From Actinernus sp. WN-2022 (taxonomy: Eukaryota; Cnidaria; Anthozoa; Actiniaria; Actinernidae), in NCBI GenBank assembly GCA_030867875.1, contig JAOWCC010000064.1, positions 33,006,802 through 33,070,801 of the forward strand: a DNA stretch of 64,000 bases, in the 5' to 3' direction. A program made the position numbers and the translations under genes. The first letter of the stretch is position 1. Each line of letters starts with the position of its first letter. Positions 1 to 64,000 of the stretch are shown here, piece after piece. Below the pieces are notes generated by a model that made no database searches, was not told where the DNA came from, and worked only from the letters and a program-made list of their open reading frames with translations.

Positions 1-62
1 CGAGAGTTGCTCTACCCAGCTTGGCATGAGCCCACCATCGAAACCAGAGATCCCTGTGAAAG
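1..62 (+). CDS. GPC3/5-like: GPC3/5-like exon 1 (3' part)
   Basis: Reading frame starts at base 2: ESCSTQLGMSPPSKPEIPVK, followed by one base of a split glycine codon. The first conserved cysteine (ESCS) and the PEIPV stretch before the exon end match the glypican exon 1 layout. Donor GTTAGT at 63; phase 1, as in the minus-strand paralogue. The signal peptide and start codon are outside the window. The intron to exon 2 is only 117 bp. Confidence 0.8.
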
Positions 63-3000
63 GTTAGTGTCCACACGTTTTCTAGCGGGTATGATAGGCT
101 TCATAAATAAGTTAGCGTGCTTGCAAAATGTCTTGTGTTTAGCCGCTTTAGTTTTGAATCACGATCTTCTACTATGTAGGGTTGGCTCCGCGTGTATGCT
201 TGAGTTTGAAGACGTGTTGTACCAGTTTGATGGAGACTACCTTGAGGCGAAAATCTGTCAGCGAAATGAAAACGAAAGTTGCGAGAAAACTGGATGGCAG
301 CAAGGAATCCACGAGATCTCTAAGAGAAGACATCAAAGGTATATATTCTTTATTGAATAATAATTGCAAAAACTCTACATGTAGCTCGAGTGCCGTGTTG
401 ATATAAAAGTAAACGAACTTTTCCACCAGAGTATGTTTTAACATTAGACAGTAATGGCGTTTCACGTTGATGGATTGCTCTATCATGATATTTTAGAACT
501 GCGCTTTGAAACATTTCAATGTGTTAATTTCGTAGAGGGGCTAGATTAGACTAAACATTCCCGCGCATAAAGTTTGTGCGCTAGATCAGTGTTCAAATAT
601 TCAAAAGCTAAAGCCCTTAGGGAAATGGAATGGTTTGTCAATTCCCGCGGTATGACTTCACCCTTATTCATGGCCTGTATATGAAACATTAGGATGACCA
701 CAATCAAGGGCATTGGGCCAAGTGAGATTTTAACGGAGTGTAGTGTTACCAGGCTGTTGTTTTCTATAAAGGACATATCATCTAAATTGGTACGCATCAT
801 GCTTGAATTGCATGAATAGGCGTAAGGTATTGAATTCGCTCTAAGGCCAATATTCTTAAGTACCGAAACTAATATCTAGATAGATGCCCTTATAGTCTGT
901 TTGGTGTATTTACTGTCAAAGACGATACACGAGTCTCTCGCGGAGGGAAAAGGTGTATCATCTATAGGACTCCTTAAAATTTATATTATGCAGGGAGCAG
1001 CGAATAATTTCCGGCATGGGTTCGTGATAATTGTTTTTACCTCGTTCTCAAATGAAAAACTGTTTTGGCATTGTTATAACCGCCTGAAACCTAGAGCGAG
1101 ATGCAAGCCTGGGAGATTTCAAGCGAACGCTACAACCCTGCGAGAAAAGGTGTTAATAATTTAGGACACCGAGGAGCAGAAAGTACGGAGGTTTGATCAA
1201 GACTGGCCGGCGAAACTTATCCCACATGTCATGTCAGGATTGCACCCTCAGGGTAATCTAGCTTCTTTTCTGAGATTAATAACCTCTGACTAAACAAACC
1301 TCTTCTTTCAAGAGATCGTTCGAACCCTATGTAAATACCACTGGATCACAACCCCGTCATATTGTCTAGAAAAATAACACCACTGAATGAATTCGAATTT
1401 CCTTGCTTCTTAAATTGGAAGACTGCTCTTCAGTCGAGGTTTGGCTTTGATGCTTGCCGCTTCAGCTGGGTCAAGATTGTTAGCCAAGATATTTGAGCTC
1501 GTGCGTTTGGTCAATTTTTTTTCGCGGCGTCAACATCGCTTAAACCACTTGAAAAGCATTTAAACCACTTTAATCAGCAAAGTGCTGAGGGTCTGTCTAG
1601 GGTTTGGGAGAACTCTTTTTCCGGGGTTTTCCCTTTCCCGTAGGACATTTCATTTTGTCTGGTCGCAGTCAGCGCGAGGGTTGTTTATTTTGCGCTCTTC
1701 GAGAAAATCAAAATTTCTAATCTTCAACTCATTAAAGTCAGCAGTCTTGTGTGGTGAGTGATTGTTTCTTTCGGGCAGCATATATTAAACTCAATGATTT
1801 TTTAACGGCTTCTTTTTCACTTTGTTTCAGCAAAATAAAACTGTACGTATTTAATAGCGAAAAAAGAGTGTTCATTTTGAAATTAATTTGTGAAAACGGC
1901 CTGATACAAGTCTATATAGTCTCGAGATAAAAACAATAAGAAACGGTGCTAGACGGAAGAATTGCCGCTAGACCTAAGAATTGCCTTCCTGGAGATAATC
2001 GTGTTTACACTACACTTCGGGTTTTACAGTTTGAGTGGTACGGCAATTATATATAAGAGAGATAAGAATTAGTGGTTGTTGCTCTAAATGTTGATAGAAT
2101 TAGTACTGTGGGGTTCAAGAAATCCCCAACATGACTTCCTTTCATCAACAGCTTTCTTTTTTTCTTTAAACTTAATATACCGAGAAAATTAACTACTGGC
2201 AGTCTTCAAACATTTTTTAGATGAAATAGTTATCAACTAGCGAAATCCCAAATAAAAAAGAACTTAAAATAATATATAAATGCATGCTCATTTTAGAAAT
2301 ATGCTGGGCCTAACTTATCGAGGGGTTTCACTCGTTAAAATTTCATCGTATATATTTGGTTGTTAATTTTAAAACTCTTTAGGAATCTAATTAAGGGAAT
2401 TGAAAAACAGACTTCATGGTGAAATATTTTTGTACTGTTGTTTGGCTTCTTCTGCAAGTCAATGTGCTTTATGTATAGATCTGAAGGTTGCAGAATTCGG
2501 TATAAATTTGAACGAGTGAGTTTTCAAAGAGTATCAAAATTGCACGAGCCCACTTGAGCTCTTTTAAAACTCACAAGATCGAATTTATCCCGAATTTCAT
2601 GAGAATACCATATGATTTCATTCTTCGGACGATCTTCGGAAATATTGGAACAATTAAAGCACTGTTTATGAAGTAATGCTACAGCATCTGAAATGGATGT
2701 TTAGTACTGTCAAATGAATTTACATGGTTAGATGTGTTTTTGCCGTAACCACAGCCCAGCATAGTCAGTTTTAAGCATTCGGAAATGCTTGGAAACACAT
2801 CAGAAATTTTCAGAAAATCGTCGGGAAAAATCCCTTTACCAAAACATGACTGTGAACAATTTTGTGTACTTCGATTTCATTCTGGAGCTTTTGTTTTCGA
2901 TTTTTAGATTGTCAAATTCCTGATTTGGAGTGCAATTTCAACCAAACAGTGCAATTTGGGATAAATTGCACAGCTCTCACCCAATCAGAATCGAGAAATT

Positions 3001-6000
3001 TTGTTGAGTATATGATTAGGAATATTAATGCACAAGACTGTTTACTCCTGCCGTGCAATTATTGTTCCATCCTTATGTTTATTATGCTATATTATGGATA
3101 GAAATCTGAGTCACAGTTGGCAATCAAAAGTTAATGAAGATTTGCTAAAACAACTCCTGTTTTTACCAACTTTCTCTGTTTATATACAGTTGTAATATGG
3201 ACACCAAATTATGGTGATGACGATCCTACCATAGCCAGTCTTCTTCAGCTATTATAATGAGTGTTGTCTGTACAAAAAATAAACTGAAAACTTTCCAGGG
3301 GGTAACAGCTCTATAGAACAGCCTGTCCAGGAGCACAGCAAAATTGTGTTGAGATCAGGAGACTCGCTGGGAAATCGCATTCATGATACTACTGTGGAAA
3401 ATGCACAATATAGTTGGGACGATATAAAAACCTTTCGGGACAAACTGAAAATAAATCAGAACAACTTGTGAGAAAAGATGCCACTTCTGAAACAGGCTTT
3501 GTTAGAGATGTCAACTCCCTCTCCCCCCAATAATATTCCAGTAAATAGTAATATTACCGTGGTTAAAGTACACAAGTATACCTTGTTTGCAAGAATTCAA
3601 TGAATTTTGTTTTATCACCGACAATATAGGCACAGCATGAGTATGGGATGTTTTTAATAAAATCCAAGAAGTCATAATAAATTCCTCCATTGAGAATTGA
3701 ATTATGTGCAATGTATATGGTGCAATGAGGTAAACATCATCTAGTCAGGTTAATGAAGCAGTACATGTGACAGCTAGGGTCAGTTCTTAATTCCAGTAAC
3801 CGAAGTTCTCCATTATGAGTAATATTGAGTTATAGGGAATGATATAAATGCTGTGGTTTAATTTTTTCTAGTGGTATAATATCTTATTCTATATGTTGTT
3901 AATACTTAGGTTAGGTTATTGAAAACTGTCATGTTGTGTAAGGTACATATTTTGGTCAGATTTAAAAGATCAGGAAAACCGAAAATGAAACCATGCAAGA
4001 GAGAAATGTTAAACCAAAATGTAAACACCATCTCATCAGAATATGTGTATGGGGGATGCAGTCGGTAGCGAAAGTCAGCTGTCTTCTCAGGCTACGGTAA
4101 TAATGCATGCATACAGCTGTTCTCATGTTCTAATAAAACACTCTCCAGGGTTGTCAAGCCCTCATAAGATTTAAATTGTCCAACTTAAAGTAAAGTAAAG
4201 CAACTTTATTTAACTCGTGACAGTCTGGTGAGACTGACAAAATTGAGGCAGACATGGGACCTATGATTTTACACCCTTATCCAAGAAGAGGTGAAGGTCT
4301 AACTATTTGCAGTTCAAGAACGAGATTATGTCAGAAAGGCAGCACCTTCTACTTGGTTATTTTAAGACCCTGAGTATTGGTCTGGCTGGGGTTTGAACCC
4401 GTGACTTCCCGCTTGTCAGACCAGAGCTTAACCAGTGAGCTAACTGGAAAACTTTTCTTCATGTGCCAACACAGTTAATGCTTTATCAGGCGCAAACGAA
4501 ATCCCTGGAGGGCAGGGGGACTACCGCCCTCCTACCCTCTGGGGATTTCATTCGTGCCCAATCTGCGCTTGGCCAAAACATTGTTTTTCTGAGTTTTTCG
4601 TGACTAGAGACCAAGAAAAATAAAGGGATCGACTGTTCACAGTCTATCTGAGTACCTGTTTTTGGCAATACTTGAGCACTTGACCTGACCTGACCCGACC
4701 CATATTTTGTTTGCCTCAGTCTCCCAAGATCCTGCATGATAATTAAGAATTAATACACTTCACTATAAAGGCTGCAGGGCATATTTGAGAAATTGCTCGA
4801 CTTCAGACCAGTTCCTAATTGCTACAAGACCACATACTGGTAGTAATTTTGACAACATTTCCTGACTCATCACAGATTAAGATCAAACTATTACCATTCT
4901 TTGTCTTCTTTCATGCAAGAGAGAGGTTCATGTATAATGAAAAAAATATATATATTTGCAATATCAATTGCAGTTTAGCTGACTAATTACTTTAAGATTT
5001 CCTGATTTTTTTCTGAGTTCATTTAAGGTATCTGCACCGGCAAAATTTGTATATTTTGTCTTTATTTGAGAAAATAATTTTAAAATCTGACATGCTCTGT
5101 GCGTGTTTAAAGTACCCTAGACTAACTTATTATGAATTGTAGTTTTCATTTCGTTATAAATTTCAGGGGGGTCGGATCAAAGGTGTTAATTAAATTAATT
5201 TTGTTTATTGAGCTAAAAAAAAGATTTTTTTTTTTTTTTCTCAAAAGCAATAACTCCTAATTCGAAAAACTCTTCTGAATATGATTTTTCACGTCAGATC
5301 ACATTAACATAGTCTTAACGCACGATATATTATTTATATTTCTTAGAAAAATAGAGCTTTATATTTATTTTCTTGTACGTCAAACTTAAAAATTCGAAAC
5401 ATGGGCACAATTTGTCCAACAACATGCCTTAAAACAATGTTAGTTCTAAGTTATGTTGTTTTACTGTTCGTCAAATCTTTTCATCTAAGACGTAATATTT
5501 CCCAAGAATTTTACGTTTTCCCTACCTATACTTAAACTGTGAAGTCGTAAAGAGTCGATTTGGGTCACAAAACTGGGCAAAATCGCTGAAATTCAACGTA
5601 AATTGAACCACAACATCCTTCGATCTTGGTTCCGCCATCTTGCTTTGTTCTACCGCTGTACAAAACAACAGTAGCCAAGAAAATACATATTTTTACGACC
5701 CCTACCCCCGTCAGAATATGTTTGTTGATCCGTTGTCAAGGCGTGCCCCACGAGCTCAAGCGTGACTTCCGGTACCTTTGTACGCATAGTCAATAATTAA
5801 TCCGCTGTCCAAATGGGGACTTAGACCTCAAGTACGATCGATGGTAGTAAAGAAAAAACAAGTCTCAGCCAATAACAAATGAAAGGAAGAAAAGGTACAG
5901 ACACAAGAGGTATTGGTTCTTCCCCAGAAATGGGAAGCAGAGGCCGTGCAATTGCCTTTGTCAGCCTCGGTCGCTATCGTTTGTTTCATCGCGGAACGTG

Positions 6001-9000
6001 CTACAACATGCATGATATTTTGAGGGTGTCTTGAACAGTCCTATCATGATTCCTCATATAGCGGGGAGTGCTTTTCTGACTATGTATCAAGCCTGTAAAG
6101 GAAGATAAAGGCTGTCAATTTAAACAAGAAGAAGAATTGTAAGGTTTTATTGTTGTTTTATATATTTAGTTATGCAGTTGAAAGTTGATATGTATATCAC
6201 TATATGTATGATCGAGGCACGACAATTTCTTCTCACAAACTGACAAAGCTTGTGTATATAACAACTTATAAATTATCTTATAAATATATCGGTGAAGTTA
6301 TGAATAAAGTACACTTCTAATAAATTTAGCGTTGAATGTCTCAGAACCGTCTTCAAGTCTTGCAACCCCAAACTTTCCGCTTTCCGCTATCTTGGTTTTG
6401 TCAGAGATACGGGCAATTTGCCACAGAATTAGTCTTCGCTAGTAACCGACCCAGTCTTCCACTCGTTTATCAGCTGCAACTTCCGGTCAAAGACGTGATT
6501 TTAAAAGCGTTTTGCAACGTTCAGATTAGGAATAAGTGAAAAAAAAACTATTGAAAGTGATATTAGATGTAATAAACTATCATATACCCGAAAAAGAGGA
6601 ATTTTAAAGGACCAAAATTTAGCCAGTGCAGATACCTTAAGTAATCAAGTAATAATGCTAAAGAGGATATTTATTTAATGATGCATTAATCTATCTTAGA
6701 TAGACATACATTGTAACTGTACATACTAAATAAACTTCTTGTAGTTGTAGATATAAATGGTTATTTACTGTTTATTAGATTAAAACTGTAGGGTTTTTCC
6801 CATTTAATTAGTCTCTGTAGATGGTGGTCACACACAATGCATTAGGCACACAGATTTCCCTTAGTAAAGTATGCATGCAATATGGCCACCATCAATATAA
6901 ACAATATGGGGGAACTAAATACAAAATTCAGCATACCTCTGAACTCCTCACCAAAGTACAAGATGTTCCCTCCAATTCTGTTAGAAGATGATATATAATA
7001 CATAGCATCCAAGATAAACATTGCAAGTTTTATTCCCGTGGTATTCAGGGGTTTCGTTAATTTTTAGAGTGGACACCCAAAGCTCATCCACACAGGAATT
7101 TTTTTTTCAAAAAAATCAATGTAATTTCAATCAGTGGGAATTGGCAGATTTACATCCTCAGGCAATGACCATTCATGGGAACTGTTCTGTTTTTCATCAT
7201 TCCAGCAGTGAAATTTTGAAAATAATTGTATTGGAACTAATTCACCATGTGCCAGCTACGAAAGTTCACCCTTGATTTAAATTACCATAACTCGAATTGA
7301 GAGTGAGATCTCACTCTTTTTAAATGTTGGATAAAGTTAGGTTTGGAAACATTTAATCTTCTTAAATCGTAAATCAAGGTCCACTTCTTCTTCACATACA
7401 CCGTAGATGCCATATTGTAAACTGTGAAATTGAAGCTATTTATAACTGTAATTTTTGGCCAATTTTGCCTACCAATATTCATTTGTCATTTTTTCAACTA
7501 GTCTATAGTTTCATTGCTTAGACATAGTCTAGACTTCTTGCTGCTTCTGGCCAATAGTGAGCATCTATTTCAAATGATTGGCAGGTGATTTTGGTCATAA
7601 ATAATAACACCCTATCTAGCTCCCTCTCGTGTCCCCATTTACGGCTATACAATATTAAGAAGAAGAATTCATGAACACTCATTTGAAACAGAGTGTAATT
7701 AAATGTGGTTAGAGAGAGCATATTAAAATTAGCACCTATATGCAAAGTATTTATCAGATATTTTAGATATCAACCAATAATAAACCCATAACTGTAATAT
7801 TTAGTCAATTAAGCTTTGCCAACATTCATTTGTCATATTTTCAACTTCGTTTTGATTTCCCTCCTAAAGTTTAATGCAGTTTTAAAGGGGCAGGGCAGAC
7901 GTGCAAGAATGTTGTTTTTCCAATATTGGCACTGACTATTTTCAACATATAGGCATTATAATTACCACCACTTTCATTGCTGCACAATGGCACAAAATCA
8001 AAGTCTTGTTGTGAAGTTTGCATTAGACTTCAATGAGTCGTACAAAGTGAGAGAGATAATTAATCACAGCTAGGGAATTTAAAGCCAGGACGACAATAAT
8101 GGCTGTGATGGTGGGATGTGAAAAAGTAGTGTGTGTTTATTTCTTTTATCACTCGATTTTTATTGCTTTTCTTACTGGTCTTGCTGCATCATGTAGCAAT
8201 GAAAATGGTGATAAATGAATGCAGGACTCTGAGGTGCTAGTATTATGTACCTACATTGACTAAGAATTCCTTTTCTTTGTCAGGGTACTTTCAAAGTATT
8301 GTCCAGGATGGTTATCAACAAAGTCTACTATTTGTTAGCAATTCCCATGTCAATCTTTCAAGGGCTGGTGGTCCATTGCTGGCGACGTTCTTTACAGAAG
8401 TGGAGAACTACATCGATGACAAAAATGTTAATCTAACAGATGCAGTGATGCAGTTTTTCCGTGATTCCTTCCCACTTCTCTATCAGTATGCATCGGGTAG
8501 AGCTGAAAAGCTTTCCAACCATTATGAAAAGTGCTTGAAAGACAAGATAAATGACATCCAGCCTTTTGGAACGCATCCCAACAGAATTGCAAGAAATCTG
8601 ATTAAAGTTCTGAAGCCAATACAGGTTTTTATTGACAGCTTGGCATTTGCAATGACAGTCATTGATGGATCCAAGCAACTTAACTTTGCAACAGGTTGTG
8701 AACCAGTTTTGCTGAAAATGACATATTGTTCCCTTTGTAAAGGTGGCAAGGCAGGTGTCAAGCCATGTCATGGATACTGCATGGATGTTCTTAAAAATTG
8801 TTTGGCTTCTAGTATACAGTTACAGACACACTGGGGGGTATATTTTGCATCGTTGGATTCACTAGCCAGTAGTTTATCCATTGCACCAAGTGCGAAGACT
8901 GTCATATTGTCTGTATACAAAGACTTGTCCACAGCAGTTGTACAGGTCCTGTCTCAAGTCAACACTGTTAAAATGAAGGTTTGTCACATCTCTAATATCT

Positions 9001-12000
9001 GAAACTGAAAAAAAAACTATTACAACCCCATCACATACCACTTATGACCTACTTGAAACCTACAACGACCTGTCAATCAAAAAAAAAATTACTTATGTGT
9101 GCAGAAAAGGTAACAAGTTTAATATTATTATCTCCACTGAATTAGGACTTTGGTGCCAAGTTTTGTTTATTATAATTTTGGTATACAGCTATTTCAAAAA
9201 AGACAAGCAACATTCCCAGAATGAAATGGGTTGTGGTTATAACTGTCCAGCTGTGTGAAATGGATAAACTACAGTGTACTTCGAAAATCAATTTGCAGGA
9301 GACTATTAATATCCATCTTAAAGTTTTTTGATCCCAAAAAAACGAATTCACCAGACTTTCAGCTACAACCACAAATATCCATTTCAGTCTGGGAATGTCA
9401 CTTGCTGCTTGTCCAGGACAACTTTTTTTGAAATAGCTGTATATATAGAGTATTATAATATAGATATGATAGTACGCACGCTCTGATTGGCTAAAAAGCC
9501 ATATTTTATCAGAGTATATAACATGGTTTGCCATGTTTTATTGTTTTCAGCTAGCAGTTTCCTTTCGTCGCGCGTGTAAATCTATATTATAAAACAGCTA
9601 AAGAAGCCTTAAATCCATGTTTTATACTATCATAAAACACTCAGGTCATTTGAGAACACTCGAGAAATGTTGACATGACTTCGGCTTGTGCTTTGACATT
9701 TCTCTCATGTTATCAAATGCCCATTGTGTTTTGTGATAGTATAAAACATGGCTAAGGCTTCTTTATTTGTTAAATACATGTACATGTCCATGGGCACACA
9801 GAGATATGGAATTTATCTTCGAGTGTTCAACTTGATATCCCACGAGTGAGCACAGCGAACGAGCCGAACGAATGAGATATTGAGTTGAACACTTGAAGAT
9901 AAAATATTACATATTTCCAAGCAACCAAGTATTATTTAATTTATTTTATAAGCAATACTTGGACCTCAGTGGGCCCAGTTGTTCGAAGCAAGGGTAAGCG
10001 CATGACATGGAAATCGGTGATTGGCTGAGAAGTGATTTTGTAATATTTCTTACAATTACTCCTGAAATTAAAACAAATTATTTTAAGAAAAACGTGTAAA
10101 GAATATTCATGGCTTTAGTAGTGATTCCTCCATTTCCCAAAAATCTAGTTTCCTATGTTAGAAACATATACAGGGAACCCCAAACACTAAAAGTAAAAAG
10201 CATATTCTGGGTACCTTTAGCTGTTCATAATCTAGCCTACTTACAATAATTATATGCTTTGTGTGTCACTGGTAAATTAAACATAATTATTATTTTGCAA
10301 AACCTTAATTTTTATTGTGCATGACAAGTGAAGCATATATCGAAAGCGGCTTCTCTCCATTTGAAAGAGTATATAGTACTTATTAGCTATCAGAGTTTTT
10401 CATTTATTTTCTGTATTAAATGATTTTTTTTCTAGGCAGTTGGATTTTGCGGTCGGCCACAATATGTTCGTGGGGGATCTCTCCCTGGGCCATCTTCGGT
10501 TACAAAGCCAAACTCATCATCCCAACACCTTAAAACAACTATTGCTGCCAAAATGGACAGTGCTAAGTCCAAAATGACTTTCCTCAAGACCTTGTATGGT
10601 GGACTTCCACATGCAATCTGTGTATCTGAAGGTTTTGCTGCTCAAAAAAGTGATAAAACAACAGTACAAAGTTGTTGGAATGGCACAGCAAAAGCAAGGT
10701 AAGAATTGTTTTTTCTCCTGAGGAATTAAGAGTGAGGCCAACACAAAAGTTTTACATGTGTAGTTTTAATACAAGTCTAGCCATTGTTTCCTTGAAACAA
10801 TGGCTGAACTTGTAAAATAACGGTACACATGTAAAAGTCTTGGAGTCACTGCTAGCTCAGACGTGTATGACGCAGCAGCCATTTTGACTTCAAGCAATAG
10901 CTTTAATAACACTTTCAGCCTCTATGAAGTACCCTGTGAGCAGAACCGTATTTTCTTTGGTTTTCTAATCTCCTTCTACTGAGAGTGAGAGCAAAGAAAA
11001 TTGTCTTTGTTCTCAGTGGAAGGAGATTAGAAACCAAAGAAAATATGGTTCTGCTCGCAGGGTACTAGAGCAGATTTCGTATGAGTGGGACAAACTACAG
11101 CACTGAATACAGCACGGTTACCATACGGCATGCCGTGATGTTGAAATGGTTTCCCATTGTTTTTGGCCTGCTGATCCAATCAAATTACAGAAATATGGCA
11201 CAGCACAGTTACGGCAAGACTATGGACATGCCATAGTTTGTCCCACCCATACAAAATCTGCTCTATGAATTGGTAGACACCGTGTAGCCATAAGCTGTTA
11301 GTATAGCTAATAGCATGATCTGTAGTGATATTTGGCCGATACAGCATAAATACCTCTCATGATATTTCAAAATTGTTTGTAATATCACTCGCCGCTTATA
11401 TTACGAATAATTTTGAAATATCATGAGTGGTATTTATGCCAAATATCATGTACAAATCATGCTATTTGTTTATAATATGACCTAAGAAATTTACGGAAAA
11501 AGACAATCAGATGTCTCAGGTGCACCGAGTTTGACAGTTACCTCGTTGAGGTTGAGCTCAACTCAAAATTTGAAACTCCTGCGCTTGGCACATAAGCTGA
11601 TAATTTAACTGGAGCTGAAAGAAAATAGCTATAACCTGTGAATTTTTTTTTTTCTGGTACACTGGCAGTGACACCAGCAAAAAGCGAAGTTTGATTTCAT
11701 TTTCAGGCAGTTCATCGAGCACAATCAAGCAATAAAACAGTTGTCACTTTGCTGTTTTATTAAAGAGAGTAACTAGCTGTTGTACATCTCCAAGAATAAA
11801 CTTTACAATCGAAAACTGCACGAAACTATCGCAGCTGGAAATCAAATTCCAGTTCTTAATTAAAAGAGTTTTGCTTCAGGCAACTTGAACAAGATTCAAG
11901 GAACGGGTCACGTGGGACCGAGTTTCCAAGGATTTCTTGTCAATGGATTAAAAACAAAACAATTAAAACAAAATTTAAAAGTAAACTTGGCTTACTTTGA

Positions 12001-15000
12001 TGGTATTTTGGCCTTGTATAATGTAAGCTATTCCTGGGCAGTTGTTTGAGCGAGATGAATGTGAATTTGCGGTTCCATATTCATTCACTGATTCAAACTT
12101 TCCTCGTTGCCAGTCACCTGGTCGAAGCCTTGAAAATCACTTTGAACTTTCTCAAATCCCCCCAAGATTCCACTAGCATTCCAAAATCTTCAATTTTAGT
12201 CGTCAAAAGCCAGGCATTTGCCACCGTAAGTCCGTAGCTTTGTAGTTTGTAGCACCCGCTTAGCTGTATGTGCTTAAGAATTGCACGGCGGCCATGTTGA
12301 GTCCCAGGAGAATAAAAACCGCCTTTGTTTTCGTCCGTTAAACTCGTTCTGAAACCAACCAGTGCGAGGCTACCGGGCCAAAACTATTGTTTTATCCAAG
12401 ATGGGCGAACTCACCTCATGCGTAAGGTAGGTAGGTTTGCGTGAAAGTATTTTTATTAACCGGAATTTCCATGAAATTTATGAAAATCAACCCGAATTGC
12501 CTCCCGGAGTTTGAAATACCACTCCTTGGAGCTTATAATTTCACCATTACGTTGAAATACCACTCCTGTTAGCCAATCAGAGTGCAGTAATTTCTTAGGT
12601 CATGTTATAAAGATGCAAGGAGGATTGGAAGGCCTTCCCACAATCCTTTGCGTAGCAACTATATTATCAATTTTCCCGGTCACGTGAGCAATTCATTCTG
12701 CGTTGAATTTCGTGGAGATCGGACCTCAGCAGCACAAATTTTCACAAAGTATCTCAAAACCAAAGTTTTTCCTGGGATTTTGACGTATGTTTAGGCTAGC
12801 TTCGACTTCCCCGTATTTCTGGCCATTATTTTACAATGAAAGCCTACGAAAAATGGGAAAATATGCAGAGAATTACCTGTGATTTGAGTGAACAGTTTTC
12901 AATTTGAGAGGTTCGCGCGCGCTGCTGACGCAAACTGATCACGCCATTTTCGAACAATGAGCGCGCGCGCTCAAAGCTGTTTTTGTACCCGAGCGCGACT
13001 GAATAAACCAAAGTATTACTTATTTCTGCCCTTTATCTTTTAAGGTAATCATAATTGTTTTTTAAATAAAATGATCAACAAAGAATCGTCTGGTTTTTTT
13101 TTGTATAATCAACAATAAACACCACTCGTACTGTTCGCGAAATGCTTCACGAAAGTTCGGCGTGAGTACTGTATATCCAGTGAGCGCGACATTTTGTGAA
13201 TGGTATCGAAACACCGTAAACAATACGCATTTTCAACGGCTTTGTAAACCTCTTAAACCTGGAGCCCTTTGGAGCCCTTTGCACAAATTAGACACTTAGT
13301 TTATTTATGTCACTGCTCATGCTAATTTCCAGGTAAGGTTAGTTGTCTAAAAGGTTTGTAGTTAATTTCTTTCAGGGTAAGATTTACGACTTGAGTTCGC
13401 GGGAAATTTCTCCCAAACAACCTCTCGAGAAAAGCGTCCGATAAATATGCTCAGATTGTATGAAAAGATAAAAAATTGAAGATGTTTAGCGAGTAGTAAA
13501 GTTAGAAAGTATATTTCTGACTTCGTTGAATCCATCTCTAGTTTCTAGAGTTAAAAAACTTCAAGGAGAAATTTAGTTGGAAATAACAAAACTCGCGGGA
13601 AACTCCAAGTTTCTTGCCTTCTTGACAAATTTTCAAGCGCAAGTGTTCATGGGAAGGTCTTCCAATCCTCCTTGTAAAGATGTTAACTCTAATCACGTGA
13701 TCCAGCGTTTACCGCCGCCATGTTGGATGCGCGGAAGACCACGGCCTGGGAACGAGGTTGAAAGACCACGAGTTTGTTTGCTTTTGTAAGTCTGAATTTT
13801 ACCATGAAGTTCTTAAAATTTACAAACTTTAATTTGTCAGCTTTCGAGGTATGTGTTAAACCGGTCGAATGAAAGGTTCCCAAAGGTGATACTTTGAAGT
13901 TCTAGGTGGATGTACTCGGCGACATCAGATTTTTTTTGTGCTCTCTTGCAAGAATTCAATACTATCACTGTTTCGCAGTCAGTATTTACTCAATTCGGGC
14001 TTTAAAACCAAACCATATCGGTAGAATCAATCATGCTCGAGAATCCAGCGGTGCTTTGCCCATGCTCCTAAAGTCATTCAATAAACCTGTGCATTTGTTT
14101 TACACGCATACAGTAGACACACGTACCCACTGGGTACCTATTTTTATACTTGATTGGTGTCTATGAAAATTAGTACCCAGTCCTCTAGCGTCCAAGGGCA
14201 GTTGGAGGTATGGGAAAGAAAGGTCTATCGTGTATACCATGAACATCGCCGTTGATCAGGAAAATATATCGGACACATGTCGCGGACAAAATCGTGCAGA
14301 AAAATGGTCTTGTGGACCAGACTGTAGTACGGTTGGTCGAAAAGAAAATACTAAAGGTTTTTTGCTGAAAATCCTTTTCCTAAAGTTAGAAGTGCAAATT
14401 TTGGTTGGAATGGCAAGTTTTGGTCACCACAAAACCCAAGCATTTTTCTCACCTTTCTCCAAAGATTCACAATTTTTTTTAAAGGAGAACTGAACCCTAA
14501 ATCAATCCGACGACTATACAAACTTGTATTCAAGAGAAATATAAATATTTTATTTCTTTGTGGTGTACGTCTAAAAAGACGAAATACGTATTGAAGGTCG
14601 AAAAATAGCCGATTCTCCGCTGATAAAGCTAGTTTGTGTGGCGGCTCAATTCCGTGCTTTTTTTCCCGTATCGTACGTCATGCATACCAAGGAAAAACAA
14701 CCACACCTTCAGCACAAAGAAAGCACAAAGAAAGCACAGTAGTGCGTAATTATGAATCGTTAGTCCATCTATTCAAAGTCGAGAACAACATCACAAAACT
14801 AATTTATTCCCGTATCGTACGTCACAGATTACAGGAATTGAGCCGTCTGTACTTAGCGGCGGTTGGGAGGAAGATTTGCAGATTTTCTTTCCTTTGACGC
14901 AAAACACGGTAAAATATATTTTGGTACGAGTCTTTTCATGTTTAGATCTACTCATTGAGCTAAAGTTGATTTTAGGCTTCAGTTCTTCACAACTACATTC

Positions 15001-18000
15001 AGTGAAGAATCGTCTGCAATGGACGCAGATTGTGAAACGAACTTTTATAATTCCACGTCGAATAAATAAAAGGCGAGAAAGAGAGAAGAGGAGAGAGGAG
15101 ATAGAAAAGAAGATCGTCCGTAATTGGACAATCCACTCATTACCAGGTGCAACCGTGAGTGCTGGATGTAACGGTACTTTTCATTGGCTTACCAATGGCC
15201 CTGGAATTAATATTAATAGGAAGAAGAATTTATTTACAATATTGATACATAATTATATGGAAACGTTGACAATATATTTATATATATATGCAAAGAATAA
15301 AGATGGTATGAATATATTAACTCGATCTTAGTTATCTTATGCGTACTAAGAATCGTTATTATTATTATAATAATAATTATTATTATTATTAGACCGCCAT
15401 GGTAGTGGTTCCCTATCAATCGCTTAGTGGTGATGACGTAACAATGAGGTCTCGGTCACGTGATTTTAAGTACATGCCCATATCTCCCTCATTTCTAATG
15501 CCAGACAGTTCAAACTGGGACAGGCATGGTATTGGGTGCCCACAAATCACTTAGTGGTGATGACGTAACGATAACGTTATCGGTCACGTGATTTTAAGTA
15601 CATGCCTATATCTCCCTCATTTCTAATGCCAGCCGGCTCAAACTTTTACAGACATGGTACGGGGTCCCCACGATTCACTTAGTGATGATGACGTAACGAT
15701 AACGTCATCGGTCACGTGATTTTTAGTATATGCCAAAATAGCTCACTGACCATCCACGAGTTGCCCTTAGGGGCCCTATGTTTATTTCTCCCAGGACTTG
15801 ATAATCGACTTGATAATCTTCCTTTTCGCTGCTACACATTGCTGACCGTTTTGTTGATTCTCTAGTTACACTGGACCAATTAAGACGCTCATGCCTTCAT
15901 TTCAAACTGTGCCCGGAGACCAAAGGAAGATTGAAACATTGGTCAGTGAGATGAAGGGAGCCATTGAAGTCATGAAGAAATACACATATGAGGATGAGGG
16001 TGAAGGAAGTGCCGGCAGTGGAGGTGAATAATCATTGTAACAAATTGCTGGTTTGCAATCAATACCAAGAGATTCAGATAACGTGGCGGCCGTGACCAAC
16101 AGATCAGGAATAAGAATAACTTACTCATGGTAGTGTTTTTGTTTTATCCAGACTGTGTTTCTAACTATCGAAATGACATTTCAGAGACCTTAGATTTTCA
16201 AACTTTCGCTTGCAGCGTTTGTCGCGTGCCTACACTCTCACCCTCCCTCCCCTTTTCTCGTTTGATTATTATGAATCGTCTATAAACCGGAATTCGGCAT
16301 ATTGTTTACGAAAAACCCGGACCCGAAAATTGAAATTAGGTTCAAACCGGGACCCAGTACCGCCGCACCTATACTGACAAGAGTGACCCCCCCCCAGGTA
16401 ATGACGTTACGTGAAAACGAGGAATGGGCTGATCATATTTTAATTCACGGTGGCATCAATTTGTCTTTTATTTATGTTCAGAATCTAACGTGGTAACAGG
16501 AAGTGGCTGCTCTAATGATGATGATGAGGAATGTGTCAGTGGTAGCGGAAAGAACGAAAACACTGTTGATATAAAAGGTAGGGCTGGACTTATTGCTCCG
16601 GGTACTCTCAGTAAACAGATCTTTGTTCGCATTCTCTGCAAGAAATAATACGTTGGACTTAAAGATTTGAGAGCGTTGCTTAATTTTTTTTAGAAAAGAA
16701 CTCTGTACCAAAGTCGTACGAAACCCGTGGGGAGGGGGTGTACTCCCAGGAATTTTGGTGGGGGTGTGCTGCCGGGTCTCAATTTCAGACCAAAATATAA
16801 GATTTTCCATACCCGCTTTAACTCGAGGATGCGCACAAGTACAGAAACGAGTTATAGGGATGGTTAGGGATATCGTGTTAGCAGAATGGAATGCTTGGAA
16901 TGCAGATTGATAAGATAATAGTAATCGATATTTGATTTAATTAATAATTGAAGATCGATGTGGAACATTAATTGCTGTTGGAATTGACGTTGCTCAAGTC
17001 TTCATCGCCGGTTCCCCTCTTGTTACTAACTGTAAAGTGAACGCAAACGTAGCGAGAACTAAGTGTTATCCATATGGGAGATGTACGTGTGTGCTCATTC
17101 AGTCGCGCTTATCCGAGTCCCTCCGATAGTGACGTAAAACCTTTGTAAGTTTTCATGGCTAACTCCTCGCTTAATATGAATGGCAAGTGGCTCGGACTTT
17201 GACAGACATGATATTGAGGATCCAGTAGTATCCCGACATGCATTGCGATATAAGATACAATATCATTCGATGTGTGACGACCCATTGAGACTAGTCTGAC
17301 GTTTGACCTAGAGAATCATTCGCTGGCTTCACCTCAACTTTTTAGTAAACTGAAATAATGCTAATTAGTACCCATCAGCGACTCGCCACGGTGAGAATTT
17401 TGCAATTCAAGTTCATGATAGAGCGGATTTCAATTGAGTGTCGGAAGTGTTTTGGTTTTGCGTTTACTAAGCTCTCCTATTGGCTGAGAAAGTAAACCAA
17501 CCAATCAGAATCCAAAGTAAAACCAAACGCAAATTGCTTTTGGTTTTGCTTTGGTTTGTCATTGGCTCGCAGGGAAGCCATTTATGAGTTACTTGTGATT
17601 ACTCGCTCCTATGATTGGCTGGCTGCGGGTAATTTGCGTTTGGTTTTACTACACTCAACTGAAAACCGCTCTAACAGCTTAGAAAGGGTATATAAGTTTA
17701 AATATCTTGGAGTCCTTATGGACCAGAGCCTCTCAAGGAAGGAGTTAGACTTTCTCCAAGTCCGTTCGCGACTTCGTCGCTTCGCCGAAAACTAAGTAGT
17801 TTTCAAAGTAGTCAAATTGTGCCAAGTCTAGGAAGGAGCAACAAATCACATCGCGAAAAAGATATCGTTACACTCTATAATGCCATGATCCTGCCGCTGT
17901 TCGACTACTGCGCATGTGTATGGGACAGTCGTCGTATAGGCTGTAAAGCCTATTTAGACTGGCTTAACCGGCGCGCTGCCTGTATAATCGAGGGCCGACC

Positions 18001-19229
18001 AGTTGAGTCAACTGAACTTCAATCAGTTTTTTAGCTGGTCCAGTCTACAGGACAGGGACGTCGGGACTATCTTATATGTGTCCTTGTTTATAAGTCTTTG
18101 AATGACATGACGCCGGGATATCAGAATTCAGGCATTCATACCAGTTTCACAACTATAATACTACGCACCGCGACCTACTCCGCTTGCCACTCGTTAGAAC
18201 ATCAAAGTAGCTGATATTTTGATAAGTGGCGCGCGTGCGTTTAACGCCCTACCTTATAGCATTATAGACAAATACAGGAAGTTCAAGTCTAACATCAAAC
18301 GCCATTTTTAAGCGTCAATTTTATCCGTAGTACTTATATTGTATACTGCATGTTTTGTGATTAAGTGTAATATACTTTAGTTATTTTAAGTGTGTCCATT
18401 TTGTACCTATTAGTTAATGTAGGGCTCTATTTAAACAAGCTAAGCATGGCTAAACTGGATTCCCCTGTAATAAACAAGTAATTAATGATTTTATAAGAAA
18501 TAGATACAGAAGTACTGGTTCCTTGACCACCATGTTCTCACGCGTATTAATGAGATGTTAAGTTTACTTCATTGAGACAAACGAATTAGTTCTGTTCTAT
18601 CCACTTCCCTAGACCACAGCACACCGCGGCAAAACGTCACGCGCATGCGCTTTTGATGAGCCCAGCGCGCGCGTCCCTCCAGTTTCCCGCCAAAATTGAA
18701 AGAAAACAAAGGCAACCATTTAGGCAGTATGAGAAATGTTTCGCCAAAAACAACAAAACTACTTTAAAGCTGAACCTAAGACTTTAAGAGGTTTAAGTTT
18801 TCGAAATTTGCAATTCACTGTGAGTTTACTAAGTTATAAAATTATTTACTAACCAAAGTTTAAGCCCTCGAAAACCTGTATTTCTACTCCAGAGCCTTCG
18901 TTCTTTCGGCCAGCGGAGCACAACGTTTTGCTGCGGTGCGAGACTCATTCTAACCTCATTTTAAAGCAGGGAAATGAGTAGAGTGTCGTTGGTTTGCTGG
19001 AAGACTTCACGCACTTTTTAATCTTTTCTTTACAGGTGACGACAATGATGTGTATTTTTCTGAAACTACACCTCATCCTACAGGTTTGTCAGTAATAGAA
19101 GAAGATGGTGGTGGGCCTGTGTTGAGCGTAAAAGGTTCCAAGGGGGAAAACGGAGCATCGTCAAGAGATCATGGTCATACGCTTCTTGCCATCGTTACAA
19201 TCTCTCTGGTTCTTCTCCTAACAAAGTAG
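1..19229 (+). CDS. GPC3/5-like: Glypican, GPC3/GPC5 (Dally)-type, 5'-truncated by window edge
   Basis: Glypican core protein, a GPI-anchored heparan sulfate proteoglycan of the outer cell surface that modulates Wnt, Hedgehog and BMP signalling (family knowledge). Exons by splice sites and phase: 1-62 (partial), 180-338, 8284-8978, 10436-10698, 15866-16023, 16482-16577, 19036-19229. They join to about 541 codons without an internal stop; the signal peptide lies left of the window. Fourteen core cysteines are present (SC, VC, TCC, EKC, GCE, YCSLC, KPCHGYC, KNC, FCG, IC, SCWNG). A Ser-Gly/acidic region follows for heparan sulfate attachment, then a hydrophobic GPI signal. A pair of extra cysteines bracketing DDDEE inside the Ser-Gly region matches the GPC3/5 subfamily. 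No RXXR convertase site was seen. The subfamily call is by eye; the family call is firm. Confidence 0.94.
180..338 (+). CDS. GPC3/5-like: GPC3/5-like exon 2
   Basis: 159 bp, phase 1 in and phase 1 out, acceptor TATGTAG, donor GTATAT. Encodes LAPRVCLSLKTCCTSLMETT and a basic, alpha-helical-looking remainder up to REDIK. The VC...TCC..ME pattern is the glypican N-terminal cysteine signature. The minus-strand paralogue has a 162-bp exon at the same place with the same phases. Confidence 0.88.
339..4187. other. Intron 2 of GPC3/5-like gene, left part; no further gene seen
   Basis: AT-rich intronic sequence. Open frames here are short, without motifs or consistent splice phase. A stretch near 3808-3858 (TCTCCATTATGAGTAATATK, then GAGTTATAGGGAATGATATA) recurs at 28983-29030 in the intergenic region, so it belongs to a dispersed repeat of unknown type. 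Confidence 0.6.
4188..4451 (-). repeat. tRNA-derived SINE
   Basis: Read on the minus strand, the head (4451-4376) has a pol III A-box-like TTAGCTCACTGGTTAAGC and a B-box-like GGTTCAAACCC at tRNA-like spacing. A roughly 180-bp body follows, and a tail of CTTTA repeats ends near 4188. No acceptor-stem pairing typical of a working tRNA was seen, so this is a retroposon. It lies in intron 2 of the GPC3/5-like gene, antisense to it. Confidence 0.72.
5027..6636. mobile_element. TTAA-flanked TIR element (piggyBac-like, non-autonomous)
   Basis: Both ends are TTAA followed by matching termini: TTAA-GGTATCTGCACCGGC on the left (TTAA at 5023-5026) and its complement GCCAGTGCAGATACC-TTAA on the right (TTAA at 6637-6640). 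A 4-bp TTAA target duplication is characteristic of piggyBac. The 1.6-kb interior holds no recognisable transposase. A third end of the same family, TTAAGGTATATGCACCGG, lies at about 31657. Confidence 0.65.
6641..8283. other. Intron 2 of GPC3/5-like gene, right part; nothing recognised
   Basis: AT-rich. Two near-identical short blocks (CCAATATTCATTTGTCAT around 7470 and CCAACATTCATTTGTCAT around 7820) show old repeat content. No gene, RNA or complete element was recognised. Confidence 0.5.
8284..8978 (+). CDS. GPC3/5-like: GPC3/5-like exon 3 (main cysteine-rich lobe)
   Basis: 695 bp, phase 1 to 0, acceptor TTTGTCAG, donor GTTTGT. It starts GYFQSIVQDGY and ends NTVKMK. It encodes the helical body of the core protein, with KC, GCE, YCSLC, KPCHGYC and KNC cysteines, and two N-glycosylation sequons (NLS, NLT). 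The LLKMTYCSLC and ECL/KCL segments align by eye with the same exon of the minus-strand gene at 38341-39029. The open frame runs on to 9002, but the donor at 8979 fits the downstream phase. Confidence 0.95.
9183..9442. mobile_element. MITE with long TIRs, TA-flanked
   Basis: Ends TA-TACAGCTATTTCAAAAAA and its complement before TATA. Inverted similarity continues inward for about 60 bp (AAGCAACATTCCCAGA against TCTGGGAATGTCACTT). Flanking TA suggests a Tc1/mariner-type origin. No coding capacity. Lies in intron 3 of the GPC3/5-like gene. Confidence 0.65.
9600..9765. mobile_element. Hairpin MITE
   Basis: Near-perfect inverted arms of about 45 bp at each end (AAAGAAGCCTTAAATCCATG against CATGGCTAAGGCTTCTTT), with a second inverted zone inside (ACACTCGAGAAATGT / ACATTTCTCTCATG). 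No coding capacity. Confidence 0.6.
10436..10698 (+). CDS. GPC3/5-like: GPC3/5-like exon 4
   Basis: 263 bp, phase 0 to 2, acceptor TTTTCTAG, donor GTAAGA. It begins AVGFCGRPQYVRGG and ends QSCWNGTAKA. It carries core cysteines 12-14, including the CWNG motif typical of glypicans (C, W, N-glycan sequon NGT). The minus-strand paralogue covers this portion with two exons (36450-36604 and 34778-34909), so one intron was gained or lost between the two. Confidence 0.92.
10930..11064. mobile_element. Hairpin MITE (TACCCTG family)
   Basis: Arms of about 55 bp fold back on each other: TACCCTGTGAGCAGAACCGT at the left and its complement (GGTTCTGCTCGCAGGGTA) at the right, with ATCTCCTTCTACTGAG / CTCAGTGGAAGGAGAT inside. 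135 bp in total. It directly abuts the next MITE. Confidence 0.7.
11068..11263. mobile_element. TA-flanked MITE (GAGCAG family)
   Basis: TIRs GAGCAGATTTCGTATGAGTG and CCCATACAAAATCTGCTC with TA on both sides (11066-11067, 11264-11265). The inner TIR part GGGACAAACTA also pairs. The first bases (GAGC) and TA target match the family at 17421 and 34391, so they may share a transposase source. Confidence 0.7.
11311..11467. mobile_element. Hairpin MITE
   Basis: Inverted arms: AATAGCATGATCTGTA with GATATTTGGC and CATAAATACC on the left, pairing with GGTATTTATGCCAAATATC and TACAAATCATGCTATT on the right. Located at the left edge of the larger element at 11470. Confidence 0.55.
11470..12610. mobile_element. 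1.1-kb TIR element, non-coding
   Basis: Termini TTATAATATGACCTAAGAAA and, at the right, the complement TTTCTTAGGTCATGTTATAA, which differ at one base over about 22 bp. The interior is unique-looking with no transposase. The internal open frame at 12046-12237 has no recognised domain. The target duplication could not be fixed because the ends are AT-rich. Confidence 0.55.
12611..15356. other. Intron 4 of GPC3/5-like gene, middle; no gene recognised
   Basis: Contains the doublet TTCCCGTATCGTACGTCA at about 14664 and 14808 and a purine-rich patch (GAGAAAGAGAGAAGAGGAGA near 15076). Otherwise no recognisable gene or complete element. Confidence 0.45.
15357..15392. repeat. (ATT)n / (AAT)n microsatellite
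   Basis: Short run of TTATTATTATAATAATAATT and more ATT units. It forms a small AT palindrome. Confidence 0.75.
15424..15725. repeat. 127-bp tandem repeat with TGACGTAA and TCACGTGA motifs
   Basis: About 2.4 copies with a 127-128-bp period; TTAGTGGTGATGACGTAAC occurs at 15424 and 15551, and TTAGTGATGATGACGTAAC at 15679. Each unit has a CRE/ATF-like TGACGTAA and an E-box CACGTG 30 bp downstream. It sits just upstream of exon 5 in intron 4. Confidence 0.75.
15866..16023 (+). CDS. GPC3/5-like: GPC3/5-like exon 5 (start of Ser-Gly region)
   Basis: 158 bp, phase 2 to 1, acceptor TTCTCTAG, donor GTGAAT. It starts SYTGPIKTLMPSF, has a helical segment (KIETLVSEMKGAIEVMKK), and ends with DEGEGSAGSG. 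The last residues form the first glycosaminoglycan-attachment cluster, Ser-Gly next to acidic residues. Confidence 0.88.
16482..16577 (+). CDS. GPC3/5-like: GPC3/5-like exon 6 (cysteine-bracketed Ser-Gly cluster)
   Basis: 96 bp, phase 1 to 1, acceptor TATGTTCAG, donor GTAGGG. Encodes ESNVVTGSGCSNDDDEECVS followed by GSGK. Three Ser-Gly pairs and two cysteines flank a run of Asp/Glu. This arrangement matches the corresponding part of GPC3/GPC5 and is absent from the minus-strand gene. Heparan sulfate attachment here is inferred from the motif. Confidence 0.85.
17421..17671. mobile_element. TA-flanked MITE (GAGCGG family), copy 1
   Basis: TIRs GAGCGGATTTCAATTGAGTG and CACTCAACTGAAAACCGCTC, flanked by TA at 17419-17420 and 17672-17673. 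The interior (CTCCTATTGGCTGAGAAAGT and onward) is nearly identical to the copy at 34391-34617. Confidence 0.8.
17681..18310 (+). pseudogene. Non-LTR retrotransposon reverse transcriptase, C-terminal fragment
   Basis: Broken reading frames give YKFKYLGVLMDQSLS (the YLGv.iD motif after the RT palm), then LYNAMILPLFDYCACVWDSR (lY.a.i.P.ldYc..vW), then NRRAACIIEGRP. These are the thumb and C-terminal motifs of LINE-type reverse transcriptases. There is a stop and a frameshift between the first two blocks and more beyond. A dead insertion in intron 6 of the GPC3/5-like gene, same strand. Confidence 0.75.
18623..18937. mobile_element. MITE, ACCGCGGCAAAACGT family, copy 1 (315 bp)
   Basis: TIRs ACCGCGGCAAAACGTCAC and AACGTTTTGCTGCGGT. 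The interior ends with TGTATTTCTACTCCAGAGCC, which carries a single AAATAC unit on the complementary strand. An inverted copy is at 37147-38004 and a partial one at 34111. Confidence 0.75.
19036..19229 (+). CDS. GPC3/5-like: GPC3/5-like exon 7 (C-terminus and GPI signal)
   Basis: 194 bp, phase 1 in, acceptor TTTCTTTACAG, stop TAG at 19227-19229. A Gly/Ser/acidic spacer leads to NGASSRD (possible GPI attachment site), and then to the hydrophobic tail LLAIVTISLVLLL ending TK. The short hydrophobic end with no cytoplasmic tail is a GPI-addition signal. No canonical AATAAA was seen close downstream; GATAAA occurs near 19724. Confidence 0.88.
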
Positions 19230-20010
19230 GACTAGCTACCGTCCAAACTAATAGAGCGTTACTACACAGAACAGAGGCATACGGCGTAAAAAAATTCTAT
19301 GGGAGGTATTTTCGAACTCGAAAAACACGACAAGTGTTTGAAGGCGAAGCAAGCTTTTCGTACTCGGACGCATTAACTGCGCGTGTTCGCATTGAACAGA
19401 TGCCCAGTGTTCTTAGAGAGAGGAAATTCAGTAGCACGGAGTTTAGCCATCACAGCTTGTCTTCACCAGTTTCTAGCACCTATTATTAGCTAAATTTCAA
19501 GACATATATGAGTATATATATCTCTGTGTATCTGTTTTGTGGAGAGTTCGCGTAATACGTGTGCGCCCGCGTAAGTGTACATCGACGTCTTCACCTGCGA
19601 GATAAGTACCTTAGTACCTCAATCAAACGAATCATTTTACAATATAATGACTTGTTTGATTGGAGTGAGACCAATTAAGGTTCAAATGTACGTGTTTGAG
19701 CTACTGCCTGTATAAAAGACGCGATAAAGAAATACTTAGCTGCGATATTTCGTAAAATATTCAACAGTGTAACAAGCCTTGGAGAAATCTGTCTAGTACG
19801 ATACGTACTTGACATTAACTGTATAGATAAAAGATTTATATTCGTGTGAAATAATTAGGGCTCCTGTAGTTTCTTCGTGGCGGTAAATGTCATCCTGTTT
19901 TGCAATCGAAAATTTCTGGTTAACGCGATAACAATCCACCGCCCGATAAGATGGCGCTGTACATGTGACCACAATCCCTTGCGAACCGAAAACAGTCAAA
20001 GTAACAGTGT
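19230..20010. other. 3' flank of GPC3/5-like gene
   Basis: Probable 3' UTR start just after the stop at 19229; the end cannot be placed without a transcript. Otherwise AT-rich, with a few short stretches that recur near other elements. No second gene seen. Confidence 0.4.
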
Positions 20011-20177
20011 ATTCACTCTTTTCACCTTGTGGCCATCTTGGATTCAAAGCGAGGCAATCCTTTGTTTTTGCCAGGTGAGCCTCATTTTGACTATCCCTTA
20101 CTACGAGGCTGACCTGGCAAAAACAAAGGATTGCCTCGCTTTGAATCCAAGATGGCCACCAGGTGAAAAGAGTGAAT
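20011..20177. mobile_element. Long-arm hairpin MITE
   Basis: Arms of about 75 bp are almost perfectly complementary: ATTCACTCTTTTCACCTTGT at the left, and its complement ending AGGTGAAAAGAGTGAAT at the right, with CAATCCTTTGTTTTTGCC inside. Loop about 20 bp. Confidence 0.72.
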
Positions 20178-20201
20178 TGGCAACAGAATTGTACTGGATT
20201 G

Positions 20202-20654
20202 TTTTTAAGATTAAGTAATGGTCCAGATAAGAACTGTAGTGCTCCACGGCAAGGAATGTTAAAAGGTGTTAATTTTCTATTCTTCTTTCTCGTAATTTTA
20301 TTGGTTGATACTTATAATTCAATAGAAACCCATCGAAATATTGCATTTTCATTCAAAAAATATTTGTGGTTTGAATTTATTTTGATCAAACGAACTATGG
20401 TTTAATTCGAAGAATATCGTGTGTGGGGAAAGTTCTCAAATTTGTGATTGAAAAATCTTTTGTTTTCTCTATATCCGATTGGCTGGATGGTGACTTGTCT
20501 GAGTTTTCACAGAAAAAAGAGCCAATACAATAAAAAAATACTTTATTTTCGAGATGTAGTTTGGACTGTAGACACCTCCTAAAGCGAGGGAGGCTCATTG
20601 CCGCAGAACAATGGATTCTACTACAGTTATTATCTGGACCATTACTTAAAAATC
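20202..20654. mobile_element. TIR element (TTTTTAAG.TTAAGTAATGG family)
   Basis: Inverted ends TAAGTAATGGTCCAGATAAG (left) and CTTAATAAT-like complement TTATCTGGACCATTACTTAA (right, about 20630-20649), extending over about 50 bp. The interior has a TTTAATTC-rich stretch and no protein motif. Confidence 0.6.
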
Positions 20655-20961
20655 TCTTTAGTGATTTTATAACTCGCGCGCAAAGGATTGTGGGTAAATG
20701 TACGAGCCGCCATATTTTTCTGTACGATGGCATTAGCCTCGCCCTGGTGTTAAACATCAATGCCGCGTACGAAGCTTGCTATGCAGGGTCTCTGTTCACT
20801 TTCGACTTCCTTGCCTTGGAATTGCTATTTGCGGATACGATGTTACTTTCAAGTAAGTTTGTCATCGCGTACAGTTGTAATTGTGTATACGAAAGTGTAA
20901 TCGGATTAAATCCGTGTAATGTAGCTAATACAATTTTAGTAGTACAGCCTTACATCCAACT

Positions 20962-21426
20962 CAGATGGAGGGTTCTGGCAATAGGCCTTTTGCAGGAAAC
21001 AGTCACGTGCTGATATATCACGAATGAATTATTTGCGCCCGTAATCTTATTTAGCCTCCTCCGCAGGCATCTCTATTTTTTGATAAAATCAGATTATGGG
21101 CTCCTTGTGGCAGGTGAAGAAAAGAGAGGGAGATTGGACCCTCCCCAGTCCTCTTCTCTCCCGGAGTCACAGGTAACCCAATTCACGATTTCTTCGAAAA
21201 TTAGAGATGCCTGCGGAGGAGGCTAGATCTTATTATATGGGGAAGGCTTTACTGGATGGCAAACGATTTTCAAAAATGCAGTTTTAGAAAGGAAGCTGGA
21301 AATAGCATTTACAAACACGTTAAGCTAATAACACTACCTATTTTGTACAAGTGCCTTTAAATAATTGAAGTCAGATACTTTTTGTTACTCAGTACAACCA
21401 CGTGATTGTCTCATGCCAAAGGTCCA
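20962..21426. repeat. Dispersed repeat, copy interrupted by an hAT-like MITE
   Basis: Begins AGGCCTTTTGCAGGAAACAG and ends GTACAACCACGTGATTG. The reverse complement of 35055-35333 is the same sequence without the MITE at 21052. Copy 2 lies in intron 4 of the GPC4/6-like gene. Confidence 0.72.
21052..21226. mobile_element. hAT-like MITE with 8-bp target duplication
   Basis: Perfect TIRs starting TAGCCTCCTCCGCAGGCATC, flanked on both sides by ATCTTATT (21044-21051 and 21227-21234). An 8-bp duplication is the hAT hallmark. The repeat copy at 35055-35333 lacks this insert at the equivalent site, confirming a clean insertion. Confidence 0.82.
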
Positions 21427-22171
21427 TTAAGGCATAGTAATAGAGTGGAATGGTTAGGAAACCCAGCGACCTTTGTTATATGTCTTTGTTCGCTTTTTTC
21501 AACCATTACCGTGCACAAAACACAATAGAAATTCCAACATGTTAATCAATCAGTCAATAGAAACGTGTGGGTTCAGTCGTTCAGGGGACGCTAATGAACT
21601 TTGACCGTGCACAATATTTTGTCTTACCCCCTTCCAACATAAATTGCAGCGCCTTTGTTAGCGAATTGTTCAAGTAAGCAACCGTGAACGACAATCCTGC
21701 TGGTGTACGTTGGATCAAACTAGTGAACTAATCGGCTATCAAATAAAAAAATAACTATAAAGAAGCAAAGACCGATACAACGTAGAATTTTGAAATTAGT
21801 GGTACAATATTTCGGCTGGCCATTACATTGGCGTGTGTATTTGAACGTGATACTGAGCTGTCAAAAAACAGATTACAATATGATAGACAGGGGAAAAATG
21901 TTAAGAAGGTGAAAACAGATATCTAGTATGACTCTTCCCGGGTGTTTAAGGCCATAAGGTTCGAGTGTTCTCGCCTGTGCGATTAAAAACGCTTCTCTGG
22001 CCTTGCGTATAGTCTCTCTTATAACATATTTTTTCGATAGGAATAAGTTGCATGTCGTTGGCAGTGTGATTAGGAGAATTAAGAAAATGTTTGTTTGTTA
22101 GCCCCTTTGAAGTTTGCCGGGTTTCATAACCATTCCACTCTATTAACTATGATTAAGGTATGTATAGAGCC
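21427..22171. other. Intergenic, nothing recognised
   Basis: No open frame with a motif and no complete repeat seen. Confidence 0.4.
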
Positions 22172-22590
22172 TTTTAGTAGAAACCAACTTGTGATCTATT
22201 GAGACGAATTTTGTCGCAAACTGATTGGCCAACCTATGCGATATCTGTTAATCGATGGATATCTAAAAACACCAAAAAGCCGGTTTTCAGTAATGGCCTA
22301 CGCTTCGCGCTTTTGCGACATTGCAGAAGAAAATTTGAATTCTGAAAAGAATGAGTCATGCACTTTCTAGTCAATTATACTATTAACAAAGAGAGGCTGA
22401 TTTTTCCGTGCCTAAAAAGAAACGACTTAGACACTGGATCAGTAGTTAACAGTTTTTGAAGGTATGGAAGACTTCTGCTGTGTCGCGAAATGACTTTTCA
22501 GGTTTTCCTCAAAGTGACTGAATATAGCGAGGAAGAAAATGCTGAATTTTGGGATAATAATCTGAATATTATAGTTGGTTTCTACTAAAA
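22172..22590. mobile_element. TIR element (TTTTAGTAGAAACCAAC)
   Basis: Perfect 17-bp inverted ends TTTTAGTAGAAACCAAC / GTTGGTTTCTACTAAAA, 419 bp apart. No coding content. The target duplication is not clear. Confidence 0.6.
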
Positions 22591-22909
22591 CAATTAGACT
22601 ACTCGCTCAGTTTGTATGGCCGATGATTAACTCGTCAACTATAATCCATTATTGTTCACCACTAAATTCTCCGATTCTGATTGGATGAAATTTATCACGT
22701 GACGTGAAGTTGGCCTCCGCGCCGCAAACTATAAGGTGATAATGGCTGGCGAGAGCGGAAGAAAATTTTGTGTTGAATAACAACGACAAGCCATTAGCTT
22801 TGTGTTGAACAACAACGACAAGCCATTAGCTTGTCAAAGCTACTCTGAAATTCGTGGGTAAATAAAGTTGATGTATGTCTGTATGTATGGTGTTTTTGAC
22901 TCGGGAATA

Positions 22910-23005
22910 TCGGCTGATAGTTGCGTAGGAAATTTGATGTCCTTAAAACTAGCATATACTATTTGTTTTTAGAACATCAGATTTCCGCGGGCAACTATCA
23001 GCCGA
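22910..23005. mobile_element. Hairpin MITE (TCGGCTGATAGTTGC)
   Basis: Arms TCGGCTGATAGTTGC plus GGAAATTTGATGT at the left pair with ACATCAGATTTCC and GCAACTATCAGCCGA at the right. 96 bp. Just upstream, a 31-bp unit (AACAACGACAAGCCATTAGC) is tandemly duplicated at about 22780-22831. Confidence 0.6.
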
Positions 23006-23465
23006 CTGTCCCTTGACAGACACACACTATTTGTATAATAGGACCTTCGAACTCGTAGTCTAATGGTTACTATTTCACATTCATACGCTCCACTCTATGT
23101 TAGTGCGGCACCGAACATTCCCTTGCGTACAGTAGCGAGTATCATTCTTCCTTTGAAATAAAACAAGTTTAAGACCAGCCCAACTCTCCTGTGTTATATA
23201 TTGTTCAGAGTTTTGCGCCAAAGATAATAGACCCTTCCACGGCTTTTTTGAACTTTTGATATATACGTATAACGGCAAAACTGTCGATACTGCTGAGAAT
23301 CGCATAGCCAAAGCTGAATTGCACGGTGCATTTGCGAAATCAGACGCTGATTGGCTGATACGGAGTGGTGATTCAGAGTGGAATCACCACTGTAGCTACG
23401 CGCGCTATTTATAACTTAGCAAAATATCAACAAAAGTACTAAATCTTCACGTAATTCATCGGACT

Positions 23466-23571
23466 ATGCCTGACTCGGTAATTCCACGTTAAATTGCACT
23501 CGAAAAACCGATATCGCCCGAGTCGCTTGTTTTCTCGTGCAATTTTAACGTGGAATTACCTCGTCAGGCAT
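23466..23571. mobile_element. Hairpin MITE (ATGCCTGAC)
   Basis: Arms ATGCCTGACTCGGTAATTCC and the complementary GGAATTACCTCGTCAGGCAT, with CACGTTAAATTGCACTCG / CGTGCAATTTTAACGTG inside. 106 bp. Confidence 0.68.
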
Positions 23572-23996
23572 GTGATTTTCCTATAAAAGAGCACCTCGAA
23601 GTTAGTCAAAATCCCACATTTGAGAGTTATATCTTGAATAGGAGCAAAGTTATAGGCCCGTAAACTCGATAAATTTTAGACGTTTGTATGGAAATTTCGT
23701 ATCAAATTTGATTTGGGTGGACTGGTGAAAACAAACCCTTTGTCAAATGAAGCAGTAATTGTATAGGTTTTGCATCAGTGTTTTTTTCTTCGTTGTACTT
23801 CTCGTGCTCTCATTCGCTTCTAACATGAGATAACTCCGCCCGCTAACTCAGTATCGTACCCAGACCCCATTTATTTCTTACTGCGCATGCTCGACGAAAC
23901 GACGCAAGCGACAGGGCTGAATAACTAGGGCGCATGCGCGAACTGATGCGTAAATCGGCGGGAATTTTACCGAAAACACTGGCGGTTGTCTGAACA

Positions 23997-24340
23997 ATGC
24001 AATTTCACCAGAAGTCAAACAAAGCCTTTTTGGACAAAGGCATATTTACACGCTAAAATCCGTTAGATTTTACCTTTATGGTTATCGATAGAATCCCTGC
24101 ACATTTTTAGCAGCATTTGCTTGCACCTGTTCAAATCACTTCACCGCCAACACAATGCAATTTCACCAGAAGTCAAACAAAGCCTTTTTGGAGGGTTGAT
24201 TTATTTGAACAAAGGCATATTTACACGCTAAAAACCATTGGATTTTACCTAAATGGTTATTGAAAGAATCCCTGAACATTTTTAGCAGCACTTGCTTGCA
24301 TCCTACCGGGAGTTCAAATCACTTCACCGCCAACACAAAT
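23997..24340. repeat. Tandem duplication, period about 160 bp
   Basis: AATGCAATTTCACCAGAAGT and what follows occurs at about 23997 and 24156, and both copies run through CATTTTTAGCAGCA and TTCAAATCACTTCACCGCC. The second copy has a short insertion. Confidence 0.75.
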
Positions 24341-24648
24341 CGCGCACAGTACATGAATTCGAAAATCGAAACAGTTGATATAGCCGAGGGATTTACCGTA
24401 ATGTACCGATCAATTCGAAACATCAACATCTCCCCCCCCCCCCCCCCCCCCCCGGGCAACCCCCGGGCATTTGACTAATTTTCGTGCCCGGGGAGTAGGG
24501 AATTTGACATCGGTAGCTATCCTTGGGGTGGGGAATTTGACACCGGAAGGGAGGGGTGGGGAATTTGAACAAGTTGTCTCGATTTCATGTTATGTGCTCC
24601 GTGGTTTCCTCGATCGAAATCATGGCGGAATTGGAGCGGGGAGGTCAC

Positions 24649-25717
24649 TACGGAGCCCTGTAAGGGCCATCAACAAACACATGTTGTGAAAGACTATCGC
24701 GTGATACTGCTTTATTATCGCGCGATACCGTTTTAGTATCACGCGATGCTGTTTTATTATTGCACGATAAAGTGTTACTATCGCGCGATACCATTTTACT
24801 ATCGCGCGATAGTGTTTTAATATCGCGCGATAGTGTTTTAATATCGCGCGATAATATGTTATTTTAAAATACGTACATTACTTAGCAAGACACCATGGCG
24901 GCGAATACGCTACGTGATAATGCTCTTCTCCTTTATATGTTTCACTTACGTCCGACAACGAATTTGGCTTTACCTGAATACTTACGGCGATATATACAAA
25001 ATGATATTGAAAATAACAGGGATGCATTAGTCGACTGAGTACTTTAATCTAGGCTTGAATTGTATCGAAATCCTCGCTTTTCTTTTAATTTATATATAAA
25101 TATAACGCCATCAAGATGAGTCTTCGCCAGCTTAAACGTGTTCTGAGAAGCAAGAATTTATGAAGGAGAAAGGACTACAGTAGTTCAGATGAAATAATTG
25201 ACGCCATAGAAATGGAACTCCAGGGAAGTGGGAGCTGTCTAGGCTACAGGCAAATGCACCACTTGTTAAGGAACAAATATTCTCTGGTATGAAATTAGCA
25301 AGGAAACTGTTAGATACGCTTTGATGGAGGAGTTGAAAGACGGTAGCGAGACACAGATTAAAGCGCGGGTATTATTTTGCACCAGGGCCTAACTTCATAT
25401 AGCATTTAGATGGCTAGTATTTCTCGACTAATGCAGTTCGGGTAAAGCCAAATTCGTTGTCGGAAGTAAAAGAAACATATAAAGGAGAAAAGCATAATCA
25501 TGACACGTAGCGTGTTCGCCACCATGTTGTTTAGCTAAGTAATGTACGTATTTTAAAATAACATATTATCGCGCGATATTAAACACTATCGCGTGATAAT
25601 AAAACAGTATCACGTGATAAATCGATAGTAACACTTTATCGCGCGATAGTAAAGCAGTATCGCGCGATATTCTTTCATAACATTTGTGTTTGTGGATGGC
25701 CATTACAGGGCTCCGTA
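24649..25717. mobile_element. IS3EU-like integrase-type DNA transposon, decayed, with TATCGCGCGATA arrays
   Basis: TIRs TACGGAGCCCTGTAAGGGCC and complement ending CAGGGCTCCGTA, flanked by GGTCAC / GGTAAC (5 of 6 match). Long inverted arms hold arrays of the palindrome TATCGCGCGATA at a spacing of about 24 bp (24683-24853 and 25564-25672). The centre (24893-25390) encodes broken pieces of an rve-type integrase. It is inserted into the Harbinger-like MITE. The superfamily name is inferred from TSD length and protein style. Confidence 0.68.
24893..25390 (+). pseudogene. Integrase-like transposase remnant
   Basis: Starts MAANTLRDNALLLYMF in a small frame that stops near 25037. A second block from 25116 reads SLRQLKRVLRSKN, then SDEIIDAIEMELQGSGSCLG, then YRQMHHLLRNKYS, with a stop codon and frameshifts, followed by KETVRYALMEEL. 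The GSCLGYRQM..LL pattern preceding a catalytic core is typical of eukaryotic integrase-like (rve) transposases. The DDE core itself is missing. Confidence 0.6.
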
Positions 25718-26677
25718 GGTAACTTTAGACGACTTCAAAAAAAGGACAAAATTCTGATTTTGTAAGCGACTGGCTTAAAAACAAAGGGACTTTAAAAGCT
25801 TTGTGCTGTATTTGAAGGTATTAAAGTATAAATGTACATTGCTTACGAATATTTAAACTGTCTGTTAAAAACAAAATGCGGTGTCACAACTAATACGAAG
25901 TCCCGGTGATAGGGGCATTTGATCGCCTGATACGACGATAGGGTAGGGCATTTGAACAACATTTTTGGCCCGGGGGACGGGAATTTGAACAATCCAAACT
26001 ACAAAAATTCAAATGCCCGGGGGTTGCCCGGAGGGGGGGGGGTGATGTTGATGTTTCGAATTGATCGGTACATAACAGTGTTTTTCTCCGGGTTCTCCGG
26101 TTTTCCTCCCTCCACAAAAACCAACACGCTAAATTCCAATTCGATCTGTGAATTAGCCGGGGGTCCTGGCTTTGATCAGCATCTTATGGTTGTTTCAGGC
26201 CGTTAGAAATTCAGTGCAACCGGAAGTAATATTTTCCTTTTTTGGCGCATTTTAACGTCAGCACGTGCGTAACGTGACGTCAAATCCTATTTTCTCGCCT
26301 TGCATATTATCAATGCTTTAACACATTCCCCTTGCATTTTAATGTATATTCCTCTCGATATATTCCTCTCGATATATTCCCTTACGCATCTCCTAGAACT
26401 ACTGACTTACATTTTCCTACAGAAAAGTAACATGAGAGAAGAAGATATATATTTAAAAAATGAATTTGTTACGACCCGGAACTATCCACTACACTACAAG
26501 CTACGTTGGATGAAAGAGTGAAAGAGTCGAAACAAACAAACTATACGAAGCCTTGTGAAATGGTAATTTTATGCAACTATGCAGTATGCTAGGCAAACAA
26601 TGATCCTAATGATTTATGAAAACAGATATTGTTATTGCGTAGCACGAGAAATCCTCGCAATTGTGAAAATAAGCATT

Positions 26678-26786
26678 ATATTGACCTGGAGCGAGGGGGT
26701 ATGGGATTTATTCACCTCTGGCTGCGGCCTCGTGCGGAACTCTCGGTGAATAAATTCCATACACACTCGGCGCTCCAGGCCAATAT
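26678..26786. mobile_element. Hairpin MITE (ATATTGRCCTGGAGCG)
   Basis: Arms ATATTGACCTGGAGCG and GGGATTTATTCACCT at the left pair with AGGTGAATAAATTCC and CGCTCCAGGCCAATAT at the right. 109 bp. Confidence 0.65.
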
Positions 26787-26856
26787 CCCTTACATAAGAC
26801 AAGAATGAAAATTGTTCTAGAGGTGGGGATTTGACTGCATTAAGTGCCCCAGGGGT

Positions 26857-27425
26857 AGAGATTCTTACATTGGGGACGTTTTCAAATCAAATCCCCACCT
26901 ACCCCCTGGGAGTGGGGGTCGGGATTTCAATTTTTAAGTGCATAAACCAGTACCTTTCATTGAAAGACCTCGCACTCGGTTTTGAACCTGTGTATATAAG
27001 TGCCAGCAGGATTACGGTTCTTTCAGAGAAGAATTGATTGTGTGTTGTGTGCGTGTTAATGTTTTTTTTTGTTTTTTTTGGGGGGGGGGGGGGAGAAGAG
27101 GGAGAAAAAAAAACCGGAGAAAAACCCTCAACAAAAGGAGATTCTTACATTGGAGACTTTTTAAAATCAAATCCCCGCCTAACCCCCAGGGGGTGGGGGG
27201 TCGGGATTTTTAAGTGCATAAACCAGTTCAAAACCCCTTGATCTTTCATGGACGGACCTCGCACTCGGTTTTGAACCTATGAATAGAAGTGCCAGCAGAA
27301 TTACGGTTCTTCCAGAGGGAAATTGATTGTGTGTGTTGTGTGCGTGTTCACATTTTGTTTTGTTTTTTTTGGGCGGGGGGAATCCGGAGAAAAACCCTCA
27401 ACAAAAACCCACAACGATAAAAGGA
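26857..27425. repeat. Tandem duplication, period about 281 bp, with G-runs
   Basis: GAGATTCTTACATTGG through AAAACCCTCAACAAAA occurs twice in a row (about 26857-27137 and 27138-27417). Each copy contains TTTTTAAGTGCATAAACCAG and a T/G homopolymer stretch. The G-run differs in length between copies. Confidence 0.7.
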
Positions 27426-27934
27426 GAAGTGCAACCCGGACATGCATCACCCGGCACACCACTTTCAGCTTGCCGGTTCTCCCTTCATGTAGGCAGACAT
27501 GAATTACTACCAAATTGTATTGTGTTAATTCTATTGTATTTTGATAGCAATTCATTTGTTGCGTACATGAAGGGACCACCACGTGACTTTTCCCTTGAGT
27601 AATGAGTTGTTTTTCTGTATCCGAAGAGGAAATGCACCAATTTCTAATTTCTATAATTGGAAAACAAAGCACTGAATCCTCTGGAGAGCTGTCACATGAA
27701 CAAACATACATACTTTATTATATATGCTCCCAAACGGAAGGTTTTTCAACATATAATTACATGGTTTAAGAATATATTTAAAATGATATTTAAAAAGTAG
27801 TAAACAATATCACTTATGTAAATGTAATAAAAATGTTAATCTACTTACTGTTAAGACCTAAAAACTGTAATTAGAGAATGCTCTAAGACGTACTGCATAA
27901 AAATGCCTTGATCGTCTGATCTTTTAACTTATTC

Positions 27935-28432
27935 TTAAACGCACGAAGTGCGGTACCGTTGTAAATCTGTCAAGTTATTCCAGATCTTTACAGCTCTGTA
28001 ATGAAACGACGGTTTTCCTGTAGCAGTTCTGAGAAGAGAGATTTGCAATATCTCACAGTTGCACGTGGAGCGATTATGCACCTTCGTGCGTTTTACGAAC
28101 TTATCACATAGATAAGACAGCGCTAGATTGTTCATGCAATTATGACAGGACTGTGTATCTCTATATACTAACAAGTTTCTAACCGGTAGCCAGTTAAGCT
28201 GGCGCAGGGCTGTAGTGACATGATCGTATTTCCTAGTATTCGTTATCTTACAGGCAAAGTTCTGAACGGCTTGGAGTTTCTCAGTTATGTTTGTTGCAGA
28301 TGTGTTTGACCACGCTGTCGAACAGTACATAAGTTTGCCGATTACGAGGGCTGAAATAATTAATGTTGTTTCATCGAAACTGTGCTCGACACGATTTATT
28401 TGGGAAAGTTTAGCCATACACGAAGACGCCAA
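27935..28432 (-). pseudogene. Non-LTR retrotransposon reverse transcriptase C-terminus (Rex1/CR1-like)
   Basis: An open 165-codon frame reading LVIGKLMYCSTAWSNTS (the lyCs..W motif), LQAVQNFACKIT, LNWLPVRNLLVYRDTQ and FHYRAVKIWNNL. This is the standard tail of a CR1/Rex1/L2-type LINE protein. The frame is open but lacks the catalytic palm. The catalytic-side part of the same kind of protein lies inverted immediately to the right (28487-28870). Confidence 0.8.
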
Positions 28433-28486
28433 TTTACTGATATGGCATTTCCCCCACCTATTTACAGTTCTTCTAGCGAGGTGTCA

Positions 28487-28870
28487 ATTTCAAACCAGTC
28501 TCATGTACTGAGGTGCAGCATATTATTTCAGCAATGCCATCGAACAAGTCCCCGGGTCCTGACAAGATTAGTATGCGAGTGATGAAGGACTGCCTTCCAG
28601 TCATCCTGGGACCATTAACAGACATTATTAACCACTCTCTCGACTTCAATATTCCCGGATGCATGGAAGGAGGCTGAATTAATACCACTGCTGTAAGAAG
28701 GGGATCACGAGGTAGCATCCAATAATAGACCACTCTCGCTGCTTGGTGTCGCCTCAAAAATCTGTGAAAGAGTTCCGCTCAATCAGTTCAACTCTTTTCT
28801 CCTAAGGAACGGTAGTTTGTCTTCACATCAAGTGGAAATAGAAAGAACCATTCTACTGAAACAGTGAACA
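28487..28870 (+). pseudogene. Non-LTR reverse transcriptase fingers/palm fragment, inverted relative to its C-terminus
   Basis: Reads FKPVSCTEVQHIISAMPSNK, SPGPDKISMRVMKDCLP and LTDIINHSL, then after a frameshift and stop WKEAELIPL, NNRPLSLLGVASKICERV and SSHQVE. These are motifs at the start of the LINE RT domain (SPGPDK, NxRPlSLL, S.hQ). It stands head to head with the minus-strand C-terminal part, as expected from a 5' inversion during insertion. Confidence 0.78.
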
Positions 28871-29477
28871 TTTTAACGAGCGACGCCATGTTGGACGCAA
28901 TGGACGTATAGATGCTGATCTGAATTGGGACAACAAATGTACAAGCTAAATCGATCAATTCCAGAAACAGACGTCTTAAATTTCTCCATTATGAGTAATA
29001 TGGAGTTATAGGGAATGATATAAATGCACACCTTAAAACCCATGTGAAGAACTTAAAGCAGTTAAAATTCGTTTATTATGGCTGGTTTTATCATATTTAT
29101 TAACGTTATTAAAACCGCTTTCAACAGTCCTTGTGACGTAACAGGTTTGCCATTGCCTTTAGTGGATTTCGTAAGTTTAATAACTAGATAACGAGATGAG
29201 GTTTCTATTGGCCGATGTTGTCCGCTTGGTTCAATGTAGTCCTATTTCATATTTCGGGAATAATATTCTTTGTCCGAAGTATTTCCATATCTCCTCATGC
29301 GTTAACCAGAAATAAAAGAAAATACACAAGGGAATGGTCACGTGATCTGAAATGGGGCAACTTTGAACCAAGCGTGAAAAGGCTTATTGGCGGAGGATCA
29401 ACTAACAACAGAAACTAAAAGCCAGAAGTCTATATATTTTAGCATAACAAAGTTACGGGATCGACCTTTGGAAGCAA

Positions 29478-29535
29478 TCTCGTTCCCAGAGCCCACGATC
29501 TTTTGGACAGCCCTGTATCTTGGCGCTGACTAAAA
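29478..29535. repeat. Common TIR fragment (AATCTCGTTCCCAGAGCCC)
   Basis: CAATCTCGTTCCCAGAGCCC followed by ACGATCTTTTGG; the complementary version occurs at 63846-63893 (AAAAGATCGCGGGCTCTGGG). A dispersed terminal repeat without an identifiable partner here. Confidence 0.5.
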
Positions 29536-29710
29536 GATCGCGGTAACCACTTTATTTTGTCGCAGGCGCTAGTTGTTCGAAGGTAATTTATAGTTGGCGG
29601 TCGAAGAGCCAATCAAATTTCGAGTTTACCGATAATCGTGGCCTGGTTATGCTAACACACTTCTTCAATTAGTTGCAATTAATCCGCGAAACAATTTCAG
29701 TGTATATTTA

Positions 29711-30114
29711 GGTCCGATTCAAACGTCGAACGTTTCATGCGCCGAATCGAATTAGTTCAAAAGAAGCCACCGAAAAAGATGGCGGCTTTTACCCACAATC
29801 CTTTGTGCGCGAAAAACTTTAAATCTGTCATAAAATCACGGTAAAAGAGGTTTTAAATCTTAGAAACAAACTAGTACAAGTTCTGTTGCCAATATACTGT
29901 CATTGAAGAGAATACAGGATTTCTGCTTGTTATTTGGACGTGTTAGGTTCGCAAGGAACTTTTGCAGCAACCTCGTCCCCAGGGTCTTCTCGGTCAGGCT
30001 GCCATCTTGGATCGCCATCTTGGATCTGACCGAGAAGACCCTGGGGACGAGGTTGCTTTTGCGGTACGGTGGAAGCGTTCGGCGCATGAAAAGTTAGACG
30101 TTTGAATAGAGCCT
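29711..30114. mobile_element. TA-flanked MITE carrying a nested hairpin
   Basis: TIRs GGTCCGATTCAAACGTCGAA and complement ending GACGTTTGAATAGAGCC, flanked by TA (29709-29710, 30115-30116). TCATGCGCCGAA / TTCGGCGCATGA pairs farther in. The nested hairpin at 29966-30056 splits it, with the 6-bp direct repeat TTTTGC on both sides. Confidence 0.7.
29966..30056. mobile_element. Nested hairpin MITE (GCAACCTCGTCCCCAGGG)
   Basis: Perfect arms of 31 bp: GCAACCTCGTCCCCAGGGTC... pairs with ...GACCCTGGGGACGAGGTTGC. Loop holds CCATCTTGGATC twice. TTTTGC flanks it at 29960-29965 and 30057-30062. Confidence 0.78.
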
Positions 30115-30791
30115 TAGATATAAAAAAAAAACGCTTCGTGTATACCGGGCTTAAGGTTTGAAGATATATTTGTCAAATTCAGAAGTGTGAACTATAATGC
30201 AAAAAAAATCGTATACTAGCTGCTATGATATTTCATATTAGATTGATTAGGTCGTTAACCAGCTAGCAGCGCTTTTCATTCACACAATTTTCTCTTGCTT
30301 TTTTCAGTGCGAAATACACCACTTTATACAAGTTAAAGACAAATGCGGGGCCCTTAGTGAACTATGAGACTTATTCACGGAATAACATGGTCATACCTCA
30401 CTGGCTAAATTAATTTAAAAAAAACTGTCAATCACTCCTATAAAAAAACAATCCCAGCATTCTCCACGGTCCTAGTTTTCATATTTACCATAGTTATATT
30501 TCAAGAAACTTTATTTGTTTGACTTATTTGGTGGCTTCATGCTCAATTTCTATATCATTGTAATAAAAGCTTTTGCCTGTTAGATCACATGGGCTCCTGG
30601 GATGAAACCATGAAAGAGGTCGGTCGGTCTAGCTGTCGACAAAATTTAAAACATCCTGGCTTTGATAAGTTTCCCTTGCCATTTTGTTTACGTTGCTGAA
30701 CTTTAAAATATTGAGAATAGCAGGAAAATAGCCGAGGTAATTTACCATCCTGGACTGACCGACCTCGCTTTTGTGATTCAACCCAAACCCC

Positions 30792-31139
30792 TAGCCTGCT
30801 ATGCAGACGTATTTTTCACTCATAAATTCGAAGAAAAAAGGTAACGTCTGCTTACCCGTTACTTAGTTTCCAATATGCACACCTCATTGCGTTATGGACC
30901 AATCAGATTTTACCTTCCATATCCTGGAAAGTGACGTAATGTTGCATTTAAAAGGGATTCAGACAATACATTTGCCATTGACCAATCATAGCAGTGTTCA
31001 CTTCACTAAAATTCTAACAATGACTTTGATTGGGCAGAAAAATAAAACAAACCTGCTGACGTCATGCTTGCATATTGGAAACTAATTAAGCGCTCGGGAA
31101 AGCAGACAAAAGAAAAAAGTATGTCTGCATAGCAGGCTA
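30792..31139. mobile_element. hAT-like MITE (TAGCCTGCTATGCAGAC)
   Basis: TIRs TAGCCTGCTATGCAGACGTA and its complement ending TCTGCATAGCAGGCTA. Flanks CCCAAACC (before) and CCCAAACC (after) give a likely 8-bp duplication. TIRs begin TAGCCT like the element at 21052. A half copy (TAGCCTGCTATAGCAGACGT) is at about 42243. Confidence 0.75.
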
Positions 31140-33047
31140 CCCAAACCTGCAATGGGATTTGCGTGTGGTACTATAAAAATATATTTTTTTAGTGTCAAAT
31201 CACTCCTATAAAAAAGTACACAAAACGGTCCACCACTATCTCTATCGAAGGTTTTCATTGGTTGTTTTCATCTTTACCACCACCAAAGTTTCTTGAAATG
31301 GATAAAATTCTTTTTTTTGTTGACCCGTCAAGCAAACCGGTTTATAGCGGAAGGAACATTCTCGCTTGGTGTTTATTTTAATCAAGCTCTCGAAGACTTG
31401 AAAAGTTAAAAACTCGGTAACATTAAAGTAAGCTATTTTAACTGCCAGATGCCAGCACAACTTTACTGGCGCGTCAAGCGAGATAAGTGTGTGAACCAAA
31501 AAGCACTGCAAAACAAACCTTGTATATAAATGTGTTGCTTAAGTAAAGTATGAACTCGTACGATTATCAACGTAATTAGTATTTTAACGGTTATATATAT
31601 TAAAGTAAATTATCATCGATGAAAATTTACACGCACTGTCTTCTCTAATGATGTTAAGGTATATGCACCGGTTATTTCTTGATTTTTTTTGGGGACAGCT
31701 TCGGGTAAATCCTTGATTTTTCGAAGCTTTTTGCAGCCTTCAGGCTAACAGTAGGAGGAAAATAACTTCAAGGAACAATATTATTTGCAAACAGCTATAA
31801 AAGGCCAAAAATTAGCGATTTTTATGGCATCAAATTTAACCGGTTGCAGCTATACATTTCGTTAAACTCAAACACTACAAAACGGGTGACCATGACTGAG
31901 GTCATTAAATGGAGTATAACGTGATATTTGACGATAAAAACGTCGTTGAAATACCGCTAGGGTGATAAACCCGTTGGTGTTGTAGTATAGTTCATATTTA
32001 TTCACGTCCTTTTGAAAGATACATTCTCGCGCCCTTTTTCTGGTAACGCGAACACGTTAGTACTTTCTTGCGCAGCAGTATTGCGCAACACTTCTCAAAT
32101 TCAACACGACTATTTTTAACGACAATTTGTCACGCAACATGGTTGCGCAAAAAGTAGTGTAACATGGCGCGCTGAATGATTTTTTTAACGCAATCTTCAT
32201 TGCAGCAACTTGTTGCAAGTTTTTGAATTACCTTCAAAAACCAGTAACATTGTTGCCCGAAGTTTCTTGGAGTTGTTTCGTATAACACCCTTGACTTTTC
32301 GCGCACGAAAATGAATATACGACAAGAAACAAAGGGTGTCAGAGTAGTAGCAAGCTAGATGTTGCGCTAAAAATCGTCCTGTGTAACATACCCGTTGCCG
32401 CAGCAATGTTACGCTTAAACGTACTGTTGTAACATGCGCTAAAAATGTTGCACGAAAAATCGTCGTTAAAATGGTCGCGTGTAACTTCAAACGCAGCAAA
32501 ATATGAAAGATTTTGGAGCATTCGGAAAAAATGCCAAACTGGTAAAAAAAAAATACCTGAACAAGTTTGACTCAATCAAACCTTGTTTTCAGCCCCAAGT
32601 TTTAAGTTAAAATATTGCTCCAAGCCAGTAAAGAAAAGCCCGGCTTAAGTTATTAACAGTCAGCTCAGTTGGATTCCATTTCGATAGTGATACAACACGA
32701 ATTCGTCAACAACCGAATAGGCAACCTTGCACGACAATGGTAATACATTACGGTTAGCTCGAGGACTTGGCGCTCCGCCTGTTCACATATCTCCACTCTT
32801 TGAGCGCATACGTGCTGTATTGATTGGGAATTCAGTTGACTCCACTCTTTGAGCGCATACGTGCTGTATTGATTGGGAATTCAGTTGACTCTTTAGGGGT
32901 CGCTCCGATTTGATCACTTCAGTGCGTTATATGTACAATGTGTTTTTCATTAGAAAAGGCTTACATTCCACGCCGTGGATCACGTAATACGTATAGTTTG
33001 ATGTTCACATAAAAATCTCCACGCATGCGTGTTCGGTACGAGCTACA
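31140..33047. other. 3' flank of GPC4/6-like gene
   Basis: Holds the 3' UTR of the minus gene; a minus-strand AATAAA is at 31997-32002, about 1.05 kb after the stop, and is only a candidate. 31657-31672 is a lone TTAA-GGTATATGCACC transposon end. 32791-32888 is a perfect 49-bp tandem duplication (CTCCACTCTTTGAGCGCATA...). Around 32060-32500 TTGCGCAACA- and GTAACAT-like motifs recur irregularly on both strands, probably an old element. Confidence 0.5.
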
Positions 33048-33450
33048 TCACCACCAGATGCTTAATAAAATACAAAGTAAAACTGCAGCTAGAAGCCCGT
33101 TGAATGATACGGTTGTTTTCACGCTGCCATTTTTGACTCGCTTTCCAAGAGTGTTTCCTCCATCACCACCTACACCTCCCCCCTTCATATTTTCATCTCG
33201 ATCCACCGTATTATCGCTTGTTGTTGGAGAGACGGTCGGTTCTTCCTCGTCAATAGTATTGCCGCTTCCGCTTCCACTGCCGCTCTCCTCTCCGCTGCCC
33301 TCGCCTTCTCCAACCACATTCACGTCCTCGCCGGCTAAAGCCGATTTTAGACGTTGAGTGATGGTCTTGAGCTGTGAGATTTGTTGCTGTACTATTGAAC
33401 TCGATGTACTTAGCGGGGAGCCGATGTTATTATCGCCGGAGCTTGTATAT
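33048..33450 (-). CDS. GPC4/6-like: GPC4/6-like exon 6 (Ser-Gly run and GPI signal)
   Basis: 403 bp, phase 2 in, acceptor TTTTTCCTTTCAG, stop TGA at 33050-33048. It starts YTSSGDNNIGSPLSTSS and has a helical QQQISQLKTITQRLKSALAG segment. Next come GEGEGSGEESGSGSGSG (five Ser-Gly pairs in acidic context), a Thr/Ser/Gly spacer, and KNGSVKTT with the hydrophobic end LLAAVLLCILLSIWW. This is a textbook heparan sulfate attachment cluster followed by a GPI-addition signal. Confidence 0.95.
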
Positions 33451-36400
33451 CTGAAAGGAAAAACGAGTTACGATTGGAGTATAACAACAATAACCTATAC
33501 TTGGAACGTTAAATATACAATGATATTTGTACGCGGACAATTATCTATTCCAAGAAGCGAAGTTCAAGAGTAACTTACAGAGTTTTGAGTAACAGAGTTT
33601 GGAGGAACAGATAATGTCCAAGAACAAATATTAGTTCTTATAATACAAATATTTTCTCTCGCGCGTGATTGGTTGCGCGAGCGGGAAATATCAGCGAACA
33701 CACCCCGTGAGACAGAGTATATTTGAAGGATGATAACAACAATAACCTACATTGTGGCGTCGAAAGATGCCCTGATATTAGTCCTTGGACATAATGTTAT
33801 CCTCCAAGCTCAGTTTGCGTCCTACTTCGCTCTCGAAAACTGTTCTCAGATCAGATAATGTCCGCGGACGATATATCAGGGCATATTTCGACGCCACAAT
33901 TAGATTATCGCATTCATATTTCACTGGCATGAACTGGGTTATGGTTATTGTCTAATGCTTCAAATATTTTATTTAGGGAGTTTTGTGCGCGCTACGCTCA
34001 CATACCCATTCGCTGATACCCGTTACCTGGCAGGCAGTCACGCGGAAAGATCACGATGATAAATGTCAATAACGTGACATAAATGAGAACAGGTGCGTCA
34101 CGTAACCTACACCGCGGCAAAACGTCACGCTTTTGACGAGCCCAGCGCGCGCGCGACCCGCAAGTTTCCCGCCGAAACTAAAAAGAAACCAAAGTTTCTA
34201 AATTTAATGAACTACTTAAAAGCTATTAGCTTTTTAAACATTGAAATTCATAAAATTGAGAGTGTTGTTACACTATGTGCAGTTTTAGTCTAAGAAAATC
34301 CACTCGAAGTGATCAGTCGACCTAACTCTGTAATTTGATTGGATCAGAAAGATAAGAACAACGGGAAAGCCATTTCAGTGTTATGGCATAGAGCGGATTG
34401 GTTTTGCGTTTACTGAGCTCTCCTATTGGCTGAGAAAGTAAACCAACCAATCAGAATCCAAAGTAAAACCAAACGCAAATTGGGTTTGGTTTTGCTTTAG
34501 TTTGTCATTGGCTCACAGGGAAGCCATTTATGAGTTACTTGTGATTACTCGCTCCTATGATTGGCTGGCTGTGGGTAATTTGCGTTTGGTTTCACTACAC
34601 TCAACTGAAAACCGCTCTATACGACATCTATTATTGTAACTATCCACTAGATACTGCGGGTCCTTGTTTAAACACTGTATTCAGGACTTCACATGAACTT
34701 CATGGCCTTCACTTCGTATAAGTACCTTTTACCCAGATCTTTTAAGCAAAGAAAAAAAATTATCAAGTTAATTTTACCTTCCAATGGCTGTTCCGTTCCA
34801 ACACTTGTTAGGATCATTTCCTACACTTTGTGCCGTACAGATTGAAGTTGGTAGTCTGGTCCAGAAGCCTTTACTGCCCGAGATTTGAGTCGTAAATTCC
34901 TTGGTCAGTCTGGAAGTAGTAGAAGGTGTTATTTTAGCAGGGTAATCATATCAATAAAAATTACAATGTTTAAAATTTCATTGTTATCAATAGAAGCCCT
35001 AAAATATATAGGAAAGTCAAGAACAAATACAGCCACAACGATAAAATGAGCCTTCTGCAGGAATGCAATCACGTGGTTGTACTGGGTGGCAAAAAAATCT
35101 TAATTCATATATTTAAAGCACTTGTACGAGATCGGTAGCGTTATCAGCAAAACCTGTTTGTAAATGCTATTTTCCAACTCTTTCTAAAACGGCGTTTTTA
35201 AAGATAGCTTGCCACCCAGCATCCATGGCAATGCCTTTCCCATGGAGATCACGAGCTCAATTCATTCGTTTACGAAGTATTATATCAGCATGTGACTGTT
35301 TCCTGGAAAAGGCCTATCTAAAAACTACGGGTTTAAAAACTACGAAAAAATCTAAGCTTTACGACCGGACAGGAGTTAGTGGATTACATATGCACAGATG
35401 ACGTCACAAGTGAACAAAGAAGTGCGCCACGAGACGCCGTGGAGTGGTGTAACTGATGTTCTTTTTACATTTTGATAAAACAAACACACAGGGAAATGAA
35501 ATCCTTTTGTTTTGTGCAATAGTTAATTAACTTTTCCAAATGAAACAGCGCATGCGTGACCTTGTGACGTTATCTGTACTCTAATAACACGTGAATAACC
35601 ACTGTCATCTCAAAGAGATCAGTAAACTGGGATCTCTAGCATGAAAATAACCACTATCATCTCAAAGAGATCAGTAAACTGGGATCTCTAACATGAAAAT
35701 AACCACTGGCATCTCAAAGAGCACCTATAAATCAACAATTTTGTATAGTTAATAGTATAGGATGAAATTCCGAAAAAATATGAGGATGGAATTTACAGAC
35801 TTGTGTGGGATTTTGCAGTCTTGTGTACACCTAATTTGCATAATGTCAAAGTTAAGTTTTCAGGAGAAATAACTCTTTCCTCTAAAACAGTATGTTTATG
35901 TAAGTAAACTGTATAAGTTTAAAAATTACATGGCATTTCTCTGTGTAGTTATTAACGTTTTGGAATCTGAAAAAAACATCAAAACGACGTTATGTACGCA
36001 CGACTGCAAAATCCCATACAAATGTCTATAAATCCCAACTCTAATATCTTTTTCGGGATTTCATCCTACACTATTAAAACTTTCCCCCCAAAAAGTACTT
36101 ATGTGCTCTTTGAGATGACATGTTATTTCCATGTTAGAGACCCCAGTTTGCCGATCTCAAAAATCATCACCTGTGAATAAGGTGTATCGACCAATTGCTG
36201 GGTTGCACGTGACGTCATGGCCGCCATGTTGGTGGACGTTAACAAAAGATTCCTCATTAGCTTCTCTTGTTAGTTCCACCAACATGGCCGCCACGGCTTT
36301 GACATTTGAATCTCTGGGGATTGGTTGCAACCCAAGAATACACAACTAGAGTACGTGCACACACACCAGTCAAACTTGAATATAAAAAAATTCCAATAAA

Positions 36401-39400
36401 AAGATCATTGAATGTACAGATATGCGAAATGCAACACTACATTACAGACCTTCTTAAGTTTGTTCCTGCAGCTGATGTGGGCAGGGCATCGCCGCTGTCT
36501 TTAGAGTAATCGGAATTACGTTTCATTCTTTCAGATCCCTCGATGAAAAAGTCGTCTGTTGACCGTTTGCTCTTGCCTTTTGGTGTGCCGCAACCATCAA
36601 AAATCTATACAGAAAAAAGGTTTCAATGTAGATAAGAGTCATATCTAAAGTTGAAATAAAATTTATAAAAAAGATCCCGAAGGCAGTAGACCCAAGCCCC
36701 TCCCTCTCGATGCCTTCTCGCGGTTAAAATAATGATTATCATTAATTGCCAAATCGCTTTAAAATGGTGATAATCATTATTCTAAGACAAATCCAACCCG
36801 AACCACAAACCTAACCATAATAATAATAAATGGTTAAACAGTCAACAACTCTAGCAGCATGGTGCATGGGTGGCAAGGAAGGAAGAAAGCGTGGGTTTAA
36901 CTGACTGATAAATTTTGTGAAAGCCTCATCACACAAGGCAGCACAGCGTCTCCCCCTCCTCCTCCCAATAGCCTGTTCACAGGCTAAGAAGAAAATCACC
37001 AAAAGTAACATCAATTCTCATTATAGACTCCTGTCTTCAAGAAGTTGTTGAAAATGCCCGTGCGAACCATGGTTTTTGTCGTTCTTGTCCAATCAAATTT
37101 CAGAGTTACGGCACGGTTACAGTATGGTTTCTACTAGTACGGTCACACCGCGGCAAAACGTCGTGCTCCGCTCGCCAAAAGAACGAAGGCTCTGGTTTCA
37201 AATACAAATACAAATACAAATACAAATACAAATACAAATACAAATACAAATACAAATACAAATACAAATACAAATACAAATACAAATACAAATACAAATA
37301 CAAATACAAATACAAATACAAATACAAATACAAATACAAATACAAATACAAATACAAATACAAATACAAATACAAATACAAATACAAATACAAATACAAA
37401 TACAAATACAAATACAAATACAAATACAAATACAAATACAAATACAAATACAAATACAAATACAAATACAAATACAAATACAAATACAAATACAAATACA
37501 AATACAAATACAAATACAAATACAAATACAAATACAAATACAAATACAAATACAAATACAAATACAAATACAAATACAAATACAAATACAAATACAAATA
37601 CAAATACAAATACAAATACAAATACAAATACAAATACAAATACAAATACAAATACAAATACAAATACAAATACAAATACAAATACAAATACAAATACAAA
37701 TACAAATACAAATACAAATACAAATACAAATTACCGAGGGCTTAAACTTTTTTAGTAAATAATTTTATAACTTAGTAAACTCACAGTGAATTACAAATTA
37801 AGAGAACTTCAACCTGTTAAAGTCTTAGGCTTGACTTATCTTTTAAGTAGTTTTCTTATTTTTTTTGCGAAACATTTCACGTAAATACGCATACGTACTT
37901 AAAATTAGAAACAGGGGTGATTTCTTTTAGTTTCGGCGGGAAACTGGGAAGATCAGACGTGTGCGGCTCATCAACAGCGCATGCGCGTGACGTTTTGCCG
38001 CGGTATGGGTTATTAAGGGTACGTTTTTTTGTCCAACAATGTTACGAACATTTCTGTTCCGGCTTCCGCGATGTTTCCCACTTTTCATACAATCAGATTG
38101 GAGATCTGTGTGTAACACTGAGACACACAGCAATTAACTCTTTGGGTCGATTACTTTATAAACGAAAGTCGTGTATTAAAGTGTTCAAAAAGATACACAG
38201 GAGTCTAAGATATAAACTGTTTTTAAAATATCGGCCTATATTACTAACGTCAAAACTTGTTTGAATTTTATCATGAACCTTTCAGCCAATCAGAAACAAG
38301 ATTGTGACGTTAATGATTAACATTATCGAGTAAGGCTTACCTTCTTTGAAACCACTTCGTTTGTCTCCTGGTTTTTCATAATAGCGAAAGAGATCTTTAC
38401 CCCTATTGGAACGATGACATTCTCAATGCTGAAAGGTCCCTCGAGTTGGTGTATCACCTCATGCAAAGTGCTGATGTAGTTGTCCCATGGGATATTCAGA
38501 TCCTTAAGATCCATCAAGCAGTTCTTGTAGGAATCAGTACACAAAGCACTGCAAGGCAACACAGCCGTTTTTCCTTTACACCACGAGCAATACATCATCT
38601 TTGTAAGCTCATTCTCGCATTCCTTCGATGCTGACAACCCTTGTAGCTGTTTAACAACACTGAGACCGACGTTTAAGGCTTGGACGAATGTACGAGCAGA
38701 TACAAATGCTCTTTTGAGTTGTACTGATAGAGTTTGCTTCGCTTCTCCAAAAGGTTTCAAGTCGTCCATATATTTAGTGACGCAGTCGAGGTAACTTTCC
38801 GTGAAAACGTAGTTCGCGTTCATCAGCTGGAACATTTGCCTCATGAGGCTGGAGAAAAAGTTGTTCATAACTTGTGCAAGATCAAGACTTTCGCCATTAT
38901 AATATTTGTTCAAATCCAGGAAGAGGTCAGTGAAAACTTTAGAGTGCTGCTGATAGAACTGTCCATAAGTCTTGATGAACATTTTGTTGAGGTCCTTTTC
39001 AGAATTCTTGATAAGTTCTCGGAAAAATGCTGCACAGGGAAAAAGGAGAACAAAGGACATTAGTTCAAGCTAAAAAAATCAATCAAAATATAAACGAGTA
39101 TTTATTTGAGCTCGAAATTAACACTCGCGCAAGCTCGCAAAAAGCTAATTATACTAGTAAATTTCTGTTAGGCAGGGATTTTCCTTTACAGCCAAAACAG
39201 GTCAAGCGTAGAAATGATGTTTATTATTCGAAATTTGATTTCATTCTTCGTTCCAAACTCCATTATTAAAACAAAACTTGCAAAATTCAAATTGAGCCAC
39301 CAAACGAATTTTGATCGTATTTATGTGCACAAGGCTTGTACATCTTATTCCATAGCGTATTTGACTTGTAGTCTCCTTCGCAGCCGTTCTTGGTGTTGTC

Positions 39401-42400
39401 ACGCATGCGCAAACGCTAGACCCAAGAACGGCTGCGAAGTTTAGGCTCATTTTGAATTTTGCAAGTTTCAATGGCTCCAGGCTAGAGAGGTACGCTTGAC
39501 CTGTTTTGACTGTAAGGTACAACTTAAAGTCTGAAAACCTCACACAAACGAAACATATTTACAAGAGTTTGTAACCTTATTTTCGGGTTTACCTCGGTGT
39601 AAGAACCATTCCCTAGACACCATGCCCTCGCGCGCTCGGCGAGTAGTCGTATTACAATTATAGTGTATTGAATACTATAATACTATAATTTATGCAGCTA
39701 CTCATCATTAGTGGAAATAAATACGTGAAAAAAACGATTGCCACCAAGCGAATTCACTCGCGGTCTAGCAGTTAGGGTAGGGTTGTGTCAGTCGTTCTAT
39801 AAATCTTATCTTCCTGGGTTCGAAAACTACGCTGAGCGCAGTGAATTTTTTTTTTCAAGTAGACCGAGGCTCTCCAATTCCTTGTAAAATTTATAAGTGC
39901 CTCTCTCCCCAGTCCCCCTCTTCTTCTATTCGCCTTAAGAGCCTGGAACAGACCAGCCTTGTGTATACTGACAACGCATTCTCCCCGTTGAATTAACAAT
40001 TATCCTGAAATGGCAAACACGCTTGGAACAATGATAATCGTTAATTCTACGACAAAGCCTAACCCGAACCACAAACCAAACCCTAACCATGGGACGAGTT
40101 CACGGGTAAACGACGGGTTCTCACTCACCTAGAGCTAGGGTTCACAGGTAAACAAGAAGAGAAGGTAAAGAGAGGAAAAATATGTTTTGAGCGCTCCTAC
40201 TCGGACTCGAACTCGTAGCCCTTTGCGTGTACTGCAGTGTACTGCAGTCGTCATCACTACTACACTAGGGAGCTTAAGCAACCAGGACGACGACGGCAAT
40301 GACGACGAAACGTAGAAAAGGGTTTTCTCCTGAGATTTGATGTTTATTATTTCATTTAGTTACCTTCAAGTGCCTTTTATAACCATATTTTCGGAAAATG
40401 TGATCAGGACAGAGTTCCATTCAGGCCGAATGATAAACGCTGTGATTTACTTTTTAACGTTCGCGTTCTCCTTTGAACGTAAAATTTGGTGTTTTCACGT
40501 TGTGTTTTTGCAGAGAACGGTCAAAATGTAGGCGACTGTGTGCATTTTCACGTGCGTCTATTGTATTCTGTAATTAAGGCTATTGTTTTAAGCCGTCGTC
40601 CTAGACCGGCCTACCGCCGTTCGGAATGTAACAAATCTTTATCTTTATCCTTGACTGGTTTTCAGAATGTCATTACAATTACGATTATCGTTATTTCAAG
40701 CGTGTTTTCCATTTAAGGATAGTTGTTAATTCAACGGGGAGGATGTGTCATACTGAAGAGGTCTATTTAAAATGTGATTGGCTTGATTGTCTTCAGCAAA
40801 TTCAAGGATAAATTCACTGATCTCAAGTGACCAACACGAAATCCGATGCTTTGAAGTAAGCGATTCATTGTGAGATTTGCTGAAGCCTGGTGCGCTGAGT
40901 AGATATACAATTTAGGCCTAAATTTCGGGTGTTTCTTATGTGAGTACCAAGACAAACAATTCTTGCTTCCGGATAGAATTATTCGTAACCAACCACCACA
41001 CATGCACCAAATCTCTTCCCAGAGACTACAAGAAACAAATGGTTCCCCATGTTCTATTTAACACCAGATGTACAGAACGTGAAGAGGACAAATAAGTGCG
41101 CCGCGAGACGTAGTTGAGTGACATAACTGACTGATGTTCTCTTCACGCGGTTTTGACGTCGGCAAATGACATCTTTTGTTTTATACAGTAATTAGCGAAC
41201 TTTCTCAACAAAACTGATTTGATGACGGCGACTGGTTCGTTACGGATAACGTTTTGTATAGATGGGTTGCACATGACGTCATAGCCGCCATGTCGGTGTA
41301 CCTTACAATAGATTCTTCGTTAGCTTCTTTTGTTCGGTACACCAGCATGGCCGCCATGCCCTTTGTCATTTGAATCTCTGGGGATTGAGTGAAACCCATC
41401 TATTAACAAACTCTTCGACAGTTTTTAAAGCTAACTCGGATCAAATTTTTTTTTTACAACAGTTCTCTTCAAGCACAGTGCAGGAGTTCTGCATTTTGTT
41501 CCCCCCTTCTTTTTTCTATTTGGATAAGTTTTCGTATGGATTACAAAAAAAGTTTTCAAATCATAGCGTGCAACCTTTACTCTTAGAGTCACTCCAACGT
41601 CGGTGTTGCGTTGACGGTAAATAAAAACATTTATTTAAACACGTATACTGTGTTTTATTACAACAGAAACGAAAGGAGGAAGCTAAGTACACCTACGGAA
41701 TCGGTACAAACCTTAAATTAAAACAATAAAAAAGATTTATAGTCCAGAAAAAGACAATAAAGAACGTGAATTGCAATTGCAACGATTTGACCCATTATAA
41801 AGATTTGAACTGCCTTAAAAATGCATCCTTATTAAAAATGCTAGCGATGACTGGTCTCCAAACAATAAAATTCTTTACATTTGTCCGGGCAAGTTTGCCA
41901 ATAACTGATAGCAAGTACAATTTGGCTGGTTGGCCAACATAAATCGCATTTACGCTTTATTTTCAAACTAAAATTAGCTAAATTTAATACTAATTTAGTT
42001 GACGTCAATTAATTAAAAATGTCACGTGCCAACGGTCCTCATATTGAGATGCGGTATGACTAAGTATAGTTGATAGACTATAGTCCTAAGTAGGTCCAAA
42101 GCATAAAAACTGCTCAAGTAAAGACCATGGATGTTTGCTTTCGAAAATAAGGGTTCATACTTAATTCAAAGTACGTCACTTAACAAACGATCTGTCAATC
42201 AAGGTACATGGCAAAACCGGTGAACAAGTCAATTGAACAAGTAGCCTGCTATAGCAGACGTAGTTTTTCACCCTGATAAATTCGAAGAAATATAAGCGGC
42301 AGAATACATTCTACAACACAACCTCACTTAGATCTGTCCCGATTCGTGTTGTGTTTCATTATTAGCATACATTCAAAGCGAACGTCAAAATGCAAGCTTT

Positions 42401-45400
42401 AAAAAAACGATATTGTTCTCTTGATCACTTGATTTCAAATACTCGATTACTTAATTTTATTTGCTTTAAAAAGTGTTTTGATAGTTCCCATGCTAAGTGG
42501 AATACTTTCCTAAGTATGTTCTAAAAGGATGGTACGAATGTACACTTAAAAACGTACTTCGGCTTCTGGTCTTTGAAAAAGCCGCGTCACTACGGCTACA
42601 AAATACGCTTCGCAAACTGAAATTAACCCCGTTTACAACCGAAGTAGGACTCAAGACTTTAGGCCTAATGCACTTATCAGCGGCCATCCGGGGCGGCGAC
42701 ACCCGCGGACATCCCACAGACAGACAGACAGACAGCGGTTGTTTATTGGCACTTTGTAAAAATACTTTTACATAAGTGGGAGTCCAATAATAATAATAGA
42801 CTGGGTAAAAAAATGGAAAGCTAGCTATCTAAGGCAGTGCCTTTTTTCTCTTTTGGAAGCAATCATAAATATATTTCGAAATAGTTTTCATTAATTTTCT
42901 TGGTGGATTTATAAGTAGCCTAAATTGTTTGTCAGCAGTTAGGTGTTGAAATTGGAGGTTGTTATGTTCTCTCAGGATCTTTAGTCAATTGTCTTTTTAG
43001 GTCAGTGTAAAATCCACAATTGGTGAGAAAATGTTTTTCATCTTCTTTTTCAATGGTGCAAAAAGGGCACCACCTCTCTTCGGGGGGGATATAAGGGCGA
43101 ACATGTCTCCCCTTTTCGATCATTAAATTATGATTGCTTATTCTTAACTTAGTTAGTGAGATTCGGTGTTTTATGTTCTTTATTTGTAAGAGATAATCCT
43201 CTAGCGCGACCTCTGTTTTGAAGGTATGGAAAGTTCTTAGTTTGTTTTGCTGATTAGAGTTATTTTTATTGTCGTTAAACAAGCTAGAGAGGCATTCTTG
43301 TCTTTCAATATCTCTGGCTCTGTTGAGAAATACCTTTGGAAATATCTTGAGTTCAGGATTTGAGTTGCCAAGCAACCAAATTTCACCAAAACCGTACTTA
43401 TATAAAATATTACATATTTTTTGTGTCCAAGTATCATTATCATTTGTACTTTTCATTTCCTTATAAGCTTTTGAGAGCAGCGAGTTATTGTCAAGAGCGA
43501 GAAGACAGGATTCGTTCACCTTTGTCATAATTTTATGTCCCTGGGTCCGGGGGATTTAGATTGTTTTCTCACTTCACTGACGATACCCGCGGGACAGACT
43601 CTCGGGATTTGCAATGAATTGGTCAGCGGTTATATTCTTACGATCGAATAGGTTGCCGGATGCACATCTGGAGAATTCTTCGCCTTGTTCATCACGTTCA
43701 TTGCAAAGATGGATCAGATAATGAGTTTTCTGTTGTTGTACTCTTGATTCAATGTTTAAAGCAAGTATTAATTAAAAGCCTTTGTCACATTACATTACAT
43801 ATCACTAAAAGCGTGATTCAATAACGATCGAAGAAAAACGTGTCGTGCGACCCTCGGATCACATGGAACTGCGATCCCTGCGATGAAGTTGCTACGAACC
43901 AGTTGCTACTACCCTTTATACGATCCTTGCATTCGCGATCGCAGATAAAGAAAGAATTCTGCGATTCTTGCTATCGAGAAGCTGTGATCGTTGCGATTTT
44001 ATGGAACCAGTCTTTTAACCGTCAGCGAAAAGTAGAGGATGCACCAGATCTCGTGTTAATATAGTCGTTCGTGGTTATATAGGCGCGAGTGAAATATAAT
44101 TCGACGGGTTCGGCGGCGTTGCTGGCACGTCGACCCTAAATTGATCCTCTACCGAACGTAATTTTTAATAGGATGGGCGCCACTTTTTCGACCTTCGGAT
44201 GCTCACTCCTGTCCCGGGGGTAGGGATTGTTGGTGGGAGAAATTTTGCCCCGGGGTATGAGGACTGAATTTGTTGACAGCATTTTGTGTTGGACTTTCGG
44301 TTACACTCGATTGGCCATTTGCACATATGACATCAATAGCCCACTTCCGCAATATGCTTTACTTGTCACATACAAAGGTTTCAATACGAGGCTCCGTGCT
44401 AAATTAAATTTATTATTTTCACAGAGAAAAGAATAAATCTAATTTAGCACGGAGCCTCGTATTGAAACCTTTGTGCGTGACAAGTAAAACGTATCACGGA
44501 AGTGGGCCATTGACTAACACTACCAGAAGTCTTTGCGCGGTTTCTTTTGTTCCTCTCAGCCCATTGTCTGGTATTCTCACCAACGTTGGAGCAACTCTAT
44601 TGGTGGGTACGGGTTGCAACCCAACCCCCAGAGATTCAAATAACAAAGTTATGGCCGCTATGTTGGATGAACTAACGAGGAATCTTTTGTTGTATCACGA
44701 TTCACTGATCACTTTGTTTACTTTTGAGACGCCAATATAACATGGTATTGGCGTCTCAGAATACCAGCCTCTGATTGGCTCTTGCGCGAGCCCTTGCAGT
44801 TACATGGGTTCCAGGTCAAATTCAAAAGTAGTTTGTTCAACAGCAAGATTTCTACAATTTCACCTTCAAAACACTGTAAATTACAAAATACAAACTATTC
44901 AATCCTAACGGTAAGGTTGGCATTGTAGTTTTCGTCAGAAATCTAACACTCTTATTCGCTAAAAGTACAATTTTCACAATTTTTGAAGAGATTTCAAAAC
45001 ACGTCGCGAAAGTTTTCGCCACTCAAGCCGTGAAACCGTTGCCATAGATATACTAAGGCGCTTTTGAGAATTGAAATTACGATCAGCATAAGTTTGGTGC
45101 TTCATTCTCTTCTTTCTTTTAACAATTCACGACTTAATTGTTGAATCGTGATACAAAACTAATTGCGATTTTGAGACGCCGATACCGAATTATATTGCCG
45201 GCGTTGGAAGAAAATATATTCTTCGTATTGGGATTCGTCGCTGCGCGACTCCGCCCAATACGGAATATATTTTCTCCCAACTGGCCGGCAATATAATTCG
45301 GTATCGGCGTCTCAAAATCTCAATTAGTTTATAATATTTGTCATCCAACATGGCGGCCATGACGTCACATGCAACCCAGCAATATGATCTATGATGACTG

Positions 45401-48400
45401 TAGAGGAATACAGCAAGTAGAAACAGTTCACACGAAGCCAAAGACCACGTTCTTGACGGCGCCGGCCATCTTGGCACCTATTAATTGAAATCCCCATTTC
45501 TAGAAAGACGAGGAGTTCCTTTCAAGATGCTCATTGTATACTGACCTAGGTGTCTAGCACATATTTATTTTTGACACGTAAACTTTGGAAAAACGTGTCG
45601 CAGGCATAAAACAGGAATGCGTCACTGAATTTTTGAGGCAGTTGTCATTTTCCTTTTTCCGAGAGGCAATTCACGAAATCGTGCCCCCTTCTCTAAACCT
45701 GACCATGGGGAATCGTAAGAAGTCCAGATTGCGGCCGGATAATGTTTAAACTCACGACCTTCCGTTTGTCGGATTAGTGCATACGAGCTATTTTCAACGT
45801 GCGTCACTTGGGAACTTTCTAGAATGCTTGCTTTTCGAAGTATCTTCATTACGTTCTGCCGACAAACATCTAACGAGATTGCGACTAGGCTAAACGATAG
45901 TCTACTTAGTAACCCTGGGTTATCTGACAGATTTTGGTTACATAATGAACACATTTTTGTTCACGTTTGTTTTGTACAAACATTCATACTTAAGTTTCTT
46001 GCGTAATCTGCAGGAAAATACCAAAGCCTAAGAGAACAGCATTATTCTCACTTGTTGCTAAAGCGTTTTATTTCACAACATCTACGTCCAAACGACGAAA
46101 CTTGAATCAGCAAGATTTGCTGCCAACTTTTTAAAGCGACTGGTTTAAGTGATAAGATCAGGACTGTCTCGGGTATAATCACGACAAACGCCTTGTGTTA
46201 ATACATGTATTTGGTGTTGATTGTTATTTTTGCCTCGGAACCTTTTCTCCCCTTCGTTTCCTGTATTTTTCTCTTCGAAAGATTTACGGTAACTCCATGG
46301 TTTGCAAGCAAAAACTGTAATCCCGGATAAAGACATTAGATATAGAACCTTTGATAAACATCAAAATGAAATATAATTTCCTCAGTTTCATAATAATATC
46401 AATGACCCATACTTTGACATATAATAGCGAATAGTGCCGATTCATTTAATGCTTGGGCTCGTTGAAAGTAGACAATGAGATTACAACTGACGCCAATTGC
46501 AAAATATATGGCCTACATTCAAGCAATCTTTTACTCCAATTTATATATAAAAGGAAACAGTAGACAAGAATAGCAACACAGTACCTCAAGTGCTAGGAAG
46601 ACATATTCCAGACAGTTTTGTTAAAAATCCTCTTAACCCTGACGTTTCAACTTCATCTGCCCTGCACTCCACTTAGTAATAAAACCATGACATTTTTTGA
46701 AGCTAAGTATTTAGCTGGTAAAGAGGGGATTAAAATTAGGATTTAGATAATGGCACATAGTATTAATAGTCGAGTTCATTCCATGGAAATACTAATGTAT
46801 TCATTTCCCGCATTTTCAGGTGATGAGCTTACCTTTTTTACAGAAAGAAGGGTGGGCTTAATAATTAAGAAAGGAAAAGAGTTACTAGGGGTATACAGCA
46901 AATTCCTGCTCCACAAAATTGACAAAATTAATATAGAGAAAAACAGGCAAACCATGAAAAAGAGATGCATACAAAAGAAAGCAATAGTTTCGCCTCCAAT
47001 ATTGGCTATATGAATTCAAATTAACATTAAAACTACTTCCCACAGAAATGTGTATTGTAAATACGGGTAGATTTAAGTAAAATCAATAGGATGTCCTTAG
47101 CTGTACCATAGACCCATTCGAAAAATGGCGTCCAATTTAACTAACTATTGTTTAGGACTGACTAGCCTCGTTTACACGTTCAAAAGCTTTTGTGTGGACT
47201 GACTAGCCTCGTGTTCACGTTACCAGGACAATAGCTTTTTAAATTGGACGCCATTTTTCGAATGGGTTTATAATACACAGATATATAAATGAATCCAATA
47301 ATAAAAACTAAGCAAAAAATTAAACTATATTATATGTACTAATATACAAAAAAAAAAAATGCTAAGAATTTTAATCTACAAGGATAATCTATAAATTAAA
47401 GCATAGTTAATACAAGGGCACCCAAACGAAGTTTTCGGTTAAAAAGCTGTTCGGGAGAGTAAGTTAGCCTAAAACTTTCGGATTTGAAAAAATTGTCCCT
47501 AGAAAATCGTTTTCTGAAATACTGGCTAGAAAATTTGTTTGCAATCCCTAGAAAATTATAGAAGAAAAGGGAGACTAAAAGGTTTCCCCTAAAATATTCG
47601 TCCCAATTCGTCTGATCAATAGAGTCAGAACAACACATTTTCATTTCCTAAGAATTGCCTAAAGGTAAAAAGAATCCCTAAAAAAATTCGTACCTCCACA
47701 AAACTTTGCAACATGAAGTTACTTGGGCTAGAAAATTCTTGTTTCTGTTCTAGACTACTAACAAATTCGTAGGCCGGGAATATTTTGCCATAGTATTTTC
47801 GGCTAGGAACTACATGTATGAATAGTTATTGTAACTCAGGTATATATATTATTATAATATAATAATAATATATATATATATCAGTAAGCACATAGAGCTT
47901 AAAAGATCAAAACATTAAATATGACAGTACATGGCGCAAAGTCAAGCAAACCAGCGCATATTATTACAAATGTAAGCAGAAAATGCAATTTATGCTTATG
48001 AGAAAAAAAAAATTCATTATCTGTAAACCCAACATGGCTTCGCTCAACAAGAGCAAATTGATGTCAAAATGTAGACATGTGAAGAAATTCCTGCTGAACA
48101 CCTCTATTATCTAAATGTTATGCTAAGCGCGCATATTGATTTGGTAGTGTTCTACATCTCAATGAACCTCTACACATATAATTTTTTGGGGCAGTTGCCT
48201 GATGAGTGTTGCTTGTAACACGTGAAACTCAGAGTAGCAGATAAAATGTTTTTACAATCTTAACTACTCTGTATACTCAGTAATATATGTTAGATTGTTC
48301 AGTAATAGGACCAGTGAAATTTCAATCAAATGGCTTTTAATATGATTCATCACTCCATATCACGTGCTTGGCTATTGTCTGGATTTAGTAATTTTTTCTT

Positions 48401-51400
48401 ATTGATTCAGCCATCAAAATAGATGACTAGTGGTTATCACAAGAATGATAAATAATACTGCACTAAATACTACTCTAAAAACAAAAGACTTGGCTGCTTG
48501 CCTGAAGAAATAAATTCAACACATGTAGACTTAGGCTGGATTACCAGTCCTTTGTTTAGACTGTGCCTAAAGTAAAATGGGTCATGACAAAGTGCAAGTC
48601 AGCGTCAAATTAATCAAATTTACAGTTTTGATAGAATATGATATACACTTCAGCAATGTTTTCGTAATTAAATTGATTGTTGTGACAGTTATAAAATACA
48701 GGCTCCATACAAGCGTGATCGGTTATTTAAATCTGAAAAATGTCGGGTCTGTACAATATGCGAGCCATGCAAAAAAAATATAATTAATCCAAAACAAAAT
48801 TTATCCAGACAAATCAAAGTTCAATCGATTCTTTCTTGTACTGATGATGAAACACTCATACAAATCCTTATTCAGTTGACCGGGGGATAGGGAAAGTGCA
48901 AGTTGAAAAGTGTGTGTTGTGAGTCGAAATGTTACAGGAAAAAATGGCGGAAAAAAGACATGATCTGTAGCAGTTAGACCTAGATACAAATATCACGTAA
49001 AATCGCCTAAATATCATTCCGGAATATCACGTAAAAAGTTCTAAATATCACGTAAAAAGTTCTAAATATCAGGCAAAATTTTCTAAATTTCCCACTAACA
49101 AAGATAATGTTAATACAGTTTTAATAAATATTATAATATAACAACCTTTTTTATTATCGTACTCGCATTTTTCACAAAATAAGCTTTTTGCTCAGAGTCT
49201 GACCTCTGTACTGACTGCACTAAGCATCATGGGATACATTATTAAGTGGGAAACCGCTGATCCAGATTACTGTTGCCACTGAATTGAGCTAACCAGTTTC
49301 AATCACCAAAAACTACGCTGAAAATGCCTAGACCCTCAACAAAATTCCTAAATATCCCAACAATATCCCTTTTTTTCTTCTAAATATCACATTGTTTTCT
49401 AAATATCATGGAAGGTTCTAAATATCTAAAAAAATATCATGATATTTGTATCTAGGCCTAGTCGCAGTGCAGAGTGGAAATTTCGAAGATCGGCTGAGTC
49501 AAGTCCAAGAGAATTTGACTTTCTTAACGATTAACGATAAAAAGCAAGCATTTTTTTTACGACCTTTCGGAATCAGTATTCTCCAGATACAGAACCGAAA
49601 TAAACAGAACAGAGATTAAAGAGCCGAGAAGTTTAGAACTGAGCAAACTGGAGAACAGAGTCTGAACTGAACCCGGACTAGAGTATGGACATGATTAGAT
49701 ATGAACCAAGAAAACTGAGCTGAGTGCATGAATAGAATAAATAGAACTGGAAACCGAACCCGATGTTGAAACTGTTTGACGCCCACACACAAATAATTTG
49801 AGAAAATTGAACTGACCGAAACCGAACAGAATTTTATGAATCGAATATACAGTACTGAATAAACTACTTTTCGGATTGCAAAAACAATTTATTGAACTGC
49901 AAGTGACATGAACGAACTAGTAGGATAAAGAAGAAAAGTATTAAACCCAAAAAAAGTGAGAGAACAAGAAAAACAAGCAAAACTGAACTCTGAGAGGAAA
50001 TTAATTATAAAATTGGCCAGACCCTTGTGGAAACATCAACAAAGGGTGACTTTTTTCGAGTCTCGCTGGAAAGTAGATGGAAACAACGGTTGTCACGGAA
50101 ATGATGATTGTTATAGGTTTTAGTTTATTTAGAAGTTGCATGCGTGTTACAGAACTGTTGATGTTTCATGAGTTTAGCACTATGGATTCGGAAACGTACT
50201 GAAATACGGCTACGATACATCTACGTAGAGCGGCTATATCAAATGTATATTGGAACAAGAGCTACATGTATATCGAATGTATACTGGAACAAGAGCCCAC
50301 TGGGCTTTCACTGCATCAATGCAGCCAGACACTCTTTAAGGTGAGCACACACCAGGAGACATTTTGCATGTCCCCTAGTGTATGTCCCACCTTTATGGAG
50401 GAAGGGGTACTCCCATAAAGAAATTGTTTTCAGTGTCCAAGGGAGGCACCATTAGAAATGTGGAGGGGGAGGTAGGACTTCCTCAAGATGCACATTTTTT
50501 TCGTCGCTGGAAGAATCAGAGATAGAAGAAAGGGAATACCGGTAGTTAAACTAAGTAATAAATTGAACTGAATTCTGATTGCAATCGAAATATTGTAAAT
50601 TAGAAAGGACTTAGCTCTAAATAACTGTGAGGGTAAAGAGAACAAAATAAACGTCCAGCGAGGTGTACGCTGGTTCAGAAGGGGGAGTCCACATTTCGTC
50701 GACTGACTCGGAGTTCCTGTATACGTAAAATTTGATTTTTTTCCATCTCAAAAAGCATTTACAGGAACTCTAATCTCAGCTTTCTTACTTTTTCTTGCAA
50801 CTCGCATTTTTCAACTCGCATCACTCCCATTCTCCAGTTGACCGACAACTGGTAAGCAAAGCACACACTGGCGGAAGGTGAATTACTTACCTTCTCGCAT
50901 TCATTTGCAACCAAAACCCTAGCGGTAACTCGAGCCACCGACATAAAATCCGCTGAGCCAACAGCTAAAAATATCAATAGCGCAAGCAAAGCTTTTGGCA
51001 ACAGCTGGTTACATTGTACAACGTGTCGTATGAATGCGATTGGTGCCTGTACCAAGCATTTTGGCCGAGTGTTTACACCCCTAAATTTGGTCCACAGACC
51101 CAAACGTTTTCGGCACGACACATATTTTTGTCGTGTACATATATATGAACATTTCTGGGTCCGCGGACATCTCGGTGCGCCTGGTTGGAGAGCCGTGCTT
51201 GAGAATTATAGAAAGTCTACAATAATTATTACCTCAAATAAAGATTTTCAAACATAACAAAGGTATATTGGTTAATAAGAGTTTTATTATATGGCTATTT
51301 TGAAATCTATAATAAAAGGTAAAGGCAGGGAATTTCTTTTAAATTTGCATTGCTATACAGCACGTGTAACACTCAAATGGCTTCTCCAGTACTTTTACTG

Positions 51401-54400
51401 AATACAAGAAACTACGCTTGGGATTTTCAAAACGATAGAGAGTGTCGTTGTTTTTAGGCATGAAATCTAACAAGAGCAAAGCCTAAGCAAAAAGAGTTTT
51501 CAAAAGTGAACAGTGTTCATTTAAAATGAGAAATCGAACATCTTTCATCACTTTAATAGTGGCGCGGCAGTCAGTGTTAATTCAAACCTGTCGCTATTTG
51601 TGTCCAGACTGGGAATCCACCAGATCTTCATCAACTTTGATAGGATTTCGCAGCAATATAATTGTATGCGAGTATTTTATTTATTTTTTGTATGCGAGTT
51701 TTTTTTTCATGGCTCGCATGCTTTATTTGCATGGCTCGCATGGCTCGCATCGTTGGCTTGCATGGCTCGCATGTTGTCCACACTCAAAAATGTCTTCCCT
51801 CTTCTTATTCAGGGTCGTAACGAGGTATATTTTCTCTTTCCCAGCGACTGAAACCGAACACGATCTTCCAAAACAGTTATTGTACTGTTTTGGTATGTTT
51901 CTTTACGATTTCTTCGTCTTTGCCTTCTCTGTGCACTCATGATTTCTGTGAAATACCATGACAATGGTAACGCTAAAATCGAACTTGTCTACTGCGATAT
52001 ACTCATAGTCCTTCACTGAAGCGCGCAAAATCCATGAACAACATGGCATCGTGTTTCACCATACCTACTGCTCAACATCAAATACTGGAAAAATGACATT
52101 CTTAATGACAGATAAGTTAATTGTGTCAACAAAGTTCAGTGGGTGCCAGGAAACTTTGAAACCATTTTTCACGGCGTTATAAATACACGTTTTGTAGCAT
52201 GTATTCGAAGCTCCTGTACCTTGAGATACTTTCATGTTTCTTTCTTCAACCCCTAAAAAAAGGTGTTCCAGATCTTTGCAGTCAGTGATTATTTTCGCGA
52301 CAGAATAAGATATCGGAAAACTGAGACAACCTTTTTTAGATCAATTTCTCCACTTTATGAAGGTCGTTTCAGCACGGATTTCCATCCAATTCCCGAGGGA
52401 TAGGAGCTCCAGGTATAAGGTATGGTGAAATTGGATTAAAATCACAATAAATAAAAGAGTATTTAATAATAATGAAACTCAATCTGTTTTCTACAATCTA
52501 TGTTTATTAAGCTTTCAGAAAATATATACTTTGTAGGAGTTTTCTTGAATTTAACGCACGCAATTAAAAGTTTTCGGGAAGCACTCTTGAAGGGCTCCTG
52601 ATACCTAATATGGGTAAAGAAACCTGTGATTCATGAATTTACGGACAAATTGTCCGTGACTTGTGATCGCCAACAGCTCTTCACTACCCTGTGAATTGAA
52701 CAAACGCTGAATATACGTTCATAAATATTTTTCGACAAACCAAGTTCGCATTCTTGCACTCCGTCCCTTTCGAAGTGGAGCAGTTGCGTATCAGCTTGGC
52801 ATTTAGCAGCAAATTGTCATTGGACCTGCCTCTTTCTGGATAGACTTTGCCTCGTGCTAGACGTCCCGATTCTTCAGATTATTTCGATCATCATCACGGT
52901 AAGGATACGTCCATATTTTTATGTACTATGTGTCACACTTACTTAATGTTTCCCAATTCGATCATACAACTGGCCGAAGCCTGGTACTAAACAAATATTT
53001 GTAGAACATTGTAGCTCGACCCTGGGGGGGGGGGGGAGAACTTACATGAAAAATGGGTATGTATATAAAACCCTGACCCTGTTTGACCCAATCCGAGCTC
53101 CAAAACCCTGATTGCCCCCTTTTTTGAGAAAAAAAAAACCTGATTGCCCCTTCTTTAAATTGTTTTCAAAACACAGTAGGATATATACCCCGGCCGATAT
53201 ACTGCGTGCCGGGATTGCATGCAAAATATGGAACATTTCAAGTCGGGACGTGTGACGGAAACAAGCGATGGACGCTTTTTGAACAATTGATCATTTGATT
53301 AGATTAAGCATTTACTTATACTAACAGGAAACGCGTGTGCATTTCAATCATAGATTACAATGATTGACGTCTAATAGGGTGTGTGTCGCAGATCGTTTTA
53401 TTATCAAAATAAATTTGTAGTCGAGAGAGAGAGTTTTGTAATCGCGAACGAGAGAAGCACAACATTTCAGTAAATTACAAATAAACGTGAATCAACCAGG
53501 AAACGTCAAAGCGTTTTCGACACGTGGCATTGGGTAAACAAATCAGCAGATGAAGTACATAGATAAGTACTGAAGTACGAATTAGCGGCGTCACGATGTA
53601 TGGAACCTCAGTGCTTGCATGTGGGCAGGCGATCAAAATGCGGCAACAGAATGTCTTTTTTGACATAGTAGCTAAAACAAAAAGAACTGCCTAAAAAATA
53701 CTGAACCCCGACCCTGACTGCACCCAAATTATACTCAAATCCTGACCCTGATCTGCCCAAATCAGGTCAAAACCCTGACCCATCCCCACAGCACATAGAT
53801 AATATGTCACAGGACGAGATACCAGGATACCAGATTAGTTTTTTTTCTCCTAAGCTACTTCTGGTATCCCAGTACTCTAACTATGGCAATTACATTTACT
53901 AGACTCAACGTAAATACAAGACAGAGTATGAATAAAAAAATACTTCTTGTTGTTGGGTTCAGTTCAGACTCTCGGTTCTGTTCTGTATTTGGAGAATACT
54001 GATTCCGAAAGAACGGAGAAAAACAAACAGAGTCGAACCTAGAAACCATAGCCAAACAAAACAAAACCGTTAATGCTGTACTATATCACTCGATCATAGA
54101 GTCAAAACCGGGGTCATGCGTTTCATGATGCACATCACGCACTATAAATAGTTTATTTAGTTGTGTTTGGTGATTTCTTTTAAATAATTAAAAAAAACGC
54201 TGACTCGCACCCTGACTTGCTGACTCGCACCCCGACTCGCACCCTGACTCGCACCCTGACTCACACCTGACTCGCACTTTACCAAGACTCAAGTAAAATA
54301 GTTAATCCCAAAAGTTAAGCTTTCAATCAAGACCAAATTAGGTCAGTTCATTCACACCAAAACATGTTTAAAAGCTGTTTAAGTAAACGTGTTTCAAACC

Positions 54401-57400
54401 ATACCTGTTAACGCATATACTGCATACTCATGATGGCAGTAAACATCATTTCAAAGTGTGTAACTATAAACACATTCAAAATAGGACCTAGATTAAACTC
54501 AGTTTTAATTAAACATGTTTAGTTGAAATGGATGGAAAGCAATAATGAATTTGAAGGCCTGTTCTCTTTTATTATTCAAGAGGCAGATAAAATTGGTTAT
54601 TTTGTTTAAATGAAGACATTAGTTCAACTTTAATTTTCACAAGCATAAATTAAATCAGTAGGGGTCAACTTTGGGAATATGACAAAAAGACACTATAATT
54701 TATAATTTATAATTAAAGGGCTTGCTTTTGATTTTAAAATATATATGGGGGAGTATGTCTCCTGTTTTCAAAGGAGATTTTTAGGGAACATTGGGGAAGA
54801 TAAAAAAAAAACAGGTGCAAATTCTCACAAAATCGCACCAAAATACAAGCCCTGTAATTATGGACTGTCAACATATGCTTTAATTAGTGTCCCACTGATG
54901 TCCACTGGGTGTTTGCAACGTTAAGTGCTATCTGATAGCCCAGGGCTAGTAGTTCCGCTTGTCGGGCAAGTGATTCCTGTTAACAGGTTGCAGTTCAGGC
55001 TACTAAACCCAGACAAAAGGGCAAGCTGCTTTTTTTTATTTTCCTGTGTTATAATTAGTGTGGGGCATTAAGACCAAAACAGTTCTAGGAACAAAATTGG
55101 AGCAAAAACACGAGAGCGAACATAGAAGCCATGGCTTCTGAAGCAAACTATTTGGACTTTTGACATAAATAATTACAGAACCAACCAAACATGCAGATGT
55201 TTCCATAGACAGGCCCAGGTATAACAAGAAAACAATTGGTTGGTTCATGTCCTAAAGATTCTTATCGACTGAGCTCCTGTACTTTTTATAGTACTGTAAT
55301 TTCATGACCAAAACAAGTATTGTAACTTAACAACAACAAAAAAGTGGTGAGACCTTAACATCCACTGGACATTAAAGCGGAAACTTTAACAGAATGATGT
55401 TGACTAAAAGCATAAAAATTGATTATTGAGAAGAAAATATTTAACTGAGAAATTTAGACATTTCCTTTGGTATGGCATTATATCCCCGCCAAAATTCGAC
55501 TTTCGCTTGCTAAGTTCAAGTTTACAATTTCACTTTGTTGTCCATATCAGTTTTACGATTCGACATTATAGTTTCGTATTGCGACATCGAATTTTTACTT
55601 TCGATATTGGAGTTTTACTTTCGACATTGGAGTTTTACTTTCGACATTGGAGTTTTACTTTCGACATTGGAGTTTTACTTTCGACATTGGAGTTTTACTT
55701 TTCGACATTGGAGTTTTACTTTCGACATTCTAGTAACGCTTTTTATGATTTACTTTTATTTTACTACGTACGATCATGTCAATTTCACATAATAAAAACA
55801 CAGTTTCGCGTTGTAAATTGGTTGTGTTTGATCATTTTATTGGAGTTTCACTTTTCAACTTCCGACACGCATGAATGCTTCACCCTTCAAGAGGGAACCC
55901 ACTGTACTAATGCGGGCGCACCAATATGGCGGCAAACGCGAATGACTACATAGTACATGCTTACGATACAGTTAATCAAACAATCACGACTCTGGAAAGC
56001 CTGATTGATCCACTTGAAATCGATGGATTAGTCTTAAGACTTGACTACCTCATTCGCTTGTTGGTTAACCTTGACAACCATTCTCAAATGGATGAAATTA
56101 TCAGCCTGCTCGGGGAAGCTTGTACTAATGCACCTATCAATGTCAACCCCCAGGGGGGGGGGGGAGGCCGGGCAGATGTGGGGCATTTGACTTTTTGGGA
56201 GAATTTTTGGTCAAAATCCCCACCCGGGGACTAAATTCTGGGTCAAAACGGATCAAATTCCCCACCCTTGTATGAAATTGATTTACACAAATTGAAGAAG
56301 TATTTACTGGATGGTAAACCTACCTTTTAGACAAATCCAAAATGGCCGACATTTAGTACCAGTCCCTCTCTTCCAAAAGTCAAATGTCCCCACCCTGGGG
56401 TCCAGGCTCCTGTTCAAATTCCCCAGGGTGGGGATACCAAGAACGGTCAAATGACCCACATCTGCCCGGCCTCCCCCCCTGGGGGTTGACATTGATAGGT
56501 GCATAACCAGCCAGTGACAAAAACGAGGCCCAAGTCCAAGATGTACAACAGCAAGCCGTTGAGTTTGCTCAAGTTTTCTATCAGCGGCATGGACGACCGA
56601 GATAAAGAGATAAAGGAAGAGCAGTTATCTTTTCTCTTGGAGGGAGGATTTAAGGTCCCCACCATTGCCCAACTATTTAGGGTGTCAACACGTACAGTGG
56701 AGAGGAGGATGAAAATACGGCCTTTCTGTGTCAGGTGGGTATCCGGAAAGGTTTTTGTTTTGTCCTCTTTGGGGGTTTCAAAGTGCGAGTGAAATTTGAA
56801 ATCTCTAGCTACAATATTATAAATTTGGGGAATAATAGAGGTAATTGGCTAACGCTGTTGCCACCCAATTCAGATCATGTGATGTAAACAGATGCTACTC
56901 TGGGGAATTATTCCTTTTTCATTCTAATCATAATGCAGTCATGCCTATCTGAATATAATTAATTTTCAAAGAGTCAATTCTCCAGAGTAATGTGTGTTTA
57001 CATTACATGATCTGAATTGGATGACAACAGAGTTAGCCGATTACCTTACTATTATATAGAATACCCCGCAACTTGGATTATTAATAATTCATTTTCTCAA
57101 ATATTTATACAAATCTTCTAAAAACCTAACCCTGAAGTAATAAAAAAAACGTTTAGAACCATTTTCGACCAAAAGTCATTCATAGAACGACACGACATAC
57201 ACCTGCACTATAATGGGGAATTTGGCACAGTTTTTAAGTGATATATATATATTTCAACATGCGGGTATTCTATAATTGCACCAAATTTGGCAACTTAATT
57301 GCCCTGGCCTGGCCCGAGTAATAATCCAAGTTGCGGGGTATTCTATGTTACTAATAGTCAGGTAATCGGCTAACTCTGTTGTCATCCAATTCAGATCATG

Positions 57401-60400
57401 TAATGTAAACACACATTACTCTGGAGAATTGACTCTTTGAAAATTAATTATATTCAGATAGGCATGACTGCATTATGATTAGAATGAAAAAGGAATAATT
57501 CCCCAGAGTAGCATCTGTTTACATCACATGATCTGAATTGGGTGGCAACAGCGTTAGCCGATTACCTCTATTATTCCCCAAATTTATAATATTGTAGCTA
57601 GAGATTTCAAATTTCACTCGCACTTTGAAACCCCCAAAGAGGACAAAACAAAAACCTTTCCGGATACCCACCTGACACAGAAAGGCCGTATTTTCATCCT
57701 CCTCTCCACTGTACGTGTTGACACCCTAAATAGTTGGGCAATGGTGGGGACCTTAAATCCTCCCTCCAAGAGAAAAGATAACTGCTCTTCCTTTATCTCG
57801 GTCGTCCACGCCGCTGATAGAAAACTTGAGCAAACTCAACGGCTTGCTGTTGTACATCTTGGACTTGGGCCTCGTTTTTGTCACTGGCTGGTTAGTACAA
57901 GCTTCCCCGAGCAGGCTGATAATTTCATCCATTTGAGAATGGTTGTCAAGGTTAACCAACGAGCGAATGAGGTAGTCGAGTCTTAAGACTAATCCATCGA
58001 TTTCAAGTGGATCAATCAGGCTTTCCAGAGTCGTGATTGTTTGATTAACTGTATCGTAAGCATGTACTATGTAGTCATTCGCATTTGCCGCCATATTGGT
58101 GCGCCCGCGTTAGTACAGTGGGTTCCCTCTTGAAGGGTGAAGCATTAATTCATGCGTGTCGGAAGTTGAAAAGTGAAACTCCAATAAAATGATCAAACAC
58201 AACCAATTTACAACGCGAAACTGTGTTTTTATTATGTGAAATTGACATGATCGTACGTAGTAAAATAAAAGTAAATCATAAAAAGCGTTACTAGAATGTC
58301 GAAAGTAAAACTCCAATGTCGAAAAGTAAAACTCCAATGTCGAAAGTAAAACTCCAATGTCGAAAAGTAAAACTCCAATGTCGAAAAGTAAAACTCCAAT
58401 GTCGAAAAGTAAAACTCCAATGTCGAAAGTAAAACTCCAATGTCGAAAGTAAAACTCCAATGTCGAAAGTAAAACTCCAATATCGAAAGTAAAAATTCGA
58501 TGTCGCAATACGAAACTACAATGTCGAATCGTAAAACTGATATGGACAACAAAGTGAAATTGTAAACTTGAACTTAGCAAGCGAAAGTCGAATTTTGGCG
58601 GGGATATAACGCCATACTTTGGAAAGTTATTTTCTTATTAAGACTATAAAACAAAGAGAAAAACACAGGATTCCAGTGACTGCAAAACAATCAAATGCCC
58701 AAACCACAGAAACTGGAAATATTGCCACAAAACTTTTTTTCAAGGCTCTAGCTTTATTGGCCATGTTGTTAAATTCAAGAGAAATTATGCATATTGCCCA
58801 TTGAAAAACACAAAATTCCTTTATCATGCACTTGTAATGGTTACTCAACAAATTATTGTTCACAGTAATATTTGATGTGCTAAAGTTTGAAAGAAACATA
58901 AAAACAGAAATCAAATTGTAGTTGTCATCTTCCGTGGCTTAATTCGGCTACATGTTAAACCATCTGCTTGTGTTTAACCCCGCATTATAAAAGAACACGA
59001 AAAATGTAAATCTAATCCATATACTTTTTTATGAAGACAAGTTGCGAGAATCAATGTAAAGAGTACGAATGCCAGTGCTAGTCTAAGAGAATACTCCAAA
59101 TCCATCTGGGAAATTTATCAGGTGCAGTAGTTTTAATGCTTTTATTTCGCTACAGGAGCAACTTCTTTGTCGTTTCTCTTTCGTGTAACGTCTAAGTGGA
59201 CACAATTAGTCAAGATATTCGTGCATTTAACTCCAACAAGATCAGGCCAGACTTTTAACCTCTCTGTTTACTTTACCAATTACTAGCAGAAAGTGAAGTC
59301 TTATCTATAGTATCGCCATGTCGATTACATCCCACTGCAATTGATATTTCTGCATAAGGCGCTGAGGTATGAAAAGAAATATTGTAAAACGAGAGAGAAT
59401 GCACTCGACATCGAATTAACGAAATGGGAACCAAAACACGCCAACTAGATGACATCCGATGACATTTAAAAGCTTCTAAAATATCATCACTTTTATAAAT
59501 ATTCAAAGAACCATGCGATGAAAAATATACATCTAATTAATAACGAAATACGCTTTTCAATAGATGAAATTAGAGCGATAGATGCATGGCTCCGTTATTT
59601 GCTGTAGTGTATATTTCTAGTTGTGAAAACAATATCAGCTTTTTGAAACAAACGAATTAAAAGGCCCGACGAGGCTAAAAACTACACGACTCCATGAGCA
59701 ACGAAACAGTTATATCGTAGCTCCAATAAAAAAGCCAACTAAAAATATTTAAGTCAACTACTAGTATTCCTGTTTAGAAGACAGACTATTTTTTTGTTTA
59801 AATCGAAATTTGCCAGAATAGACTTTTGTAACTATATTTTGTAAACTACAGACTTGGACTTATGAAAAATCTTGGAGTTTCAAATAGGCAAGGAATTCAT
59901 TTTCTATTTTTAATAGGTCAGCCTAATACCATGGAAAGGAGCGATAAAAGACGACCAACTAGTCGTCTTTCATCAAATCAAATAATGGATCGCACGCCAA
60001 GTTTAGAGCTCTGAAGATAGCAGTAATTCGATTCGAAGTCGGTTCTCCTCGTGACAGCACCGGTTGACAGACTTCTCCTGTGAACATCGAGTCTGTTAAA
60101 ATTTCTCAGTTTTCACGAACATTGCTGTAACTTCCTTCACCGTTTCCCAACACACTCTGAAACCTTATTGTGATGGCAAATCGACACGACAAGCAAAAAA
60201 ATACGATAAAATTTGATTCCCGTCCGTAATAACAACAAGGCACGTTTCGCAAAATACCAGAAAGGTCTCGAGAAGTATTGAATTACAGGCAGCCCAAATC
60301 GCCGTTGAGAACTTTCTTCACGCGAATTCTATACCAAGGGATTTCAAAACATTCAAATGTCGAGTAATGATATAAACTGTGAGGTTTTATTAAACGTATA

Positions 60401-61281
60401 CTCTACTAGTAAGTACTTGCACGATTTGTCTGACTAAACGACTACGCAGCGATAAAGTCTTCACATAGTCGGAGCTTTGTTATGCCGAATCATGTACATA
60501 TTTGTGTTTACTTTTGCGTTTTGCTTAATTTCCTGTACTCCCAAGCGGATCGCCTAAAATCACGAACTCGACCCCACCATTTCCATCCCAAACCCCAACC
60601 ACCAGGCACAGAACGCAAGTCTTGCAAGCTCTGAAATTGACCAGTGGAAACGAACACGTGCGGCTCTCGACGATCGACGTTCATTCACGAGCAACAATGA
60701 GGGTGAAATGAACGAGAACAGACCTCAAGCCAATTCAAATCTAAGCTAAACTCGGTTTCCTAAACTCATATAATTAAACCTCAAAAGTACAACCTACCGT
60801 CAAAGGTTTTCCCATTATCGGCAAAAGTAATCTTCAAGTTGTTCGTCCTAGCTTTCAAAGCGATTTCAAAATGAGTTCTTGACAGTCCTACGAAGCTCAC
60901 CTCCATTTGCTTAGTACAGCATCCGCTCGAAGAAGCAGGGCAAACTTTCAAGTCCGAGCCTAATTGAGGGAAAGTCTGTTAGCATTGTGCCACGATTTTA
61001 AGCATCAAATAAGCATGTTACGCCGAGACATCCTATTAGCTCGGTATTATAAAACAAGCAAGTCGGCAAAAAAAATCCCGCAAATACAACACAAAAACCA
61101 ACACAGCGTGAAGTAGCCCTCGCTTACCCAAAATTGCCTGTACAGGTACGTCGTTTTCCGGCAGCCCCTTCGATATGTACGAAGCTTTCACCGATGAACA
61201 ACTAAAGTTCGCTCCGTCTGCAAGGCTCAGACAGAAAACCAAACAGCTCAACCACATAATAAGACGATGAGACGGGGCCAT
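33048..61281 (-). CDS. GPC4/6-like: Glypican, GPC1/2/4/6 (Dally-like)-type, complete
   Basis: Complete glypican of 564 residues. Exons in order of transcription: 61281-61128, 60959-60798, 39029-38341, 36604-36450, 34909-34778, 33450-33048 (1695 bp including stop). All junctions are GT-AG and in phase. Signal peptide at residues 1-25; fourteen core cysteines; furin-type RMKR at about residues 363-366; a Ser-Gly run (SGEESGSGSGSG) at about 476-487; GPI signal at the end. The segment FSIENVIVPIGVKISFAIM and the AAGTNLRRL stretch resemble GPC4/6. It acts at the cell surface as a heparan sulfate co-receptor for Wnt, FGF, BMP and Hedgehog ligands (family knowledge). It faces the GPC3/5-like gene tail to tail, 13.8 kb apart. 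Confidence 0.96.
33751..33900. mobile_element. Hairpin MITE (ATTGTGGCGTCGAAA), between exons 5 and 6
   Basis: Arms ATTGTGGCGTCGAAAGATGC and the complement GCATATTTCGACGCCACAAT; CCTGATATTAGTCC / GGACGATATATCAGG inside. 150 bp. Parts of its interior (ATAACAACAATAACCTA) recur at about 33480, so an earlier partial copy may exist. Confidence 0.68.
34111..34290. mobile_element. MITE, ACCGCGGCAAAACGT family, truncated copy
   Basis: Begins ACCGCGGCAAAACGTCACGC like the copy at 18623 and keeps the TTTTGACGAGCCCAGCGCGC stretch, but the far end is missing. In intron 5 of the GPC4/6-like gene. Confidence 0.6.
34391..34617. mobile_element. TA-flanked MITE (GAGCGG family), copy 2
   Basis: Same termini and interior as 17421-17671, flanked by TA (34389-34390, 34618-34619). 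About 24 bp shorter because the inner part of the left TIR is lost. Confidence 0.8.
34778..34909 (-). CDS. GPC4/6-like: GPC4/6-like exon 5
   Basis: 132 bp, phase 2 to 2, acceptor CTACTTCCAG, donor GTAAAA. Encodes LTKEFTTQISGSKGFWTRLP, then TSICTAQ and NKCWNGTAIG. The FW..LP..IC...CWNG pattern carries the last two core cysteines and is strongly conserved in glypicans. Confidence 0.93.
35055..35333. repeat. Dispersed repeat, uninterrupted copy
   Basis: Reverse-complement copy of 20962-21426 without the hAT-like MITE. Ends GTACTGGGTGGCAA / TTCCTGGAAAAGGCCTA. Provides the empty site for that insertion. Confidence 0.7.
35594..36172. mobile_element. Long-TIR element with 52-bp tandem repeat in its left arm
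   Basis: AATAACCACTGTCATCTCAA starts a 52-bp unit present about 2.5 times (35594, 35646, 35698). The right end (about 36070-36172) is the inverted counterpart (CTCTTTGAGATGACATG, TTAGAGACCCCAGTTTGCCG). Inner arms also pair (AGTATAGGATGAAATTCCG / GGGATTTCATCCTACACT). No coding content. Confidence 0.65.
36200..36333. mobile_element. GGGTTGCA MITE, copy 1, with CRE and YY1-like motifs
   Basis: Ends GGGTTGCACGTGACGTCATG and ATTGGTTGCAACCC. Carries TGACGTCA (perfect CRE) and paired GCCGCCATGTTGG / CCAACATGGCCGCC sequences that resemble YY1 sites. Other copies: 41264-41397 and 44611-45377. Confidence 0.72.
36450..36604 (-). CDS. GPC4/6-like: GPC4/6-like exon 4 (convertase site)
   Basis: 155 bp, phase 0 to 2, acceptor TTCTGTATAG, donor GTCTGT. 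Encodes IFDGCGTPKGKSKRSTDD, then FFIEGSERMKRNSD, and ends AAGTNLR. GCG carries core cysteine 12. RMKR fits the R-X-(K/R)-R furin consensus, and KSKR just before it is a second basic site. Glypicans are commonly cut by convertases in this loop, leaving disulfide-linked halves. Confidence 0.92.
36631..37146. other. Intron 3 of GPC4/6-like gene, nothing recognised
   Basis: Contains the inverted pair AATAATGATTATCATTA / TGATAATCATTATT (about 36728-36783), possibly the core of a small MITE. No gene. Confidence 0.4.
37147..38004. mobile_element. MITE, ACCGCGGCAAAACGT family, inverted copy swollen by a microsatellite
   Basis: TIRs ACCGCGGCAAAACGTCGTGC and GACGTTTTGCCGCGGT. It is the reverse orientation of 18623-18937. 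Without the 533-bp (AAATAC)n tract the element is about 325 bp, nearly the size of copy 1. Confidence 0.75.
37199..37731. repeat. Perfect (CAAATA)n microsatellite, about 89 units
   Basis: 533 bp of uninterrupted CAAATA hexamers. It creates open frames on both strands (alternating Gln-Ile, alternating Tyr-Leu) that are artefacts, not genes. In intron 3 of the GPC4/6-like gene. The complete absence of interruptions suggests recent expansion or collapse/extension in assembly. Confidence 0.98.
38341..39029 (-). CDS. GPC4/6-like: GPC4/6-like exon 3 (main cysteine-rich lobe)
   Basis: 689 bp, phase 1 to 0, acceptor TTTTTCCCTGTGCAG, donor GTAAGC. It starts AFFRELIKNSEKDLNKMF and ends TNEVVSKK. Contains DC, EC, MYCSWC, LPCSALC and KNC cysteines. 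The FIKTYG...YQQ and LNVGLSVV segments read like vertebrate GPC4/6. It lies 21.8 kb downstream of exon 2. Confidence 0.96.
39274..39469. mobile_element. MITE with a nested hairpin
   Basis: Outer arms AAACTTGCAAAATTCAAATT and TGAATTTTGCAAGTTT; inside, CTTCGCAGCCGTTCTTGG and CCAAGAACGGCTGCGAAG form a second hairpin (about 39373-39438). Confidence 0.6.
39759..39850 (+). repeat. tRNA-like SINE head (weak)
   Basis: GGTCTAGCAGTTAGG (A-box-like) and GGGTTCGAAAACTAC (B-box-like) followed by a T run. Degenerate, no cloverleaf confirmed. A similar weak B-box, GAGTTCGAGTCC, lies on the minus strand at about 40203-40220. Confidence 0.35.
40340..41263. other. Intron 2 of GPC4/6-like gene, nothing recognised
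   Basis: Short recurring pieces such as AAGTGCGCC.CGAGACG (here about 41093 and also about 35420) point to old repeats. No gene motif. Confidence 0.4.
41264..41397. mobile_element. GGGTTGCA MITE, copy 2
   Basis: Ends GATGGGTTGCACATGACGTC and TGAAACCCATC, same length (134 bp) and interior as 36200-36333, including TGACGTCA and the GCCGCCATG / CATGGCCGCC pair. Confidence 0.72.
42243..42300. repeat. Partial TAGCCTGCTA hAT-like end
   Basis: TAGCCTGCTATAGCAGACGT and the following TTTTTCACCCTGATAAATTC match the left end of 30792-31139. No right end found. Confidence 0.55.
42715..42737. repeat. (ACAG)n microsatellite
   Basis: Short ACAGACAGACAGACAG run at the presumed 3' end of the LINE fragment. 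Confidence 0.7.
42780..43528 (-). pseudogene. Non-LTR retrotransposon ORF2 C-terminus with zinc-knuckle-like end
   Basis: A 188-codon open frame ends with ISLTKLRISNHNLMIEKGRH, then PPEERWCPFC...DEKHFLTNC. The C-x2-C...H-x4-C pattern after LRIS.H.L.IE.GR is the familiar tail of cnidarian and fish LINE proteins. After a frameshift the sequence goes on as ADKQFRLLINPPRKLMKTIS. An AATAAA (minus strand, about 42750) and CTGT repeats lie at its 3' end. Inside intron 2 of the GPC4/6-like gene, same strand. Confidence 0.75.
44331..44526. mobile_element. Long-arm hairpin MITE
   Basis: Arms of about 90 bp: CCCACTTCCGCAATATGCTT, AAGGTTTCAATACGAGGCTC and GTGCTAAATTAAATTTATT pair with the inverted right half. 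The central loop is under 20 bp. Confidence 0.72.
44611..45377. mobile_element. GGGTTGCA MITE, copy 3, expanded with nested hairpins
   Basis: Ends GGGTTGCAACCCAACCC and GACGTCACATGCAACCC; keeps the CATCCAACATGGCGGCCATG end. Inside are a small palindrome GAGACGCCAATA / TATTGGCGTCTC (about 44731-44759) and a larger hairpin at 45170-45321 with arms TTTTGAGACGCCGATACCGA. Confidence 0.65.
45170..45321. mobile_element. Nested hairpin MITE (TTTTGAGACGCC)
   Basis: GATTTTGAGACGCCGATACC and its complement at the far end, with AATTATATTGCCGGC / GCCGGCAATATAATT next. Sits in copy 3 of the GGGTTGCA family. Confidence 0.68.
45640..45805 (-). repeat. Degenerate tRNA-derived SINE
   Basis: On the minus strand TAGCTCGTATGCACTAATCC (A-box region) and GTCGTGAGTTTAAACATT (degenerate B box) sit at tRNA-like spacing. 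The following body continues toward 45640. Confidence 0.4.
45806..47110. other. Intron 2 of GPC4/6-like gene, nothing recognised
   Basis: AT-rich without an element boundary or protein motif that could be supported. Confidence 0.4.
47111..47268. mobile_element. TA-flanked MITE (GACCCATTCGAAAAATGG)
   Basis: TIRs GACCCATTCGAAAAATGGCG and CGCCATTTTTCGAATGGGTT, flanked by TA (47109-47110, 47269-47270). The centre has GGACTGACTAGCCTCGT twice in tandem. Confidence 0.78.
47271..48974. other. Intron 2 of GPC4/6-like gene, AT-rich, nothing recognised
   Basis: Low-complexity AT stretches, including (ATA)n/(TA)n at 47848-47880. No gene motif. Confidence 0.45.
48975..49461. mobile_element. TIR element filled with TCTAAATATCA repeats
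   Basis: Ends TAGACCTAGATACAAATATC and GATATTTGTATCTAGGCCTA. Towards both ends the motif YCTAAATATCA recurs at least eight times at irregular spacing. No coding potential. The repeated motif could be a transposase-binding array. Confidence 0.65.
50230..50305. repeat. Short tandem duplication
   Basis: TATATCAAATGTATATTGGA and TATATCGAATGTATACTGGA, each followed by ACAAGAGC; period about 36 bp. Confidence 0.65.
50899..51121 (-). other. Candidate signal-peptide exon (weak)
   Basis: A minus-strand frame opens at 51121 and includes LLPKALLALLIFLAVGSADF, a strongly hydrophobic stretch, then VLVANECEK followed by GTAAGTAATT, a perfect splice-donor match at about 50898. No second exon with matching phase and no family could be recognised, so this may be chance. 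If real it would be a gene nested in the GPC4/6-like intron 2. Confidence 0.2.
51660..51780. repeat. CATGGCTCGCAT short repeats
   Basis: ATGGCTCGCATG occurs about four times in 70 bp, preceded by two TATGCGAGT copies. A small degenerate minisatellite. Confidence 0.6.
51943..53020. other. Intron 2 of GPC4/6-like gene, nothing recognised
   Basis: No open frame with a motif or element end seen. Confidence 0.4.
53023..53790. repeat. G-run and CCCTGACCC-rich repeat region
   Basis: A G run at 53023-53037, then AAACCCTGACCCTGTTTGAC and GATTGCCCC units; at 53700-53790 CCCTGACC recurs five times with AAATCAGG. The two zones look like the degenerate ends of one element. Confidence 0.45.
54195..54282. 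repeat. CTGACTCGCACC minisatellite
   Basis: Six or more imperfect units of CTGACTCGCACC. Confidence 0.75.
54300..55464. other. Intron 2 of GPC4/6-like gene, nothing recognised
   Basis: AT-rich. No supported feature until the target duplication of the next element. Confidence 0.4.
55588..55735. repeat. Subterminal 20-bp tandem array, left arm
   Basis: Unit TTTTACTTTCGACATTGGAG, about 7 copies with 20- and 21-bp variants. The mirrored array at 58294-58494 has about 10 copies. Produces spurious repetitive open frames. Confidence 0.9.
55926..56746 (+). pseudogene. IS3EU-like transposase first exon, left arm (interrupted)
   Basis: Begins MAANANDYIVHAYDTVNQTI and continues as DEIISLLGEACTN up to the insertion at 56129. 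It resumes at 56507 and reads KPLSLLKFSISGMDD, then FLLEGGFKVPTIAQLFRVST and RTVERRMK. The last block is a helix-turn-helix of the type placed before integrase-like cores. It ends at a donor-like GTGGGT near 56735. No catalytic core is present in the element. Confidence 0.68.
56129..56503. mobile_element. Harbinger-like MITE, 375 bp, TAA duplication, empty site known
   Basis: TIRs TGCACCTATCAATGTCAACC and the inverted complement ending TGATAGGTGCA, flanked by TAA at 56126-56128 and 56504-56506. The matching position in the right arm (about 57890) reads without the insert and with one TAA. The interior has GGGCATTTGA / CAAATTCCCC repeats like the element at 24402-26072. Confidence 0.85.
56840..57046. 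mobile_element. MITE inside the left arm (GGTAATYGGCTAAC)
   Basis: Ends GGTAATTGGCTAACGCTG and AGAGTTAGCCGATTACC, with long inner pairing (CAATTCAGATCATGTGATG / CATTACATGATCTGAATTG). An equivalent copy lies in the right arm, 57361-57570. Confidence 0.75.
57057..57347. mobile_element. Central loop element (GAATACCCCGCAACTTGG)
   Basis: TAGAATACCCCGCAACTTGG and its complement at the right bound the only non-duplicated part of the palindrome. It may be an insertion at the symmetry axis or the remaining spacer. Confidence 0.55.
57361..57570. mobile_element. MITE inside the right arm (GGTAATYGGCTAAC)
   Basis: Inverted counterpart of 56840-57046 at the matching position of the right arm, so it was present before the palindrome formed. 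Confidence 0.72.
57753..58094 (-). pseudogene. IS3EU-like transposase first exon, right arm (frameshifted)
   Basis: Same start (MAANANDYIVHAYDTVNQ) and same sequence as the left arm through ACTNQPVTKTRPK and KFSISGVDDRDK. An 8-bp loss relative to the left arm then shifts the frame before the helix-turn-helix. It shows what the left copy looked like before its 375-bp insertion. Confidence 0.68.
58294..58494. repeat. Subterminal 20-bp tandem array, right arm
   Basis: About 10 copies of CTCCAATGTCGAAAGTAAAA, with 21-bp variants (GAAAAGTAAAA). It is the inverted partner of the array at 55588. Confidence 0.9.
58623..60797. other. Intron 2 of GPC4/6-like gene near exon 2, nothing recognised
   Basis: No protein motif or complete element supported. 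Short open frames have no recognisable family. Confidence 0.45.
60798..60959 (-). CDS. GPC4/6-like: GPC4/6-like exon 2
   Basis: 162 bp, phase 1 to 1, acceptor CTCAATTAG, donor GTAGGT. Encodes GSDLKVCPASSSGCCTKQME and ends ITFADNGKTFD. The DLKVCP...CCT..ME pattern is diagnostic for glypicans. Too short to show as a standalone open frame; found by matching phase and motif with exon 1. Confidence 0.93.
61128..61281 (-). CDS. GPC4/6-like: GPC4/6-like exon 1 (signal peptide)
   Basis: Starts MAPSHRLIMWLSCLVFCLSL, a clear signal peptide, with likely cleavage after LADGA, then NFSCSS with the first core cysteine and a sequon. It ends NDVPVQAILG, with donor GTAAGC and phase 1. The start at 61281 has a good context (CAAAATGG). 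An in-frame ATG at 61320 would add 13 residues before the hydrophobic stretch and is less likely. Confidence 0.93.
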
Positions 61282-61640
61282 TTTGGCGACCTTGGTTCGG
61301 AAAGCAAGTGTAATGAACATACTCCTTTTGTGGTAAGGTTGAATATCAACCGTGGCGGCGCGGCGCGGGCAGTAACTTTGTTAGGTCCGTGAAAATAGCA
61401 CTTACAAGCGATCACCTCAACCGTACGATAGCAAAATAATGTTTGAGCAATTTCTAACAGTAGGGAGGCAAAAAACACCGTTCACCCGCTGTGGAATGCT
61501 ACACGTAGTGTCTCTAATTAGCTTGCTTGTCTCTATTGACAGCTAAACACAATCGAACTCTGCTATGCTCAGGGAGGGCGGGTGTCACAGCAAGCCATCA
61601 ACCAATCACGGCGGAGCCCTGGGAATTCCATAAATCATGC
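61282..61640 (-). promoter_or_regulatory. Probable promoter and 5' UTR of the GPC4/6-like gene
   Basis: Directly upstream of the start codon on the minus strand. Contains a CpG-dense patch (GCGGCGCGGCGCGGGC at about 61354-61369), a GC box (GGGCGGGT region near 61576) and a CCAAT element (CCAATCACGG on the plus strand at about 61601). No TATA box at a convincing place. The transcription start is not known. Confidence 0.35.
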
Positions 61641-64000
61641 ACTTTATTTATATTTGTGTCTCCCTCTCACTCTACGCGGGGTCATGCAGCTAAAACGATT
61701 GTGTTTACCGTAATAATAGCGGAAAGTTAGCCTGGGAATATGATATCAGGGACTCCTCTGATGACCTCTGGTCTCTTCCATTATCAAAACCGTCCAACCT
61801 TGTTTTCTTGGTCCTGATTTTTCAAATCCAATGTGACGTCTACAAACAAACCTCAATTTTTCAGATAATCGCTTTTGTCATCGGGCCGGCATGTTAAATC
61901 ACAAAGGACCGGTCAAGTGCTCTTTACTCTGTCCAATGAAAGCTTACCGTTTTCAATTGGGATTTAGGACAGAGGCCGCGAAAACCAGTATCGCTTAGAA
62001 AGGTGACAAATCATTTTCACGTCCTTTCAAGACGAATCGTCTAGAGCTTGCGAAAATGTCTCCTGGCAAACAGTGCGGCGTGGACTATGAAACAAGGCCA
62101 GTTAGGTGGGACCGTAAAATATGCACTAAGTTACATTGGAACCTTACTTTTGCTTCCAAACAAAACACCATGATGGCATTTCCTGTTGGACTTTCAAAGT
62201 GCTTTATATGCCACTCCCTTTATATTGTTACAAAGAAGTCAGTTCTCCCTTCTCAATATCTTTGCCGCTAAACATTTACAATTAAAACGGTTAATTATTC
62301 ATTGTAGGTGAAGCTGCACTGGTACATTTGAGCCATGTGCTACTAGTTTGAGTCTGAATTTCAAAGTAAAAGGTCTATAATGTTCATTGTTATCTCGGCA
62401 TCTACTAATCGTCGATTTGTGAGTAGGTTCAGTGGGCGTACGGTTCCATCAAATGTACTCCTATTGTCCGAAAACCAATTCGGTTGGAAACGAATGTTGT
62501 AAATGTCCGGTAATGGAATTAATTTCCGTCAAGATCAAGAGGCTTTTAATTCAGATGCATTAGTATACCAGCTCTGGGCCTACTATATGTTGACTGATGT
62601 TTTAATATAGCAGGTTTTACAGCCAAATCTGTGTAAATTTATTTTGTTTTGTTACTCTGTTAGATATGTCTAATGAAAACGTTAAATAAATATCGACAAA
62701 AGACAAGGGTAAAGAAAAAGTATTCTTTGTCATAATGGTTACTCATTTCGTTGGTATCTGTTATTTACATTTATTTGCCATCTTGTTATCAGCCGTGCAT
62801 TCAAACCGAAAACGGCGCGGGAAGTTTGTTTAGGCTTGCTCGCTTCCTACATGCCTCACAGTACTACATTGATGGTACTTTCTATTTCCAAAGAAGAGAT
62901 AAAAGAACCAATCGGTATCGAAAGACAATATAGTTAGTGTTTACTATTCGATATTAATATTTTAGTTAATATAAACGGTATTTTGACTTGAGTCTGAGAT
63001 CACTACATGACTAAAATAGTTTTGAAAATCAGAACTGACTTCATTTACGCCTCCTCTACTTAAAAAAGAAAGTAAGAAAAATATAAAATTAACATGGGTT
63101 ACTACATTTAGTCAGGTACCGCTGAAATTAAGCTTATTGAAAAGACAGACTATACTTTAACATGTTGGTTTTTCAAAAAGGTTTGCTGGTTTTCACTCAA
63201 TCCCCAGAAGGGCATGGCGCCAACATGGCGGCTATAACCAGCAATGAACCACACGGGTGTTCCATTTAGTCCAAATGAAATGCGCAGACTATACTATACT
63301 AGATGATGGTTCAATTTGTTCGTTGCATTACAATAAACTTGTTTAATTAAATTGACACATAACGGCGTCTTTTATCCTTTTCTGTTCTATTAAAATCCAT
63401 GACATACACACAACAAAGTGTTGGGCCACAAGTTTATTAAACTAGTCGATTATTTGTGATTTTCTTACCTGAACTAAATATTTATTGTGACGTCTGCTAG
63501 AAAACACCATGTCGAATTTCGCCGGCGTGAAACGGGTTTAGATAAATGGTACGAATCTTGTTCGACATATAATGATAATCGGACCACAGTGTCCACCCAC
63601 GTCTAGCAATCATACCCTTTGTCATACAGAAGCCCAAATCAGTCGCCCACTGTGACTTGATAGCCTAATAGTCTTTCGTCGATTTGTCGAGCGATTGTCT
63701 CTACCACTCTAAGTGATCTGACAAATACATGCTAAAAAAATACGCACACAAGCACACACTATATATATCTGGTAGACTCATGCATAACTTACCTTGTTTG
63801 GAACAAATTCAATAAATTCAAATTAAACTAAATCACTTGACTCTCGAATCTTGGCGCTGGCCAAAAGATCGCGGGCTCTGGGAACGAGATTGAAATCAAG
63901 CAATTTAAGGTTCCACTGAGCATGCGGGCGACCGATAGACAAATAATCATAGTACACCAGCGTCTAAAAGTGCTTGCAACTTTATCACTATAATAAAGCA
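61641..64000. other. Upstream flank of GPC4/6-like gene, no gene recognised
   Basis: No coding motif. A dispersed terminal repeat, CTTGGCGCTGGCCAAAAGAT and CGCGGGCTCTGGGAACGAGA, occurs at 63848-63893 and matches 29478-29535 inverted. Confidence 0.45.

What the first reader, a model, noticed from the sequence alone, without database searches (positions are those of the whole stretch)
1..61281. One glypican of each subfamily sits tail to tail in a cnidarian-like genome
The plus-strand gene has GPC3/5-type features (two cysteines around an acidic run inside the Ser-Gly region). The minus-strand gene has GPC4/6-type features (FSIENV..PI.VKIS, furin site, AAGTNL). In vertebrates GPC3 lies beside GPC4 and GPC5 beside GPC6. 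If the subfamily calls hold, the pair predates the cnidarian-bilaterian split and has stayed linked, with one member inverted here.
Basis: partly seen in the sequence, partly recalled or inferred. Interest (0 to 1): 0.85.

Follow-up and report, generated by a model that had tools for sequence, protein, structure and literature searches.

The report
Linked glypican pair in sea anemone
This stretch of what looks like sea-anemone DNA carries one gene from each of the two branches of the glypican family (cell-surface proteins that help shape growth-signal gradients), lying end to end; the two branches look older than the split between anemones and other animals, and a neighbouring arrangement of this kind is already described in print.

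Summary
In detail: two glypican genes, tail to tail. The plus-strand gene has exons 180-19229 (exon 1 outside the window); the minus-strand gene is complete (61281-33048, 564 aa, 14 core cysteines); 13.8 kb lie between. The subfamily calls hold. In the tree the plus gene joins GPC3/5 and the minus gene joins GPC1/2/4/6 and Dlp (100/99). A cnidarian-only duplication is rejected (AU p 0.00012; 0.008 on tool-printed GPC3 letters alone), and long-branch attraction simulated on the duplication tree did not reach the observed signal (0 of 60), though without GPC3/5 rows the placement is unsupported. In Actinostola the best relatives have consecutive locus tags and equal contig length. Linkage in other cnidarians and the inversion were not tested. 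A 2013 paper already calls the GPC3-GPC4 cluster well conserved in Eumetazoa, so this is a further instance of a known arrangement.

The parts
180..338 (+). plus glypican, exon 2 (C..CC motif; exon 1 lies left of the window)
   Evidence: splice sites; aligned with Actinostola P0105; intron phases as in the minus gene
8284..8978 (+). plus glypican, exon 3 (core)
   Evidence: Pfam PF01153 E 1.9e-49 on the enclosing ORF; best solved-structure match GPC3, 103 bits against 64 for GPC1
10436..10698 (+). plus glypican, exon 4 (CGRP ... CWNG)
   Evidence: tblastn with GPC4 query E 6e-4; splice sites; aligned with P0105
15866..16023 (+). plus glypican, exon 5 (helix and first Ser-Gly sites), least certain
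   Evidence: splice phase and content only
16482..16577 (+). plus glypican, exon 6: SGCSNDDDEECVSGSG, Ser-Gly region with cysteines around an acidic run
   Evidence: weak tblastn to GPC3 E 0.12; splice sites; motif
19036..19229 (+). plus glypican, last exon with GPI-type hydrophobic tail and stop, least certain
   Evidence: pyrimidine-rich acceptor, right phase, hydrophobic C-terminus; no relative seen for this exon
33048..33450 (-). minus glypican, exon 6: Ser-Gly run, GPI-type tail, stop
   Evidence: Pfam PF01153 E 8.7e-9; aligned with Nematostella P0001
34778..34909 (-). minus glypican, exon 5 (CWNG)
36450..36604 (-). minus glypican, exon 4 (CGTP, KSKR and RMKR convertase-type sites, AAGTNL)
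38341..39029 (-). minus glypican, exon 3 (core, FSIENVIVPIGVKIS)
   Evidence: Pfam PF01153 E 1.3e-77 on the enclosing ORF; best solved-structure match Dally-like, 189.5 bits
60798..60959 (-). minus glypican, exon 2 (C..CC motif)
   Evidence: tblastn E 6e-6
61128..61281 (-). minus glypican, exon 1 with start codon and hydrophobic leader (signal peptide by my reading)
   Evidence: aligned with Nematostella P0001; no Pfam glypican match on its own
19230..33047 (.). 13,818-base tail-to-tail spacer
   Evidence: holds ORF 27935-28483, which reads like a LINE remnant to me but has no Pfam hit

Best explanation
A sea-anemone-like genome, nearest to Nematostella among the named species seen, holds the two ancestral glypican genes as neighbours. 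The plus-strand gene is the GPC3/5-type member (the subfamily of dally), the minus-strand gene the GPC1/2/4/6-type member (the subfamily of Dlp). They arose by a DNA-based duplication of an intron-bearing glypican gene before cnidarians and bilaterians parted, and their linkage has been kept; here they point at each other. Both proteins are inferred to work as ordinary glypicans: secreted, disulphide-bonded core, Ser-Gly sites for heparan sulphate near the membrane, GPI anchor, regulating the spread and reception of morphogens such as Wnt and BMP. Shown: gene models, cysteines, Ser-Gly sites, hydrophobic tails, tree, shared introns, tag-level linkage in Actinostola. Inferred: heparan sulphate attachment, anchoring, signalling role, age and single origin of the linkage.
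For: Tree of 28 rows: {plus-type 5, GPC3/5 3} against {minus-type 6, GPC1/2/4/6 and Dlp 14}, 100/99. AU test rejects plus-type + minus-type as one clade, p 0.00012, and plus-type + the four anemone minus-type rows, p 0.00004; with GPC3 cut to tool-printed letters and GPC5 left out, 99/99 and p 0.008. On 60 data sets simulated on the duplication tree, 0 reach the observed likelihood difference of 37.4; maximum 21.2. Four introns at matching places and equal phase in both genes. All 14 core cysteines in minus, 13 of 13 in the visible part of plus. Layout SG-C(acidic)C-SG in plus, GPC3 and GPC5 (both with recalled C-termini), in 1 of 104 minus-type relatives. Actinostola QZH41_009584 is the best relative of plus, QZH41_009585 the second-best of minus, both with contig length 585,966. 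A Nematostella plus-type fragment exists, P0108, 66% identical over 38%.
Against: Plus-type and GPC3/5 rows are long branches (warning), and attraction favours their join in 55 of 60 simulated sets, though more weakly than observed. Without GPC3/5 rows the plus-type rows fall next to the minus-type rows at 55/49, and plus-type with the four anemone minus-type rows is not rejected, p 0.118. Without plus-type rows the place of GPC3/5 is open, p 0.44 for GPC3/5 with the minus-type rows. At 21 subfamily-diagnostic columns plus has the GPC3/5 letter at 5, the GPC1/2/4/6 letter at 2, neither at 13, a gap at 1. By plain BLAST human GPC3 scores minus (169) above plus (116), and Actinostola P0105 scores a GPC6 (127) above GPC5 (115) and GPC3 (107); plus itself scores GPC5 highest outside its own type (158, then GPC4 139). 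Protein searches with plus and its alignment returned no bilaterian GPC3/5 protein, so dally and invertebrate GPC3/5 are missing. The motif could be checked in 1 of 5 plus-type rows only, as the others stop before it.
Confidence: 0.85

Rival explanations
1. The plus gene is a fast-evolving, cnidarian-specific tandem duplicate of the minus gene that resembles GPC3/5 only through long-branch attraction.
For: Long branches; with GPC3/5 left out, plus-type and minus-type rows sit together at 55/49; attraction is real in simulation, 55 of 60; shared introns would also fit a young duplication.
Against: AU p 0.00012 and 0.008; simulated attraction reaches at most 21.2 against an observed 37.4; Ser-Gly/cysteine layout as in GPC3/5, absent from all six minus-type rows of the cnidarian group.
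Confidence: 0.08
2. The two subfamilies are ancient, but the neighbourhood in anemones is a secondary encounter and not the same linkage as in vertebrates.
For: Tail to tail here, head to tail in vertebrates (recalled); only one further cnidarian could be checked; flanking genes were not compared.
Against: Two members of so small a family becoming neighbours by chance is unlikely a priori (inference), and a 2013 paper states that the cluster is well conserved in Eumetazoa (PMC3828384).
Confidence: 0.06
3. The linkage is an assembly join of two separate loci.
For: A 533-base CAAATA array and a 3.1 kb palindrome lie in introns of the minus gene and could mislead an assembler.
Against: Consecutive locus tags and equal contig length in Actinostola; both repeats lie inside the minus gene, between exons of one protein that matches Nematostella P0001 over 99%, and not in the spacer.
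Confidence: 0.01

Closest known systems
Vertebrate GPC3-GPC4 and GPC5-GPC6 gene clusters
   Same: One GPC3/5-type and one GPC1/2/4/6-type glypican side by side; the GPC3-GPC4 cluster is said to be well conserved in Eumetazoa (PMC3828384, passages seen)
   Different: Tail to tail here; head to tail in vertebrates as I recall (from no call). The GPC5-GPC6 linkage in mammals is likewise recalled
Actinostola sp. cb2023 QZH41_009584 / QZH41_009585
   Different: Strands and distance not seen; the deposited 009584 protein has 390 aa and stops after exon 4
Nematostella minus-type gene (P0001, deposited as glypican-6) and plus-type fragment (P0108)
   Same: Minus 61% identical over 99%; plus 66% over 38%; a role in oral-aboral patterning is reported for Nematostella Glypican 1/2/4/6, as cited in PMC12164971 (passages seen)
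   Different: The two records have different contig lengths, evidently from different assemblies, so linkage could not be read

Membership tests
Glypican (PF01153) | Profile match above the curated cut-off | tested here: met
   169.3 (plus exon 3) and 262.4 bits (minus exon 3) against a cut-off of 26.4
Glypican (PF01153) | 14 conserved core cysteines | tested here: met
   14 of 14 in minus; 13 of 13 in the visible part of plus, the first lying in the missing exon
Glypican (PF01153) | Ser-Gly sites near the C-terminus and a GPI-type tail | tested here: met
   By sequence only: minus SG at 483-493, plus SG at 424-447; hydrophobic C-termini. No GPI predictor was run; actual glycosylation and anchoring are not testable here
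GPC3/5 subfamily (plus gene) | Groups with GPC3/5 and not with GPC1/2/4/6 | tested here: met
   100/99, AU p 0.00012 against the alternative, 99/99 with tool-printed letters; long-branch caveats
GPC3/5 subfamily (plus gene) | Cysteine pair around an acidic run, flanked by Ser-Gly on both sides | tested here: inconclusive
   Present in plus, GPC3 and GPC5 (C-terminal letters recalled) but also in P0079, 1 of 104 minus-type proteins, so possibly ancestral to both subfamilies
GPC3/5 subfamily (plus gene) | GPC3/5 letters at subfamily-diagnostic columns | tested here: inconclusive
   5 GPC3/5, 2 GPC1/2/4/6, 13 neither, 1 gap, of 21
GPC1/2/4/6 subfamily (minus gene) | Groups with GPC1/2/4/6 and Dlp | tested here: met
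   Same 100/99 split; 13 of 21 diagnostic columns against 2 of GPC3/5 type and 6 neither; best solved structure Dlp 189.5 bits, GPC3 102
Conserved GPC3-GPC4 type cluster | Members of the two subfamilies adjacent in other cnidarians | tested here: inconclusive
   1 of 1 species that could be checked, Actinostola, and there only by locus tags and contig length
Conserved GPC3-GPC4 type cluster | Same relative orientation as in vertebrates | not tested
   Tail to tail here; vertebrate orientation recalled only

The most novel reading that the evidence does not exclude
The two glypican genes have been held next to each other since before the cnidarian-bilaterian split because shared regulatory DNA forces it, even though one gene has been turned round in the anemone lineage, so that the block is a testable ancient regulatory unit for Wnt/BMP patterning.
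Probability: 0.15. Interest if true: 0.6.

Novelty: new member of a known kind. Interest (0 to 1): 0.35.

Why it matters
It gives gene models for both glypican types at one anemone-like locus, and evidence measured against long-branch attraction that the GPC3/5 type is present in anemones. A pair kept since before the cnidarian-bilaterian split (inference) would be a good place to ask whether regulation holds neighbouring genes together. The functional reading of each gene is ordinary.

Tried and rejected
The genome search on the window's own genome was tried nine times and never answered, so copy number and the missing exon 1 could not be sought. One viral-contig scan found no relative of the plus type (57 pattern matches, none confirmed). 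No Rfam match in the window. Plain BLAST ranks were rejected as a subfamily test, because human GPC3 scores the slow minus gene above the fast plus gene. The furin site and the cysteine-acidic-cysteine motif were rejected as sufficient subfamily markers. Two papers that bear most on the matter, Filmus 2008 and Bause 2016, are not held: nothing of them was read. Paper searches with glypican and Nematostella, synteny, Cnidaria, Eumetazoa, primary body axis, microsynteny, tandem/ancestral, and sea anemone were seen as listings with starts of abstracts, some cut short (20 of 24, 8 of 9, 15 of 22 listed); apart from the sentence in PMC3828384 no title or abstract start named the linkage of cnidarian glypicans, but full texts were not read and most subscription papers are not in that library. 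Passages were seen of PMC3828384, PMC2772021, PMC12164971 and PMC4169000 (the last only reference-list entries).

Full report
WHAT IS THERE. The plus-strand gene runs from 180 to 19229 in six exons within the window; the expected first exon, with the leader and the first core cysteine, lies to the left. The minus-strand gene runs from 61281 to 33048 in six exons and gives 564 residues from ATG to stop. Introns are 458 to 7,945 bases in plus and 168 to 21,768 in minus, and the tails are 13,818 bases apart. The open frames around exon 3 of each gene match Pfam Glypican at E 1.9e-49 and 1.3e-77. Minus has all 14 core cysteines and plus the 13 that can be seen, with a further pair in its Ser-Gly region. 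Exons 2-4 of plus are matched by Actinostola P0105; the later exons of plus have no relative in hand.

SUBFAMILY. Among solved structures plus scores GPC3 highest (103 bits; GPC1 64, Dlp 63) and minus scores Dlp highest (189.5; GPC1 144, GPC3 102). The tree has 28 rows: 2 window proteins, 21 of the 108 database proteins returned, and 5 typed or copied rows (human GPC3, mouse GPC3 piece, human GPC5, human GPC1 piece, fly Dlp piece). The split between {plus-type, GPC3/5} and {minus-type, GPC1/2/4/6, Dlp} has 100/99 support; within the second side the join of the bilaterian rows is weak, 64/74. Holding plus-type and minus-type rows together costs 30.0 log-likelihood units, AU p 0.00012; holding minus-type rows with GPC3/5 costs 30.1, p 0.00011. 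With GPC3 cut to the 222 letters that a tool printed and GPC5 left out, on 27 rows and 232 columns, the split is 99/99 and the duplication test gives p 0.008.

LONG BRANCHES. The tree program warned that long branches meet. Three checks. Without GPC3/5 the plus-type rows sit with the minus-type rows at 55/49, that is unsupported, and plus-type with the four anemone minus-type rows is not rejected, p 0.118. Without plus-type rows the place of GPC3/5 relative to the cnidarian minus-type rows is open, p 0.44. And 60 data sets were simulated under LG+C20+G4 on the best duplication tree found, then the duplication topology and the topology found free on the real data were each scored under LG+G4: the false topology wins in 55 of 60, by 5.1 on average and 21.2 at most, against 37.4 in the real data. 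So attraction exists but, under these models, is not enough.

OTHER CHARACTERS. Plus and minus share four introns: three at the same aligned column (phases 1, 1, 2) and one within two columns (phase 0); minus has one intron and plus two that the other lacks. This speaks for a DNA-based duplication but not for its date. The layout SG-C(acidic)C-SG is in plus, GPC3 and GPC5 and in 1 of 104 minus-type relatives, P0079, SGDCYDDEDCNDEGSG; it may be older than the two subfamilies, and 4 of the 5 plus-type rows stop before this region. A looser Ser-Gly and cysteine-pair pattern is in the last 200 residues of 59 of 104. R-x-K/R-R after residue 250 is in 42 of 104, so a furin site does not tell the subfamilies apart.

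LINKAGE ELSEWHERE. In Actinostola sp. cb2023 the best relative of plus is QZH41_009584 and the second-best relative of minus overall is QZH41_009585; both rows give 585,966 as contig length. Nematostella has a plus-type fragment (P0108, contig 245,837) and the minus-type gene (P0001, contig 17,327,027), evidently from different assemblies, so linkage cannot be read. 1 of 1 checkable species is linked. Vertebrate linkage is taken from print and its orientation from recall.

WHAT IS KNOWN. PMC3828384 (passages seen) sorts glypicans into GPC1/2/4/6 and GPC3/5, says that dally and Dlp each belong to a different one, and says that the gene cluster containing GPC3 and GPC4 is well conserved in Eumetazoa, citing Filmus 2008; it also finds zebrafish gpc5 genes out of synteny with human. 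PMC12164971 (passages seen) cites a study of Nematostella Glypican 1/2/4/6 in oral-aboral patterning. PMC2772021 (passages seen) reports two sea-urchin glypicans, 5 and 6. So the two-subfamily scheme and the cluster are known; this locus is a clear further case. The host is taken to be a sea anemone because the nearest named proteins are from Nematostella, Actinostola and Actinia; the species is unknown.

VERDICT. It is a new instance of a known arrangement.

Noticed in passing
55470-58617: Palindrome of about 3.1 kb (main arm blocks 97-100% complementary; about 375 bases of the left arm, 56129-56503, have no partner) in the 21.8 kb intron of the minus gene, with 20-base tandem arrays in both arms and an ORF with a sub-threshold HTH_23 match (E 0.0016); could be a fold-back mobile element or a recent inverted duplication.
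   Followed up: partly
37199-37731: 533 bases of CAAATA repeats (88.8 copies, 100% matches) in an intron of the minus gene.
   Followed up: no
17702-18034, 27935-28483, 42962-43555: ORFs that read like LINE retrotransposon remnants (my reading); Pfam gave only a sub-threshold zf-RVT match for 42962-43555 and nothing for the other two.
   Followed up: partly
P0079 residues 494-509 (a database protein, not in the window): A minus-type glypican of unnamed source carries a GPC3/5-like cysteine-acidic-cysteine motif between Ser-Gly sites, which hints that the motif predates the subfamilies.
   Followed up: partly
180-19229 against 33048-61281: The plus-type gene seems to evolve faster than its neighbour: 49% against 57% identity to the two Actinostola proteins, and a much longer branch in the tree.
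   Followed up: no
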